In this document: positions 1 to 64,000 of the stretch, in pieces
How the letters are laid out: every line of letters starts with the position of its first letter
How positions within the stretch are numbered: the stretch's first letter is position 1
From: Paragyromitra xinjiangensis
Taxonomy: Eukaryota; Ascomycota; Pezizomycetes; Pezizales; Discinaceae
Assembly (NCBI GenBank): GCA_038503065.1
Contig: JBCAMK010000003.1
Location: forward strand, 1,984,001 to 2,048,000
Reading direction: 5' to 3'
Length of the DNA: 64,000 bases
Notes under the pieces: generated by a model
The model's input: the letters and a program-made list of their open reading frames with translations, nothing else
Told to the model about the DNA's origin: nothing
Databases searched by the model: none
Made by a program: the position numbers and the translations under genes

Positions 1-973
1 CGCCAACCGGCTTCCGAATTTTCTTGCTTCGAGGTACTGGGATAAAAGCTTGAAGACGGACTTGATGGTGTTCGAGTAAATTATTGATGCCTGCCGCGGT
101 ATGCGCATCCAAAAGCCCTAAGTATTGCCCAGACTCCAAGTAAACCATTGCAGTCTTCAGTGAACTATGACATCGAAGTGTCAGTGGTGTGAGAGCGGTT
201 ATATCATGATTCGCTGAGCTTGCGATTGTTGAATCTTGGATCTGTAGGGGTGCTGGGGATCAGTTTCCAAAGACTTGTCTATTCCACAGAGACTTGTTAG
301 AGGCGGGAGACACTTACCATCCCGAAACAAATATCAGGTTCATTAACGGTCACACCTCCCATATGTGTATCTTCATCGCCATCCACTAGCACTGCTTTAT
401 TGTCACAAGGGTTGCGCCATTAAGATCATCATAGAGTACTAACTTGGTGTTTCAGATATCTCCATGGGAGAGTTTACATGTGGGCTATCTTGTGAGAATG
501 ATAGCGGTTCAATCACTAGATGAGAGTATGCATTCAGTAGGCGTTTCGGTTAGATAGGAAACATTGAAACTTGTATATCTCGTACATGTAGGTGCCAATA
601 GACTCTCGTCGCCGCTGACTGTCTCTTGACACCACGAGGTGTGTCCGTAGTCCAAGGTTGGTGTACAGCGGGAGTTTGGGCTCGGGGAAGGCGATGCACG
701 GTCATAGCTGTAACTCGGAGAAACAATGCTTGTGCAGGGCGCGAGGAAGGTTGTGGGTGAACCTGAAGAGCTATCTTCAAAGCTAGATTCTCTAGACCGT
801 TTATTTGGGTGAGTCTGAGCTGATACTTGAAGACATAGCTTAGGTTGAAGTGTTTCTTCGATATCCCATATCGAACGCTTACGCGAGACCGGTGATTCGG
901 TTAGACTCCTGGTTATCGGTGAAATCCCCAATACATCCTTCCTAGGCCTCTGAAGCTGCTCAGACCTGTTCAT
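1..973 (-). CDS. SNF2-family helicase, 5' part (runs off the left edge)
   Basis: Only the N-terminal part lies in the window. Exons proposed: 973..517, 394..318 and 241..1, the last open to the edge. The first exon encodes a Ser/Pro-rich, low-complexity head (SPSYSYDRASPSPSPNSRCTP). The second ends in CFGM directly before a GTAAGT donor, and the third holds YLGLLDAHTAAGINNLLEHH. The complete SNF2 gene at 29174 has the same order: SPSPS-rich head, ELCFGM at a phase-0 intron, then LHLGVLDVRTAEVLSNIFG. The ATPase itself lies outside the window, so the assignment rests on this homology. The start at 973 is the second in-frame ATG; an ATG at 1066 would add a hydrophobic stretch absent from the other copy. 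The first intron's borders are the weakest. It lies head-to-head with the NLR at 1733. Confidence 0.72.
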
Positions 974-1170
974 TGGGGTGTGGTTGGTGTTTGAATCTTC
1001 CCAAGCTGAAACTAAAGTAATTGCAAGTACATACTTGAAAAGTGTGTAGCAAAGTATGTAGGCCATGCGAAAACGAGGGGGCCGTGAGCTCAAAACTCTA
1101 CGTAAATTTTATAAGACGTGTCCCGCCCCCACACGTGATCCCAACTCAGGTGTACAGGTACACAGAATTC

Positions 1171-1287
1171 TACTCGTAATTGACTGACGTTTGTGCACTG
1201 GGCTGGGTCTGCATGCCATACAAAATCATAGGAAGTGTATAGGGCACGGGCCCAGCCCGGTGCACAAACGTCAGTCATTTACGAGTA
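1171..1287. mobile_element. Foldback MITE-like element with about 37-bp terminal inverted repeats
   Basis: The left arm 1171-1207 and right arm 1250-1287 are near-perfect reverse complements: both read TACTCGTAA then TGACTGACGTTTGTGCAC inward, with a few mismatches. A 42-bp loop separates them. The ends read TA-CTCG and CGAG-TA, compatible with a TA target duplication as in Tc1/mariner MITEs. There is no coding capacity. It sits inside the divergent promoter and could affect either gene. Confidence 0.7.
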
Positions 1288-1606
1288 CTACGAACGAGGC
1301 CAGCCAGGCTGAGTCTGCAGGACGGATGCGAGTCCTGACACTGAGGCTCAATTATGGCCAGTAAAAAAATGTGACGATCAACCTAAACATCAGTGGCTCT
1401 GTTACATCAGTCAATAACCCTTCCTGCGGCCTCGGCTCGACCCCGCTCGCCGCAATGGAGAAAATATGGTATGGGGCAGTGCCGAATCTTCGAATCCGGG
1501 TTGGGCAAATGTGGTGCGCACATACTTGACACCTATCGATCACCTAAACGATAGCTGCCTAGAGCATGCTACATAAAAGCTAAGCTATAGTACCGAGTCG
1601 GTAAAC

Positions 1607-1628
1607 GAGGCTCTGGGTTACTGAAGCT
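1607..1628 (+). promoter_or_regulatory. Upstream motif shared by both NLR genes (copy 1)
   Basis: GAGGCTCT, a 7-bp spacer and TGAAGCT end 104 bp before the NLR start at 1733. The second NLR has GAGGCTCT, a 6-bp spacer and TGAAGCT ending 97 bp before its start (28925 down to 28905). It could be a regulatory site or residual homology of the leader. Confidence 0.4.
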
Positions 1629-1732
1629 CATTCTACTCTTCTTTCATAGAAGGCACTATCCTAGGTTCACTGATCCAGCACAAAGTTCAATCTCTTGCGA
1701 AGTCCCAAAGACCCTGACGAACCTAAGACTAA

Positions 1733-4700
1733 ATGTCTATTATTCAAGCATTTGATGAAGCCTTAATCCGCTTCAAGAAAGATCTCACCGATAAGGAGAA
1801 ATTGGATTTCGCGGTCACCTCTATTGAAGACGTCTATGCTGAAGCGAAAAAGATACAAGAGAAACAAGCTGTTAGAGGTTCACTTCGCAACATGCGACGG
1901 ATGCAGCCGTACTTGAATGGGCTTACACAATTTGCTACGGTCATCGAAGTCTTCGTACAAGCTAAACCTGAGATAATGGCTTTCGTATGGGTTAGTGGCC
2001 CGAAATCCCTGAGAGATAGGATATTTAGTCACCCGTGAACTAATTCGCTATTCCTAGGGTCCGACAAAGTTCTTACTCCAGGTATGTTGGCTACATCATG
2101 GCTTTTGACAACACCTCTCCTAGCGTCCTACTTGGTTACAGAAGCCAATATCAATTCCTTCACCCTGCCAGAAAGTTGGATATTGTCTTTCGGGAGTCTC
2201 CAATATCCAGAGAGCCCGCAAACACTCCTAGCATGACTAGCGATATAATTTGACACTATGCTTGTTTCCACCAATCATTTCCGTTTTTCATTTAGCAAAT
2301 TACGCTATTTGTGAAACCTTCTAACCATTTCCTACTTTAGATTGCAAGCAACTTCACCAAAAGTTTCGACACGTTGCTTGATGCATTTCAGAAGATCGGT
2401 GAAAATCTTCCGCGCTTCGTCAAGTACGCAGACATTTTCCATGACAACCCTCAGATGCAGCAAGTTATCAGTCTCATCTATGAAGATATCTTGAATTTTC
2501 ATCGATCTACTCTAAAGTTCTTTAGAATGAAAGGTAATTCCCTCTGCAATGTCAATAATCTGATTGATTGCATGGGTGCTAATGAAGTTGATATCATTCA
2601 TTGCATTAATAGCATGGAGGCAAATGTTTATATCACTTTGGCGAACCTTTGAAGATAGTTTCGGCGTGATCTTGAATAATCTTAACCGGCATAAAGATCT
2701 CATTGATAATGAAGCTACAGCAGCACATATTTCTGCTGCCTATGAAGATCGGAAAGCGGCGCTTCTAGAGGACCAACGAAGGCAAAAGAATCGGGATAGA
2801 GAGTGTATTCGAGAACTAAGAGCGTGGCTGGCACCAACTTGTTACGAGGTTGAGGAATTAAATTGTCGAGATATCAGGAACCAGTATCCTAACACAGGAA
2901 ATTGGCTTCTTGGAGATGATAAATTCAAGGCCTGGTTGGATCCTAGAGCCGTGATGAACGGTTTTTCATTTCTATGGTTGACAGGAATCCCCGGTTCGGG
3001 TAACTATCTCTAAAATTCCTAGATAGGACATCTGACTAACGCCGGGCCTTACGAGCAAGGAAAAACGATTTTAACATCCCTGGTTATCGATTACACCAAG
3101 TCCTCTAGACAGGTGACAGACTCAGTAGTATTCGCCTTTCTCAAAAGCGGGAACGACAAACAAAACACCTTTGCAGCGATAATGCGAACGTTGATCTTTC
3201 AGCTATTGCTTGAAAACGAGATTTTATTGCATGACATACACGAGAAGTACGCATCAAGTAACTTCAGTTCTCCTAATTCTCGAGAGACACTAGAGGATAT
3301 TTTACAGACAATGCTTGGAAACATCGGGGTTACCTATTTCATAATTGATGGTCTTGATGAAATTGAACCTGTCGAGAGCAAGAAATTACTTTCGAGTTTG
3401 CTCTCAATCCAATCAAAAAACGACAATGTCAAAATCTTCCTTAGTAGCCGAAACGAAGTAGATATCTCGAGGACCTTATCAAAGGTTCCGCAGATCAAAA
3501 TCGGGGAAGCAAATAAAGAAGATATCACGACATACACATCTATTGAAGGGAAACAGTTGGTTGGAAGGTTTGGCTTTAACGATAGTGACGATGCTCGCAA
3601 GGAGATTGATGGAATGCTTACGCTAGTGGCAAGCCGTGCACAAGGTATATCCTATTTTTTCGCTCAAACTTTATGCTCGAAGAGCTTACCGATCTGTAAC
3701 AGGGATGTTTCTATGGGTGCGTTTAGTCATCTATAACCTAATGCAGCAGACGACTTTGGAGGAGCTTGAGCACGCAGTTGAAAATCTACCCGAGGGATTA
3801 GAAGAAGCGTGAGTTGAACGAATAGTCCTTATCAAATGGTTTATGATATTCTGACGGCTTTGAATTAGTTACGGTCGAATCTTAAAAAGGATAGACGTTA
3901 AATTAGGCCCGAATGAACGAAATCAGGCTAGGCGTATCCTAGAATGGGTTGTCTGCGCGAACCGTCCATTGACTCTGAGAGAGATCGAGTTCGCACTCAC
4001 CATTCGAGTAGGCGATAGATGCTTTGTTAAAAAAAGGAGATTGCTGAGAAAATTGGATGAACTGTGTGGGCCTATTGTGGAGGTTCAGAAAAATGGGGTT
4101 GTTGGTTTCGTACACTTTTCAGCCAAAGAGTAATCAAAACCCCCCACTTAGAACTTATTTCCCATGCTAAATATATCTAGATATCTCATCAATGACTATA
4201 GCGGGCCTTTTATCCACGAACCGACCGCACACCATAACATTGCCCAGACTTGTGTCTCCTATCTATCGTTCACTTGCTTTGATGATACGTTAGATGATGG
4301 CCAGATCATTGACTGTATATACAACGGGGATTATTGCCTGGATTACTATGCGGAAACCAACTGGATTGAACACGTTAAGAATACCGGTGGATGCTCTGAC
4401 GATGATTTAAACGAACTGATTGAATTATTGAAATCCTTCATTGAACGGCGGCGGAATACAAGATACCAGCTTCTCGCTCCCTCGGAACCAGAGACGCAAG
4501 AATTCTCCGTCTTGCGGGTGCGGGACCCTAATTTATATGGAGTTCTGAATGGGCTTTACGTACATCAATCTCAAAAAGTTTACGAGAGCCTGTTACCTAG
4601 TAAGATCCCAGCAGCAACCCCGAAACAGACCTTTACTACAGTTCTTAGGCTTACTATGTTCAAAAAGACTCCAACGCCTGCATAGATCCACTCCGGCTCC

Positions 4701-7498
4701 GATCAGCAATAGACCGAGCCCGGGATGTTTTCGAGACCCATGTGCTTTCGTTGTTTTCAAAGGGGGAGGGAAACCGTTTAAACTCAGTACGAGAAATATA
4801 TGGGTCACATCTCTTCAAATGTCGCCAACAAACATGCCCTTATTTCCACAAGGGGTTTGAAACACTTAAAGATAGAGAGGCACATTCTCAAAAGCATAGC
4901 CGCGCATTCAAGTGCGGTAACGCAACATGCCAGTTCCACTCTTTCGGCTTCACAAGCGCTCAAGCCCTGGCAAAACACACCAGCGACCATCACAAAACTA
5001 TAACCAGCACTTTTCTAACTGAGCCTAATCCCGATGGTTTACCGGATGACATATCGGGATGCTTAGAAAATTATAGCGACTCGGCAGCGTTGACTCTCGA
5101 TTGCCTAAAAACGGATAACGCCATCTTACTAGAGAAACTATTGGATTTAAGCACAAGTGAAAATCTTCGGCAAGGAGGGCATACCTTGTTGGAACGCGCT
5201 GTCGTCAATGGTTCCGAAAGTTGCGTGCGACTACTTCTGCGACAAGGCGAAAATGTGCCCAATTCAGCTGTTTTTAGCGCAATAAATGGCTCTGCATCTA
5301 TCCTTGAACTTCTGATCGATAACGGAGCAGATTTGGCAGCAAGGAATGTGAATGGGGATAAGATTTTGCTGTATGCCGTGAAGTCTAAGGCGCATATATC
5401 TGTAAAGCTGCTATTGGAGAGGGGAGTAGATGTGGCAGAAACGGACACTTCAGCAGAAACACCTTTGGGCGTAGCTTGGAGGATGGGACTTTGGACCATC
5501 GCACGGATGCTATTAGACTACGGAGCCCCTGAACCCAGGGCCGATGACGCCCGAAACGCAGGCCTACTTCTCGCGGTTAAGGCAGGGAACGAGACCATGG
5601 TTCGACTTCTGTTGGAAAAAGGGACCGATACACATACTCAAAAGAAGGCCTTAACATCCGCGCTGAAAAACCGGCGATGGCTAGGAGATATTAAGAGCAG
5701 AGAAGGAATTGTTCGATCGTTAGTAGAGTATGAAGCACCGGTGGATCAGGGCTTAATATTGGTTACCGCTATACAGAAAGGATGGGATACTGTAATCCAG
5801 CTACCGGTTTTTTCCAGTGATGAATCATTATATATGGCTCTGGCCGCAGCTATAAAGATGGGGGAAGTAGCGACGGTTCGATCGATACTGAAGGGCGAAT
5901 CTGGCATTTCGAGTAGGCGGGTGCCTCCCATCCTGGATATGGCGATAAAGCGCGCCCATGAGAAAATTGTCGAAGCATTTGTGGAACACGGGGTGGAGGT
6001 GGAGATGGAACGGGAAAACATCCTGGGCATCGCCATACAGAACAAGTGGGAAACGGTGGCCCGGCTACTGCTTGAGAAAAACATTATAGATTTCGGATGG
6101 AAGGATGGCCGCTCGATAAGCCTCGCCTTAATCGCATCGCAAACAAACTCCGAAATGCTGTTATTCTTGGCAGCGCACGATCTATCGCGACATATGACTC
6201 TACTAAGAGCTACAGTACTCGGAAAAGATGGAGAAGCGACGGTTCGATCGATATTGGATAATGGATTTGATACCTCGAGTGGGTGGGTGTCCTCCCTCCT
6301 GGATATAGCGATAAAGAACAGCGAAGGGGGAATTGTCCAAGCTTTTGTAGAATACGGAGTGGGGGCAGAGTCGCCGGAAAAGATCCTGGGCATTGCTATA
6401 CGGAATGAGTGGAAAACGGTGGCTCGGCTGCTGCTTGAGAAATACACCATAAATTTTGCGTGGCGCCTAGACCGCTACGAGGTAAGCCTCGCTACAACCG
6501 CATTGCAAACGAGAGATGAGATGTCCTTATTCTTATCTCATCACGATCCGTCACGATATATGGCTCTTTTGAGGGCTGTGAGGGAGGGGGAAGAAGCAAC
6601 GGTTCGGTCGATATTGAAGAACGGATTCGATGTCTCGAGGGAGGATGGGTCCGAGCTCCTGTATATTGCAGCGAGAAGTGAAAAGGAGGGGATTATCCAA
6701 GTCTTTGCGGAATACAAGGTGCAGCCGGAAATGGCTCTGAGCCTTGCCATACGGAACAAGTGGGAACCCGCTGTCCGAATACTACTCGCGAATAACACTG
6801 TAGATCTCAGGCGGGCACTAGGCTACGGAGAAACGATTATGGAAATTGCGGTACGGACGGGGCACGAAGGGATACTACAACGTTTATCCGATTACGAGTT
6901 GTCAACATATACGACTCTAGTGGGATCTCACAGGGAAGAAAAGAGGGCAGCGGTCCTGCCGATGTTGGAGAAAGAATTCAGATCTGGTGCCTTAGTTAGA
7001 GATGGAAGGGGGGATCGATTCCTGATAAGTGCACTAGGTGGCGAGGATGAAGGAGTTGTCCTAGCCTTACTGAAATATGGAGCATGGACACAGCCAGAAA
7101 GAGTTTTATGTGTCGCTATGCGGAAGAGTTGGGATGAAGTGATTCGAGCGACGCTCGATGAAAATGTAGCAAGGTTCGGCTATTTAGACCGGAAATGGAA
7201 GGATGAATCTGGTGACACCCTCCTCGAACTCGCGGCAGCAACGGGGCAAGGAGGGGTAATGCGGCGTCTTCTTCAAACATATTTACCGGAAGCCGACCTT
7301 CTGATAGAGGATAAAATTAGAAGGGGAGCTCTCCGGAAGGCTATCATTAATGATCAGGAGCTCATGGTTCAATTGCTATTAGAGAATGGCGTGGATTTAG
7401 AGAATGATTTTGGATCTGAAGTATTGAGTTTTGCATCGAACTACAAAATTATTCAGAAACTAGTGGAATATGGCGCAAAAATCTCAGATAGTATTTAA
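1733..7498 (+). CDS. NLR-like protein: DUF7708-NACHT-C2H2 pair-ankyrin repeats, 1680 aa
   Basis: Nine exons give an unbroken frame: 1733-1990, 2058-2081, 2341-2533, 2613-2999, 3060-3644, 3703-3808, 3869-4129, 4181-4559, 4649-7498. Domains in order: a DUF7708-like N-terminus (about residues 60-230, with FVW-GPTKFLLQ formed across a 24-nt exon), then a NACHT with Walker A GIPGSGKT (about 282-290, split by an intron at G|GKT) and Walker B FIIDGLDE. A helical/winged-helix region follows (YLSFTCF). Two C2H2 fingers of C-x4-C...H-x3-H type lie at about 787-848, then ankyrin-type repeats to the end (LLERGVDVAETDTSAETPLG). Fungal NACHT proteins act in self/non-self recognition and cell death (family knowledge); the ligand here is unknown. 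The donors at 4560 and 4130 are the weaker ones. The protein appears intact. Its partner is the divergent SNF2 gene. Confidence 0.9.
5871..6900 (+). repeat. Higher-order ankyrin repeat, about 121-aa unit, three copies
   Basis: Within the NLR, blocks beginning near 5871, 6237 and 6597 repeat with periods of 366 and 360 bp. Each starts with an ATVRSIL motif (from the DNA string CGACGGTTCG or CAACGGTTCG), then LDMAIK or LDIAIK or LYIAAR, a VEYGV-like turn, and LGIAIQNKWETVARLLLEK or a close variant. Similarity is visible at DNA level, suggesting recent intragenic duplication of several ankyrin motifs as a block. Confidence 0.8.
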
Positions 7499-10400
7499 AC
7501 ATGGCATATAGAAAAGACGATAGGGTTTGAGCTGCATATATTATTAGATTTCTCTTAAACGTGTTTTGTATTCAAAATTATGTAGAGTTTAAAAGCTAGG
7601 GATATTCATCGCGTGGGAAAATTTAGGAAGTGAATTAATTGAAAAAGGCTATTTCTATGCATGGGCTCCAAGAGAGCACAAAACGCTGTTTATGTTCTGA
7701 TCCAAAGGATGTCAATCTCCAAACGGGTCGGCCTGTTTGTAAGTAGGATCACTTTTGGTTGGCCCATTTGTATTAAACCTGCTTTAATGACATACGAGCT
7801 GGAACCTATACCCCAGTATTAAGCTTAGGTTTAACCGAATATCTACCTGTAGTTCTTCAATATATAGGCACAGGATACTGTTCCATTAGAGTCTCCCAAC
7901 GATATAGGAAACTAAGCACCTCTAAGTACTCTATTTCAATAGTCACCATCATTGTTATTCATTTCCGTACCCTCCCTCATCCTGTGGCGAAAAAGTCCAG
8001 CGCAAAGTTACGAAAGAACATGAGTCTTGAACACCAAATATAAAGCTAGTACCACCTTAGGTATAGAAACAAAAGCGCTAATGATTAAGTGATCTTGCTC
8101 TAGATCTAAGCTAGCTCCCTACAGTTAGTAAGGTCCGTGCTACCTTAAACCACTAACACCCCGTCCCAGCCGATACCATTTAGTTACTGCGATGGTCATA
8201 AACGAATCCCCTCCGCGAATCAGCAAACTATGAGTATATAGCTTGAGGCTCCGCTATATAAAATGAAGAGGAATATTAGTTGATGAGCAGAGAGATTGGG
8301 TAATCATTCCCAGAGCCAGAAACCTATTATACATACAAATACTTCTCAGAATGTTCAGTATGCTTGCCTTATCGTGATCAAGATCAAAAAATCACCTAAA
8401 TTCCTGTCGCCTCTAAGAGTGTGAGTTGCTAGAACCAAGTAAAGGAGTCAGTGGTGGGTAAAAGACTAGCTTATGTGTGCACGTAGGAAATAATGAAAAG
8501 GTACGGGGGGACATATATACCTTGTTTAAGTTTATACGCTGCATGTAGACATTCATTCTATATGCGTTGGGCTATAGAGCATAGTGCTGGGCGAAAGCAG
8601 GCTCAATCGCGGCTTCCAAATGCTCGAGCATTATGTGCAATTATTCACATCTTCTTACAGAAGAATACCGAGTGAGAACAGGCATCAGCTCCTGGATCCA
8701 GCATCGCGGGGTACGTAAATGGGAAATCTATCTATCAACATCGCGGGGTGATCTTCGTGGGAGTGTGGTCTTCTTAGGTTATAAAATAGCCTTGAACTCA
8801 AAATAATCCAACGTATACTTCTGAGCCGAGGCGTATCGTGAATACTCATATCAGCTTCGTTAATGCTATTCCACTGCTTCCAGTTGACACAAGCTTATCG
8901 TGCACCCGTCCAAAAGTGCCAACATGGTAGTTCCGGTGCAAAGGAAAAGAGCTTCTGTTATATACTGATAGCTATACCCCTAGCATACAATCTCGCAACC
9001 TTCCTCTGGTGACCTTTGAGACCTTTGACTGCTACTCCACGTCGAGGACATCTAAATTTTCCCATGTATATGCAACCATTCTTAACTTTGTATTCTATGT
9101 TTGATCACATGTATAAGCACGTAGTATCTAAAGCCATTCCCCTTGGATTGCCATTCTTGCGTTCGTAAAGCTCGCACATGCACAAGCAGCACGGGAAATT
9201 CCTTCTCCCCGGACTACCAACACCAGACAAGTATACTCGATCTTACCAAGCTCGCAAGGGTACTAGCTTTAGTCTGCAGGATATAAAGCCTCCATACTTT
9301 ATATCGTTCGCACTTCATAAGCTTAAAGGAGTAACTGCAGGAGTTTTCGTCCCAAGCATCAAGCATCACCTATTAGTGATCTGAAATATTTGCTGCCATA
9401 AGTCAAGAAGGGTTGGATGCGTGTGTGGATTATCGATCGATCAATCAACCAGAGAGGTTCTAACCTTAATCGTAGGTCACCTTCGGTCACGGGGTATCTC
9501 TGATCACGGAGCATCCTAGTTACGAAATACTTTTGATCATGATGGCGCAGACCAGATCACACAAATTTTGTCACACAAACTCTGTCATACATATACATTC
9601 ATAGATGCACATATACATACAAAACTAGCGAGAAACACAAAAGCCAACTAAGAAACCGCCGGTAAATCGCCCTTTAAACTATTTTTTCTAGAAGGCGCAG
9701 TTAAGAAATGAAAGACCTTAAGGATCCTGAAACCAGCCTTTTTCTATGCACAAAGCAAGAAGCTTCGTTTCAGAACAGTTACACGAGGATTGCATAGAGC
9801 GGCCGAATCCCGTTAGCAAGATGACTTTGTGGCTGCGAAAGCTTACAGACCGATCCCTTTAGCTGCGCCTCAGGAAAAAGGACCCCACTCACGGTAGATC
9901 AATATTACCCAAAGTAAACCCATCGGTTTTTCCATCGAAAAGCTTGAAATATCTAGTGTGCAGACTACAGGGGTTAGGTGGTATTGTTACGCCCGAAGAA
10001 GCGAGACGAAGTCTATTTATGCGGGTACTGCAGTACCGTAGAAACTCGAAAAATTCGCTAGCGTCGGCGTCGACTTGGCAGTGTCAGGCGAGGGTGGCTT
10101 ATCGATCTTTTTTGTCAAGAACCAATAAAATCGCTGTAGTGGATGAGGGCAAGATGCTTTTTAGCGGAGGAGCACAATATTCGCTGGTGGTAGAGCTCAG
10201 TTCACCAACCAAAAGCAAAGGATCGCTACGCCACTGATACTAAGGTGACGCCGACGCTAGCGAATTTTTCGAGTTTCTACGGTAGTTGACCAGAGGTGCC
10301 TGAACGGCAACCTAATATTACCGGGATTCAGAGATCCGATTACAAGGATCACACGGCTAGACCCGGAATACCATGCATACAAGGTAGAAGATCTGATAAA

Positions 10401-10795
10401 AAAGGTTAGGGCGATACTGAGGGAAAGACCCAAAGCTTGGAGTATATTGAGGAAAAGTCTAAATAATGGTAACTAAAGAGAAACATCTAATGAAAAGGAA
10501 AGACATAGGCTCAAGGAAGACAGAAGAAATAAAAATTCAAGATATAATCATGACTAAGGGGAGACAAACCGTAAGCCACAAAGCCGATGTAATGCAATGC
10601 AAGTATAAAGAATGAAATCTAATCAAAAAAAGAACAAAAACGAAACCGCAGATTAATAAATAAAGATGGACTGAACGCCATGAGGCTTATCCTCTCTATA
10701 GTTTAAACGCCATTCAAGCATATTGGGACTAGCCCAGGGGTATCTCGTCGTCTAGTGAACTTCACCATACATTAGGGCCCAAAAGTTCGGTTACA
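7499..10795. other. Gene-poor stretch
   Basis: No ORF with domain character or plausible splicing was found. Short ORFs (for example near 8493 and 9178) look like chance. The one clear structure is the inverted repeat at 10034-10284. Confidence 0.6.
10034..10284. mobile_element. MITE-like element with perfect 38-bp inverted repeats
   Basis: Arm 10034-10071 (starting TACCGTAGAAACTCG) is the exact reverse complement of arm 10247-10284 (ending TTTCTACGGTA), with 175 bp between. The outer ends are TA on both sides, consistent with a TA-targeting element. The interior has no transposase. The 97-aa ORF overlapping it (9944-10237) is probably not a gene. Confidence 0.75.
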
Positions 10796-11748
10796 TCAGT
10801 AGCAGCCATCAGTGGTGGGCGGAGTAGACCAATGCTTAAGCATCTGGTTAACGGCATTTGTCCACTCTTGGGTGAGAACTGCGGCAAGTTGTGTTGCACT
10901 CGCGGCGTCGGGGGCCGCACCACCCCACATAGCAGGCTGGTAGGCAGTTTTGGTGGCATATTCGGAGATCATTTGGCTAAAATTCTTCATGTTAGCGTCC
11001 TCTTGTAAAACCTCGGGCGGAAATACGGCGAAGGATCGACTTACTCGTTCCTAAACTTCACCAGAAGGAGCCAAACAAAGTTCCAGCTCCTATTGCTGTT
11101 GGGATCATTGATGACTCTCCATTTGGCATTTTCGAGAAGCTCGGTACTGAACGGGTATTGCCTAGTCAAGCCTCGAAGCTCATTAAGGAAGTTGTTTGAG
11201 GCAACATAATAGTTCCAAGCTTCGGTCATAGGTGTTGAGTAGTCCACTGCACTCAGAGGTATAAGCACCTTCTCGATGCGACGGAGCTCAGTCAGGGTAT
11301 TGACACGGTGGGTGTGAAGCGTGTGCAACATCTGATTGACCTCAGTCTATAAAAACCGGATTAGGTTAGCTTCTTGTTGCATAAATCACTAATACAAATC
11401 TTATAGAGAGTTGTCTTAAGGGACATTAATTTTACTTACTTGAGAAACAGTTGAATTAGATCCATACGTAGCACCACTAGTTGAAGAAGGATATGAGTAG
11501 TCACTGGGAGAGCTAGAATAGTTGGACATCTCGGTAGAATTTGCTGATGCTTCAAGGCTTTCGTTGAATGATTTTGTTTGTGCTTCGAGAAGAGGATGAA
11601 ACTTAATTTGATAGTGAGGAGTTCCAACTGTTCTTGCAGCTGCTGAAGAAGAGGATTCAGAAGAAGTTGAAGGGGGAGTAGAAGCGGAATGATTCACTGG
11701 AGAGTCTGTTGGAAGTTGCTGTGAAGTTGAATTGGATGATGGGACCAT
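10796..11748 (-). CDS. Hypothetical protein, 263 aa, Ser/Thr-rich N-terminus
   Basis: Three exons join in frame: 11748..11440, 11346..11045, 10976..10796, all with GTAAGT donors. Residues 1-100 are Ser/Thr-rich and probably disordered (STPPSTSSESSSSAAART). The remainder looks helical: LTELRRIEKVLIPLSAVDY, then AWNYYVASNNFLNELRGLTR, and a C-terminal part ending TTDGCY. No signal peptide or membrane span is obvious. I do not recognise the family. Consistent phases across two introns support a real gene, although it sits alone in a gene-poor region. An alternative would be a small structural or regulatory protein of narrow distribution. Confidence 0.7.
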
Positions 11749-14700
11749 GATGAGGAGACGAAGTAGGTTCTTATAAACACCAGTGCAGGAACTTCAAGGT
11801 CTGTTTCTGGGCCGGATTCTAGCTATGGAACCGCTTGACCCACTCTCTAGACTCCAGGCTTCAAACGGAAAATGATGTTATGCTTAGATTCTAGGTGATT
11901 GAGGCACTGCAATTGGAATAAACCACCTATCAAGCTTAAGTTTGTAAAGCTCAATCTCGTCCGAATATTAGTTTGGTGTACCGATATGCAAAGCCGTTTA
12001 ATTCAGTCAGCGAAATTCATGCACATCTTATACCCGGGTCAGTGAAATCTGAACAGGGTGCATCAAGATGGGTCCTTTGTCTACATTTCCCGTTTTTGCT
12101 TGATACTCGAAAAGACCCCGGGACACTTCTAGAACCAATACCAAGGCCACACACACCCCTTGCTCGTTGATTTCAAGGGCAAAGTATCACCGTAAGATGA
12201 TCGATGGCCTTTGTTCGAACAAATCTTGGTAAAATATCTCTGGCATCCCGTATCTGCTGAGGAGTGAAGACCCATGCTGATGGTAAGCGCTATTCCTCGT
12301 GGGATCGTCAGCAGAGCAGTCGGCTGGATCATCTACCGCCCCCCGAGAAGGAGTATCGATCATTAGAAAGGCAGTATGGTGAACAAGTATTCGGAAATAG
12401 AACCATAAGAATAAGGATTTTAGATGATAGCCAGACATTCTTTGTTGATTCTTAGTGGTTCTAGGTTGTCGCATCTGGTGCCTTACTAACGGGTGACAGA
12501 ACCGCGAATCCTAGTACCTCTCGAGCGCAAAATAGAACCTAGTAGCCAATCAGGACGATTTACAGCTCAGAACATATCAAATTTTCCAATAGCGGTGACG
12601 CCCACTGCGAAGGGGCAGTGTAGGCTGCAATCCGTAGATTAAGGGCCATTCTTAGGCGTTGAGTATGTGCCAATGTCGTCGTGGCCCAGGCTTTTGGTTC
12701 CAGTGGGCACTGTCCCGCTGAGCCTCTTTCGTCAATGCATCAAAAGTGCCCGAAGTCTGCTCTCCACTAAAAAAACGTTTCCCAACCCGTCTGGTCTCAC
12801 CTAATTTCTGTCGATTAAACGTGACACCATGCAGAATTCTATTATCTAAATCTGCATCAAAGTAGATACCGGCAACTTGGCATCACTCTACCAAACTGTC
12901 GGCTCTCGCTTGTGGCTTGAGCCACATGTCAACACTCCGTACCTGATCCACACTTGGTTCGCTAGCTGGAGTACGTCTCAGCTTTTAGGACATGGGCTCG
13001 TCCCTGTTTCTGCTGCCCTGCAATTTCGGATAAGAGGAAAAAGAAAGAGATCGATGCTTATGGAGCGGCGAAGACTCACCTCCGTCCTGACAAAGATCTA
13101 AGTGCGCACCAGGATAAAATTCTCCGCAGACGGTCTGACAGATAGCCGCTTAGAGTGGCAGAGCCCACAAACCATAGTTGTCTAGCTTAATCAAGGCTAT
13201 TGCGAACCAACAAATAAATTTACCGCCCAGCGCTTATTTCTCCAGACTAGAGTAATTGATTTAGCGTATCCTTATCGGTAGCGTTACTACATCCACTGTT
13301 AGCTGGTGAATAGTACATCCTCTATGATGTCAGCAAGCCGCCTTATTACGGGATACAATCACCCACCGCCATTTCGGTCACGGGACCTAGGATTTTATTG
13401 CCACATACGGCAAAGATCTTCAACCGACTGATACATACATGTAGTGGCAACAATATCATTTTTTTGCCATGAGAACTTCAGCTTCAGCTTGCATTGTGAC
13501 AGTTAGCGATAATTTAATCATATTAATTGCCCAAACTCTCAAACCCCAAAATTCAAAAACGGCCTTGAAGTAATGTCAAGGGATGATAAATCTCAAGGCA
13601 TAAGTCCACACAGCTCAAGATGCACTGACAAAGAATCTCATTTCGCACACGTTAGGATTATAACAAATAGGTGAGAGAGATAGTGACAAGTGACTCTCAA
13701 CGTTAGAGCATGCTGGCCTTTCGATGAGTATTCATATTTCGCGTAACGCAAAATAGTGAGAAATGGCCGAATAACCACAAAAACTTGTTTAGAAAAATCG
13801 AAAGACCTGTCCAAGCTCCTTGTAATCCTCAGACATCCTTAATCTCATGTACTGAACTAACTCCTGCAGGGGGGCTACACTGGCTTGCATCTGAGAGACA
13901 AAAAGAGGTGAAATATTTTTTGTGTACATGCCCGATTTATGCCAAACGCTGCCTGCAGCCGCTCAATACCGAATTCCTCACCGCGACTCCGAAAATTTTA
14001 CACCTTGAGTCAGTGGCCCATATATGACTATACGGCCACATCATGCGAAGCAATAAGCTCGCCTTATTCTCCTAATTACAAAACTTCAAGAAGGGCATTA
14101 GTACATCTCAAGATGTTCCACTTGAGTCAATCAGAGACTTCTAAGAGTCATTCTTGGGGTCACGATTAGTCGAGCCGGTTGAGGTTAGTTAATCGCCTCA
14201 AAATATGGTGAGAAGGAAACTGTTTGGCAGATACGAAAGTTGTAGAAACCCATATAAAGGATCCAAGGATTCGCTAGCCCAGGGATGAAGAAATTGGGAT
14301 CGTATCTCTCAGTTTCAAGCTTAGCTTGCATAAAGCGACGTCTATAAAAACAACTACCGTTAGATTCTACGGGACAATTATTCAAAGGTAATAGATTGTT
14401 CTTGCAAAAAAAACTAGAACCAGCATCTTGGCCATAAAACAAGACCTCCCGTGCCCAAAACCATATTTTAGGGGTTTAATACGGCCATTATCGTACCAGT
14501 TGTGAACAGCAGGCGGTCACATGCACACACGATGTTAGAGTTGCCTTCTCAGGTAAGGTTGCCTCGACCCCCCTTTTTTGCCGCTTTACTAGAGAGAGGA
14601 ACTTTGGACGTTCTGTGTGACTACCCGCTGTGCATAATTGATACAGTATGCTTGAAATTGGGTAGAGTTCAAAGATAAGCCTCTCGCTCTGGTTAGGAAA

Positions 14701-17700
14701 ATCTTCAGATACTCCGGCTGAGACTTGTGAAATCTAGAAAAACTCTAGATCTTGTAAGGTATTCTAATTTTTCTAGTTGCAGCAATCAACTTAGATACTA
14801 AAGTCGTCGGCTTGGTTCGTTGTTCTCCTAGGAAGCAAACACGCCGTAGGTTGTTACTAGCTAGCTATAGCTTTGCTTCATGAAACATCAATCGGCTCAT
14901 GTCTGGCTACTTCGTCCAGCCTCTGAAGAGCATAGAAACTCTAACCCCTTGCTAGGCAAATTCTACTTGGTCACCTAATTAAGACCCCGGAGGCTACTCC
15001 GTAAGTTTTAAAATACGATCCAACGGATTTCTCCGTTAACGTAGTGGAATATATAGCTTTCACTAAACGTAATTAAGAAGTAGCCATGCGCTCCCTATCA
15101 CTTGCTTCTACAAGCGCCGTCAGGATACAATTCGGCTGTCGGGAAGCGGCCAAGCGATGTCCTACAAACTAAGCCACCAAGGGAGCAATTGCATTTACAG
15201 TTTAGGGCTAGTATGTGACTAGTTTTAGGAGATTTCTAGCGAGGTCAACCTGGCCTTGGGCGTATTTAGTAGTGAACCCAGGTTGGGATCTGGTGTCATT
15301 CCTGGGAACGTACCATCTTAATCACGAGTAATCAGATATAATGCCTTGTGGCTGTGCATGCTAAACGGGTTTCTGGGTGCCGATAGTTTTTGACTCATGG
15401 AAAAATGTTCCGTCTGCTGACGACACGTGTTTTGCGTGATCTTCTGCCCGTCGTACTGATGGCATCAGTAGCTTTAGCGTATGTTGGTGTTGCATCTCTT
15501 GCCAATATCATTGGTATGCGCAAGGGCTTGGCAAGGGCAAATAATTGGTTTAGGCTCAGGTGGTATCCCGTTAGATCATCAGTCATGGTACCTATATTGG
15601 CCATAGCCAATTACTAGGAGGGAACGTTAATACCGAGAAATCCGATTCCCCCGAGGGTACCTCGAAACGCTTGTAGTATTGTGCCCGAGCTCCAGATTCT
15701 CGTGCTAAGCCCCGGCCAACAATATCATTCTTCCCGGTCAGTAAAGTGAAAGTGCACTTTGAAGAGTGAGACAAATGCGAAAATCGGGGGAATTTGGCAT
15801 CAAAACTCGTTTGACCTCGTGGATCGTAACACACAACGGTGCCCTAGCATAGATCTAGTGTTAATTATAAAACCGTAACGAATTGCATCGCGGTCAAAGT
15901 GCAACACTGTATCATGCTGCACAGATTGTCGGCAAGATATCTGATAAAGCGAAAAGTGCACGGTAAAGTGGTGTGTCGGGCAGAACGAGGGGTGGTGTGG
16001 GGTCGTAAGCAGCCACCTATATTTTGGTAGCTTGTTGAGCCTCACCCTTCGGCCTGCTCCGCCCCATCTTATCCTGGGAGGAATTTTGACGCTTCAAACC
16101 AAGAAAATATGCGTGTTCGACTCCCAAAAACCAAGATCAAGTGCATTCTCGATACTTCGCCCTCTATGCGAGGTCGATAATTAGTGCGCTAAAGCGGACA
16201 TCGTAAGTTGAGTTGAAACAATAACTTTATGATGATGCACTGAATCTTCGTGTCTCAAACTCTCTAGAATCCCGTATAAAAGAGGCGTCTAGATTAATGA
16301 GGGAGGGCACCAGGAACGCAGATCGCAGAAATCTTAGAACCCATGAATAGAGTTGATGTGGGTTAGGTGAGCTATGCCGCCCCTAAAGTTGACGAGGCGG
16401 TGAACCACCCCACATTTCGCCTTCTTCCCTATAAAGCACTTTGCCACAGCCCTATCGCTAAACAATCCGAAACTTTAGGGGTTTCAGGCGCCATAATAGT
16501 ATAGCTAATAGGATCTATATGGAAATCCCTCCCTATCAGGGTTAAACCTAAGTCGCGGCGTAGCTTGGTGTAAAGATAATTGGAAGGTTCTTGGACATAT
16601 GATAGCCATACCTGGAAACAAATTATTAGAGGTTAATAGTCTAATCTGAGTAGAAATTTCATGAGAACCAAGCCATACATAATGAAAGACGATAACTTTC
16701 TTGGCTGTAAACAACATAGTTTAAGTTACTGAAAAAATTCAGTTTCTTCCCTACTGTATGCAGCTAGTAAAAGGTCCACCAGACGCATCAGAAGGTATAA
16801 GCTGGCGCCCAGATAATAACCATCCTCCTTCCCAGAAAGGTGTTCCTTGGTCAAGCTGCCCAGCCTTGTTTTCTAGGAAAATGTACCATAACTACATACC
16901 CAGGTACTAGGTTACGGGGTAGATGCATGCGGAGCAACCACCTTAGCCTTAATCGTATGATAATCGATAAAGTATCAATAGCCCTCAAGTTTTTATTAGA
17001 ATTCTAAATTATTCTTTGATCTTTTTATACTGCTTAGACAATTTGGTTCCCTAGGCCTGCCTTGTATGGAAGCGTGGATCATTCAGAGTCTAATGATATA
17101 TATCGGTGAGAACCACCAATTGAAATGCGTATTTGAATCGCTTACAGTAGTGTGTGAAGACTTTGTGGCGCATGTTTCTATTATAGCTCAATCTGATGCG
17201 AGAGTTTCATCCCAACCTCATCCTTTACGTGACCCGTGACATTGGTGTGGCGTATCATAACGCTAAGCTCTCTCCGGCGATAATATGTCTTCTCCTGTGA
17301 AGTAGGGCTAGATAAATAGCCCTAGCCCCTAGGAAGATATTTACTAGTAACACGCATCGTTAAAATGATTTCTAATCCCTCCCAAAAACGATGTATTTTG
17401 GGCGTAGGTGAAATATCTTCATATACCTAGGAGTACGCTTTCCGTGCGTGCTGAACGATGTGCTACTACTCCTTACCACACTGGATTAAATAGTAGTCTC
17501 GGAATAGAAGGAGCTCTAAGACCTTCACGGTCAACCACCTGGAATGGGATGAACGCAAGACAACTATTTGGGTGCGTGTAAACAAACTTTGGTAGCGGAA
17601 AGCTTGTTAAGAGTGAGGCCTAGAACCGTCATACAAAATGACTGTTGATGAGGGTATTCTCAGTGGTCAGGCCCTTTACTAGCTAGTCTCTACTTAAATG

Positions 17701-18244
17701 ATAAATCTGTTAGATGCTCTTTTTAGGGTCAGAGGCACTCTGCAGAAGTTGTCAGGTACCTAGTACCTATAATGGCTCAAGATTATTAGTGTCCTAATTG
17801 GAAGTTCCTGCACGATAGTGCGATAGCTCACATTCAACTTTCGCTCGTGGTGGGCCCGAAACCCCGGTATGTATTTGTTTTTACTTTTGTTCTTATTTAC
17901 TCGGATGTCAACCAATTGTTACACCAACGGCGTGGATTCAGTCCTCGAGGCAGCCTTTGTGTAACGCGCGACGTGGGCAAAGTGCACAGCCTTCTTCTAA
18001 GCCGCACCAATGGACAATCGCCCGCGCACCCCCGCACACTAGGCCCGCCACCATTCGCTTTTCTTTGAGCCTGGTACCAATCACCGTGATGGCACTCAGC
18101 CTTTCTGGCCGTGATTGCAACACTGCGACTTAAAGCCTAGTTATTGCTACCAACTACTTATCAATCCGAGGATTCTAAAATTTTCCACTCTTACCGTAAC
18201 TTCACCATTTACTATCCTATTTATGCCAGACTAAACCGCCGAAA
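11749..18244. other. Gene-poor stretch of 6.5 kb
   Basis: No supported gene. ORFs of 60-85 codons (for example 14185-14442 and 15800-16045 on the minus strand, 15390-15617 on the plus strand) lack recognisable domains and splice partners. I found no transposase or reverse-transcriptase motif and no tRNA or rRNA. It may be degenerate intergenic or decayed repeat DNA. Confidence 0.55.
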
Positions 18245-19683
18245 ATGAACAGAATACGGGGTAGTATTCATGCTTTATTGTCGCGTTGTTCTAAGAAGGA
18301 TTTGAGATCCGAGGCTGCGGCGGCGAAACGAGAGGAACAGAGTCACACTACTCCCCAGCCTCCGAAAAGAAAGACCTCCACGACGAACGCTGGATTCAAC
18401 GTTTTTCAGGCTCGAATTTACACCAAAGGAGAAAGAAACAACTACCATTACAGCCCGATTCCAGTAGCAAAGCTTCCTACCTTTCAAATCGACCCCCCAG
18501 ACGATATTCCTTTCCAGCTTAGTGTTGCGGAAGAGCAACACCAAGACCTTTATGTTGTAACTCCTCCTCCTTCACCTACTGAAGGCAAATTTTGGAAGCC
18601 ACCCCTTACGATAGATACCAAGCAAGTGGTGCTTTTGGGAAGCACTCCTCCATCACCTCCTAGTTCGCTCGGATCGATATCACCTGATGAATACAAATAT
18701 GAATATCAATCACCCACACGCGCACCACCTTCACCTCCAACAACTCCCCAGTTATCGACCAATTCACCTTTTATTAATGCCTCTGATGACATCCTGATCC
18801 ATATATTTTCCTACCTTGATTCTCCATCTTCCATGGAAGCATTATCTCTCGCCCACCCCCGATTCTATACGGTACTTGCTCCGAATAAACTCTTCATCTT
18901 TCGCGCAGTAGTCAAAAACACATCTACTTCAGCATCTTACCTTGTTGAGCTTCTGAAACCCAGCGGGGCTTACACAGCCAAATCATATTCCGAAAGCTAT
19001 GCTTTTAGCCTCGAAGTCGTGCACACGATTAAAACTCTCATTCAGTCACGATGTCGTTTTTTTCTAACATCGGGGAAAATGGATTTCCTCAACGACGGGG
19101 CAGAAAAAGCTTTTGACGATGCACTTTACAATATTTGGACTTTTTGCCTGCTATTTCGGGACCGAGCGGACGATGTTGAAACGCAGATGAGATGGCTGCG
19201 GAAATTTGGACCAAAAGAGCTGTTAGATATACTTGAGATATGGCAATGTCTCGGTGTATTGCTGCGACCACTTGCTGAGTGCCCGAAACTTGCTTTGAAG
19301 CATGGTATCATCAAGAGCCGACCTCCGACAAGCAATAATTCGAAAGTTATAATAGAACTAGGTAAGAAGCTCCATTTATTTGAATTTCGTGATATTGGGG
19401 CTTATTTTTTGGGAATATAGAGGAATGGATTTCGTATGTTCAAACACGAGGCTTGGACACTTTACTGCCTATTGTTCAATGGGCTGAGGAACAACATACT
19501 CAAAGATATACCATTGTTACCGGCAAAGAACTTCATAAATGGGAGAGGCAGCAGAAAACTCCCTATTCTCTTTTCTTGAAGGGCGCGGCGAGCAAGGTGT
19601 ATCGAAAACTCTCATTGGCCGGGCAATCTCAGCACGTGGCAAGCTCACCTACGGAGAGTTGGGGCCCGACAACCGATTTCTAG
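18245..19683 (+). CDS. F-box domain protein, 459 aa
   Basis: Two exons, 18245-19361 and 19421-19683, are joined through a GTAAGA donor so that IIEL continues into EEWISYVQTRG. Residues 1-170 are basic then Pro/Ser-rich and probably disordered, with repeated SPPS/PPSPT motifs (TPPPSPTEGKF, STPPSPPSSLG). An F-box-like motif lies at about 177-212 (NASDDILIHIFSYLDS...ALSLAHPRFYTVL). The rest is helical with aromatic-rich segments. F-box proteins recruit substrates to SCF ubiquitin ligases (family knowledge); the substrate here cannot be inferred. Without the intron the first ORF would stop at 19420, so the second exon is a prediction supported by phase and composition. Confidence 0.82.
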
Positions 19684-20285
19684 TGTATCTATCTTTTTTT
19701 GCAGATCTCTTTTTTCCTACTTGTATTTTCTTCTCCACGGTTTAGGAGTCCTTCTTTTATGTATATTCTTGGGGGTTCTGGTGGTTTGGCGTTAACGGAG
19801 GCTGCGGCCTAAACACTTTCATTTGTAAATGAGAAACCTTTCATTTTTCTGTAGCATAGTCGATCGCTCTTGTTCTTATTACGTATGCTTACTGATAAGC
19901 TCAGTGAAAACAAATCATTTTTTCCCAAAACCTGGATCGATGGAATTCACGTGATCGGTCAATGTGAACGCTGGTTCCTGTCGGCGTCGTACAACTGTAC
20001 ATACCCCAAAAACAAACCACTTTCAGAGAACCCACGATAGGTAGTTTAGCGTGCGCAGGAAAAGCAAATAAGCCACTTATCAGGTTTATACACTTCGAGA
20101 TAGTCGTTTGGGATCATCGGACGGAGCTAGATGAAATCTTGCGCCATTTATTCTAGTCTAGCCTATGGGGGTAAAACGAATCAAGCTGAGCTGTTTTAAA
20201 CCAATAGAAGCCCTATGGCGAATTTAAACAATGGTTTGTTGTCATAACGAAGCATCAACCGAGTCCATCTTCTCTCTACTACCTC
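19684..20285. other. Intergenic, convergent gene ends
   Basis: It lies between the 3' ends of the F-box gene (+) and the unknown gene (-). Nothing notable was seen. Confidence 0.5.
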
Positions 20286-21225
20286 TCATTCCCGCCCATC
20301 ACTCAGGGGAAACACGGCATCGCTTCCTATCCTACCATTATCCCGCTCTAGCTTCTTCATCACAGCAAGTGCTAGCTCCTGCGAGACTGTGAGGCCTGGC
20401 GTATCTCGGGGTTTCTCAGGGAAATAAGTTTGCAAGAGCTCTTGAAGCTCTATTGGTGACTTCTCTGATTTTGCCACTTCCTCATCCCCTAGGGGGCCAT
20501 GGTTCTTGAGATTCTCCGATACCAATGTGCTATATCTCTTCAGCTGGCCTTCTTGAGTAACAAGCATTGGCAGAGATAGTACATTATGCAAAGCAGTAAA
20601 ATTCGAATCTTGATTAACTGGTATTTTCGCACTGACAAGATTCCATCTGGGCCGAAACACCCATATCAGCACTGGAACCAGCACCTGAACGAAAAACAAC
20701 CCAGAAGTCATTGTCTTACTGATAGGGCTTCACCCCTGCCAAAGCTACCTCCAACTCCTTTCTCAAAATCGCCAAATTCAAGATTCTCCCACCTGGAGAT
20801 TGATGATCTTCCAAGCTAATCCAAATAGGATCCAACTCTTCCACCCTCCCCCTATCCACACCACCCTGATACTGCAACACATAGTTATGTAGCCTTGCAG
20901 CTACCCGTAACTCATCCAGAACATCGTCGAGCCCCTCGATAGCTTGACTTAGCGGTATTTCGTACTCGCTCCACCACCGCACATCTTGATGTTTCTCCTC
21001 ACGTTGTTTCTTCCTTTGACGCAGGTCCCGTGATTCCCTATCAAGCTTAACTTGCAGACTTCCACAACGCGCAAATATTCTTCGTTGGGTCGGAGAGCTC
21101 CGAGATGATGGTACTTCTAGGACCTCCTTTTGGTCCCAGAAGTTGGGTGGGGCTTGGTCATGTGCTCCGAGTAAATAGAGTGTTGAGTGGTAACACTTTT
21201 GGGTTTCTGTACTAGTATCATCCAT
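20286..21225 (-). CDS. Hypothetical charged helical protein, 283 aa
   Basis: Two exons, 21225..20720 and 20631..20286, are joined through GTAAGA / TCAG in phase 2, so that VKPYH continues into AKIPVNQDSNF. The first exon has a strongly charged segment likely to form a coiled coil (LDRESRDLRQRKKQREEKHQ, about residues 57-76), then WWSEYEIPLSQAIEGLDDVL. The second exon carries LSLPMLVTQEGQLKRYSTL and ends in a helical segment (SQELALAVMKKLERDNGR). No signal peptide or membrane helix. I do not recognise the family. A cytosolic or nuclear structural/complex subunit is possible but is only a guess. Confidence 0.68.
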
Positions 21226-23455
21226 GGAGTGTGCTCTTAGCGTCAGTAGATAGTGCGCGCTTAGTGTTCAATATATTTATCGGCGTTCTCTTAGCTCTGT
21301 TGCAAGTGGTGTTCTAGACGGTATGAATAGGTACCTATCAATAAAGAAGGAGAACCAAGCGTATCCTAGCTTTTGCCTATTCTATAAAAAATAAATTTCT
21401 ATGACAACAATAGGAACCAGAAACAATATTAAAAAGTACCTCGCTCTCTAGGTTAGTTGTCGTTGTTCTATGGCTTGATGAAACCTTAGCATAGTATTCC
21501 AGCAACGTCACGTGATATCAAATCCATAACCATTGTCAATGATTTTTTGGGTTCCCTTGTAGTTGCAGGGCTGTGTAGATACGTATATTTAGTGACATGC
21601 CCCTATTGACGCCCATTCGCTTTGCTTCAGCTTTTAGGCGAAATATTGGCTCAACCCGCGGGATAGCTATTTCAGATTCGCTAAATTTGCTCGAGTCTAG
21701 GTTGGCCTGGAGTACTACAGAGGAGTGGCGAATGAAGCGTGAGCTACCTGAAACAATTCCGGTATCCATAGCTATAGGGTTGAGGGACTATGCATCGGGA
21801 AGACGGGTATACCTATTTGGTCGGAGAATATACCCGCCATAACATGAGGAAGCGAGAGCGAGTCGCCTAATAAAGGAGCAACGCCACAAAACTAGATGTA
21901 TTAAGGCAACTATGGTTTGTGTTTGGTAGCCAATAAAGAGATGTAATCTCTAAAGAGGGATGCACAAAGAAGCTGAAGAAAAGTCACGGGATATGCAACA
22001 ACGGAAGTTTAAATCTGTGAGTTAGGCAATGAAACTTCAAAAGGCTAAATTGCCAATGCCACAATGTCACTGTAACCAGAAACCCTTTTTTTATGTATCA
22101 TGCCAGTAAACATGTACCAGTCCCCGTGGTAACTCGAAATATTTATAAATACATGTATATTTGTCAATCCCCTAAGGCTACTCTGTTATCTCTCAAACTA
22201 CGAGCTAAGCCCGAGAAAGCCTTATAGAATCCAAGGCAGCGCGGCCAAATTAAACATTCAAGACCCAATCTCAAGTCAGAGCTTCCCTCGCACAAACCAT
22301 TGAGTCTTCACCGCTTACCTGAACCGCAACCTAGCAGAAAAAATTCTGGATTCGCCCTGAATATTGTTACGGGGTCTCCAAATCCTCCATCTCCGACGCT
22401 AGTGTGACTGTCTATTTATTTGACTATAACTTTCCTGAAACACGGGGTGTGTGGAACCTCTGTAACGATCTTCGGAGCTCAAGCGGAACCCTTCCCCAAC
22501 TTGTTTATAGCTCAGCTGATTTTGTGAGATGCTGCGAGTTGCGGGCGCATTTTCACTACACCAGGCTCCTACTGTCTCAGAGAGCATCGTCGAGCTCACA
22601 TTATAGTCTGAGAGATGGAGTAATTGTGATATGTGATGGGGTTCACTTCATAGCTAGGAAGCTATTATGGTGACAGTATATACGTGCTTGACAGTTGCGC
22701 CTCCCAATTGGCCCAATGGATAGTCTGACTGATATAACTGCACTTAAAATTACTTCTATGTAATTTTTACGAGCGGATCAGAGTTGATCTGTACCAGGGC
22801 AATTGGGATCCCAGCGTGAGTGTTCACTGGGACACTTTATAAACACTACCCAACCAGCGCAGTTTACGAGAAGCCGCTCTTTTGGCCTGAAACATGTTTT
22901 CTGTCAAAATAACAGTCACTCAGCAAGGCGTAGAGGCATATCAGCTCGATTTTTCAAAACTCGGGACAGTTTTGTGGGCTATAGTGTGTGACACGAGATC
23001 GAGAGGCAATAAGCGAGTGATAGAGGATGACTCGGCATGATGATCCTTGGCTTTCAAGTCGTGATTCTGCTTTTACTGGGAGAAACAGGGTCCTTAATAG
23101 TATTCAAATCGGAGAGAATGCCGGCAGATAGGTATAGGCCCACTAGATAGATACGGAGGTATACTCAAATTCATGTGCATGCGTCGAGTTTCTCCGAGCG
23201 GCTACATCACGCTAGGGTTATTACGGCTCGCCGATGGTCGTTGCTTACTCGCCACGCGAGCGATAAGTACCTTCCCGAAGTATCTACGAAACGAACATCC
23301 AGTTTCTTCGGATCGTTACAAATGACGGGTAGTTTCAATTGGAAAAATTCTAGTGCTTATACTGACTAAATAGCATTGTGCGTGCTTCAGCCTTATCGCT
23401 AATAATGAATGCATACTGCATGCAGCTCTCGTGATCATAACCCCGGAATGCATGC
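21226..23455. other. Gene-poor stretch
   Basis: No supported gene; the short ORFs (for example 21597-21842 and 22404-22673) have no domain features. No clear repeats were seen. Confidence 0.5.
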
Positions 23456-24480
23456 TCAGATTTGCACATCTTCCATCTGCCCCGCTTTAGCCGCTCCCAC
23501 GCCAGCCTCGCCCGCCTGCCATACGAAACTCGTCCCTAGCGTTGCATCGACTGCGACCTGTCCGACATTGCGCGTTGTTTCGCGAGCGCTTTCCACTAGC
23601 TCTTTCGCTTCCTGTCCATGCTCGTGTTCGGTGATTCTAGAAGCGCTTTCCCCGAGCGTGGAGGTTACGTGTGCAGCGCTAACCACCAAGAAATTAGGAC
23701 ACTAGCTGAGTAGTGCTGCAATGATAGAACATACCTTTTCCCAACACCCGATGCAACAACTACAGTAGCTCCCATAGCCTGGTTCACTGCCTCTCGCGGT
23801 AAACTGTTCTCATGCTCTCCCATCTCTGGGTCCGGGCTTGCGGGTCCGCCCCCGAGTTTCCCACCGATCCATTTCCCAGCTTCGAAGGTTGCGCCACTGA
23901 CAGCGTTGGAGATCTTTCCTGATAGTTCTGCGAGTTTCCCACTCCCTTCTACGGCCCCGTTGGCGACTTTGTGCGTTGTGTTTGAGAATTTTGCCTCCTC
24001 GTATTCCTCTACACCGTCTCTACCCTCAACTCGTGCGTCTGTTTTTGCAGTCCATTTCTCTGCTGTTCGTGCTGCTGCTTCTTTTACTGCCCGTGCCATG
24101 TCGTCTGCGTCGGCGATTAATCCAGCTTTAAGGAATCCATACCCTACTAGTACGCCTTCGAATTCTGTAGCTGCTTTGGATGTCTCTGTGGTTTCGTCAT
24201 CTGCCGAGGGTGGGAGTTTGACTTCGACGAAGCCAGTTTCGGTTTCTGAGAGGGGGAAGGTGAAGAGGTAGGTCAAGGAGTTGCTGGTTCCCACGATAGA
24301 GGACTCGGAGAGAGGGATGGTGAGGCTGTCGATGTTCAAGAGGAGCTTGGTATTGGGAGTGGAGGGGAGTGGGAGGGTTAAGGTTAGAGTGCCGGATTTC
24401 AGGAGTATTCGTTCTGGGCCGACGAGCTGGGCGGCGGTGACGTTGGGGATTTGGACTAGTGGTGGTGAGAGGGAAGACAT
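23456..24480 (-). CDS. Senescence/spartin-type domain protein, 322 aa
   Basis: Two exons, 24480..23735 and 23678..23456, are joined in phase 2 so that ASGVGK continues into SAAHVTSTLGES. The N-terminal half is beta-rich (LLKSGTLTLTLPLPS, SLTYLFTFPLSETETGFVEV). The C-terminal half is Gly/Ala-rich and amphipathic (VANGAVEGSGKLAELSGK, AGKWIGGKLGGG, NQAMGATVVVASGVGK). This layout matches the plant senescence-associated ERD7/spartin C-terminal domain family, which associates with lipid droplets and membranes (family knowledge). The usual fungal form has similar length. The assignment rests on pattern recognition, not a search. The repeat patch at 24613-25040 lies directly upstream and probably overlaps the promoter. 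Confidence 0.72.
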
Positions 24481-24612
24481 GGTAGATAGTGGTTTTGGTG
24501 GAAATAGTTCTGGTTTGATTTATGGAGATGAGGTTTTTTTTCTCTAAGGAGTTATCTATAGATAGTGGATTGCTGTGGGCTGGTTGGTGTATAGTTCCTG
24601 CTTCCCTGTTAT

Positions 24613-25040
24613 TCTTGGCAACGGCTAGTGATGTCATCCCGCATGTCACTGTGGCGGCACACTCCCGCGGGGACTAGCCAATACAGACCGTTGCCAAGAG
24701 GAGGCGTCTGGGATACTATACCAATTAAAGAGAAACGTATACAGATCGGGGGTCTTTTCTCTGTGAACGGACTCCAACAGCCTCAGCTGAGCCGTCCCTC
24801 TCCCTCCTGTTGCGTTATTTCGGTGCTATAAACCACCCTAGAGAGGTATAGTACAGAAAGCCACCCTCTTGGCAACGGTCTGTATTTGCCCAGTCCCTAC
24901 GGTAATTAAAGGGAAACGCATACAGATTGGGGAGTCTTTTCTCCGTCCCTCTCTCTCTTGTTGCGTTATTTTGGTGTTATAAGTTACGGAAAACCACGCT
25001 CTTGGCAATGATCTATTCGCCAGTCGACGTCCCTTATAGC
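24613..25040. repeat. Nested inverted and direct repeats upstream of the senescence-domain gene
   Basis: A 21-bp perfect inverted repeat links 24680-24700 (starts AATACAGACCG) to 24866-24886, with weaker pairing beyond it (GGGACTAGCC against its complement). The CTTGGCAAC core or its complement also occurs near 24613 and, as CTCTTGGCAATG, near 25000. Between them, about 100 bp near 24726-24831 is repeated in shortened form near 24903-24981 (shared TCTTTTCTC and TGTTGCGTTATTT). It looks like a MITE that has been partly duplicated. Confidence 0.65.
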
Positions 25041-25507
25041 TACGGTACTGGCGGCTTGAGTTTTTCACCCAAGTTCCAAAGATCGATATCTAGATCTATG
25101 TAAAACAACCTTAAGCAGCCCCGGCTCTCTCTAGAACAGATCCTTTTATATTCCCACAAATCTGTGGGGTGGGGTTGCTAGCGATTGAAGTCAGGCATAT
25201 AGTTATAACGCAACCAGCTAGCTGTAGCAAGGTTTGCATTCAAGTCTTTGTTTCTTTTTTCTTTTCATTATACTTAGGTTTAGGTTCTGTAAATAGTATG
25301 TCAACCATAATAAACGACTAGTAACTGAAGAATAGAGAAACAATTAGAGTCTAATCACCATCGAAGTCATTGTCTTCGTACAGTTCCATCGCATAATGAA
25401 AATCTATATACATATTCAACATATATTCTGCCTGTGGACTCCACTACCTCTCATGTTTCATGCGAGATCTCTTACAGTCTAATACAATGTGAATGCAGTT
25501 TCATGAT

Positions 25508-28500
25508 TTAATTCCCCTCTGTTGCATCATAGCCGAATTCGCTCCTCCTCATTGCTTCAATTAAATCGTTGTCAGGTATCTCAGGCGCTCCAGCCGGGTT
25601 TCCCTGGTCGTCACCATAGATTGCAACTGACAAAAGGGGGGGTGGTGGGAAGGGGTCCCATATGTTGTGTCTGCTATAAGCGCGAGGACGGGCCAAGTCT
25701 AGAAGATCTTGATTCTCGTGGATGGCAGCTGGAAAGTGAACGGTGTCTTCTGGGATTATTGGATGGAATTTGATAAGGTGTTCCTGCAATTCTCGTTCAG
25801 AAGGGCAACCAATGTCTGCAATATGACATCCGTCATGTGTACAGCGAAACGGGCGTTTGTGCGTTCTTTCGTGCTTCTCTTTTGCTTGTGCGGAAAGGAA
25901 TCCTTTGTAGAAGAATTGGCAATGCAAGACCTCACACCGAAACCAGTTGGGGCCGTATACACTACGCAAATGTCTGCGATGGGGATCGGTGGGCTCCAAA
26001 GAGGCTAGTTTCTCAAGGGCCGATCTCGCTTTCTGTATTTGAATGCTCAATCCCCGGCCGCGGATACCGTCGGTCGAGCACCTACTAGCGCCATGGTCTT
26101 TAGATTGAGCTAAAACCAGAAGCCACTCGAACATGTCAAATTTCCTAAACGCACGGAACCTTTTCCGGATGGCGGGTGGCGCCGCGGGGTCCATTTCCAA
26201 ATCACCCCAGTGTTTGTCTAAGAGTTTTCTCAGGTGGCCAATCAACTTCCCGAAATCATCAGATTCGTAGTTAACGATTTGCTGGCCAGAGTCTTCAACG
26301 TGCTGAATCCAATAAACCGCGGCGTAATCTTGAAAAGAATAGTCCCCATTGAACATAAACCTTCGAATTTGGTCATCGGACAGGCCGATATCGAAGCAGT
26401 CAAAGGTTAAATATTGCACGCAAAGAGTAGCAAGATTTATGTCCTCTATTGCAACGTCAACAAGCTTCATGTCGATTAGATGGCTTAATGGAGGCAAGAA
26501 GTTAGTCGTAAAATTTTTGATAGGGAAGCTGGTGTTTCCGATGTACTTACACCTTTGCGGTTGCGTGAACAAGTTCAACGGTATCCTCCTGCACTTCTAC
26601 AAGAGAACCACATAGTTCTTTCACAGTAACCCTTAGGCGTCTTTTGGGGTTGACAGTACGATCTTCAAGGTCAATTGAAACTGCCCCTTGAATCTCGTGC
26701 CATTTGAGGGGCCGCTTGGAACAGACGATCCACCCTAGCAATTTCTCTGCCTGTGCCTTCTCTGATTTGGACGTATTGTTGTAAATTCGGTCGACAACCC
26801 TGGCATAACTAGCAAAGAGAGAAAATTATTAGAATTAGAAACTGAGTAGCTTGGTGGATGCGTAAATGAAATATCTATCTATCTATCTATCTGAGTAGCT
26901 TGGTGGATTAACACTTACGCTTGTCCTAAGCCAGTAGGGAATACATTCGACGAAAGTTCGCGATCGAGCTCTTCTTCTGTTGTTTGGTTGAAAAGGTTGT
27001 CCATAACCAAGTAGCTGAATAAAAACATCCCTATTCAAAGGTCTCAGCGCCACTTTCGCATATGGAGTCTGATATATACCATCTGCCCGTTCAAATACGG
27101 TTGATACTATTTCGGACTTCCTAGTGTCGGAAAGCCCAAATTTTCGCTGAATCTTTTCCGCCCAGGTTTGTAAATATATCCTCATGTCGTTAGAATTATC
27201 CTTGCTATTAATGCGCTTCTTTCCATAGCTAGCCTTTGATAATTTTTTGCTAATGTCGTCCTCATTCCTACTAATGAAAATCACTCGTACGTGTCCCGGA
27301 ACCGCTGACTTAATGGCCGGTATGAACCACCCCAGGATCTTGTTCCGTTCCACTTTTTCGCACTCATCCAGACCATCAATAACAATATAGGGCTTTTCTG
27401 CGTTCTCTAAAGCGGTACGAAGAAGCTCTTCTAACGTGCCATTAGATTTCAAGGTTACCTCCGAGGATTCGACTTGGTTGTCATAAAAGTATCGGAGGAG
27501 ATCCTTGTTCTGATGTAAAAGCTGGACCAATATCCCACGAGCAACAGAATCGAAGGTATTTTTATTTGCATCTCCATGCTTGCAATAGAAAAAGCAGAGG
27601 GAGGTAGAGGGCAATTTTCGCGCTCTCTCGACAATTAGAGAAGCAAGTATGGTTTTTCCTGAGAATTAAAGTTTAGTTATTAGACTTCGTAATATTCTTT
27701 ACACCTTGTGGACAAATTTTTGAAACTAGGGGGGAAGTAGCCTACCAGCACCTGGAATTCCATACAGCCAAAAAACTAAACCCGCAGTCGAAAGTGGATC
27801 GTACCATATCTTGAATGCGTCATCATCAAACAGCCAATGGCCCGTCCCTGGGTAGAGATTCCGTATCCCTGTGAATTTTTCTTGATCAACGTTGCTATTC
27901 GCGGGTGCTAACCACTGGGTTACCGCTATGAGCTGTCTCTTCTTCTCTGCCTCACGGATATTGCTGAAATTGTTTTCTGTCTCAGTGCGTGCTTTTTGTG
28001 CTGCTTCAAATTCCGCTAAAGATGCTTGAGTCTCAACCAGACGCTTGTGGCGCTGAAGGTTATCGAGAATATTTTGAAACGTGGCTTTGAAATCTTTCCA
28101 CATTGATTTGAAGACCAACTTCCAGCCTAGGGGTCAAATCGTTAGACCGCAACGTAGTCGAAGAAGGAGCCTAAACTAACCTCGGCGGTTAAAAACCTTT
28201 AGAGCATGGCGGTGAAAATCGAGAACATCGACATAGAATAACTCAAGGACCTTTCTCATAAAGGAATCATTACGAAAGATACTTTCATATTGTTCAAATT
28301 GAGGGATGCTTTCCCCAAGCATTTCATATGCCTCGAGTAATTTATCAAACGCTTCCACCATGTTACTTGCAGTCTTTTGACCATCAACAGGATCAGTCCA
28401 CGAGACTAATTTTGGGGGTGGTGCGAATGCTATATTACCAACAACAGAAATTTCATCGGGCCCTAGAGGGCAAACAATTGTCAGCGATCAACCTCTCTTC

Positions 28501-28807
28501 TCGGATTCAAGATAGCGGAATAGCTCTATGGTCGCTAACAAAAGAGACCCCTTACCCAAACGAACGCAAGTATGCTGGAGGTGTTCAGAAAGACCTCGAT
28601 GACTGCTCCATATTGCTCCACCCCCTCCAGAAACGGTTTGATTCTGTTCAAGTTCATGAGACCATTTCTCGCCACTTGGTCCTGCTGGATTCTTCGGATA
28701 ACGCCAGTGACATCTTGCAGATTGGAAATTTTGAAGTCGTTCTCTTCTGCAGGTGTGAGAGATATCTTGAACCTTGATAACGCTCTTTCAAATGCGCGAG
28801 ACGACAT
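25508..28807 (-). CDS. NLR-like protein: DUF7708-NACHT-C2H2 pair, 924 aa, no ankyrins
   Basis: Eight exons give an open frame: 28807..28556, 28462..28439, 28373..28181, 28126..27746, 27658..27080, 27030..26919, 26808..26551, 26483..25508. Domains: DUF7708-like N-terminus (FVW-GPMKFLLL across a 24-nt exon), NACHT with Walker A GIPGAGKT split by an intron and Walker B YIVIDGLDE, then a helical region (LGWIVCSKRPLKWHEI; LATLCVQYLTFDCFD). Two C2H2 fingers (FRCEVLHC...HERTH; FRCTHDGC...HLIKFH) lie at about 774-840, followed by a short Pro-rich tail. Intron positions match the NLR at 1733 except that the last intron there is absent here. It ends about 85 residues after the fingers where the paralogue has over 800 residues of ankyrins, so it may be a shorter form or have lost its sensor region. 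Partner: divergent SNF2 gene. Confidence 0.9.
26842..26908 (-). repeat. (ATCT)n microsatellite with duplicated flank inside an NLR intron
   Basis: An 18-bp string, CTGAGTAGCTTGGTGGAT, occurs at 26842-26859 and again at 26891-26908, with five ATCT units (26873-26892) before the second copy. It lies in the intron between exons 6 and 7, which is 110 bp here and 60 bp in the paralogue. Confidence 0.85.
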
Positions 28808-29173
28808 CGTGCCCCAAGGAAGAGTATTTCCTCGAGCCAGTAACTATTTGACTTTGGATTATCGTACTAGGTTTAAGTTCTGTGTTGAAAAGCTGGATTC
28901 TCAAAGCTTCAAAGTGAAGAGCCTCACGAGCTGAGTTTTTTCAGCCTTGCGCGAGGCTACGGACCACATCACACGGCAATCAAAAACGCAAGGGGCGGTG
29001 GAGCACCTGCAGTTGCCAACAGATCACCGTCTGAGACCAATGATCTACCATCACAGCAGCGGATTGTTCCTAGGATTGTGGGCGGTGGCGAAAACATCCA
29101 TCCCCTGAACTCAGTCCTCCTGATACTTTCTTCAGAGCTGCTCGAACCTCTGCTCTGTAAGCTACAATCGATC
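28808..29173. promoter_or_regulatory. Divergent promoter between NLR (-) and SNF2 helicase (+)
   Basis: This 366-bp space separates the two ATGs. It includes the motif shared with the other NLR (GAGGCTCT at 28925..28918 and TGAAGCT at 28911..28905, minus strand). The compact head-to-head layout suggests a bidirectional promoter. Confidence 0.65.
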
Positions 29174-32100
29174 ATGGAACTGCCAATCTCGAAGGGAATC
29201 AAACGTCCCCTTCCCGGGGATTTTGAAGATTACGAGCACCTTTCTCCGGCGAGAAGAAATTATTCCCAAGGGCAAAGCGATATCTACAGGTACGCGAGCA
29301 CAACAACGTATCTCCAGTCTACGAGCAATACTTCATCGGCGTCCCACTCCCCATTTTCAGGTTATCTTAGTGCTGCAAGCCCTTCAGAATGCTTGACTGC
29401 AATAACTTCGCCATACTCTTCCACATATGACAACGATGAGGTTGGCAGAGATTTGTGGCCAGGGGCTAGTCCATCTCCTAGTCCAGGGGGTTTAGACTGC
29501 CGAACTCCTGGTTTTGTGGGTACATTAGATAACCACACCTTACGTAAGTCTAATAACGTGTTATACATACTCGAGTGCTAAGGCCGGATATACAGATGAC
29601 CCGGAAGGGGATGTGAGAATTTCTGACGGATCATACTTTACCCGAACCTTGCCGGCGAGAAAAGCTTTAACAGGAGGTGGGCCTGATATCGCGACTCTGG
29701 GCAATCGCCCCCAGGAAACCAAAGAGCTAGCAGAACTCTGCTTTGGAATGGTAAGGTTGCCAGCCCTCCAAAATACCCGCGCACATCCTCATTCAGTTTA
29801 TAGATCTGCGGAGCAAGAGTGTCTTTCTCCGATAGGGCTCTAATCGGCGATTTAGCTACCGCGAAGTTTTCCGTTTTACGCCAAACAGAAAACTACTTCG
29901 TTCTTGTATGGCAGGACCAATTGCACCTTGGTGTTCTTGATGTTCGAACAGCCGAGGTTCTTAGTAATATTTTTGGGTTAGATACATTTCGATGTGAAGC
30001 ATTCTTCCCAAAAGGATACGGAACTGAAAATACCTCGCGGCTACGGGAGAGATCCGGAGACCCAATCACTATGAATGTTTATGGCTCCAGAAACATAATT
30101 GGTGAGGTTGGTAAAAGGCTTTCAGATATGAAAGTGTACTTGCAACAGCCTGACCATCTTGATGAGTCTATTGTATATGAGAATCCACACTACTTCAGCA
30201 TCTCAGGCCAGCCAACTCCGATTATTGGGATCGACCCAGCAACGACGGAATGCCCAAACTTAAACAACGAGATTGCCACTGTTTTCGATTCGCTAGACCA
30301 GGCCGTTTGTTTGCAACTCCCGGAGTTACCAGTAGACATCCGAATCAAGACTAACTTGTTGAGGTGAGGTATATCCAACCTCTGCGTTTAACGTAAAGAG
30401 AGGGGTTACTGAGTTTGGGACCATAGTCATCAAAAAGAAGGTGTGTCTTTCATTGCGGGGAGGGAAGACAACCCCGGAGCCGGAAAACTCTCTCTGTGGC
30501 AACTTGATAGCTCCAACGGTCTATCTTTGTATGCCTACCACCAACTCCCTCATACTGCGTCCGAATGATGAATTTCTTACATTATGCTACAGCTACCGCC
30601 ACATGATAACCGGTTCAAGAAAGGCATTTCTTCCGGATGAGTGTCGCGGGGGAATTTTAGCGGATGATATGGGTCTTGGAAAAACATTAACTATGTTATC
30701 TAGTATCGTTCGGTCTTTGGAGAATGCAGACGTATTCGCTCAGACCCTTTCGGATCAGCGAGATCCTACCGGTCATAAGTTAATTTCTGGTAGAATTGCA
30801 TCGAAGACAACTTTGGTTATCGTCCCCTTGTCACGTAGGTCCCAAAGAGCGCTTCAAATATGGCCGAACAGGGCGCTGACCGCTTGCGCGTAGTACTGGA
30901 TGGATGGGCCGAGGAAATCGAAAAGTCTGCTTTCTATCAAATTGCCCTTCTATAAAGTTGAGTGTTGCTAATTAAAGTCTAAAGACATATTTTCCCAGGG
31001 ACATTGAGTTACTACAGGTATCATGGGGGCAAGAGGGAAACCAACCCTGCTAAACTTAAAAACTTCGATATTATCTTAACAACATATGCAACTGTGGCTT
31101 ATGATCATTCAACCAAAATCAGTCCCCTAGAAAAGTTACATTTTTACAGGCTAGTTTTAGATGAAGGTAAATTTTAACGGTTCCGTTTCAATATTCTCCG
31201 TTGGTAAAGTTAACAAGAATCACCCTAGCTCACATCATCCGTTGTCGCTCAACGAACCAATTTCGTGCTGTATTTTCCTTATCCGCCAAACACCGTTGGT
31301 GTTTAACGGGAACCCCAGTACAGAACAAACTCGAGGATATTGAGTCACTCATAAAATTTCTCCGTCTCTCTCCTTTTGACGACAAGAAAACGTTCAGCAA
31401 ATCCATCGTTGAACCTTTAAAGGCGGGAAATTTCGATGGTCTAAGGAATTTACGCACCCTTCTAGGTTCAATTTGCTTGCGACGAACGAAAGCAATCCTC
31501 ACGACACTCCCCGAGTCAACCGAGGAACCCCGCATACTAGAATTTTCCCCAGAGGAGCGAGAAAGATATAAGGAAGTCACACAAAAGTCAAATGACGCGA
31601 TTGAAGATGTCATATGTAATGGGAATCCTGCAGATACATACCATAAAGTCCTTCAAGCAATTTTACAGCTTCGCCTACTCTGTAACCATGGGACTTTTGA
31701 TATCAGTTCCCCCGGCACGGCCATTTCCGGCATAGTTGAGAGTCCATCTAGCACGCTCGACCTTCTCCAGCAGACGGGCGAAGCAACCTGCGCGTATTGC
31801 TATTGTCCTATCGATTCTCTTGAGAACGTGGAGAGCTCCACTAGTGGATATCTTACTATCTGTTCCCATTCCCTCTGCCCAGACTGTCTACCCCGTTACC
31901 GGGACTCTTTAAAAAAGCTACCAGGAAAGAAAGCAAAATTCGAGTGTCCTTTGTGTCAAAGTCATATAGGCTCGAAATATTTGGTCATGACAAAAGCAAG
32001 GAAAACAGCCAAATCGGCTTCATCCCCACGACCAATTCCGGACTTTTCTTTCCAGAGTGGAACTTCTACCAAAGTATCCGCGTTGTTGTATGACATCGAG

Positions 32101-32823
32101 GAAAATGCTGAGGATGAGAAGAGGTAATTTATTCCCTCATCAACTCTTAACTCGGAGATAAACTGACCTCCAATCTTTCTTCCCAAGTGTTGTTTTCTCA
32201 TATTGGACGAGAACATTAGATTTAGTTGAGAGTGTGCTCTCTTCGCGAGGAATAAGATACGTACGACTTGATGGATCACTCGCGATCGCGGCGAGGAAAA
32301 CAGTTATCACCACATTCCGGGAAGACCCAACCGTCAAGGTACTGTTAATGACAACAGGAACCGGTGCCGTCGGGTATGTGACATGCTCCTATTCGTTGCT
32401 CCAAGTCTGCACTATTGACTAACAGAACCACAATAAGACTCAACTTAACAGTAGCTAATCGCGTTCACCTGTTGGAGCCACAATGGAACCCTATGGTCGA
32501 TAGCCAAGCGATTGGCCGCGTTCGTCGACTGGGGCAGAAAAAGCCCGTATCTATCTTCAGATATATTATGCGAAATACTATAGAAGAGGTCCTTATAGTC
32601 TCTCCAGAGATAATGCTCCAGGATGAAAGCTGACACCTAAACCCCTTAAAGGCTGTCCGGTCACGTCAGCTGAAAAAGCTCCAACTCGCAGAACTTACGT
32701 GCGATGCTGGAAACAAGGAGCAGGAGGGAAATATGACGAATCGAATATTGGTAAGCACACATAAGACTCCAATAAATGATATGAAATACTCACTTCTTCC
32801 AGAATTTGCGGGCCCTTTTGTAA
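29174..32823 (+). CDS. SNF2-family helicase with embedded RING (Rad5/HLTF/Rad16 class), about 992 aa
   Basis: Proposed exons: 29174-29543, 29596-29750, 29804-30363, 30427-30528, 30593-30834, 30894-30924, 31009-31166, 31229-32123, 32188-32373, 32438-32597, 32652-32750, 32803-32823. The N-terminus is a Ser-rich head then an unknown domain (LHLGVLDVRTAEVL). The ATPase has motif I ADDMGLGKTLTML, motif II LDEAH formed across an intron, and motif III LTGTPVQNKLED. A RING lies between the lobes (CAYC...CSHSLCPDC...CPLC). The second lobe has VRLDGS, LLEPQWNPMVD and QAIGRVRRLGQ. Proteins of this class are ATP-driven DNA translocases, often ubiquitin ligases. Two junctions are weak: 30924/31009, where the expected residues before YYRYHG are lost, and the donor near 32597. 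The frame is otherwise intact. It pairs head-to-head with the NLR ending at 28807. Confidence 0.86.
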
Positions 32824-32934
32824 AATATGCCCTTTTGTAGAATAGGTATTCCCTTTTGTAGGATATGCCATTTTGTAGAATATGCCCTTTTGTAGAATAT
32901 GCCTTTTTGTAAAATACGCCTTTTTGTAAAATAT
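32812..32934. repeat. 17-bp minisatellite, about seven copies
   Basis: The unit is close to GCCCTTTTGTAGAATAT, repeated with small changes from 32812 to 32934. The first copy overlaps the last codons and TAA stop of the SNF2 gene (ALL-stop), so the array forms the start of its 3' UTR. Confidence 0.85.
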
Positions 32935-34641
32935 CTAAATCAGCATCCTTTTGGAGTTTCGTGGGTTTGACTACACCATTTCCTTAAATACCTTATGTTA
33001 TTCTCTTATCCTTGAAGCCTTAGGGAGGTTTACGTTTATAGGATAGATATATTAGGAAAATAGATGAATTAATGAACTATAAATACGTTGAAAACTGACT
33101 TCCTAATTGGGGATCGATAGGAGGCTCTAGTGGAGGCTCTACAAAACGAGATCAAAAGTTCCGGAGGATGAAGTAAATTCAGGCTTGTACAGAGGTTGAC
33201 CGCTCTTAAATCAATCAAGTCTTCTTTACTTCACGATTCCATACAAAACAAAGAAATATCACCTAGCTAGATATTAATACTTTACAACGATAGTTAATGA
33301 ACCAATTTACACATTGCTCACACAGATATGGTGAGTAAATATGCAAGTAAACGTTCTTTTGGGGATGAGTGTTGTAAATGTACAGCAAGTGTTACAGACT
33401 TCCCTTACGTGCGTAGAACATCGAGTTCAACTCTCCAAGATCCCTCTTTTTTTAGAGAATGGGTTTTTTGATTTCGGAATGGGTTAGGGTGGAGCTAGGT
33501 TGGAATTAGACAGACAGAAAGGGAGGGGAAAGGGAGGGAAAGGCATCAAATCTGCCTAACTACGACTTTCCTAATGGATTTCCTGATGCACTTGCTGGTA
33601 CATCTACTGATGCGTTACCATTCAAATATTTGGTGGTGAAAATGATGTATTTCTTGATGCATTTACTTCAGCTGTAGCTATAGAGATATTTTCATGATCA
33701 AAAGTTTGCGTGTTTTCGAGTTAGCACCCGAATGGAACTCCAGATTAAAAGTCCACCAATTCTAGAGGGAAAAAATAGCAGGGGAATCACCATGCTTCTT
33801 CATTCCCGTCACACTCTTGAAACTACTAGAAGCTCTTCTCAGATGGCACAAATAGGGTCGACGTCCGGAGGAATAAAGAATAGGTGACCCCCGAGCACCA
33901 AAAAGCACCAGATCACATTTCTATTACATATCATACAGTAGCCGGCAAAAGTTCTGCAAATATTCGCTTAGCAACGAGGATGGAACACCGATTTTTGAGA
34001 TCAGGAAATAAGCGATATAGCCACCAAAATCGATGGGAAAAATTCCCTAAATTTTGCTAAAATAACAGAAAGCACAGGCTAGGGTATTTCTCAAACTCCT
34101 TAGGTATTTACTAGTATCATTGTTGAAAAATCTTGCAAGTGGGATTTTTCATGATTGTTGCCAAGCAACCTGCTGCTGGCAAAAGTTCTGCAAATTGGCG
34201 CCAAGCCTTGCCGAGACAATAAGCTCTGGACAGCAACACTCAATTTCTCCCCCAAAACTGCCTCAAAGTGGGCTAGAAAATATAGAATAATATTCCAAAA
34301 TATTATATTACCTTCTCTATCAGTTGGCAGGTGCTCATACCTCCTGGTTGTTGTGTTATGTGGTGATGGAAAAAGAGGTGATCCTTTTTGTTGCTATCCG
34401 CTAATTTGCAGAACTTTTGCCGGCTACTGTAAAGTAAAGTAAAAAACTTGATGTCATACATCGATATTGTTATCCAGATTAATATCACGCAAATACAGAG
34501 GAGCATTTGACCGTTTTACAAGCCAGAAATATGACTAGCTAGCACCACACATAACCAAAGGTCCAGCAACCAAACGCCAAAATGACATAACTCCATCTAG
34601 ATATAAAACCCCTCACACCACACTTCCCAACCCACAAACCC
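32935..34641. other. Gene-free stretch with a MITE
   Basis: No supported gene. It holds the Tc1/mariner-like MITE at 33936-34429; the remainder is AT-rich without recognisable features. Confidence 0.55.
33936..34429. mobile_element. Tc1/mariner-like MITE, 494 bp
   Basis: Terminal inverted repeats of about 26 bp start CAGTAGCCGGCAAAAGTTCT at 33936 and end with the complement at 34429. TA dinucleotides flank both ends (33934-33935 and 34430-34431), and the CAGT ends fit Tc1-type elements. A third partial terminus copy (GGCAAAAGTTCTGCAAAT) lies internally near 34178-34195. No transposase is present. Confidence 0.82.
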
Positions 34642-36685
34642 CTACCCAGCAATCCCCGAAAACATCATATCCCACTCCTGCCAATCAATATCCTCACTAT
34701 AATCATTCCCCAAATCCCAATTCCCAAAATCCACCTGCTCCAGCACCGACGTCTCCCCAACATACTCCACCGCCGACTCCGGCTCCACACTCCTACTAGC
34801 CCCAAACCCACCACTCTGCACCACCATCTCCCTCTTCTTCAAATTACTCTCCCCACCATCCACCCCCGCATCCGTAGCTCGTCTCTTCCGCCCCTTCCTC
34901 CCCATCTTCTCCGAAACCACAGGTCTCTTCATCGCATCTTTATCCTCCGCAACCCTCTTCGTAAATAGTGCTAACGTCCCAGACAGAACCATAAAACACC
35001 ACCGTTTATCTTCACACATATACCGTGCGATATCACTAACCTTCGCAACAGCATTCGTAGCCGCGACTCTCAGCTGCGGGGAGTAGTCCGTGATAGGATC
35101 ATGTTTAATACTCAGCGCAACAAGGAAGCACCGAACCTGAGCATAGAACATAACACCCCAAATACTAGGACCCGTGAACAGCAACTCCCTACTCGCGAAA
35201 TCCAACGCGCGAACCGCATCATTCGCCAGTCGCAACCGCGCACTAGAAACATTCGGTATCAGCTGCGAGAAGAGGGTAGCTTCAGCGTCAGACGAGGGTT
35301 TAAAGAACGGGCCGTAGAAAAGGAGTCGGATTGCCGCGAGGTTGATTTCTAGGTGTGCTCTTGTTACTGGGTTCCACGTGTGGGCGCCTTCTCTTATGCG
35401 CTGGCCGAGCATGTCGATTGCTTGCTCGACGAGGCGGAATTGGGAGGGGGTGACGTGGGTGAAGCGGTCTGCGCGGAAGCAGACGGGGTGGATGCAGCCT
35501 AGGGTTATGGCTTGGTGGATGAGCTCGGTGAAGAACTCGTGGGGTGGGCGGGAGGGGTCGTCGATGTCGATTGGGGAGGGGAGGTCGACGTTGATGTCGT
35601 CTGTGTCGATCATTAGTGGGTAGCCTTTTCCGGTGCTGGTCCTGTTGGGGGTGGGGTTGTTAGTAGGGCTTTAGAGGTGGTGGTTTAGGGGAGGTACCAG
35701 CGGTCTTTACAAAAGATGGCCCAGAATAGGCGTCGTTTGGTTTCTTGTAGTAAGGGTGGCTCGTGAGCGTATGTTTCTTTCCTGTGTAGTCGTAGTTCAA
35801 AAGCCATGCGAACAGCCTAATGAAATTAGAATTAGAGTCGAGGGATGCTATCTACTAGAGGATTAACGCACAGCAGATAACCGAAGTGGCCATGTCTCGA
35901 CACCTTCAAGTCCTTCGCACTGTAGTTCCAGTGTCAGATGTATTAATGTAAGAGCTTGACAGGCTTGCAATGAGGCCTGGTATTTGCTCATATGGTTTTT
36001 GAGTTGATGCTCAAACACTCTTTTGATATGAAGGAAGTCGCGGGTTGATACAATTGCACCTGGCAGTCGCGCTGCTACGCCGTACATAGCGGAGAGAAGT
36101 AATTGTGTTGGCTCTATTGAGTCGAAATAGGTAACCCCTATTATGGGGATGTATGGATGGACACTTGAGAAGAATCTACATAACAGTAAGTCATAACTTC
36201 ATATGAGTGTTTGATTAGGGATATGTACAATTGTTTCAAGTAAGCGGCGACAGGCTTATCTAGCCGTAACTCCTGATCCGAATCACCATCACCACCAATC
36301 CACAGTGAGGTGGACGATTTGTGCTGAAGGGCAACATCGTGCCGTAGCCGGAGAAGACGAGTGGCATTCGTCCCATCATTTGGGAGTAAGCTGGCTTTGG
36401 ATAGCTGAAAACCACCAAACGCCGAATTGGATCCATGGAGGATGATAGCCCTAGGGAACTATTAGCAAGTATAACTTTAGATATCGCAGACATCAGATCT
36501 CACCCGTCTTTTGCAGGCTGAGAGCGCAGCTGGTTGGAGTCGGTGGCTTCCCAGTCCTTGACACACTCTAGACCGTGTTCCTGGCACCACACGCAACTTG
36601 CCGACCCACCGCCGTCCGGCAACGAGCACTTCAGGTGACGACGCCGACAATCGAGACACGATTTTCGAGGTTTGTGGTAGACCAT
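34642..36685 (-). CDS. Zn2Cys6 transcription factor, 608 aa
   Basis: Five exons close in frame: 36685..36504, 36450..36229, 36175..35872, 35816..35698, 35641..34642. The DNA-binding motif is at residues 10-41 (CLDCRRRHLKCSLPDGGG...CVWCQEHGLEC; spacing 2-6-10-2-6). The middle carries the fungal-specific regulatory domain: YIPIIGVTYFDSIEPTQLLL, then AVRMAFELRLHRK...RRLFWAIFCKDRW, then GYPLMIDTDDINVDLP. The C-terminus has a basic patch (KMGRKGRKRRA) and an acidic/aromatic end (DIDWQEWDMMF) that could be an activation region. It is divergent from another Zn2Cys6 gene and neighbours starch genes, which suggests but does not prove a role in carbohydrate regulation. It does not look like AmyR. Confidence 0.88.
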
Positions 36686-37274
36686 CGCTGAATTCTGCGA
36701 GATGCGAGCGAGATGCGTGAATAAATTCTGTGAGACGAGGATGGATCGAGCAATTAACTATCCGCGGGCGACAATCAGAGGTGTACCGTACCCTACATAT
36801 GACCCGCCATGCATGCTCCATTTAAACCCCACCAGTCCTCTTTCTCTTCAGGCGATGCGATAACTCTCTGCCCAGGATGACCGGCTGTCTCACCTTCCGT
36901 TTACACGGAATGCGGGGGAGAGCAAGGATCGCGACTCAGGGGTCACTCATGTCTTGACTGGGGATCGCGTGCAGTAGCACCATCATCGTGTTTTCTCGCT
37001 TCTACGCTTGCCATCCTTTGAGACTTCACATGGGGTGGCATGGCATGGGAAACGGTGAAATGAGGGGAATGCAGGACACGAAACCCCAGACACGGCGTCG
37101 GATTATTCCCATCATCGCTGTTTCCCTCACCACTATAGGTGGTTCTGTCAATTGCGTTGTGTAACGATTGCGGTCGAAAATCCTCGATTACCTCAATTAA
37201 TATGACCATCCCCCTCCTCCCCCTCCGTTGTTTTCTCTTTCAAAACACTCTATATCTCTTTTACACACTTCATC
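36686..37274. promoter_or_regulatory. Divergent promoter between two Zn2Cys6 genes
   Basis: This 589-bp region lies between the two start codons. A pyrimidine-rich tract (about 37208-37240) precedes the plus-strand gene, as is common near fungal start sites. No specific operator was identified. Confidence 0.5.
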
Positions 37275-39006
37275 ATGGCTGAGCACGACCAAGTAGAGTT
37301 AAACCGAATCAAACGGCTCAAGACAGCTCGAGCCTGTGACCAGTGTCGACGGGTTCGTTCCAGGTATGATATTATATACTCAAACTCCTACTTGTATCTA
37401 TCTGTACTGACTAAGACTCGTAATTGAGATGCGATATTGCCAATCCGACCTCTGCGAATTCCGATGAGAGTATATGTGAACGGTGTAAACGGCTGAACCT
37501 CGAATGCACATTCATCTTGCCCATCGGCGAGACCAGGGGGAAAAGAATTCCAGTAAAGGCGTAAGTTAAACATTCCCAGTCCAGGATCAAGTTTCCGTTT
37601 CTAGTCTCCGAAGCTAATCCTTGGCTAACGCATTATTTCCTAGCAACCCGGACCACAACTCACCATCTCGAGATTCTGCCACGACAGAGGGGTACATGAC
37701 AGTTAACGTCTTTCCCTAACAAAACCATTCACTGAAGTATTCTAGTTCACCTTCTTCAACCGTAGAAGTATGCTCAGACCCAGTAGAAAGGTACCTAGAA
37801 AAGACCCCACACGATCCACCCAAACTAACACTAGCAAGGTTCAAAGCCTTCATCTGCGCCAACCTCCCCATAATCTCGCCCCGAGACCTCTCACACGATT
37901 CCTCGATCCTTCTACACTGCTGTGCGCGTCTCCTCGCAACCTTATGCATCGACTCCTCCTCGGATAGCGCAGTCGAAAGGCTCAAGGCGTCGCTAGACGC
38001 CTACATGCTTAGCAAAACACCCTTTAAAACGCCAGCGGTGCAAAATGTACAGGCGCTACTATTACTAGCGTTGCTAGTTGATGACCCAGGCTACGGGTTA
38101 AAATTCATAACGGTACCATTTTTTTCTGCTTGATCTTTTACTTTCTCCACTAGCCTTTTGAATGGATTGTGGGGTCTGAGTACATGAGCACGTTAAGGCG
38201 GTCCGGATGGCCTGCTCCCTGGGATGGAATCTGCAGAATCAACATGATGGGCCCAGTGTCGGCAGCGGTAGCGATAGCGAAGATACGGTTTACGTTCAGT
38301 ATTTATGGTGGACGCTAGTCACGCAGGATATCTGGTTCGCTCACTACCCCACACATTACATTTATGGGTAGCTAAACACGATTCATCAAGGCTCTACCTA
38401 TATTCTGGTCTCCCACTACTGATCAACTACCGCGACTTCAACGTCTCCTGTCCTTCAAACCCACCCTACTTCGTGAGCCTCGTCTCACTCTCTGAAGTCC
38501 TCCGTTTCAAGATCCGACCCTTGTCATTATCAAACAAGCTTCCCGCCACAACACCATACACCACACTCCAAAAATGGCAAGCTCTCCATCTCCCCGCTGA
38601 CTCACTATACAGCCCACTCTCTCCAGCCACCCCTAGAGAAAGAGAAAGATCCCTCTCCGCAGAAACAATAATCCGTCTATGCTACAGCGTAGTCCTCTCC
38701 CTCTTCATCCTTGACCATAACCACTCCGAACCACTCCCGCAGAATGCCGAGTATCATCTCCAAACGGCTTTACAAAGCCATCTCGATTTCCCGAATGTAT
38801 TTCAGAAGATCAAGCTACTAGAGCGATTAAGCACGATATGTGCGCTAGGTCTGTTACGCTTTTCTAGACTGCATGGTGCGGAAGTTCAAGAAGGAGTAGT
38901 AGCAGCTTGGGGGAGTGTTGCGAGTGCGGAAATGGTACAACGGCTTATAGTACTGGCTCAGGATGAGACTATGGGGTGGAGGGTGATATGGCAGATTGGG
39001 GAGTGA
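37275..39006 (+). CDS. Zn2Cys6 transcription factor, 465 aa
   Basis: Six exons close in frame: 37275-37363, 37429-37560, 37644-37691, 37746-38112, 38189-38334, 38391-39006. The zinc cluster is at about residues 20-55: ACDQCRRVRSRCD, then a long 14-residue loop, then CERCKRLNLEC; an intron interrupts it. A basic patch follows (GETRGKRIP). The regulatory domain includes VKAVRMACSLGWNLQ, VQYLWWTLVTQDIW and GLPLLINYRDFNV. The zinc-cluster loop is longer than usual. The fifth intron (56 bp, GTTCGC donor) was chosen because it joins the two halves of the regulatory domain. It is probably a pathway regulator; its targets may include the transporter and glycosidases 5-16 kb downstream, which is inference. 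Confidence 0.84.
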
Positions 39007-42000
39007 TGAATCTCATGGAATAGTACATCTGAGAGTCTTATGTAAGGCGGAAAAGATTAAAAAAAAGTTTATTTCCTGGTGTTTTGTCAATGACGGAGAA
39101 TATGTAAATAATATCATTGGCTTCTTCCGCAGTAAGAGACTTGAGCGCTTTATCTTGGAGACTGCTGAAATAGGCGAAAGAGAGTACTTTAGGGAACTGC
39201 CGCGAAATCATCCGTTTAGTCTCTTTTTGACTGGGATGGTGATCGGTCGTTGGGTTCCTGAGTGTTTGGATACTCGGTGAATCAACTGGAGACGTCAGAG
39301 CAACTGGCTAGTAGTTGTTGGTATTATCGCTTACTACTGAAAGCTTGATTCGGGTAGATAGATATTTAGCGGGGTGGATGCGGACTCTAATCATGGGTAC
39401 GGCTTTGTTAGAATTCCAGAATGTATATTCATGGTAGAAATCCTAAATTGAATGGTACATGTAGCTTATGCATTCAAGATACTAGATTTAGCGTTGGTAA
39501 TATCACTTCATCAATTTCTGTACCTGCTGACAACACCAAGGTACTTCAGCTCTGAGTCTCCACCAGGAAATCTGGGAGTATGGCCCACAGAGCCAGAAGA
39601 ATATTCACCTCCGGTGGCCATAGTCGGAGCTTATGTTCGCCGATGCTCTATCTCTCCTGTGGGCCTGTATGCGTATGAAACCCCCCTGGATCTGCTCAAA
39701 AGCTTCAGCTTAGCGAGATCCTATGATTTCCTTCGGCTCCGGAGAACCTTAACACCCGTCGAGCTAACAGCTAAGCCCCGAGTATACGTAGTCGTGAATC
39801 AACTCAACCCCTAACAAACAGAGCCCTAGCTACCATCTACCCCACTTTTTATTAGCTTCCGAGCTCAGCTCCCCTACTCCAGATCTTAAGCTCTTATTTC
39901 TGTCGAGCTGAAACCTAGACAAGGGTAAGGACCCCGGAAAGAATTCTCGAGCCAAGGATTGTTCAGATGAACCGGGGTTTTCTTTGATCAGAAGATTGGT
40001 CTAAGGCGTGATGCGGCAATGGAGATCACCGCTTTGCTCGGATACGTGTATGCATAAATTGTTGTTTTAGGGCTTGCTCGGAGGAGGTGGTAGACCCACC
40101 ACGATATGCTTGCTGCAGTTTAGGAGTAAGGAGAATTACCTAATGCGAAAAGGTAACAGTACTAGTTGCAGGTATCGCTACTAGAGATCAGGATCTATCG
40201 CCGAGGGATTCTAAAGGGGTAATAATTTATGTATCTCTTTAGCTCTAATTAGTACAATAGTTTTCTTGTAATCGTTTATAAGCTATACGATAAGATAAGA
40301 GAACAGCCCGAGTGAGAATATATGATCATCAGCCCTGTCGTCCTAACCCGTTCAGGTAATTAGTCCGTTAAGCGATCACAGATGACGACACCCTGGGCAC
40401 GTTTTTCTGTTCGTCCTGGTTGATTTGTAACGGGAAGTTCCGTTAACTTGCTAGCGTTGCAGGGTTCTTGCGCATCTACTGGCAGCTGACAAAGCGATCA
40501 CAAGCGATTGTGAGTTTGGTGCTACCGAAGTTCTGTACAGCGCTAGTTGCGAACACCAATGTTTTGGCCTTAGCGACAAACACCGCCTTACGCGGGTTTA
40601 TGGGTGCCGTGATTGAATGTTTCCAGTTTCATTACGACACTTGGGTTTGCCCAGTAGGGCTACGTAGAGTTGGGAGACGCGGCCATCAAAGACAGGGTTT
40701 TGTTTTTTTATAGGGGTTAGCGATGTTCGTGCAACTACTCTACATGTATTGGCATGATCCTGGCAACGAGTGCTCCGTACACGCAACTATCATTGACCTA
40801 AATCGAAACATTGTCTCCAATTGATGAAGGAGCTCATAAATCTAGGTGCGCAACCTAGGATGCCTCTTAGCGAAAGGAATAATAACGAGGGTTCAAGATT
40901 GAGACACAGATCAGGATCTCCAACACAGAAAGAAGCTAAGACCGGACTACCAAATTGAGTTAGGTTAGATACTGTCCCATAGTATCCAAGTCATTCTCGA
41001 TAGATGCCTCACACCAGTGTTTGAAATTCGAGACATTAAAAAGCATCCCATTTAGCCGAACAGGGATCTCAGACGGCTCGCGATTAACAAGCGAGATAAA
41101 ATTTAGGGTAAGGCGTCTATAATTGAAGTAAGTTTTAAGTATGCTAGATCGGTTGGGTGATACACGATTGGAAGTTCAAAGCGATTTATAAAAAGATATC
41201 ATAGGTGATGCAGACTAGTGGATGCGGGCTGTTTCGCGTACCAGTGGATAGAGTGACTTTACGACAACAATTCGGAATCTTATCTGTGTCACTGTGTCGG
41301 TTGGTTTTTCCCTAGATTTTGGTTTAGATTAGACTTGCGACGAGTATCACAGCGCTAACTAGATTCATGGCTGGGCACCCTGGGAGTTACATGTAGTGTG
41401 CCTGGTGAGATAGATAATAGATGAGGTGGCTGACAACCTGCGAGTGATATATGATGACTTGTTTTAGCGAGACGGTCTTGATGGCAAAAGAGGACCCGGC
41501 CTTGTGCACGGTCTACTTTGGTGTCCTTGCATTGTGATTGATTTCTTTTCTTAAATAGTCCGCAAAAGTGATTACTCGATATAGCCATTAAGGTATGAGC
41601 GTGTACGGATACTTGTAGTACCGAACGCTAGGACTATGCAATCCCATACGGAACCTCCTTGAGACTTATAAGTTAGTTTTTTTGACTTCTTTATCGATGC
41701 AATATATCCTTAACTTAAATATCACTCATAGTAATAGAGCCCTAACTTCTCTGGGAGATACTACCGAAAAATTTGATCACCTAGCACACTACTATTCGAT
41801 TTGGAAGTGAGTGCAAAAGTTTTTCTAGGGCTCACGTTGTCGAATTACCCCGCACTATACCCCAAGATCAGATTCGGTTTTAGGGTAAAACGCCTTGGTC
41901 ATGGAAATTATGGCCAAACAAACTTTCCCTATGAACCAATATCACTAGTCCTAAATGTAACTAGTACAATCTTATTCCCATCAGAATGACCTGATTACTT

Positions 42001-43847
42001 ATTCCGATTGTTGTCTGATATCTTTGATAAAATCACTCACTACCGAAGGCATGGGACGAACCTCGCGGCTCAGTTCTGGTTTACGCTAGCCTAACTACTA
42101 GGCCAATTAATATAAGATCCCTAAAGGCGATCAGCAAGGATTCGCACTAAAATATGCGAGAAAAACTCTGTCCCGCGTGTTCGATATGCAGCAAAGGGTG
42201 GCAAGCTGGTTGACGCACACATCTGGAACGCAGGCGGAATGGTAACTAAGGGAGAGTAACACTATCAACGCCGCCCCGATAACACCGAAAGTATACAACC
42301 TCCAAACGCCTTTTACCAAGTTCTGTTTCCGCTCAGGTGCCAACTTCCCATCCCGACTAGTTTCTCCGAAGAGAGAGTGATATCTCATGACCTAACCAAC
42401 TACCACATAGATGCAAGATTCCGACCTGCTAAGCTTAATCGGCCTTCAGCGTGCTCGGACGCACACCGTATTTGGGAAGGCGAAATTTAGGTTGTTGGGT
42501 GGGTTACAGGGGGTGTAGCCTTCGTGCTAGGAGCTTTATCCGTAAATTCGGATCATCTTAATCAGTTCACATGTCTGGACCAGGTATTTTTGACCGCTCC
42601 CCCAAGCCCAAAATAATTTCTCTAGTTTGAAGTAACTATCTTGCGTTGGTACTACGAAATATGATATGTGGGGAAGGTGCTGACCCGGAGCAGACTTCCA
42701 CTGGTACTAGCAGTAGCGGTCAAAAGACGGGGAAAATTTAGAGTGCGTGCTGGTAGAATTAGGGCGGGGGACGGGGGTGGGAAAAATTTCCTTGGGAATC
42801 GAGCTCCGACCCGTTGGCCCTACTGATAATACAAATGCGGGGAAAGTTATCCCATGTAAGACACCAACATTTTTCGGTTTTTAGCTTTTTCTTTGGCCGG
42901 TTTTGTATTAGGTTTCACAAAAAGGTCTTAGGATAGCTCTAAGAGTAGAGCACTCACATAGATATGCATGTGCGAAACTCTGTGATACCATAAGCAATGG
43001 TTGTAGAAGCGTGATCAAGAGATTTGTTGCAGATTTACTCAAGAAAAACGTAGTCCTGATAATGAAGATCTAGACGAATGTTCTAGCTCTGAAGAATACC
43101 AGACTAGTATTATACTCTATTGTGGTTATCCCACTACTATATCTGTTACAGATATAGTGATGGCGGCTTTTTAAGTGTTTATTTCACGCATAAGCTTGAT
43201 TTGCAGGATCAAAGCGCAAATTTTCCGGGATGCGCTAGTGCCATAGGTACAAGATGCCTAGTATCAACTCCCCTGCATTTACCAGAATTCCCTCGTGGCA
43301 GTTCAGCGTGCTGCAAGTGCTGAAAGAAAAAACAAAAAATAGCTACGATGTTAGGAGGACCGTTTAATCGGATTATTAGTTAGTTCCAACCTACACCCAT
43401 GCTTACCCGGCCCACTGCAACATGTAACTTGGGCAATATAAATATCTCCAGACAATCACGCTTCCCTAATATGCCCCAAGCATTGCGCCGTAATTCGGCA
43501 CTGCGTAAAGTAGTTATCCCCTGTGACCAGAGGCTCTGTGTGTAGGCTCTTAATAGGTGTTATATGACAGGAATTGGGCCGGCACCTCGGAAAACGGCGG
43601 TTGTTGCCAAGGCCAGCATGCCTAAGCGAGGTGGCGGAACGGTTCTCTCCTCCTGTTTTCCCCATGGGGTTTGCAAGTCTTATAAAACGCGCTTGACTGG
43701 CTCCTTCCCCAGAGTTCCTTTAAAACCGTTTCTCCCCTGTAGACAACTATCGTTGTCTATATTCCCCGGATTTGTTTGCTTGCTTGCTTTCACCCCAACA
43801 CTAGGTCAAGCTTACATTGACCCTAGTCAAAATACACCATTCCGAAA
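39007..43847. other. Gene-poor stretch of 4.8 kb
   Basis: Several ORFs of 60-120 codons (for example 39452-39814) lack domains or splice partners. No repeats or RNA genes were recognised. It separates the regulator pair from the transporter. Confidence 0.5.
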
Positions 43848-45777
43848 ATGGCAAGGGTCATAGTTATCGCTCTTTGCATCTTCGTCTCCCTTGGAGCGTT
43901 GATTTTCGGTATGGACGGGGGCTACCTTTCTGGAGTCTTGGCTATGCCAAACTTCATCGATGATTTTGGGAGGTATGATGCAGTTAAAAATAAACATTAC
44001 ATTTCTGCTAGCCAGCAATCCTTCATTACCTCCTTCCCATACGTTGGCCAGTTTTTTGCAGCCTTCTCAGGAGGTTACATTGGTGATCGGTTTGGAAGAC
44101 GATGGGGACTCTTCATAATGTGTCTTGCAAGTATTGTCGGTGTTGTGATGCAAATAGTAGCCAAGAACGAGGCATTATTTATAGTTGGGAGATTTTTCAA
44201 CTGTAAGTTACCTCCTCATTTAGCCCCATAAGCTATCTAATACTCTGCTCCTACCAGACATATCTATTGGTTTAGCTACCATCTTCGTACCAATATATCA
44301 AGGTAAGGCTACTTGACTAGATCTCTATGATGGCATCAAACCTTACACGGTTTACCATAGCTGAATGCTCTCCACGAAAAATTCGTGGTACCATGATCAC
44401 ACTGTATCAGCTTAATATCGTCATTGGAAGCTTCTTGATCTCTATTGTCAATAACTTTACTCAAAGAATTAAGAGTGATGCATCATACCGGATCCCAATC
44501 GGCCTGCTGCTGGTTCTTCCGGTTCTTATCATCCCCGGACTTCCATTCCTTCCAGAATCTCCACGTAGGTTTACATTTCCTCTGGGTTTTATCGTAGTTA
44601 CTGATGATTGGTGATATAGGATGGTTGATGAAGAAGGGGCGTGAGGAAGAAGCTCGAGCGAGCTTACACATACTTCATAAAGATGATGTGGATTTCTCTA
44701 TCGAGAGCGAGATCGTTTTTCTCAAGGCGACTATCAACGAGCAGGAGGAAATAAACAAATCTTCTACCTGGGCTGATTGTTTCCGAGGGACAAACAGGGT
44801 ATATGCCACATCAACCCAGATATAATGAAAATAGCTAACTAGTTCCTAAACAGAGACGAACTCTCCTAGCCATCTTGATTCAAGTAATGCAACAATTCAC
44901 CGGCGTTTCGTTCATTTTCAACTATGGGACGGTATTCTTCTCCCAAGTCGGAGTCGGAGGACCATTCGTCATCATGATCATGACGAATCTGGTCAATCTT
45001 GTCGGCACCATCGTTTCCTTTTTCATGGTTGATCGTCTTGGCAGAAGACCTCTATTACTCCTTGGCTCGGTGATCATGTTTATCGGCCATATCGCCGTTG
45101 GAATCTCCGGGCTGAAGGCCGATGGTAACATAAATGCACAACGAGCAATCGTCGCATTTGTGCTTATCTACGTTTTTGGGTTTGCGGCGTCTTGGGGTCC
45201 TTTGTGAGTATCCACTTGAATAATCTCGGATTAAAGCTCGCTAACGAGCCTCACTAGAGCATGGGTTATTACCTCAGAGGTCAGCACCAACACAATCCGT
45301 GAGAAGACTCAAGCTCTTGGGAGTGCCTCGAATATCCTGGCTTCGTGGGTTGTTACTTTCACCTTGCCATATTTGACAAATGACGACGAAGCTGGGCTGG
45401 GACCAAAAGTTGGTTTCATCTTCGCCGCTTGTGTCGTGTTGGGAGGAATCTATACGTACATCTTTGTTCCAGAGACAAGTGGGAGGGCTTTGGAAGAACT
45501 GTAAGACAATCACTCATTTCCTCGTTGATTCTTTGCTAATTGGGTTCGAACAGCGATGAATTATTCCAAAAAGGTGTCCCTTCAAGGAAATTCAAAGGCA
45601 CGTTCAACAAGTTTACGTTCTATCCACTTAACAGAAGCACCTAACTAACTATCTTAACCAGGCTACCAAATCACCGGTGCCGCAGCCCTGATTGATCAAT
45701 CCTTCGATTCCAAATCCTTCGACCACGAAAAACCAGAAGTCTCAGAGGTATCAAAATCCGAGAAATCAGATGTCTAA
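43848..45777 (+). CDS. MFS sugar transporter (hexose/maltose type), 511 aa
   Basis: Eight exons close in frame: 43848-44202, 44258-44302, 44361-44564, 44620-44798, 44854-45203, 45258-45500, 45554-45597, 45662-45777. Family signatures: DRFGRRWG after TM2, PESPRW at the end of the N-terminal half, QVMQQFTGVSF in TM7, DRLGRRPLLLLG, and PETSGRALEEL after TM12. About 12 hydrophobic spans are visible, and the start lies directly before TM1, so the cytosolic N-tail is very short. The last intron appears to use a GC donor (AAAG|GCACGT). It imports a sugar by proton symport (family knowledge). Its position beside GH31 and GH13 genes suggests glucose, maltose or another starch product, but the substrate cannot be read from sequence. 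Confidence 0.9.
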
Positions 45778-47338
45778 ATATCAAGCAGGGAACCTCCCCA
45801 TGCTAGCAAACGAATGTAATGAAAAGATCAGCGAGAGTATCTGCAGGGCAAGACAACTGCAATCTTATTTTCTTTTAAGTTCTCCTGGCGGGGGCTGTAT
45901 TGTAGGGGGAGTTTGAGTTTGGGAGTTTGCCGAATGGGGGGTAGTTGTATATTATATCGGTCTTATCTTTTGTTGGGATACAAAAAACCCTATGCCAAGC
46001 TCCGAATGTGGATGGGCATGTTTAATACGAGAACTCGGTCTCATGGAGTGCACCTCTTGGGCTTCAAACCGACTTAATTCTCATCTTATGGTCACTAGCC
46101 TAACCTATATTGCATATCACTCTCAAGTAGCCAGCTATGGAAATGCTAGTGTCTTTAATTCACTTCCTAGACTAAACCCCTATCGAATCGACTTAAGATT
46201 AATCACGGCCCACTAGTCTCGTACAACTACATAACTAGCTCCCACCCAAACCATCCCAAGTCCAAGAACAGCAACCCCCGAAAAACCAATAACCCGCATA
46301 ACACACCCCAAAACCCGCACCACCACTCACCGACCAATCCACGTGACACAACCGAAAACCCCAACCCAGCGTTCCACAAAGAAACAAACCCCCCCACACC
46401 AAATCAGGACCACCCCTGTCGCGCCTCCCGGCCGCTCTCCGGTGACGACATATTTCACCGAAGAAAGGCCGAAAAAGACAAGGATGTCAAGGACCTGCAG
46501 CGCACAAGCATTGTGACGAATTTGCTTAAATACCTCAGTTCGGGTGGAGGTGCGATTGTTTATTATCGACAGCTGCAGACGGGACGGATCCCACAGTGGT
46601 GGGTCGAGTTGGCGATAATGGTAGATCTTATGATTTGGGATTTTGGCTCGGAGATGGAGTGTGGGGAGGTTATTGCTTAACTGCCGACAAGTTATTTAGT
46701 CACGTGCGGGGAAGTACTAGAATAGCAGGTGGCAACGGCTCTGGATGGTTCTTAGGATTAATTTGGGTGTGATAACTGTATTATTGGTGTTAGTGACTTA
46801 TTTGTGAGGTTTTGCTATTGATTCCCGTTATCACTCTGCTTCTCTAGCACTTCCCCCGGCAGTACTAGAAGTTAGGCTGGAGTCTCGGTGAGTCAGGCCT
46901 CTCAGAGCTCAGAGCGTTGGGAAAGGGAAGAAAAATCAACATCTTCTGCCCGAGACGTGATAAAATGCGTGGCGAATAGAGAATACTGCACACAAAAAAG
47001 AACACTGTATACAAAAATTGACCTAGTTTAGTTGATAGAACCGAAAAACTCGGACGAGCTCAAGTCTCAAGCAAATGCCTGCACCGCCATCTGTCGACCT
47101 TATCCCCACCCTCAAAGTACACCCTTGGACATGACAATTCTTTATTTATTACTTGCAACCAAAGTCTACAAAAGACGACCCCTCAAATTTTATTCCTCCA
47201 CACCCAAGCCAAAGCCACACCAACAAACCCACCCCGTACTTAATTCATCACCATCAACCCACACCCGGATCCAAAACCGAGTGATAACCCATGACCCAAT
47301 ACCAACCATCCTACAATACAATATCCACAAACCCAACC
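45778..47338. other. Intergenic between convergent transporter and glucosidase
   Basis: No supported gene. The part near 46250-46400 is C-rich on the plus strand. Both flanking genes end here. Confidence 0.5.
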
Positions 47339-50157
47339 CTACCCATCAAACTCCAACGCCCAACTCTCCAACAAGCTCTTCACCACCTTAACAACCACCA
47401 CCCCAGTATCAGCATCAAACTGGCTCTTCATCCCCTTCACACTCTTCCACCCACCCAACACCGTAACCTGGGCAACCCCAACACCCGCATCGAAACCCCC
47501 CTTCGAAACCACACTCAACCTCCCCTTCCTATACTCAAACTCCACATACGTGGTACTCCCCTGCACGATCGACACCCCGTCATCAAGATACAACGCACCC
47601 TTCGCATAGCCATTCCTATCCGGCGCGACGACCAGATTAAACGGCTTAGTCCGCAGCTCCGTCGTCGTCATAGCCGACTCCACACGCAGCGGGAGGATAG
47701 CCCCACCAACGATATGAACCGGGATCTGGTCGAACCCGACATCGGTCAATGTGACGTTCTTGCCACGGCCGCGAACAGCCTTCCCGGTTGTGAACTCGTA
47801 GAGCTGTTCGTCGGGGAGGTAGATCTCGACCGTGGTCACGTTCTCGGCCGTGACGGGGGAGACGAGGATAGAGTCGCCGTAGAGGAACTGGGTTTCGATC
47901 GCGAAGACGTTTTGGTCTTTGGGCCATTTGAAGAATAGAGGGTTGAGGAGTGGGGTGCCGGTTGTGTGTTGTGTGTAGAGCGCGGTGTAGATGTAGTCGA
48001 GGAGACGGTAGCGGATGTCGATAGCGTTACGGGCAGCTTGAGCGACGATAGGCCAGCGGTAGAATTCCTGAGGTGCGGAAGTGTCTTGGTTGTGGTTTCG
48101 ATAGAATGGATTGAACGCTCCAAGTGTAGCCCAGCGAGCGCAGAGGGTTTCGGTGGCGTCGAGTCCAAATCCGCAGGTATCCGAGCCTACCATGGGGATT
48201 TGGTAGAATGATGCGAAGCCGAGCATGCCTGGGATTGACCAGCGGTATTCTTCCCAGGATGAGAGGTTGTCGCCGAGCCATTTGCCGACGCGTTTGCCGG
48301 CGCCGGCGAAGGTGGAGCGGGTTATGATTAGTGGGCGGAGACCGGGACGACGGTTGAGCATTGCTTGGTAGGTTGCGTCGGACATCACTAGATTGTTAGC
48401 TGTGGTCGGTATGTGCTACTAGGGAGGACTTACTGGTTCCGTATAGATTGTGAGTATCGTACTCGACCAGTCCACCATAGTGGACAATATCAGTATGCAC
48501 AGTCCTATCACTCAATCCGTTCGTAGCATCATTGGCAATAGCATACGGCGGACTGATCAAATTGATCTTCGCATTATCCTGGCGTCTCCTCAACCTATTC
48601 TCCACAGTGGACACAACCGGAGCTGCAGACCTCGTCTTAAGATTCTTCGTAGACGGGAACCCCGGAATCTCCCTCGGCGGCTCTCTAACCGGGAGTCTAG
48701 GGGGCGGTAGATTCTGCTCCTTCGCCTGACTCTCCGGGTCGCTGCAAGGATACGTACAGAAGCTAGCAGGCTCGTTCATATCAATCCACACCCCATCGAT
48801 ATCCACCCCTGTGTCGGCATTAAAGAACATCTTAAACTCGTTATTCCAGTACGACTGAATCGACGGGTGGAACCAATCAGGGTAGGCGGTGACACCAGGC
48901 CAGACCACACCCTTGTGGATAGACCCGTTGGCTTCTTTCAGGAGGATACCCTCGTCGATGCCGCGGTTGAAGGTCGGGTAGTCTTGGTAGGCGATTGCTG
49001 GGTCGACCATGACGATGTAGTGTTGGTCGTGGCTGTGGAGGTAGTCGACGATTTCACGCACGCGGTTGATTGGGAAGCGTTCGGGGTCGAGGGTGAAGAC
49101 CCAGCGCTCGTACATGTAGTCGATATCGGTCCACATAGTCTCTAGGGGGATCTCGGCGATGGAGTAGTTTGCGATGACCTGGGATTGTTAGTTGAGTCAA
49201 GATCTCAGCTATGATGTACTCACTTCGGCAACGTCGATCCAATCTCTGTATCCGTATCTACACTGGTGCAAACCAAATCCCCAGTATGGCATCATGGCGG
49301 GAAGCCCAACGACATCAGAGTACTGCTGCGCGACATCGACTGGGCCCGGTCCGGAGAAGAAGTAGAGGTCTAGAACACCGCCGATGACGTTGTACTCGAG
49401 ACTGTACTTCCCGCCGGTTTTCCTGAGCTTGATATCCATCCCGTTGGAGTTCAAGAGGAGAACACCATGTGTGCCGGTGGTCCTGTGTTCAAAGTACACT
49501 GGGTGGTTTCCGTACAAGTTCGAGTCCTGGGGAATACCGTACGCATCTCTAGACCACAGGGTGCGAGTAGTGTTTGCGGGGTTAAGACGGAGCGATTCGG
49601 TGTGTTCGCCGAGACCGTAGATGTTCGGGTCTTTAGGCAGGTTTGTCTTGAGTCGTAGGAACTGGTTCTCAAACACCAGGGCATTGCCGGTGGTGTCAAA
49701 CAGCTTCTCACCGGTGGATCGACGAGTCACGGTGAAGCTGAACGGCGACTGCTTGTAGTTGAAGACGATATCAGACTTCTTCTCAGAACCAGTCGCCTTA
49801 CTGGTCGGTCGAGGGACGACAGAGTCTGGGATTTGATATCGCTTCCCTTCAGGATCCGTGATCTTGATGTGAATACGCGTGTCTGGCTCGAGGTCAGTAC
49901 ATCTCCATCCTCAGCTCGCGGGGAGACCAACCAGAATCGTATGTAACCTCCAACTTCAGATCCTTCAAGTCCGACCCGTAGATATTGCACGGCTTTCCAG
50001 CCAGACTCAGGTCGGCGACAAAACCATGGCTGTTCTCCTTGACGTTCTTCGCGGTGTACCCGGGACACGAATCAGCGTCGACAGCACGGGTGAGGACAGT
50101 AGCAGAAGCAAGACCGAGAGAGCCCAGCAGCACGAGACTGCGAATGGTGGTATGCAT
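47339..50157 (-). CDS. agdC: Secreted GH31 alpha/beta-glucosidase, AgdC type, 892 aa
   Basis: Four exons, 50157..49932, 49882..49224, 49178..48434 and 48387..47339, give one frame. Residues 1-20 form a signal peptide (MHTTIRSLVLLGSLGLASA), then CPGYTAKNV typical of the family. The nucleophile Asp lies in WIDMNEPASF (about 428) and the acid/base Asp in WLGDNLSSWEEY (about 583). The first intron (49 bp, GTTGGT donor, TACTGAC branch) is needed to reach DTRIHIKITDPEGKRYQIP; reading straight through meets a stop, which could be mistaken for a frameshift. A Pro-rich insert follows the nucleophile (PPPRLPVREPP), as in Aspergillus AgdC. The enzyme releases glucose from maltose and related oligosaccharides outside the cell. 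It lies in tandem with the amylase. Confidence 0.93.
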
Positions 50158-50857
50158 TTTGGGAATGAAGAGAGAGCTCGGTCGTGAAGCCAGAGTTGAG
50201 GGACCGGAGAGGAGCGCTGGCGGTATTTAAAGCAAGACCATGTCTCTGCCAACACCGCGCCGATCAGCGCTCTCCGCGTAAATTGCTGACGCTGGACTTG
50301 GAAGTTCGTGGCAATAACAGAGCCGGGAGTCTCTGCATCATAGCTTTTCCGCAGAGCCGCGACGATGTACTACAGCACACTCCTTGTCCTATCGCTTCTC
50401 CCATCACGGCGGATCGCAGTCTGCAAAACGGCACAGAACCCTGAGCTGTCCGTCTGGCAAATTGGTTAAAAAAAAGAATAATTAAACTCGTGATGCTGGA
50501 TTCCAATGATTCCAGTATGTCATGTTCCGGCCGGCCGCTCCTCCCCACGGCAGCGCCACGACAGGCTCGCTTCGACAACCCCACCCCCGCATCGGTTTTT
50601 TTCCCCGGGCAGCGCTCTGTATTTACGGTTAATCGATGTTGCACAGAACCGGGGGATCGTCTGTTGAGTGGGATTAACTGGAGAGCTGGGCGGGACTATT
50701 GATTAGATGCGATTAGATAAGGTGGTTGCACTACGGGGTTCTCTCCAGATTCACGGGCTGAACGTCTTAATTGGATAGAGCAGAGTAGAGATAGAGCGGA
50801 GTAGATAGATTTCCAAGTGAGTTTGGATTCCTGGAATAGGTAGTATATCTCGGTGAT
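50158..50857 (-). promoter_or_regulatory. agdC upstream region with TATA-like box
   Basis: TTTAAATA lies at 50231..50224, 67 bp before the start codon. No exact CGG-N8-CGG site was found here by eye. Confidence 0.45.
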
Positions 50858-51119
50858 CTAGCAGAAAACTCCAACCGCTTCCTTCTCCGTGAGGTGATTG
50901 CAGTAGTATGTAGTAGTAGTCCCTCTATTCCGGCAATAGACCTCGTCGATAGACTCTACTACCGGATACAAATACTGAACACCATCTCCAGTAGTAAACC
51001 CACTCGGAACACCCGGACACTTCCCCGACTGCACACACGGCATCTCCGAAGTGCCGGGCTTGGCCGGCATCTCGGAATACCCTTGACCGCCCCATTTTAG
51101 GCTGGCAAAAAGGTACCAC
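50858..51119 (-). CDS. Cys-containing ORF, possible terminal exon or small gene
   Basis: An open frame of 86 codons follows an AG at 51120-51121 and ends in VGVFC-stop. It contains five Cys (MPCVQSGKCPG, VYCRN, YYCNH, VFC) and looks coding by composition (GFTTGDGVQYLYPVVES). It has no Met with signal peptide of its own. It may be a separate small secreted-type protein with an unseen first exon, or a 3' exon joined to the amylase (intron 51432..51120). I do not recognise it. Confidence 0.3.
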
Positions 51120-51423
51120 TCCAATTACCCACCGATCTGTAAGAGATCCATGCGTGAGATCTGGAACTGTCTACATCTTCACATGTGCTCACTCGCTATA
51201 CGACCGCTCCGGGATGCCGTGGAGTGGGTTATGGGGTTCTCCGAGGAATAACTAAATTGGATATATGTGAAATCTTATTTTATATCCGCTATCTAGAAGC
51301 CTGTCTAGAGCATTAACTTGAAAACAGAGTCCTCCATCTACAACCCACAAATCCCACTCCCATTAAGATGCGTACTCGGATAATAAACCTACTACGTCAG
51401 CACGCTCACCACCTGAACAGACC

Positions 51424-53124
51424 TCAACTCACCTTCGGCAACCCCCCAGTGATCGTAACAGAGATCACACCGCTCGACCCCGCAGTCGCAGAAACACAGC
51501 TAATAATATCCACAACCGTCGCTCCAGAAGCATACCCGGTGCTCCCAACACTAACCGTAGTGCTCGCCCCACTGGCGCCTGAGTTCGTCAACACCGTGAT
51601 GATACCAGCTGCATCAGGTCCTTTGCGGAGTGCCAGCCAGCTGCTGCCGGATGCGACGACCCACGCTTTGTATGTGGTGTAGTTCTCGCCAGAGACGTAG
51701 ATTGCGTGGTTTCGAATCTGGTTGAGGGATGCGATGTGCGTGTAGAGAGTTGAGGTAGTCGAGTATCCAGATAGCCAGACAGCTTCACGGTTGTAAGGGT
51801 CGTTATTACCACTATAGTGTTGTTCCTGTCCCTCATAGACTAGTAATGTTAGCACCCTCCCCCCTCCTCGAGACATAGAAAACCTACTAATCGGAATCCC
51901 ATCCCCCATGATATTATACGCAATAACATTCTTCGCCAACTACCAAAAGTCAGCCCCGCCTCCTCCCAGCACGACCTAAACCCACCGAATAATCACTAGT
52001 ATACGACGCAAACCTCGGTAAATCATGATTCTCCGAAAACAACCCCAACAACGTTGAATCCGCACAAGCATCCTTAACATCCTCAACCATCGCCACCAAA
52101 TCCCCAATACTCCCACTCGTAGACTGAAACGCCCTCACCAACGGATAATAAACCGGATAATTCAACACCCCGTCCAACACGCTCTGATACGGACACGTGT
52201 ACGTGTAATCCCCATCATACACCTCTCCAACCGCATACACCCCCGCAGCGGTACCAAACGCCGACCAGAACGGCTTCTCTACATGCTTGACAGTGTCGAT
52301 CCGGAGTCCGTCGATAGAGTAGTTAGACACCAGCTCGTTGATCCAATTATTGTACTCGTTCTGCACCGCAGGGAGATCCGTGTCGACGTCTGCCAGGGCT
52401 ACCGTGTCGTCACCGAGCCAGCACTGCGTTGTTAGTAGAGTACCGAGTAGAGAGCATAGCAACTTACGTCTTCGACGTTAGTCTGGTTATCGTAGTCCGT
52501 AATCCAACAGAACGGGTGGAAATATGACGCCGAGCCGAACGGGACGAATTTACTGAAATCCGTAGATGCCCCTGCACCAGCGTACGCGAAATGGTTCGGT
52601 GCGACATCGACCATGAGGTACTAGGTTGTTAGCATGGTAAGCTCCGCAATAGTTCGACGAATACATACCATATCCCTAGCATGCAGCGCAGCAGAAAGAG
52701 CCTTCAGATCCGTCGCGGTACCGAAGTTCGCGTTAAGACTGTAGATATCCTGTGCCCAGTACCCGTGGAATGCTTGTCCTTCTGCTGTCGTCGCATCGAT
52801 GTTCTTAACTACCGGTGAGATCCAGATCTAGAATTTATTCGTTAGCCCCATAACTCAACCACACCCCGGTAAACACGGGTATCAACTTACAGCCGTGAAC
52901 CCCATATCCTGAATATAATCCAGCTTACTAATAATCCCCTGATACGTACCACCGCAATACGTTCTATCCCCCGTATTACACGTCGCGGTCGTTGACCCAT
53001 CCGTGCGTGCGAACCTGTCCGTGAGGACCTGGTAGATAGACCGTGAGCGCCACTGCGCCGGCGTAGCGGCGTGGGTGAGGGTAGTTAGTGCGCTGAGGAC
53101 GGTGAAGAGGGCTAGGGAATGCAT
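51424..53124 (-). CDS. Secreted GH13 alpha-amylase, about 483 aa
   Basis: Six exons: 53124..52891, 52827..52669, 52620..52468, 52423..51986, 51939..51888, 51839..51424. A signal peptide lies at residues 1-19 ([19 protein letters not shown]), then [15 protein letters not shown]. Family regions: VDVAPNHF (region I), GLRIDTVKH with nucleophile Asp about 225, AVGEVYDGD with acid/base Glu about 249, and FSENHD with Asp about 316. The C-terminal beta domain follows ([15 protein letters not shown]). Known fungal amylases end VYYP...GSGLC; here the last exon reaches GGLPK at a GTGAGT and then VS-stop, so the true end may be a further exon. It hydrolyses starch to maltodextrin outside the cell. The promoter has a CGG-N8-CGG site and two CreA-type sites, fitting starch induction and glucose repression. 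Confidence 0.9.
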
Positions 53125-53147
53125 TTTGGGTACTGCTAGTTGGAGGG

Positions 53148-53154
53148 TTATATA
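53148..53154 (-). promoter_or_regulatory. TATA box of the amylase gene
   Basis: TATATAA on the minus strand, 23 bp before the ATG. If used, the mRNA leader would be extremely short, so it may not be the functional TATA. Confidence 0.4.
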
Positions 53155-53192
53155 GTGATAAGGGACTTGAATAACTTCACGAAGCTGGTTTT

Positions 53193-53233
53193 CTGGGGGT
53201 TTAGCTAGAGTACTAATATCACCGTGTCCGGGG
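53193..53233. promoter_or_regulatory. Pair of CreA-like sites (SYGGRG)
   Basis: CTGGGG at 53193-53198 and CCGGGG at 53228-53233 both match the CreA consensus SYGGRG. They lie 69-110 bp upstream of the amylase start. Closely spaced pairs are the effective arrangement in Aspergillus (established knowledge). Confidence 0.5.
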
Positions 53234-53326
53234 TAGGTAGGTAGGTACATGTAGGTGTTCTCCATATTACCACTCCGACGGGAAAAGGGGGAATAGAAAC
53301 ATGTGTTTTATCGGTGCTATTCCATT

Positions 53327-53340
53327 CGGAGACAGCACGG
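53327..53340. promoter_or_regulatory. CGG-N8-CGG site, AmyR-type
   Basis: CGGAGACAGCACGG fits CGG-N8-(C/A)GG, the AmyR binding consensus of starch genes in Aspergillus. It lies 203 bp upstream of the amylase start. Two further CGG triplets follow (to about 53357). Confidence 0.55.
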
Positions 53341-55787
53341 CATTACGGATTACGGTACATGTGAGATCTCACCGTTCCTGACATGACGTACCCCAGAACA
53401 CGGGGAAGAAGCAAAAAAAAAAGAAAAGTTCAAGATCGTGGAGTACAAAAACCCTACTAACCTTTTTAGGAGGGGGGAAACAGTTGCGGGGATAGCGATT
53501 CGGATCAAGTCCCGTAGATGGAGTTATTCCTTATGACGTCTCGGATCAAGCTGCGGGGTCTAGCTTTCGAGTTTCGGAATGTGCCGTTGGAGATACGCGA
53601 ATTCGATCGACGGTAAAACAAGCCTTTTCAGAGTAGTCACGCTGTCAGGGAAAGAAGAAAAAAGGGTGTGGTAGGGAACAGGAGCTTCAGTATTAATGCA
53701 AACCGAGAATCTCTCAGTGCATCATGCATGCTTTTGTACCCTACATATCTACTATATAATATTTCTCCACAGCGTTGGAGGGAAGGTCAAGCTAACAGAC
53801 TCAGGTCCTGAAATTTTGCTGCTGGGACAAGCGTGACCTATGGATTTGCGGTCGGTGCTGTTGCCAAGGGTGACCCTGGTCGGTTGGTGTGAGTGATTGT
53901 TGATGATTAAGCTCTGGACTGTGGCATTGGTGGTGCTGTAAGATTTGGCTGGAGGAGCCGCGTGTGCAATGGTTTGAACGCGTATGACTAATCCTCCTCC
54001 TTTATAACTACACCCGTGGAATCCGATTGAAGAGCGTTAATATTCCAACGGGAACATAGAAGCTGAATACCCACGTATGCCGTCGAAATTAGTGGCGTAA
54101 ATGAGTACTCCCAAAACCAACCTTTCACAATGAACTCCGATCTCAAAAAACGTTATATAGAACCAACGTAATCAACCCGAAACGCAGTACTCCCGCTCTT
54201 CCATAACCCCTCCAGAAAGGTAACTAGAAATTACGCCCAAATCCCCACTACTCCAGCCATAAGCTCGGCATCCGCGGCATCCATAACCACCAATACCTAG
54301 AATATCTTCTACACAGCTATTAAATCACGCACGGCTTCACGGAGAGATGCCGGTGGAAGTGTAGTATCCACCTTCGATTCGTAGAGGTACAGGTTGTCTG
54401 ATGGACTTGATTAAATTGAAGTGCGCAATTAAAACTATGTAGGAATCGTATGGGCTTTGGATATAAACCCTGTATTACGGCATTAACGGGAACCTCGGTC
54501 AAATTACCATAGTATCTTCCGCACATGTCTTAAGATGCACTGTATGGTTCCCCGATAATCGCCGTGAAACCCTAACAGTTACCATCTACTAACCCATGGC
54601 TAATCCACTAGCTAGTACCCTCCAACAGGGTTGCAGACTGCCGCTGATCCGTCTCCACCAGGAAAACATCGTCCGGCCGGGAACTAGGGTCCCGAGTTAA
54701 TAGTCTCACTTCACTAATCTGTCTCTGTAAAGGACTTCTCTAAAATAGGTTGTAAACAGCAAGGGTAGATATTGATGTGAAAAAGGAACACTTTCGAGGA
54801 AGACACGATCAAGGCTAGAAATCCATCTGGAAAACACCCCTGCCTTAGAACGTAGAGCAGGCACTCACGTAGCAGTTAGGCATTTTACCGGAGCTCATGA
54901 TGCTGTCCGAGTCTCAGCTTTATAAATTAGCGTGGTTTTCTATCGCTTAGTTGTGTACTAAATCTAGAATAGTCAGTTGCCTAAAGCGATCATATATTGT
55001 CACTCGAGCTGTACTAAGTTAGTGTGGTGGGCGGGTTTCTTCATGTGGTTTATCTCTAGTTGGGATAACCGCTTGCCGAGGCTGCACAGGAGAAGGGAGT
55101 GTGGTTCGGTGTTTGTGGGAACGAGTATCAATGCACATAAACTCTCGCCAAGACATGAAATTTTCACTGGAGTAACTCTTCAAGATGTAAACGGATCGAA
55201 CTGGATCATATTCACGAGGTTATTGTCAACACATGCATATGGGTATCATTCCCGCATCTTCAGTAAATTCAAGGCGAGCTCTTGTGTCAGCTGAATGCAG
55301 GTAATTCGTCAGGACGTGCTTGCTACGAGTATCTAGGCGGGCAGCAACGATCAGGCGACACCACATGTTGGACATGAGGGGTAGTGACTTGGTGTGGTGC
55401 TTGCTATCATGTGTTAGCTTCTGCTAGTCACACGTGGACTGTCACGCTGTAAGTGTCACACAAGCCCTAGCTTAGCGGGTTGGTTAGCTGTTTCAAGAAA
55501 GCTTGTTTTTCTCTTCACGGCATTGAGTTTTTTTAAGGTGTGACTCTGCCGGTTACTTTACACTCGGTCGGGCTAACATATCCCGTTTAAACAAAGTACT
55601 GAAATCCAATTATCAAAATGCGGCTTCGCATGATACACGCCCAATAATATGGCAAAAATATAAAAATACATTTCTATGTCTATTTACCCGCGGAAGATTT
55701 TCAGCTACACCGTGTGGGGTTGTGTTAGTAAGTCAACTTCTAGAGTGAATAGTAAAACAATCGGAGGGGATGGCTGGAGTGAAAAGG
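53341..55787. other. Gene-poor stretch
   Basis: No supported gene; a 105-codon ORF at 54977-55294 has no recognisable features. No clear repeats were found. Confidence 0.5.
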
Positions 55788-58339
55788 TCAACTAACCTTA
55801 TCAAGAATTTTGACTCTGCAGATTGGGCATTGTACAGTCCTAGGCCCGGGGGTACCCTTCTCCTTTATCCCCATTTTGTCACAACATGTCTACCACTCGT
55901 CAGCAACAAACCAAGCAGTTCTAACCGCAGATGTCGGGAAGGGGAGAGCACATACATTACAAAGCACTAAATGCTTACAAGGCAGCAACACTATATCCGC
56001 GATCTGGTCATAACAAATAATACACTCTGAATCCGATTTCGTATCCTCTGCCTCTGACGCCGGTGGTTCAAAACTACCAAGACTCTCATTCTTCCGAGCA
56101 GCCATTACCCGGAACTCTCTCCGGATCTTCAATATACTTTCGAATGCGTTGTCAATCATCTGTTTATGCTCGTCACTGATCTCTTCGTTATTTCTTGGCT
56201 TCGTCTTGCTGAATAGCTCTAACAGTACGGATGCATCTTCGGCAGCTTGAGCAAGGTCCAGAGATGGACTACTGGTAGGAGCTACAAGGGGTGCAACTGG
56301 AGCAAGCATAGCAGCGTCCCATGTTTCCCATTCGTCTGCCGCGCTGGATGCTAGGCCTAAGATTAATGGTCCTAGAGCTGGTGGACCTGGAGTTGGGGTA
56401 CGGTCTCGAGTAGACGCGGGTGCAGCATCCCATTCATTGTCTTGGCCGAATGGGGGGGATGCGGGGAGGAGCTGGATTCTAGCGGGAGGGAGTTGGGTTC
56501 TAGGTACCGGGCGTCTTCTATGCTCCAATAGGGCGCGTTAAGATCTGGGGAAATAGCGTAGCACGGGTATAGGCGAAGACTTACGTTATAGGAACTTGAA
56601 GAGTAATACTCGGGGGTGGGGGTATGGTGGTTCCATCAGGTGTGTCGAAAACGTTGCTGTTACGAGCGCTTTCAAATATCGGATCAGGCGGGACAAAATA
56701 CCCCAACCCTGTTGACAAACTACCATCTGCAATACTCTGTGAAGTCGCTGGCCTAGATGCTCTACCCAGTCCGCGGTTGGGCATGCTTTGTCTACGCACA
56801 CTTGCATCGTTGGCTAACGACTGAAACTGTGGCGGATCCCAATCGATCAGAGGCGGGGAAGCCCGTGTAGGGTTTTGTGCACCGTCAAAGTAATTGACAT
56901 GCTCCATGACACGATTTTGAGCAGTGTTCACATAAGAGCCCACCCAATCAAGCCAACCTCGATTCTCATTATTCGGGTCATTTCCAGAAGCCGTATTCCC
57001 TGCTGTCTGGGACCCAGATGCATTCCTGGGGGTATTAACAGTGTTCTGTCGGTCTTCCATAGCGAACACCTGCGGGTTCGTAGGGAGCTCCCCAAATTGG
57101 ATTCTAGCATTCTGTTGGGCGTTCGCACTGGCCCGTCGGGCCCCAGAGCGGGTACGATGGCTCCAGTCTTCTGGATCTTCCGATAGTGGCGATAGGCTTG
57201 CGTTGAAGAGGTCATCCGAAGGTTGGTTTAAGGTTTGCCCTTCTGTTGGTCTTGGGGTGGTTGTGTCGTTGCTTGTTAGTGGCTGACGCCACCATTCATT
57301 CTCTACATCAGCTGACCAGGAGCCGTCAGGGGCGTCAGGAACAGGAACTCCCTCCCAATTGAGGGGCCGGTATCGCTCCTCCTGAGCTCTTGAAGATTCT
57401 GCAGGAGGGTTTAGCGCGAGCATGGTCTGCCAACTAACTGGCCTGCGTGACGGGCCTGGAGCGGGCGAGGTCTTGGTGTTTCCAGCTGCATTTCCACGAC
57501 GATTATTTGGGGGGATTTGGATTGACAAAGTACTCTGCCGACGTGGCTGTGAGGGTAGGGTTGGCTGTGAGTATGGAGTCGCTAGATTAGCCCAGGTCTT
57601 TGGCCGTGCTGAGGAGGAAGCTCCGCCATCTCGAGATGAGGATTGGTTCTGTGTTCTGGCAGCTGGACATACGTAAGCTTGTGGTTTCGGTAGGTTTACT
57701 ATCGGTCTGGTTCCATCCTGGGGGGTAGATGAGCTAGCAGAAGCTTGGCCGGATGTGCCAGTGGTATTTGATGAATTGTGGTCTGTTTTCTTGTGTCGAT
57801 GTTCTCGACGAGGCTTTTTTTTGCGGTTCTTTGTGCCGCCGGCTTCCCGTGCGGGAGTTACCCCTTGTGTAGGAGTTGGTGGTATGGGGGGGCGGTATCG
57901 AGGGGTGTAGCTTGATGAAGCTGAGATGACGGGTTTTGGGAAGTCAGGAATACGGGATGCTGAAGGGGAGATTCCAGCTAGTTGTATTTGGTGCTCCCAG
58001 AAACCTGTAATTTTTCTCGGGATGTTAATAAATTTTTATTCTTCAGCCACCTCGAGGGATCGGTAAATGAGGCTTACCTTTGCAGGACGTGCAGTAATGG
58101 CTAGGGATAACTAGTCAACATGTTTCCGTACCAGCTATAGGAGTACATCCTCACCTCCATCTATCCAGTCCGGTATAAGTACGTCTGCCATCTTTGTAGA
58201 CCGTGTATTTCTCGCTATGAGGCCTCAAGTCTGCACAAGCACAGCACTTTAGTATATCAAGACGACAGTGAGAAGCGCTCTTGTGGTCGCAACGAGAGGT
58301 GCTGGAGATCGAGGGAGAGAGGGTCTGCATTATTGACAT
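55788..58339 (-). CDS. RING-finger protein with N-terminal Cys/His zinc-type motif, 763 aa
   Basis: Five exons close in frame: 58339..58155, 58100..58078, 58004..56585, 56517..55956, 55889..55788. Residues 17-75 carry a Cys/His-rich segment (CDHKSASHCRLDILKCCAC ... HYCTSCKGFWEHQ), part of it encoded by a 23-nt exon. A long Pro/Ser/Asn-rich region with a basic patch (GTKNRKKKPRREHRHKK) follows and is likely disordered. The extreme C-terminus is a C3HC4 RING: CIICYDQIADIVLLPCKHLVLC, then NTCCDKMGI, then QCPICRVKI, with an intron splitting it. A C-terminal RING of this IAP/MUL1-like style suggests an E3 ubiquitin ligase. Missing the last intron would give a false ending without the final CPIC. 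The substrate is unknown. Confidence 0.85.
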
Positions 58340-59229
58340 ATTAAGGTGAGGTAGAATTCAGGTCTGGTGGTGGCTTGCGGGGTTTGTCTAGGGGCAGTGG
58401 GTGGTTCTCTGTGGGTACTTACCTATCGATAACGCGGAAGCGCCAGTTCGCGTCATACAGGCTGTTCGTGGCTGTTTGGTGGGTTGCCTTAGATGTCTTG
58501 TCTGGGCTGCAGACGCTGACACAACATGTTACACAAAGGAAATTTGGGAGTAAGAGCAAATATATGAGCATGTTTGCATCGTTAGAATGCTCGTCTTGGG
58601 ATCCTACTATAATTTGTATTTGCGGCGATCGCAAAGGAAATTGTTACTTAATTATCGGCTGTAGGGTCCGTTTTCTCCGGAAGATTGGTCTCGCTTACGT
58701 CTGAATGCCAATTACATGATGGAGATCACGAAATATCACTCGTATACTGTTGTTTATGCATGCCTTCGGCGCAGAGGCGAGGAATCTACTACCGTTAAGT
58801 GCGAAATAACCTCCGGATTTAACTGCTACTTTAACTTTTCTCAAGCAACGGATGTCTAGGTTATCATTTTCCGTTAATAACTGACACAGGTTTCTAAATT
58901 TGGACCGACAAGGAATCATCGTGAATGAAGGTTACACACACTAAAAACTCTACCCAAATACTCTTTTCGAAACATACATATAAGACAGACTCACCTCCAG
59001 GGTGCCATACGATGATCTACTACCTAAAGAGATATTCAAATTTCATAGGACTAATTTCAAACCTTACTTATTAAATTACCCGGCTTGATTGAAGATGACA
59101 GATTTTCTGGCTCCTCGGTCTTCGGGGCAAGTTGCTATTCCTTGAGGAGAACTGTGGCATTGTTTTTTAATCCCAAAAAATTCTCTGGTTTTGTCCTTTT
59201 TGTCTTTTGCGTTGCGCATACTGTGGACA
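58340..59229. other. Divergent intergenic region
   Basis: It lies between the RING gene (-) and the Ap4A phosphorylase (+). No gene is supported; it must hold both promoters. Confidence 0.5.
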
Positions 59230-60287
59230 ATGGACTCTATCTATCTTCCGAGTAAAAATTTCAAGATCCCCGAAAACCTCGCCGAATTGATCAACGAGAA
59301 GTTCGATAATGCTCTCTTACAGAAATTAATCGTTTATGCCGAATCAGAAGTTGAATACTACCAAGGGCGGGCCTTTCGTGTAAGATAGTTGACCCCTAAG
59401 AGAGTGATCATGGTGATTTATCTCATAACTCACAGCCTCAAAGTATCAGATTAGAGTTGTTCCTGCATTCACCAAGAAACCAAACGCTATCCAAGAAGCT
59501 CCAAAAACTCCGCTTAATACCGAAGGAAAAGGAACCCCGCTACTTGATGTTTCTCCGAAGCTTGTCGTCGCTGGGGCAGGCCCCTTTCGAATAGTCATCA
59601 ACAAATACTGTGCGGTGAGAAACCAGATACTCCTTACGTCCATCTCGCCTAGATCGCAATCCGAAGCACTCGACGCCTATGAACTTGCTTCGATTTATGG
59701 TACTCTCAAGGCTCTTCCACGAGGCCATTTGGCTTTCTACAATTGTGGAAAGGATAGTGGTGCCTCGCAACCGCACAAACATGTGCAGATCGTGTCATTA
59801 GAACCCGATGTTTATCAGGAGTTATACCCGAACCAGGTTATCCTAAACTCTGGTAGGAGTTTCAAACATCCGTAGCTTGGGCTATCATTAATATATAGCA
59901 GTCTCAGGCGTTAAGAACAGACCAACGTTAATCCAACACCCCGATGTCTCTTATACGCATTTTATCGTTCAGCCAGTGGAGGCATGTACTGGTGAATATC
60001 TACAATCACTGTTTAATACCTTGCTCTCTGCTACGAGCTTTGCCCTAGCCGACCAGCTGGAGGTCCCTCAACTAACGCCGGTTTACAATTTCCTTATGGC
60101 GCTCGATTGGTTGATGATGATACCGAGGACGAGTGCTGGGTCTAACGGGGTTGGAGTGAATGCGCTTGGTATGCTTGGGGTATTATGGCTCGGAAATGAT
60201 GAGCAATTGCAGGTATGGCGTGCAAGTGGGTTTGACGATATTCTTATTCATGCTGGGCTTTGCAGGGTTGAAGAGGAAGTGGTGTAA
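59230..60287 (+). CDS. APA2: ATP adenylyltransferase (Ap4A phosphorylase, Apa1/Apa2 family), 312 aa
   Basis: Three exons close in frame: 59230-59379, 59444-59852, 59908-60287. The N-terminal part has AFRYQIRVVPAFTKKPN and GPFRIVINKYCAVRNQILLTS. The HIT-type catalytic motif H-x-H-x-Q lies in GASQPHKHVQIVSLE, and the C-terminal ATP-adenylyltransferase domain includes VYNFLMALDWLMMIPR and NALGMLGVLWLG. The length is close to the yeast enzymes (about 320 aa). It cleaves diadenosine tetraphosphate with phosphate to ADP and ATP in the cytosol. The second acceptor (AAAG|TATCAG) was chosen because it restores the reading frame. It appears intact. Confidence 0.92.
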
Positions 60288-60910
60288 GTGTGGGGAAGAC
60301 TTGTACTACATGTACTGTAGGTTAGTATAGCGAGAATTTATGGTGAGGTGCTCACGAATGGTATTTGGGGTGGCTACCCGAAATGGATAAGAGAATATAT
60401 ATGCAATTAAATGGTGGCTGAAATACTCGACAAGAATAGATAGCAATGACTATTTCCTCGTTTGCACAGCCTATCGTTATCCGAGGCTAACTACTTGAAC
60501 CTTCTTGGTTGCTTTTTTGGGCTGAGCTTGTGCTACACTAGGACGACCTGGCCCTTACGATTCGACTCATGCTCAGACAAACCCCCAAGCAACGTGTTCT
60601 GATCAAGATAACACCTTTGCTTCAGGATTTATGCTTGAGTTTATATAACCTGGCATATCAGCATCACCAAGCTGACAGAGAGAGGGTGAATTGCGCGCAC
60701 ATACACCGGATTGCTACTAAACTAACGTTTAAGCTTAACCTCCCTTTCACTAAAGCACCAACTCTATCATCTTGCTCTAAGGTTTTCTCCTTATCAGAAC
60801 TAGCGTACGGTACAGTACTCCATTTGCCGGGTAACGACTTTATCTTGATCTTTGACAACAATAGACCCGACTTGTTACAAAGCTTATACGACAACTATCC
60901 TTCTAACATC
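60288..60910. other. Intergenic region upstream of the Arf-like gene
   Basis: The reading frame of the Arf-like gene is open upstream to 60569, but that stretch shows no domain and is probably leader. Nothing else was seen. Confidence 0.5.
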
Positions 60911-63389
60911 ATGTCTAAACTTGCTTCATTCGTGAAGTCTTTTTACGACAGACCGCAGTACAGATGCCTCATGCTTGGGATTGATAGTGCGGGAAAGACA
61001 ACCGCGCTTTATCGTATGGTCCTAGGAACTGTAGTCCAGGCGATCCCCACTATTGGCTTTAATTGTAAATAATCCATCCCTAAAACCAAGTACTTATTGC
61101 GGATTGCTGATGAGATCACCGTTCGGTTTAGTTGAAGAAGTGCGTTTTGGCAAAGATGTTCTGTATTTCTGGGACGTCGGCGGTTGCGACAAAATTCGTC
61201 CCCTCTTACGCCATTATATGCTTCCAGGCCATTCTGTCTTATTCTTAGTCGACACTCCTTCTTGTATTTCTGATAAGGGGAGGCTTGATTATACGTTAGA
61301 GGAGTTGGTATATCAAAGCAAGGAAGCGTATAACAACGAGATGTTATTCTTTGGAATTGCACTTGTAAAGTGTGATCTCCTTCTAGACGAAGCTGGCACA
61401 CGCGATCAAGTTGCGAATTTGGTTAGCAGATTGAAGGAAGCAATGCAGGGCGTTTTCCCTAGGGGGTTCAAGATTCAATACGATATATATACCAACGAAG
61501 AGGGGGGTGGAATATCAGCGGTAACGGGAAACGGTTTCGACGACGGCTGGTTGATTAAGGAATTGCTGAATGGCATAAAGTGTGCTTCAAAGGGTGGGAC
61601 AGGAGGTGCCGAAGTATCGAAGAACGAGTCTTCGAGTAGAACCGAAACGGGATCCAAAATACCTATCACTTCCCCACCTCAACAAGATAGCACAAAACCG
61701 AAGCCAAGGCTTGATATGGACGAATTACGTACTCTTATTGAGAAACAGAATACCGAAGACCCTTACGTGGATTTGACACCGGTGGATTTTTTCAAGAAGA
61801 TGGAGTTGGGAGACTTAGAGAAGTGGGATCATCGTGCACATCTGAGAGCTGGCTTTTATGTCTTGGTGGAGCACTTAAAGGCTGGGCAAGGGCTTTGGGA
61901 CGCGGCCGAAGACTTCTTGAGTAAATTGGAGAATATGCTGTCTAATGATTCAAAGAAAGCGGAAGCGGAGAAGAGGGAAAAGAGATTCCGGAATACTGTG
62001 CACCGGTAAGTGTAAATTCCTTCCATACTAAATTCTGTGTAAATAAATAGTGATCTAACTTGAATTTTCAGAACGATGACGACTTTCTATCTTCATAGTA
62101 TTCACACTGCAATTCTTACCTTCATGGGCCATGAGAACACGAATCAAATACCCGGATACAAGCGATTCAACGCGTTTCTCCTGCAGAACCCACATCTTAT
62201 GGATTCTAGTCTATGGTCTACCTATTACTCAAAATACCTCATGTTCTCGCCTATTGCGAAATCTTCTTGGCGACTTCCGGACTTGAAACCGCTGCCTGAC
62301 TACGTCCGCCCCCGACATGCAACAAAAACCAGAGGTACTGAGGCTAGGGACAGGAAGCAGGACAGTGGTACTCTGCTTATAGGGAAGGACCACCTGCAGA
62401 GATTTGCGTTTGCTACCCTGCAGCGGGCCAAATCCACGGGTGAAAGGAGGGGCAAAGTTATCAAAGAAGCTCTCGGGGCACTACAAAGGCATACCATGAG
62501 CCTAAGGGCAAAAGGTGTGGATGTTGAGCCCTATGCAGAGACCAAAGCCTACTTCTGGATACAAACCCTTCATGCGGCGGTTGAGAGTCTTGGAGGTGGC
62601 GCGGGTGCAAGGGGTATCGATATTACTAGACTGTCCTTCGAGTCTTTTGTTTTACTATTCCCAGACTTGATGCGGCAACGGGACAAGGGGAAGGAATTTT
62701 GGAGAGGATATTACACGGAGAAGTCGTGGGAAAGCATGGAAGCTAGGATGGGAGTTGTCCTTCCAAGCCTAAAACCACTACCGAATATTATTGTGCCACC
62801 AACGGAAAAAGAGAGGGATGCAGCTGTTGAGAGGGAGATGGAGATACGAGAATTATTTCAAAGTGGTGCTGAGGGAAAGATTTCAGAAATGGAGATGATG
62901 CTTCACGAGTTTTGGGTTGTTTCTGAGACCCAAGAGATTTCCGGACTAGTGGCTAGCCATGGGAAGGTTTTGTGGCTGATATTCTTTAAGCTGTGGAAAG
63001 CAAAGTCTGAAGGTTCGATGAGTATGGGTATTGCTTCAAACGAGCTTGTAGGCGAGGATCTAAGAGGCCGTGATGATCTTCCACTTGGGATTACGGAGAA
63101 GGTGTTTTGGATAAGAATTGTTTTGGAGCGATTTCTCAAGTTTGAGTTCACTTTGCCAGCGAATGAGAATAGGGATCCGGAGGACCGGGGAAAATTTTAC
63201 GAAAAAACCTCTCTCGGAGATTTCCGTAGATTCATAGGGGGGAATTGGGAATTATCGTTAAGGGACCTATGGAAGCATTATTACTCTGAAGAGGTCTGGC
63301 AAAGCCAAGATGCAAAGGAGAGATTTGTGCCACCAGATCTAAGAGAAGTGGCAAATTTTGTATCTCCTAAAGCGTACGCATTACAGTAG
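60911..63389 (+). CDS. Arf-like GTPase fused to a long repeat-bearing C-terminus, 781 aa
   Basis: Three exons close in frame: 60911-61064, 61132-62005, 62072-63389. Residues 1-215 form an Arf-type GTPase: G1 [10 protein letters not shown], switch I PTIGFN, G3 [12 protein letters not shown], and a C-terminal [17 protein letters not shown] like the Arf G5/helix. G4 is degenerate (LVKCDLL instead of NKQD), and residue 2 is Ser, so there is no N-myristoylation site. The C-terminus has [14 protein letters not shown], then [13 protein letters not shown], and three units ending in a YYS...W...PDLKPLP-like motif (near residues 415, 590 and 775). This resembles, from memory, a bacterial family of unknown function with WTHxAHL and YYS...PDLRPLP motifs. 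The start at 60911 gives the usual spacing before G1. Guanine-nucleotide specificity is uncertain. Confidence 0.85.
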
Positions 63390-63763
63390 ATTCCCACAAC
63401 GCCACTTTGGATGGCTAATCGTAGTGTAATAGGGAATTAGCAGTTTAAATGATGGAGATGAATCTTTTATTTTGAGAACGATTCCTAACTACCTATAGGA
63501 GAAATGAATATATCTTAGTACATGATAGTATAGGAACATACAAATAAAAGCGATAAAAACCAAACAAAAAATGAAATGGTAAGCTGTAGATGATGAAGAG
63601 AAATAAGCAGGAAATTGTGGAAGAGATTATCTGCTCTCACGATCGCGAAAAGTCTTAGGATGTAGATAAGATATGCAATTATGCCAGAAACTAGTCTTCC
63701 CTAAGAAATAAAAACTCCCGATCCAGGAAACCAAATTGAATCACAGTTTCTCATACTAGCACG
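63390..63763. other. Intergenic, convergent gene ends
   Basis: AT-rich 3' region between the Arf-like gene and the ankyrin gene. Nothing notable. Confidence 0.5.
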
Positions 63764-64000
63764 TCATAAATATGGTCCAAGGATTTCCCTCATGTCTGCA
63801 CTGCGAGCCATATCCAGCGGGGTCTTTCTTGTATCTGAAGTAGCCCGAGGATCTGCACCATTCTCAAGCAAAACTTTTGCGACCTCCTTGTGGCCATTCC
63901 ATACCGCCCAATGTAACGCAGTCCAGCCGAATGGTGTTGCCAAAGATGGGTTTGCCCCGTGGCTGAGCAACCACTTAGTCGTTTCGAGGTGCCCTCCGGC
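63764..64000 (-). CDS. Ankyrin-repeat protein, C-terminal end (runs off the right edge)
   Basis: An open frame enters at the right edge and ends at 63764. It encodes two and a half canonical ankyrin repeats: GGHLETTKWLLSHGANPSLAT, then GWTALHWAVWNGHKEVAKVL, then LENGADPRATSDTRKTPLDM, ending REILGPYL. These are closer to the consensus than the diverged repeats of the NLR at 1733. The N-terminal domain lies outside the window, so it could be another NLR or a plain ankyrin protein. Confidence 0.85.
   Translation of the reverse strand, partial: AGGHLETTKWLLSHGANPSLATPFGWTALHWAVWNGHKEVAKVLLENGADPRATSDTRKTPLDMARSADMREILGPYL

What the first reader, a model, noticed from the sequence alone, without database searches (positions are those of the whole stretch)
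1..32823. An NLR and a SNF2/RING helicase form a divergent gene pair that occurs twice
Seen: SNF2 (-)/NLR (+) at 1-7498 and NLR (-)/SNF2 (+) at 25508-32823, mirror images within 33 kb. The NLRs share DUF7708-NACHT-C2H2 order, and the SNF2 genes share the Ser-rich head, the CFGM/intron border and the LGxLDxxTA domain. Known fungal NLR partners (amyloid effectors, Sec9, patatin) are also encoded next to their NLR. I know of no described NLR-SNF2 pair. Inference: a two-gene module in which a zinc-finger NLR senses or is licensed by a DNA translocase/E3 ligase, perhaps in genome defence or incompatibility.
Basis: partly seen in the sequence, partly recalled or inferred. Interest (0 to 1): 0.9.

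Follow-up and report, generated by a model that had tools for sequence, protein, structure and literature searches.

The report
Fungal immune receptor paired with DNA motor
In this fungus a gene for an immune-type receptor sits beside a gene for a DNA-repair-like motor protein, and distant relatives carry the two linked and inherited together, so they very probably work as one unit.

Summary
Both window pairs are real, and the left fragment continues into a complete SNF2 ATPase. A third head-to-head pair lies on contig C21.

Pairing is not confined to this locus. Contig-length fingerprints put an NLR and an SNF2 of these families on one contig in 28 cases from 26 species. Chance predicts 2.6 of 58 within-species combinations, and 7 of 8 pairs tagged on both genes have consecutive tags; 17 of 43 species showed no match.

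The two gene trees agree: r=0.885, 22 of 28 bipartitions shared. Unlinked NLR-SNF2 combinations from the same species give r=0.007 against 0.825 for linked ones.

The NLR is DUF7708-NACHT-winged helix-two C2H2 fingers plus a variable tail. The SNF2 has Rad5/HLTF layout: HIRAN-like domain, two lobes, inserted RING. The finger pair is in 3 of 3 paired NLRs and 0 of 5 unpaired DUF7708 loci tested.

My best reading is a surveillance module in which a dedicated Rad5-like DNA motor is monitored by, or licenses, an executor NLR. Linkage and co-inheritance are shown; interaction, trigger and outcome are inferred. My full-text searches listed no description of it.

The parts
1..973 (-). 5' part of SNF2-1 (Ser-rich head, start of the HIRAN-like domain); continues left of the window to about G000:C3:1981500. 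Start codon uncertain (ATGs at 973, 1066 or 1278)
974..1732 (.). Intergenic region of pair 1 if SNF2-1 starts at 973 (759 bp), with a 52-nt inverted repeat (arms within 1171-1287)
1733..7498 (+). NLR1: DUF7708 - NACHT - winged helix - C2H2 pair - ankyrin repeats
   Evidence: the automatic gene model skips Walker A and the fingers, but both are in the DNA
2341..2649 (+). NLR1 DUF7708 exon
   Evidence: PF24809, 29.4 bits (cut-off 25)
2891..3535 (+). NLR1 NPHP3_N/NACHT, split by an intron at 3001-3061
   Evidence: PF24883 85.5 bits, PF05729 27.0 bits
3864..4133 (+). NLR1 winged-helix exon (GPIID_WHD)
   Evidence: PF22939 46.2 bits
4820..4993 (+). NLR1 C2H2 finger pair
   Evidence: six-frame pattern; coordinates counted from the ORF
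5156..7495 (+). NLR1 ankyrin tail (approximate start)
   Evidence: Ank_2 174.4 bits; repeat family D1
25508..28807 (-). NLR2: DUF7708 - NACHT - winged helix - C2H2 pair, short tail
25763..25936 (-). NLR2 C2H2 finger pair
   Evidence: coordinates counted from the ORF
26883..27665 (-). NLR2 NPHP3_N/NACHT exon
   Evidence: PF24883 85.3 bits
28808..29173 (.). Intergenic region of pair 2 (366 bp)
29174..32823 (+). SNF2-2: Ser-rich head, HIRAN-like domain, lobe 1, RING, lobe 2 (about 14 exons in an automatic model that misses one stretch near 31270-31323)
29804..30364 (+).
31789..31959 (+). SNF2-2 RING between the two helicase lobes
   Evidence: zf-RING_5 E=3.7e-5, 24.0 bits, below its cut-off 27.9; cysteines read
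32186..32538 (+). SNF2-2 lobe 2 up to motif VI (GRVRRLGQ)

Best explanation
It is a conserved two-gene surveillance module. The SNF2 gene encodes a dedicated Rad5/HLTF-type DNA motor, a duplicate of the replication-stress kind that the genome also keeps unpaired elsewhere. The NLR encodes the switch and executor. At rest the NLR is held near the motor, probably through its conserved C2H2 finger pair. When the motor engages abnormal or foreign DNA, or is altered (by a parasite, or by mixing with a non-self version after hyphal fusion), the NACHT domain exchanges nucleotide and the NLR assembles. Its helical DUF7708 end then triggers cell death or shutdown. Shared control from one short intergenic region keeps the two in balance. 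SHOWN: pairing, co-inheritance, intact ATPase motifs in both partners, conserved fingers, variable NLR tail. INFERRED: physical contact, direction (motor upstream of NLR), trigger, cell death, co-regulation.
For: Same-contig pairs: 28 in 26 species, against 2.55 expected of 58 within-species combinations if genomes are 40 Mb (max 10 in 20,000 simulations). On contigs under 400 kb, 11 of 22 against 0.08. Seven of 8 pairs tagged on both genes have consecutive tags. Trees of 31 pairs: r=0.885, 0 of 5000 permutations reach it (max 0.268), 22 of 28 bipartitions shared. Control with unlinked combinations: r=0.007 in 22 species, against 0.825 for one linked pair per species. The NLR has its own roughly 230-residue helical N-terminus (DUF7708 in 28 of 28 paired), so it does not need a separate executioner as amyloid-type NLRs do; that makes the partner more likely upstream. 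SNF2: Walker A, DE.H and motif VI Arg/Gln columns are invariant in 28 of 28 paired proteins. C2H2: all eight ligands invariant in an alignment of 70 of the 120 NLR hits; pattern in 3 of 3 paired NLRs and 0 of 5 unpaired DUF7708 loci tested here. A Pfam-confirmed HIRAN gene (C22, 49.5 bits) and an unpaired member of this SNF2 family (C1) have no NLR relative in the 2.9-3.9 kb fetched upstream, so the paired copies look dedicated. Precedent: PLP-1 has its own effector domain and watches the linked SEC-9 (passages).
Against: There is no interaction, expression or phenotype data. Tight linkage alone can produce co-inheritance without joint function. Direction rests on analogy. No shared contig was found in 13 of 34 species in the first two lists and 17 of 43 after the third; their partners may be separated, or outside the listed top 120. 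The RING is degenerate or missing in at least 4 of 28 paired SNF2 models (P0040, P0086, P0115, P0313), so an E3 role is not general, though some may be faulty models. Two of 28 paired NLR models lack the finger pattern (P0212, P0230, both short), and in the 28-sequence alignment only one finger ligand column is strictly invariant, the others being at 90% or more. Of the five unpaired loci without fingers only two (C16, C17) were shown to be NLRs. Lophium is discordant between the trees. No 8-mer is shared by the three intergenic regions. One SNF2 clade of 93 has only 2 detected pairs.
Confidence: 0.45

Rival explanations
1. Allorecognition (heterokaryon incompatibility) pair: the NLR recognises non-self variants of the linked SNF2, as PLP-1 recognises SEC-9, and kills fusion cells. 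The SNF2 is simply the polymorphic bait.
For: Several fungal NLR incompatibility loci sit beside their partner: SEC-9, the Botrytis SNARE Bcvic2, and perhaps boi1 beside A. fumigatus hetE (passages). Copies are multiple: 3 here, 2 linked pairs each in Xylogone and FL1651.
Against: No population data were available. The baits named above are membrane-traffic proteins, not DNA motors. The SNF2 keeps intact ATPase motifs, which a mere bait would not need.
Confidence: 0.25
2. The SNF2 is the effector: the NLR senses the trigger with its variable tail and switches on the DNA motor, which acts on chromatin or foreign DNA.
For: The NLR tail changes between pairs: extra C2H2 fingers, ankyrin (4 of 28 paired), WD40 in Terfezia, or almost none, while the motor keeps its layout. 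Bacterial defence systems use SNF2 motors (recalled); P0001 matches ZorD and DrmD models weakly (100.7 and 72.7 bits against cut-offs 1500 and 950), no better than a non-defence bacterial SNF2 model in the same list.
Against: The NLR already has a full N-terminal domain of its own. A bacterial scan with the NLR gave only 2 weak relatives, whose neighbours I did not examine.
Confidence: 0.17
3. Linkage without joint function: an old chance neighbourhood kept by a shared promoter or by low recombination, copied together as a block.
For: A tight divergent pair is hard to break, and co-inheritance follows from linkage alone.
Against: Fungal gene order decays fast (recalled), yet the pair persists in six classes, each with at least one paired genus checked, and in paralogous lineages only 30-57% identical by exon here. 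Unpaired family members exist, so separation is viable.
Confidence: 0.1
4. A selfish poison-antidote pair: one product harms nuclei or spores that lack the pair and the other protects.
For: Two divergent co-inherited genes, several copies, and groupings that contradict taxonomy, e.g. Zopfia with Emmonsiellopsis.
Against: No drive data; both proteins are large conserved ATPases, unlike known small fungal killers (recalled).
Confidence: 0.03

Closest known systems
Neurospora plp-1 / sec-9 (NLR guarding a SNARE)
   Same: NLR gene near the gene of its partner; the NLR has its own N-terminal effector; the partner resembles a housekeeping protein
   Different: Partner here is a Rad5-like DNA motor, not a SNARE; NLR is NACHT with a helical DUF7708 end and C2H2 fingers, not patatin-NB-ARC-TPR; no cell-death data
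Podospora nwd2 / het-S and other amyloid NLR-effector pairs
   Same: NACHT NLR beside its partner gene
   Different: No short amyloid N-terminus on the NLR; the neighbour is a large ATPase, not a HeLo-type effector
Rad5 / HLTF (HIRAN-SNF2-RING)
   Same: Best solved relative by profile (E=1.2e-129, matched after the N-terminal domain) and the only listed structure match that covers the N-terminal domain too; RING inserted between the lobes
   Different: HIRAN not recognised by Pfam in the window copy; RING degenerate in some; NLR-linked paralogues; a HIRAN-bearing relative is kept separately (C22)
Zinc-finger NLRs of Sordariales (PMC12258605)
   Same: NLRs with C-terminal zinc fingers, there discussed as integrated decoys
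   Different: That paper's main text has no occurrence of SNF2 or helicase; here a conserved finger pair lies before a variable tail and goes with SNF2 linkage
Bacterial defence systems with SNF2 motors (Zorya ZorD, DISARM DrmD)
   Same: SNF2 motor in a putative immune setting
   Different: No NLR partner of this kind known to me; scores far below family cut-offs

Membership tests
Fungal NACHT NLR | NACHT/STAND ATPase with Walker A and B | tested here: met
   NPHP3_N in both window NLRs and 28 of 28 paired NLRs; Walker A of NLR1 read across its intron
Fungal NACHT NLR | N-terminal effector-type domain | tested here: met
   DUF7708 in 28 of 28 paired NLRs; helical model of P0121, mean pLDDT 86.3. 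What DUF7708 does is unknown
Fungal NACHT NLR | C-terminal repeats or sensing tail | tested here: inconclusive
   Ankyrin in NLR1; only fingers and a short tail in NLR2; tails vary
Rad5/HLTF-type SNF2 | Two SNF2 lobes with intact ATPase motifs | tested here: met
Rad5/HLTF-type SNF2 | RING between the lobes | tested here: met
   Cysteines present in the three copies here; zf-RING_5 matched at a loose threshold in 24 of 28 paired; degenerate in at least 4
Rad5/HLTF-type SNF2 | N-terminal HIRAN domain | tested here: inconclusive
NLR-partner incompatibility pair (PLP-1/SEC-9 kind) | Partner gene adjacent to the NLR gene | tested here: met
   3 of 3 in this genome; same contig in 26 other species, consecutive tags in 7 of 8 tagged pairs
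NLR-partner incompatibility pair (PLP-1/SEC-9 kind) | Allelic polymorphism and cell death on mixing alleles | not testable with these tools
   Needs population genomes and fusion assays
Amyloid NLR-effector pair | Short amyloid N-terminus on the NLR shared with an effector encoded next door | tested here: not met
   N-terminus is a folded helical domain; the neighbour is an SNF2. No amyloid-motif scan was run
Starship cargo | DUF3435 captain near the cargo | tested here: not met
   two DUF3435 hits, on C17 and C2; none on C3 or C21

The most novel reading that the evidence does not exclude
A nuclear DNA-surveillance immune complex: a Rad5/HLTF-like translocase dedicated to defence scans DNA for foreign or damaged structures (virus, transposon, plasmid, or a fusion partner's nucleus) and passes the alarm through the conserved C2H2 pair to an NLR that kills or arrests the cell. 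It would be the first eukaryotic NLR known to me whose fixed partner is a DNA motor, inherited as one unit across filamentous ascomycetes.
Probability: 0.27. Interest if true: 0.93.

Novelty: new variant of a known kind. Interest (0 to 1): 0.8.

Why it matters
Fungal genomes carry many NLRs (77 in Podospora anserina; passage of PMC12881547), and few have a known trigger (recalled). A partner that is found again and again and shares the NLR's history is a direct handle on what one whole NLR family watches or does. If the partner is a DNA motor, it points to nuclear or DNA-based immunity in fungi and gives a testable genetic pair.

Tried and rejected
Local recent inverted duplication: rejected; pair 1 groups with pair 3 on C21 and pair 2 with Pyronema in both trees. 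Starship cargo: no captain hit on C3 or C21. A viral-contig scan confirmed 0 relatives. A bacterial scan gave 2 weak NACHT matches, neighbours not examined. Shared promoter motif: no common 8-mer (where the pair-2 region was cut 3 bases short). NLR N-terminal fold: not tested apart; structure searches were dominated by residues 231-600. Plant CNL rows reached into residues 122-230 but with rmsd of about 22-24, so I claim nothing. First co-phylogeny run used block coordinates one base off, because the C3 coordinates printed are +1; one search replaced it. Clade test: a clade of 93 SNF2s has 2 pairs against 29 of 107 elsewhere; the clade was picked after looking, and label changes over the whole tree (25) only equal the lowest of 500 shuffles (mean 29.3). 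Literature: nine searches, some with far more papers than were listed (20 of 63, 15 of 120, 12 of 176, 10 of 903). Three listed papers holding NACHT or NLR and SNF2 terms were opened by passages: PMC5870968 names an SNF2-related helicase in a Fusarium divergence table, with no NLR among the genes shown beside it; PMC8195603 and PMC7159879 are not about fungal pairs, though PMC7159879 notes SNF2 helicases in bacterial conflict systems. Trichoderma atroviride rad5 and a NACHT gene both peak 15 min after injury (passages), but nothing shows they are this pair.
Full report
WHAT WAS CHECKED. The window is G000:C3:1984001-2048000 of a 48.2-Mb genome in 22 contigs. The best protein matches are Pezizales: Pyronema for the SNF2 and Trichophaea for the NLR (its order is recalled). 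So it is probably a Pezizales fungus. An SNF2 domain lies directly left of the window on the minus strand (C3:1982405-1983628). tblastn shows the motor motifs and a RING, interrupted by short introns. The left fragment is therefore a true SNF2 gene.

ANATOMY. NLR1 (1733-7498, +) is DUF7708, NPHP3_N/NACHT, winged helix, two C2H2 fingers and ankyrin repeats. NLR2 (25508-28807, -) has the same order without ankyrins. Walker A of NLR1 (GIPGSGKT) is restored across an intron at 3001-3061. SNF2-2 runs from 29174 to 32823. Start codons are 366 bp apart in pair 2 and 454-759 bp in pair 1, where the SNF2-1 start is uncertain. A third pair, SNF2 (-) at about C21:1402400-1405951 and NLR (+) from 1406392, has 440 bp between starts.

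IS IT CHANCE IN THIS GENOME? A DUF7708 search found 10 loci; with NLR2 added there are 11, of which 3 lie within 4 kb of an SNF2 hit and 8 do not. About 0.09 would be expected within 5 kb, with 39 SNF2 loci merged by hand. Random placement gives 8e-5 for 3 of 11, or 3e-3 for 2 of 10 when the two C3 pairs count once. Four other relatives of this SNF2, on C1, C22, C2 and C21:431k, have no NLR relative in the 2.9-4.9 kb fetched upstream; their downstream sides were not tested. The C22 gene has a Pfam HIRAN domain (49.5 bits).

IS IT CONSERVED ELSEWHERE? No other fungal DNA could be searched, so I used contig length as a fingerprint. The homologue searches list the contig length of each protein. 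Exact matches between the top 120 SNF2 and top 120 NLR hits numbered 22, all within one species. A profile search added 77 SNF2 proteins and 6 matches. Total: 28 pairs in 26 species. Expected among 58 within-species combinations, taking 40-Mb genomes: 2.55; highest of 20,000 simulations: 10. On contigs under 400 kb: 11 of 22, expected 0.08. Cross-species coincidences: 0 of 23,582. Eight pairs have tags on both genes and 7 are consecutive; five of these look plainly serial (FGG08, BP6252, MRS44, FPRN, FQN50), two have JGI-style numbers (Zopfia, FL1651), and the eighth, also JGI-style, is not consecutive. Against: 17 of 43 species in both lists showed no shared contig. Xylogone and FL1651 each have two linked pairs.

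DO THEY SHARE A HISTORY? Trees of 31 pairs (28 plus the 3 here) correlate at r=0.885; the highest of 5000 permutations is 0.268, and 22 of 28 bipartitions are shared. Both trees show the same departures from taxonomy. Zopfia (Dothideomycetes) pairs with Emmonsiellopsis (Eurotiomycetes), and both sit with Xylogone (Leotiomycetes). Hypoxylon (Sordariomycetes) goes with Talaromyces and Aspergillus, with weak support on the NLR side (0.26). In this genome, Xylogone and FL1651, the true pairing beats every swap, though for one swap here the margin is tiny (0.8853 against 0.8832). The key control is: one linked pair per species gives r=0.825 (26 species); one unlinked combination per species gives 0.007 (22 species; 25 combinations, 7 of them from species that also have a linked pair). 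Shared species history therefore does not explain the match. Old paralogy and transfer as a unit were not separated. Lophium is discordant.

MECHANISM. Because this NLR has its own folded N-terminus, it resembles PLP-1, which carries its effector and watches a linked partner, more than NWD2, which works through the neighbouring HET-S (passages of PMC12881547; start of the abstract of PMC4344463). I therefore put the motor upstream: a dedicated Rad5-like motor that is monitored by, or licenses, the NLR, docked through the fingers. Confidence is 0.45 for this whole reading. That the pair is a conserved co-inherited unit I hold at about 0.95.

PRIOR WORK. Nine full-text searches listed nothing describing an NLR-SNF2 pair in the held open-access library; 'fungal NLR' with SNF2 gave 0 papers and DUF7708 gave 0. 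Long lists were seen only in part, and subscription papers are mostly absent. I read passages only of PMC12258605, PMC11138114, PMC6291166, PMC3689799, PMC9815663, PMC12881547, PMC5870968, PMC8195603, PMC7159879 and PMC4986451 (no occurrence of SNF2 or helicase).

VERDICT. Observation confirmed and enlarged; module idea strongly supported; function open. New variant of a known kind: an NLR with a linked partner, where the partner type is new to my searches.

Noticed in passing
5866-6730: Three 139-nt copies (60% and 73% identical to the reference copy), starts 366 and 360 nt apart, inside the NLR1 ankyrin region: internal duplication of sensing repeats.
   Followed up: no
32812-32934: Seven copies of a 17-nt tandem repeat at the 3' end of SNF2-2.
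   Followed up: no
1171-1287: Inverted repeat with 52-nt arms, 83% complementary, in the intergenic region of pair 1.
   Followed up: no
10034-10284 and 24677-24889: Inverted repeats with arms of 43 nt (95%) and 25 nt (96%) and about 165 nt between them; possibly small mobile-element remnants.
   Followed up: no
L055 (G000:C1:567501-572500): Unpaired family member with an acidic stretch IIDLTEDDDD in its head that resembles a SUMO-interacting motif (recalled); its N-terminal domain matches HIRAN just below cut-off.
   Followed up: partly
L056 (G000:C22:218501-223500): HIRAN-bearing Rad5/HLTF-like gene whose upstream neighbour is a divergent ORF with a Zn2Cys6-like start (read by eye).
   Followed up: partly
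P0040, P0086: Paired SNF2s of Terfezia and Tirmania have a degraded RING while the motor motifs remain.
   Followed up: partly
G000:C17:430607-431506 and C2:1334185-1335084: Two near-equal DUF3435 hits with internal stops: decayed Starship captains or intron-broken genes.
   Followed up: no
23668-24519; 47342-49187; 61035-62006; 18200-19417: Other ORFs in the window: Senescence domain, glycosyl hydrolase 31, Arf-like, weak F-box-like.
   Followed up: no
PMC6291166: In Trichoderma atroviride a gene named rad5 and a NACHT gene both peak 15 min after hyphal injury; whether they belong to this module is unknown.
   Followed up: partly
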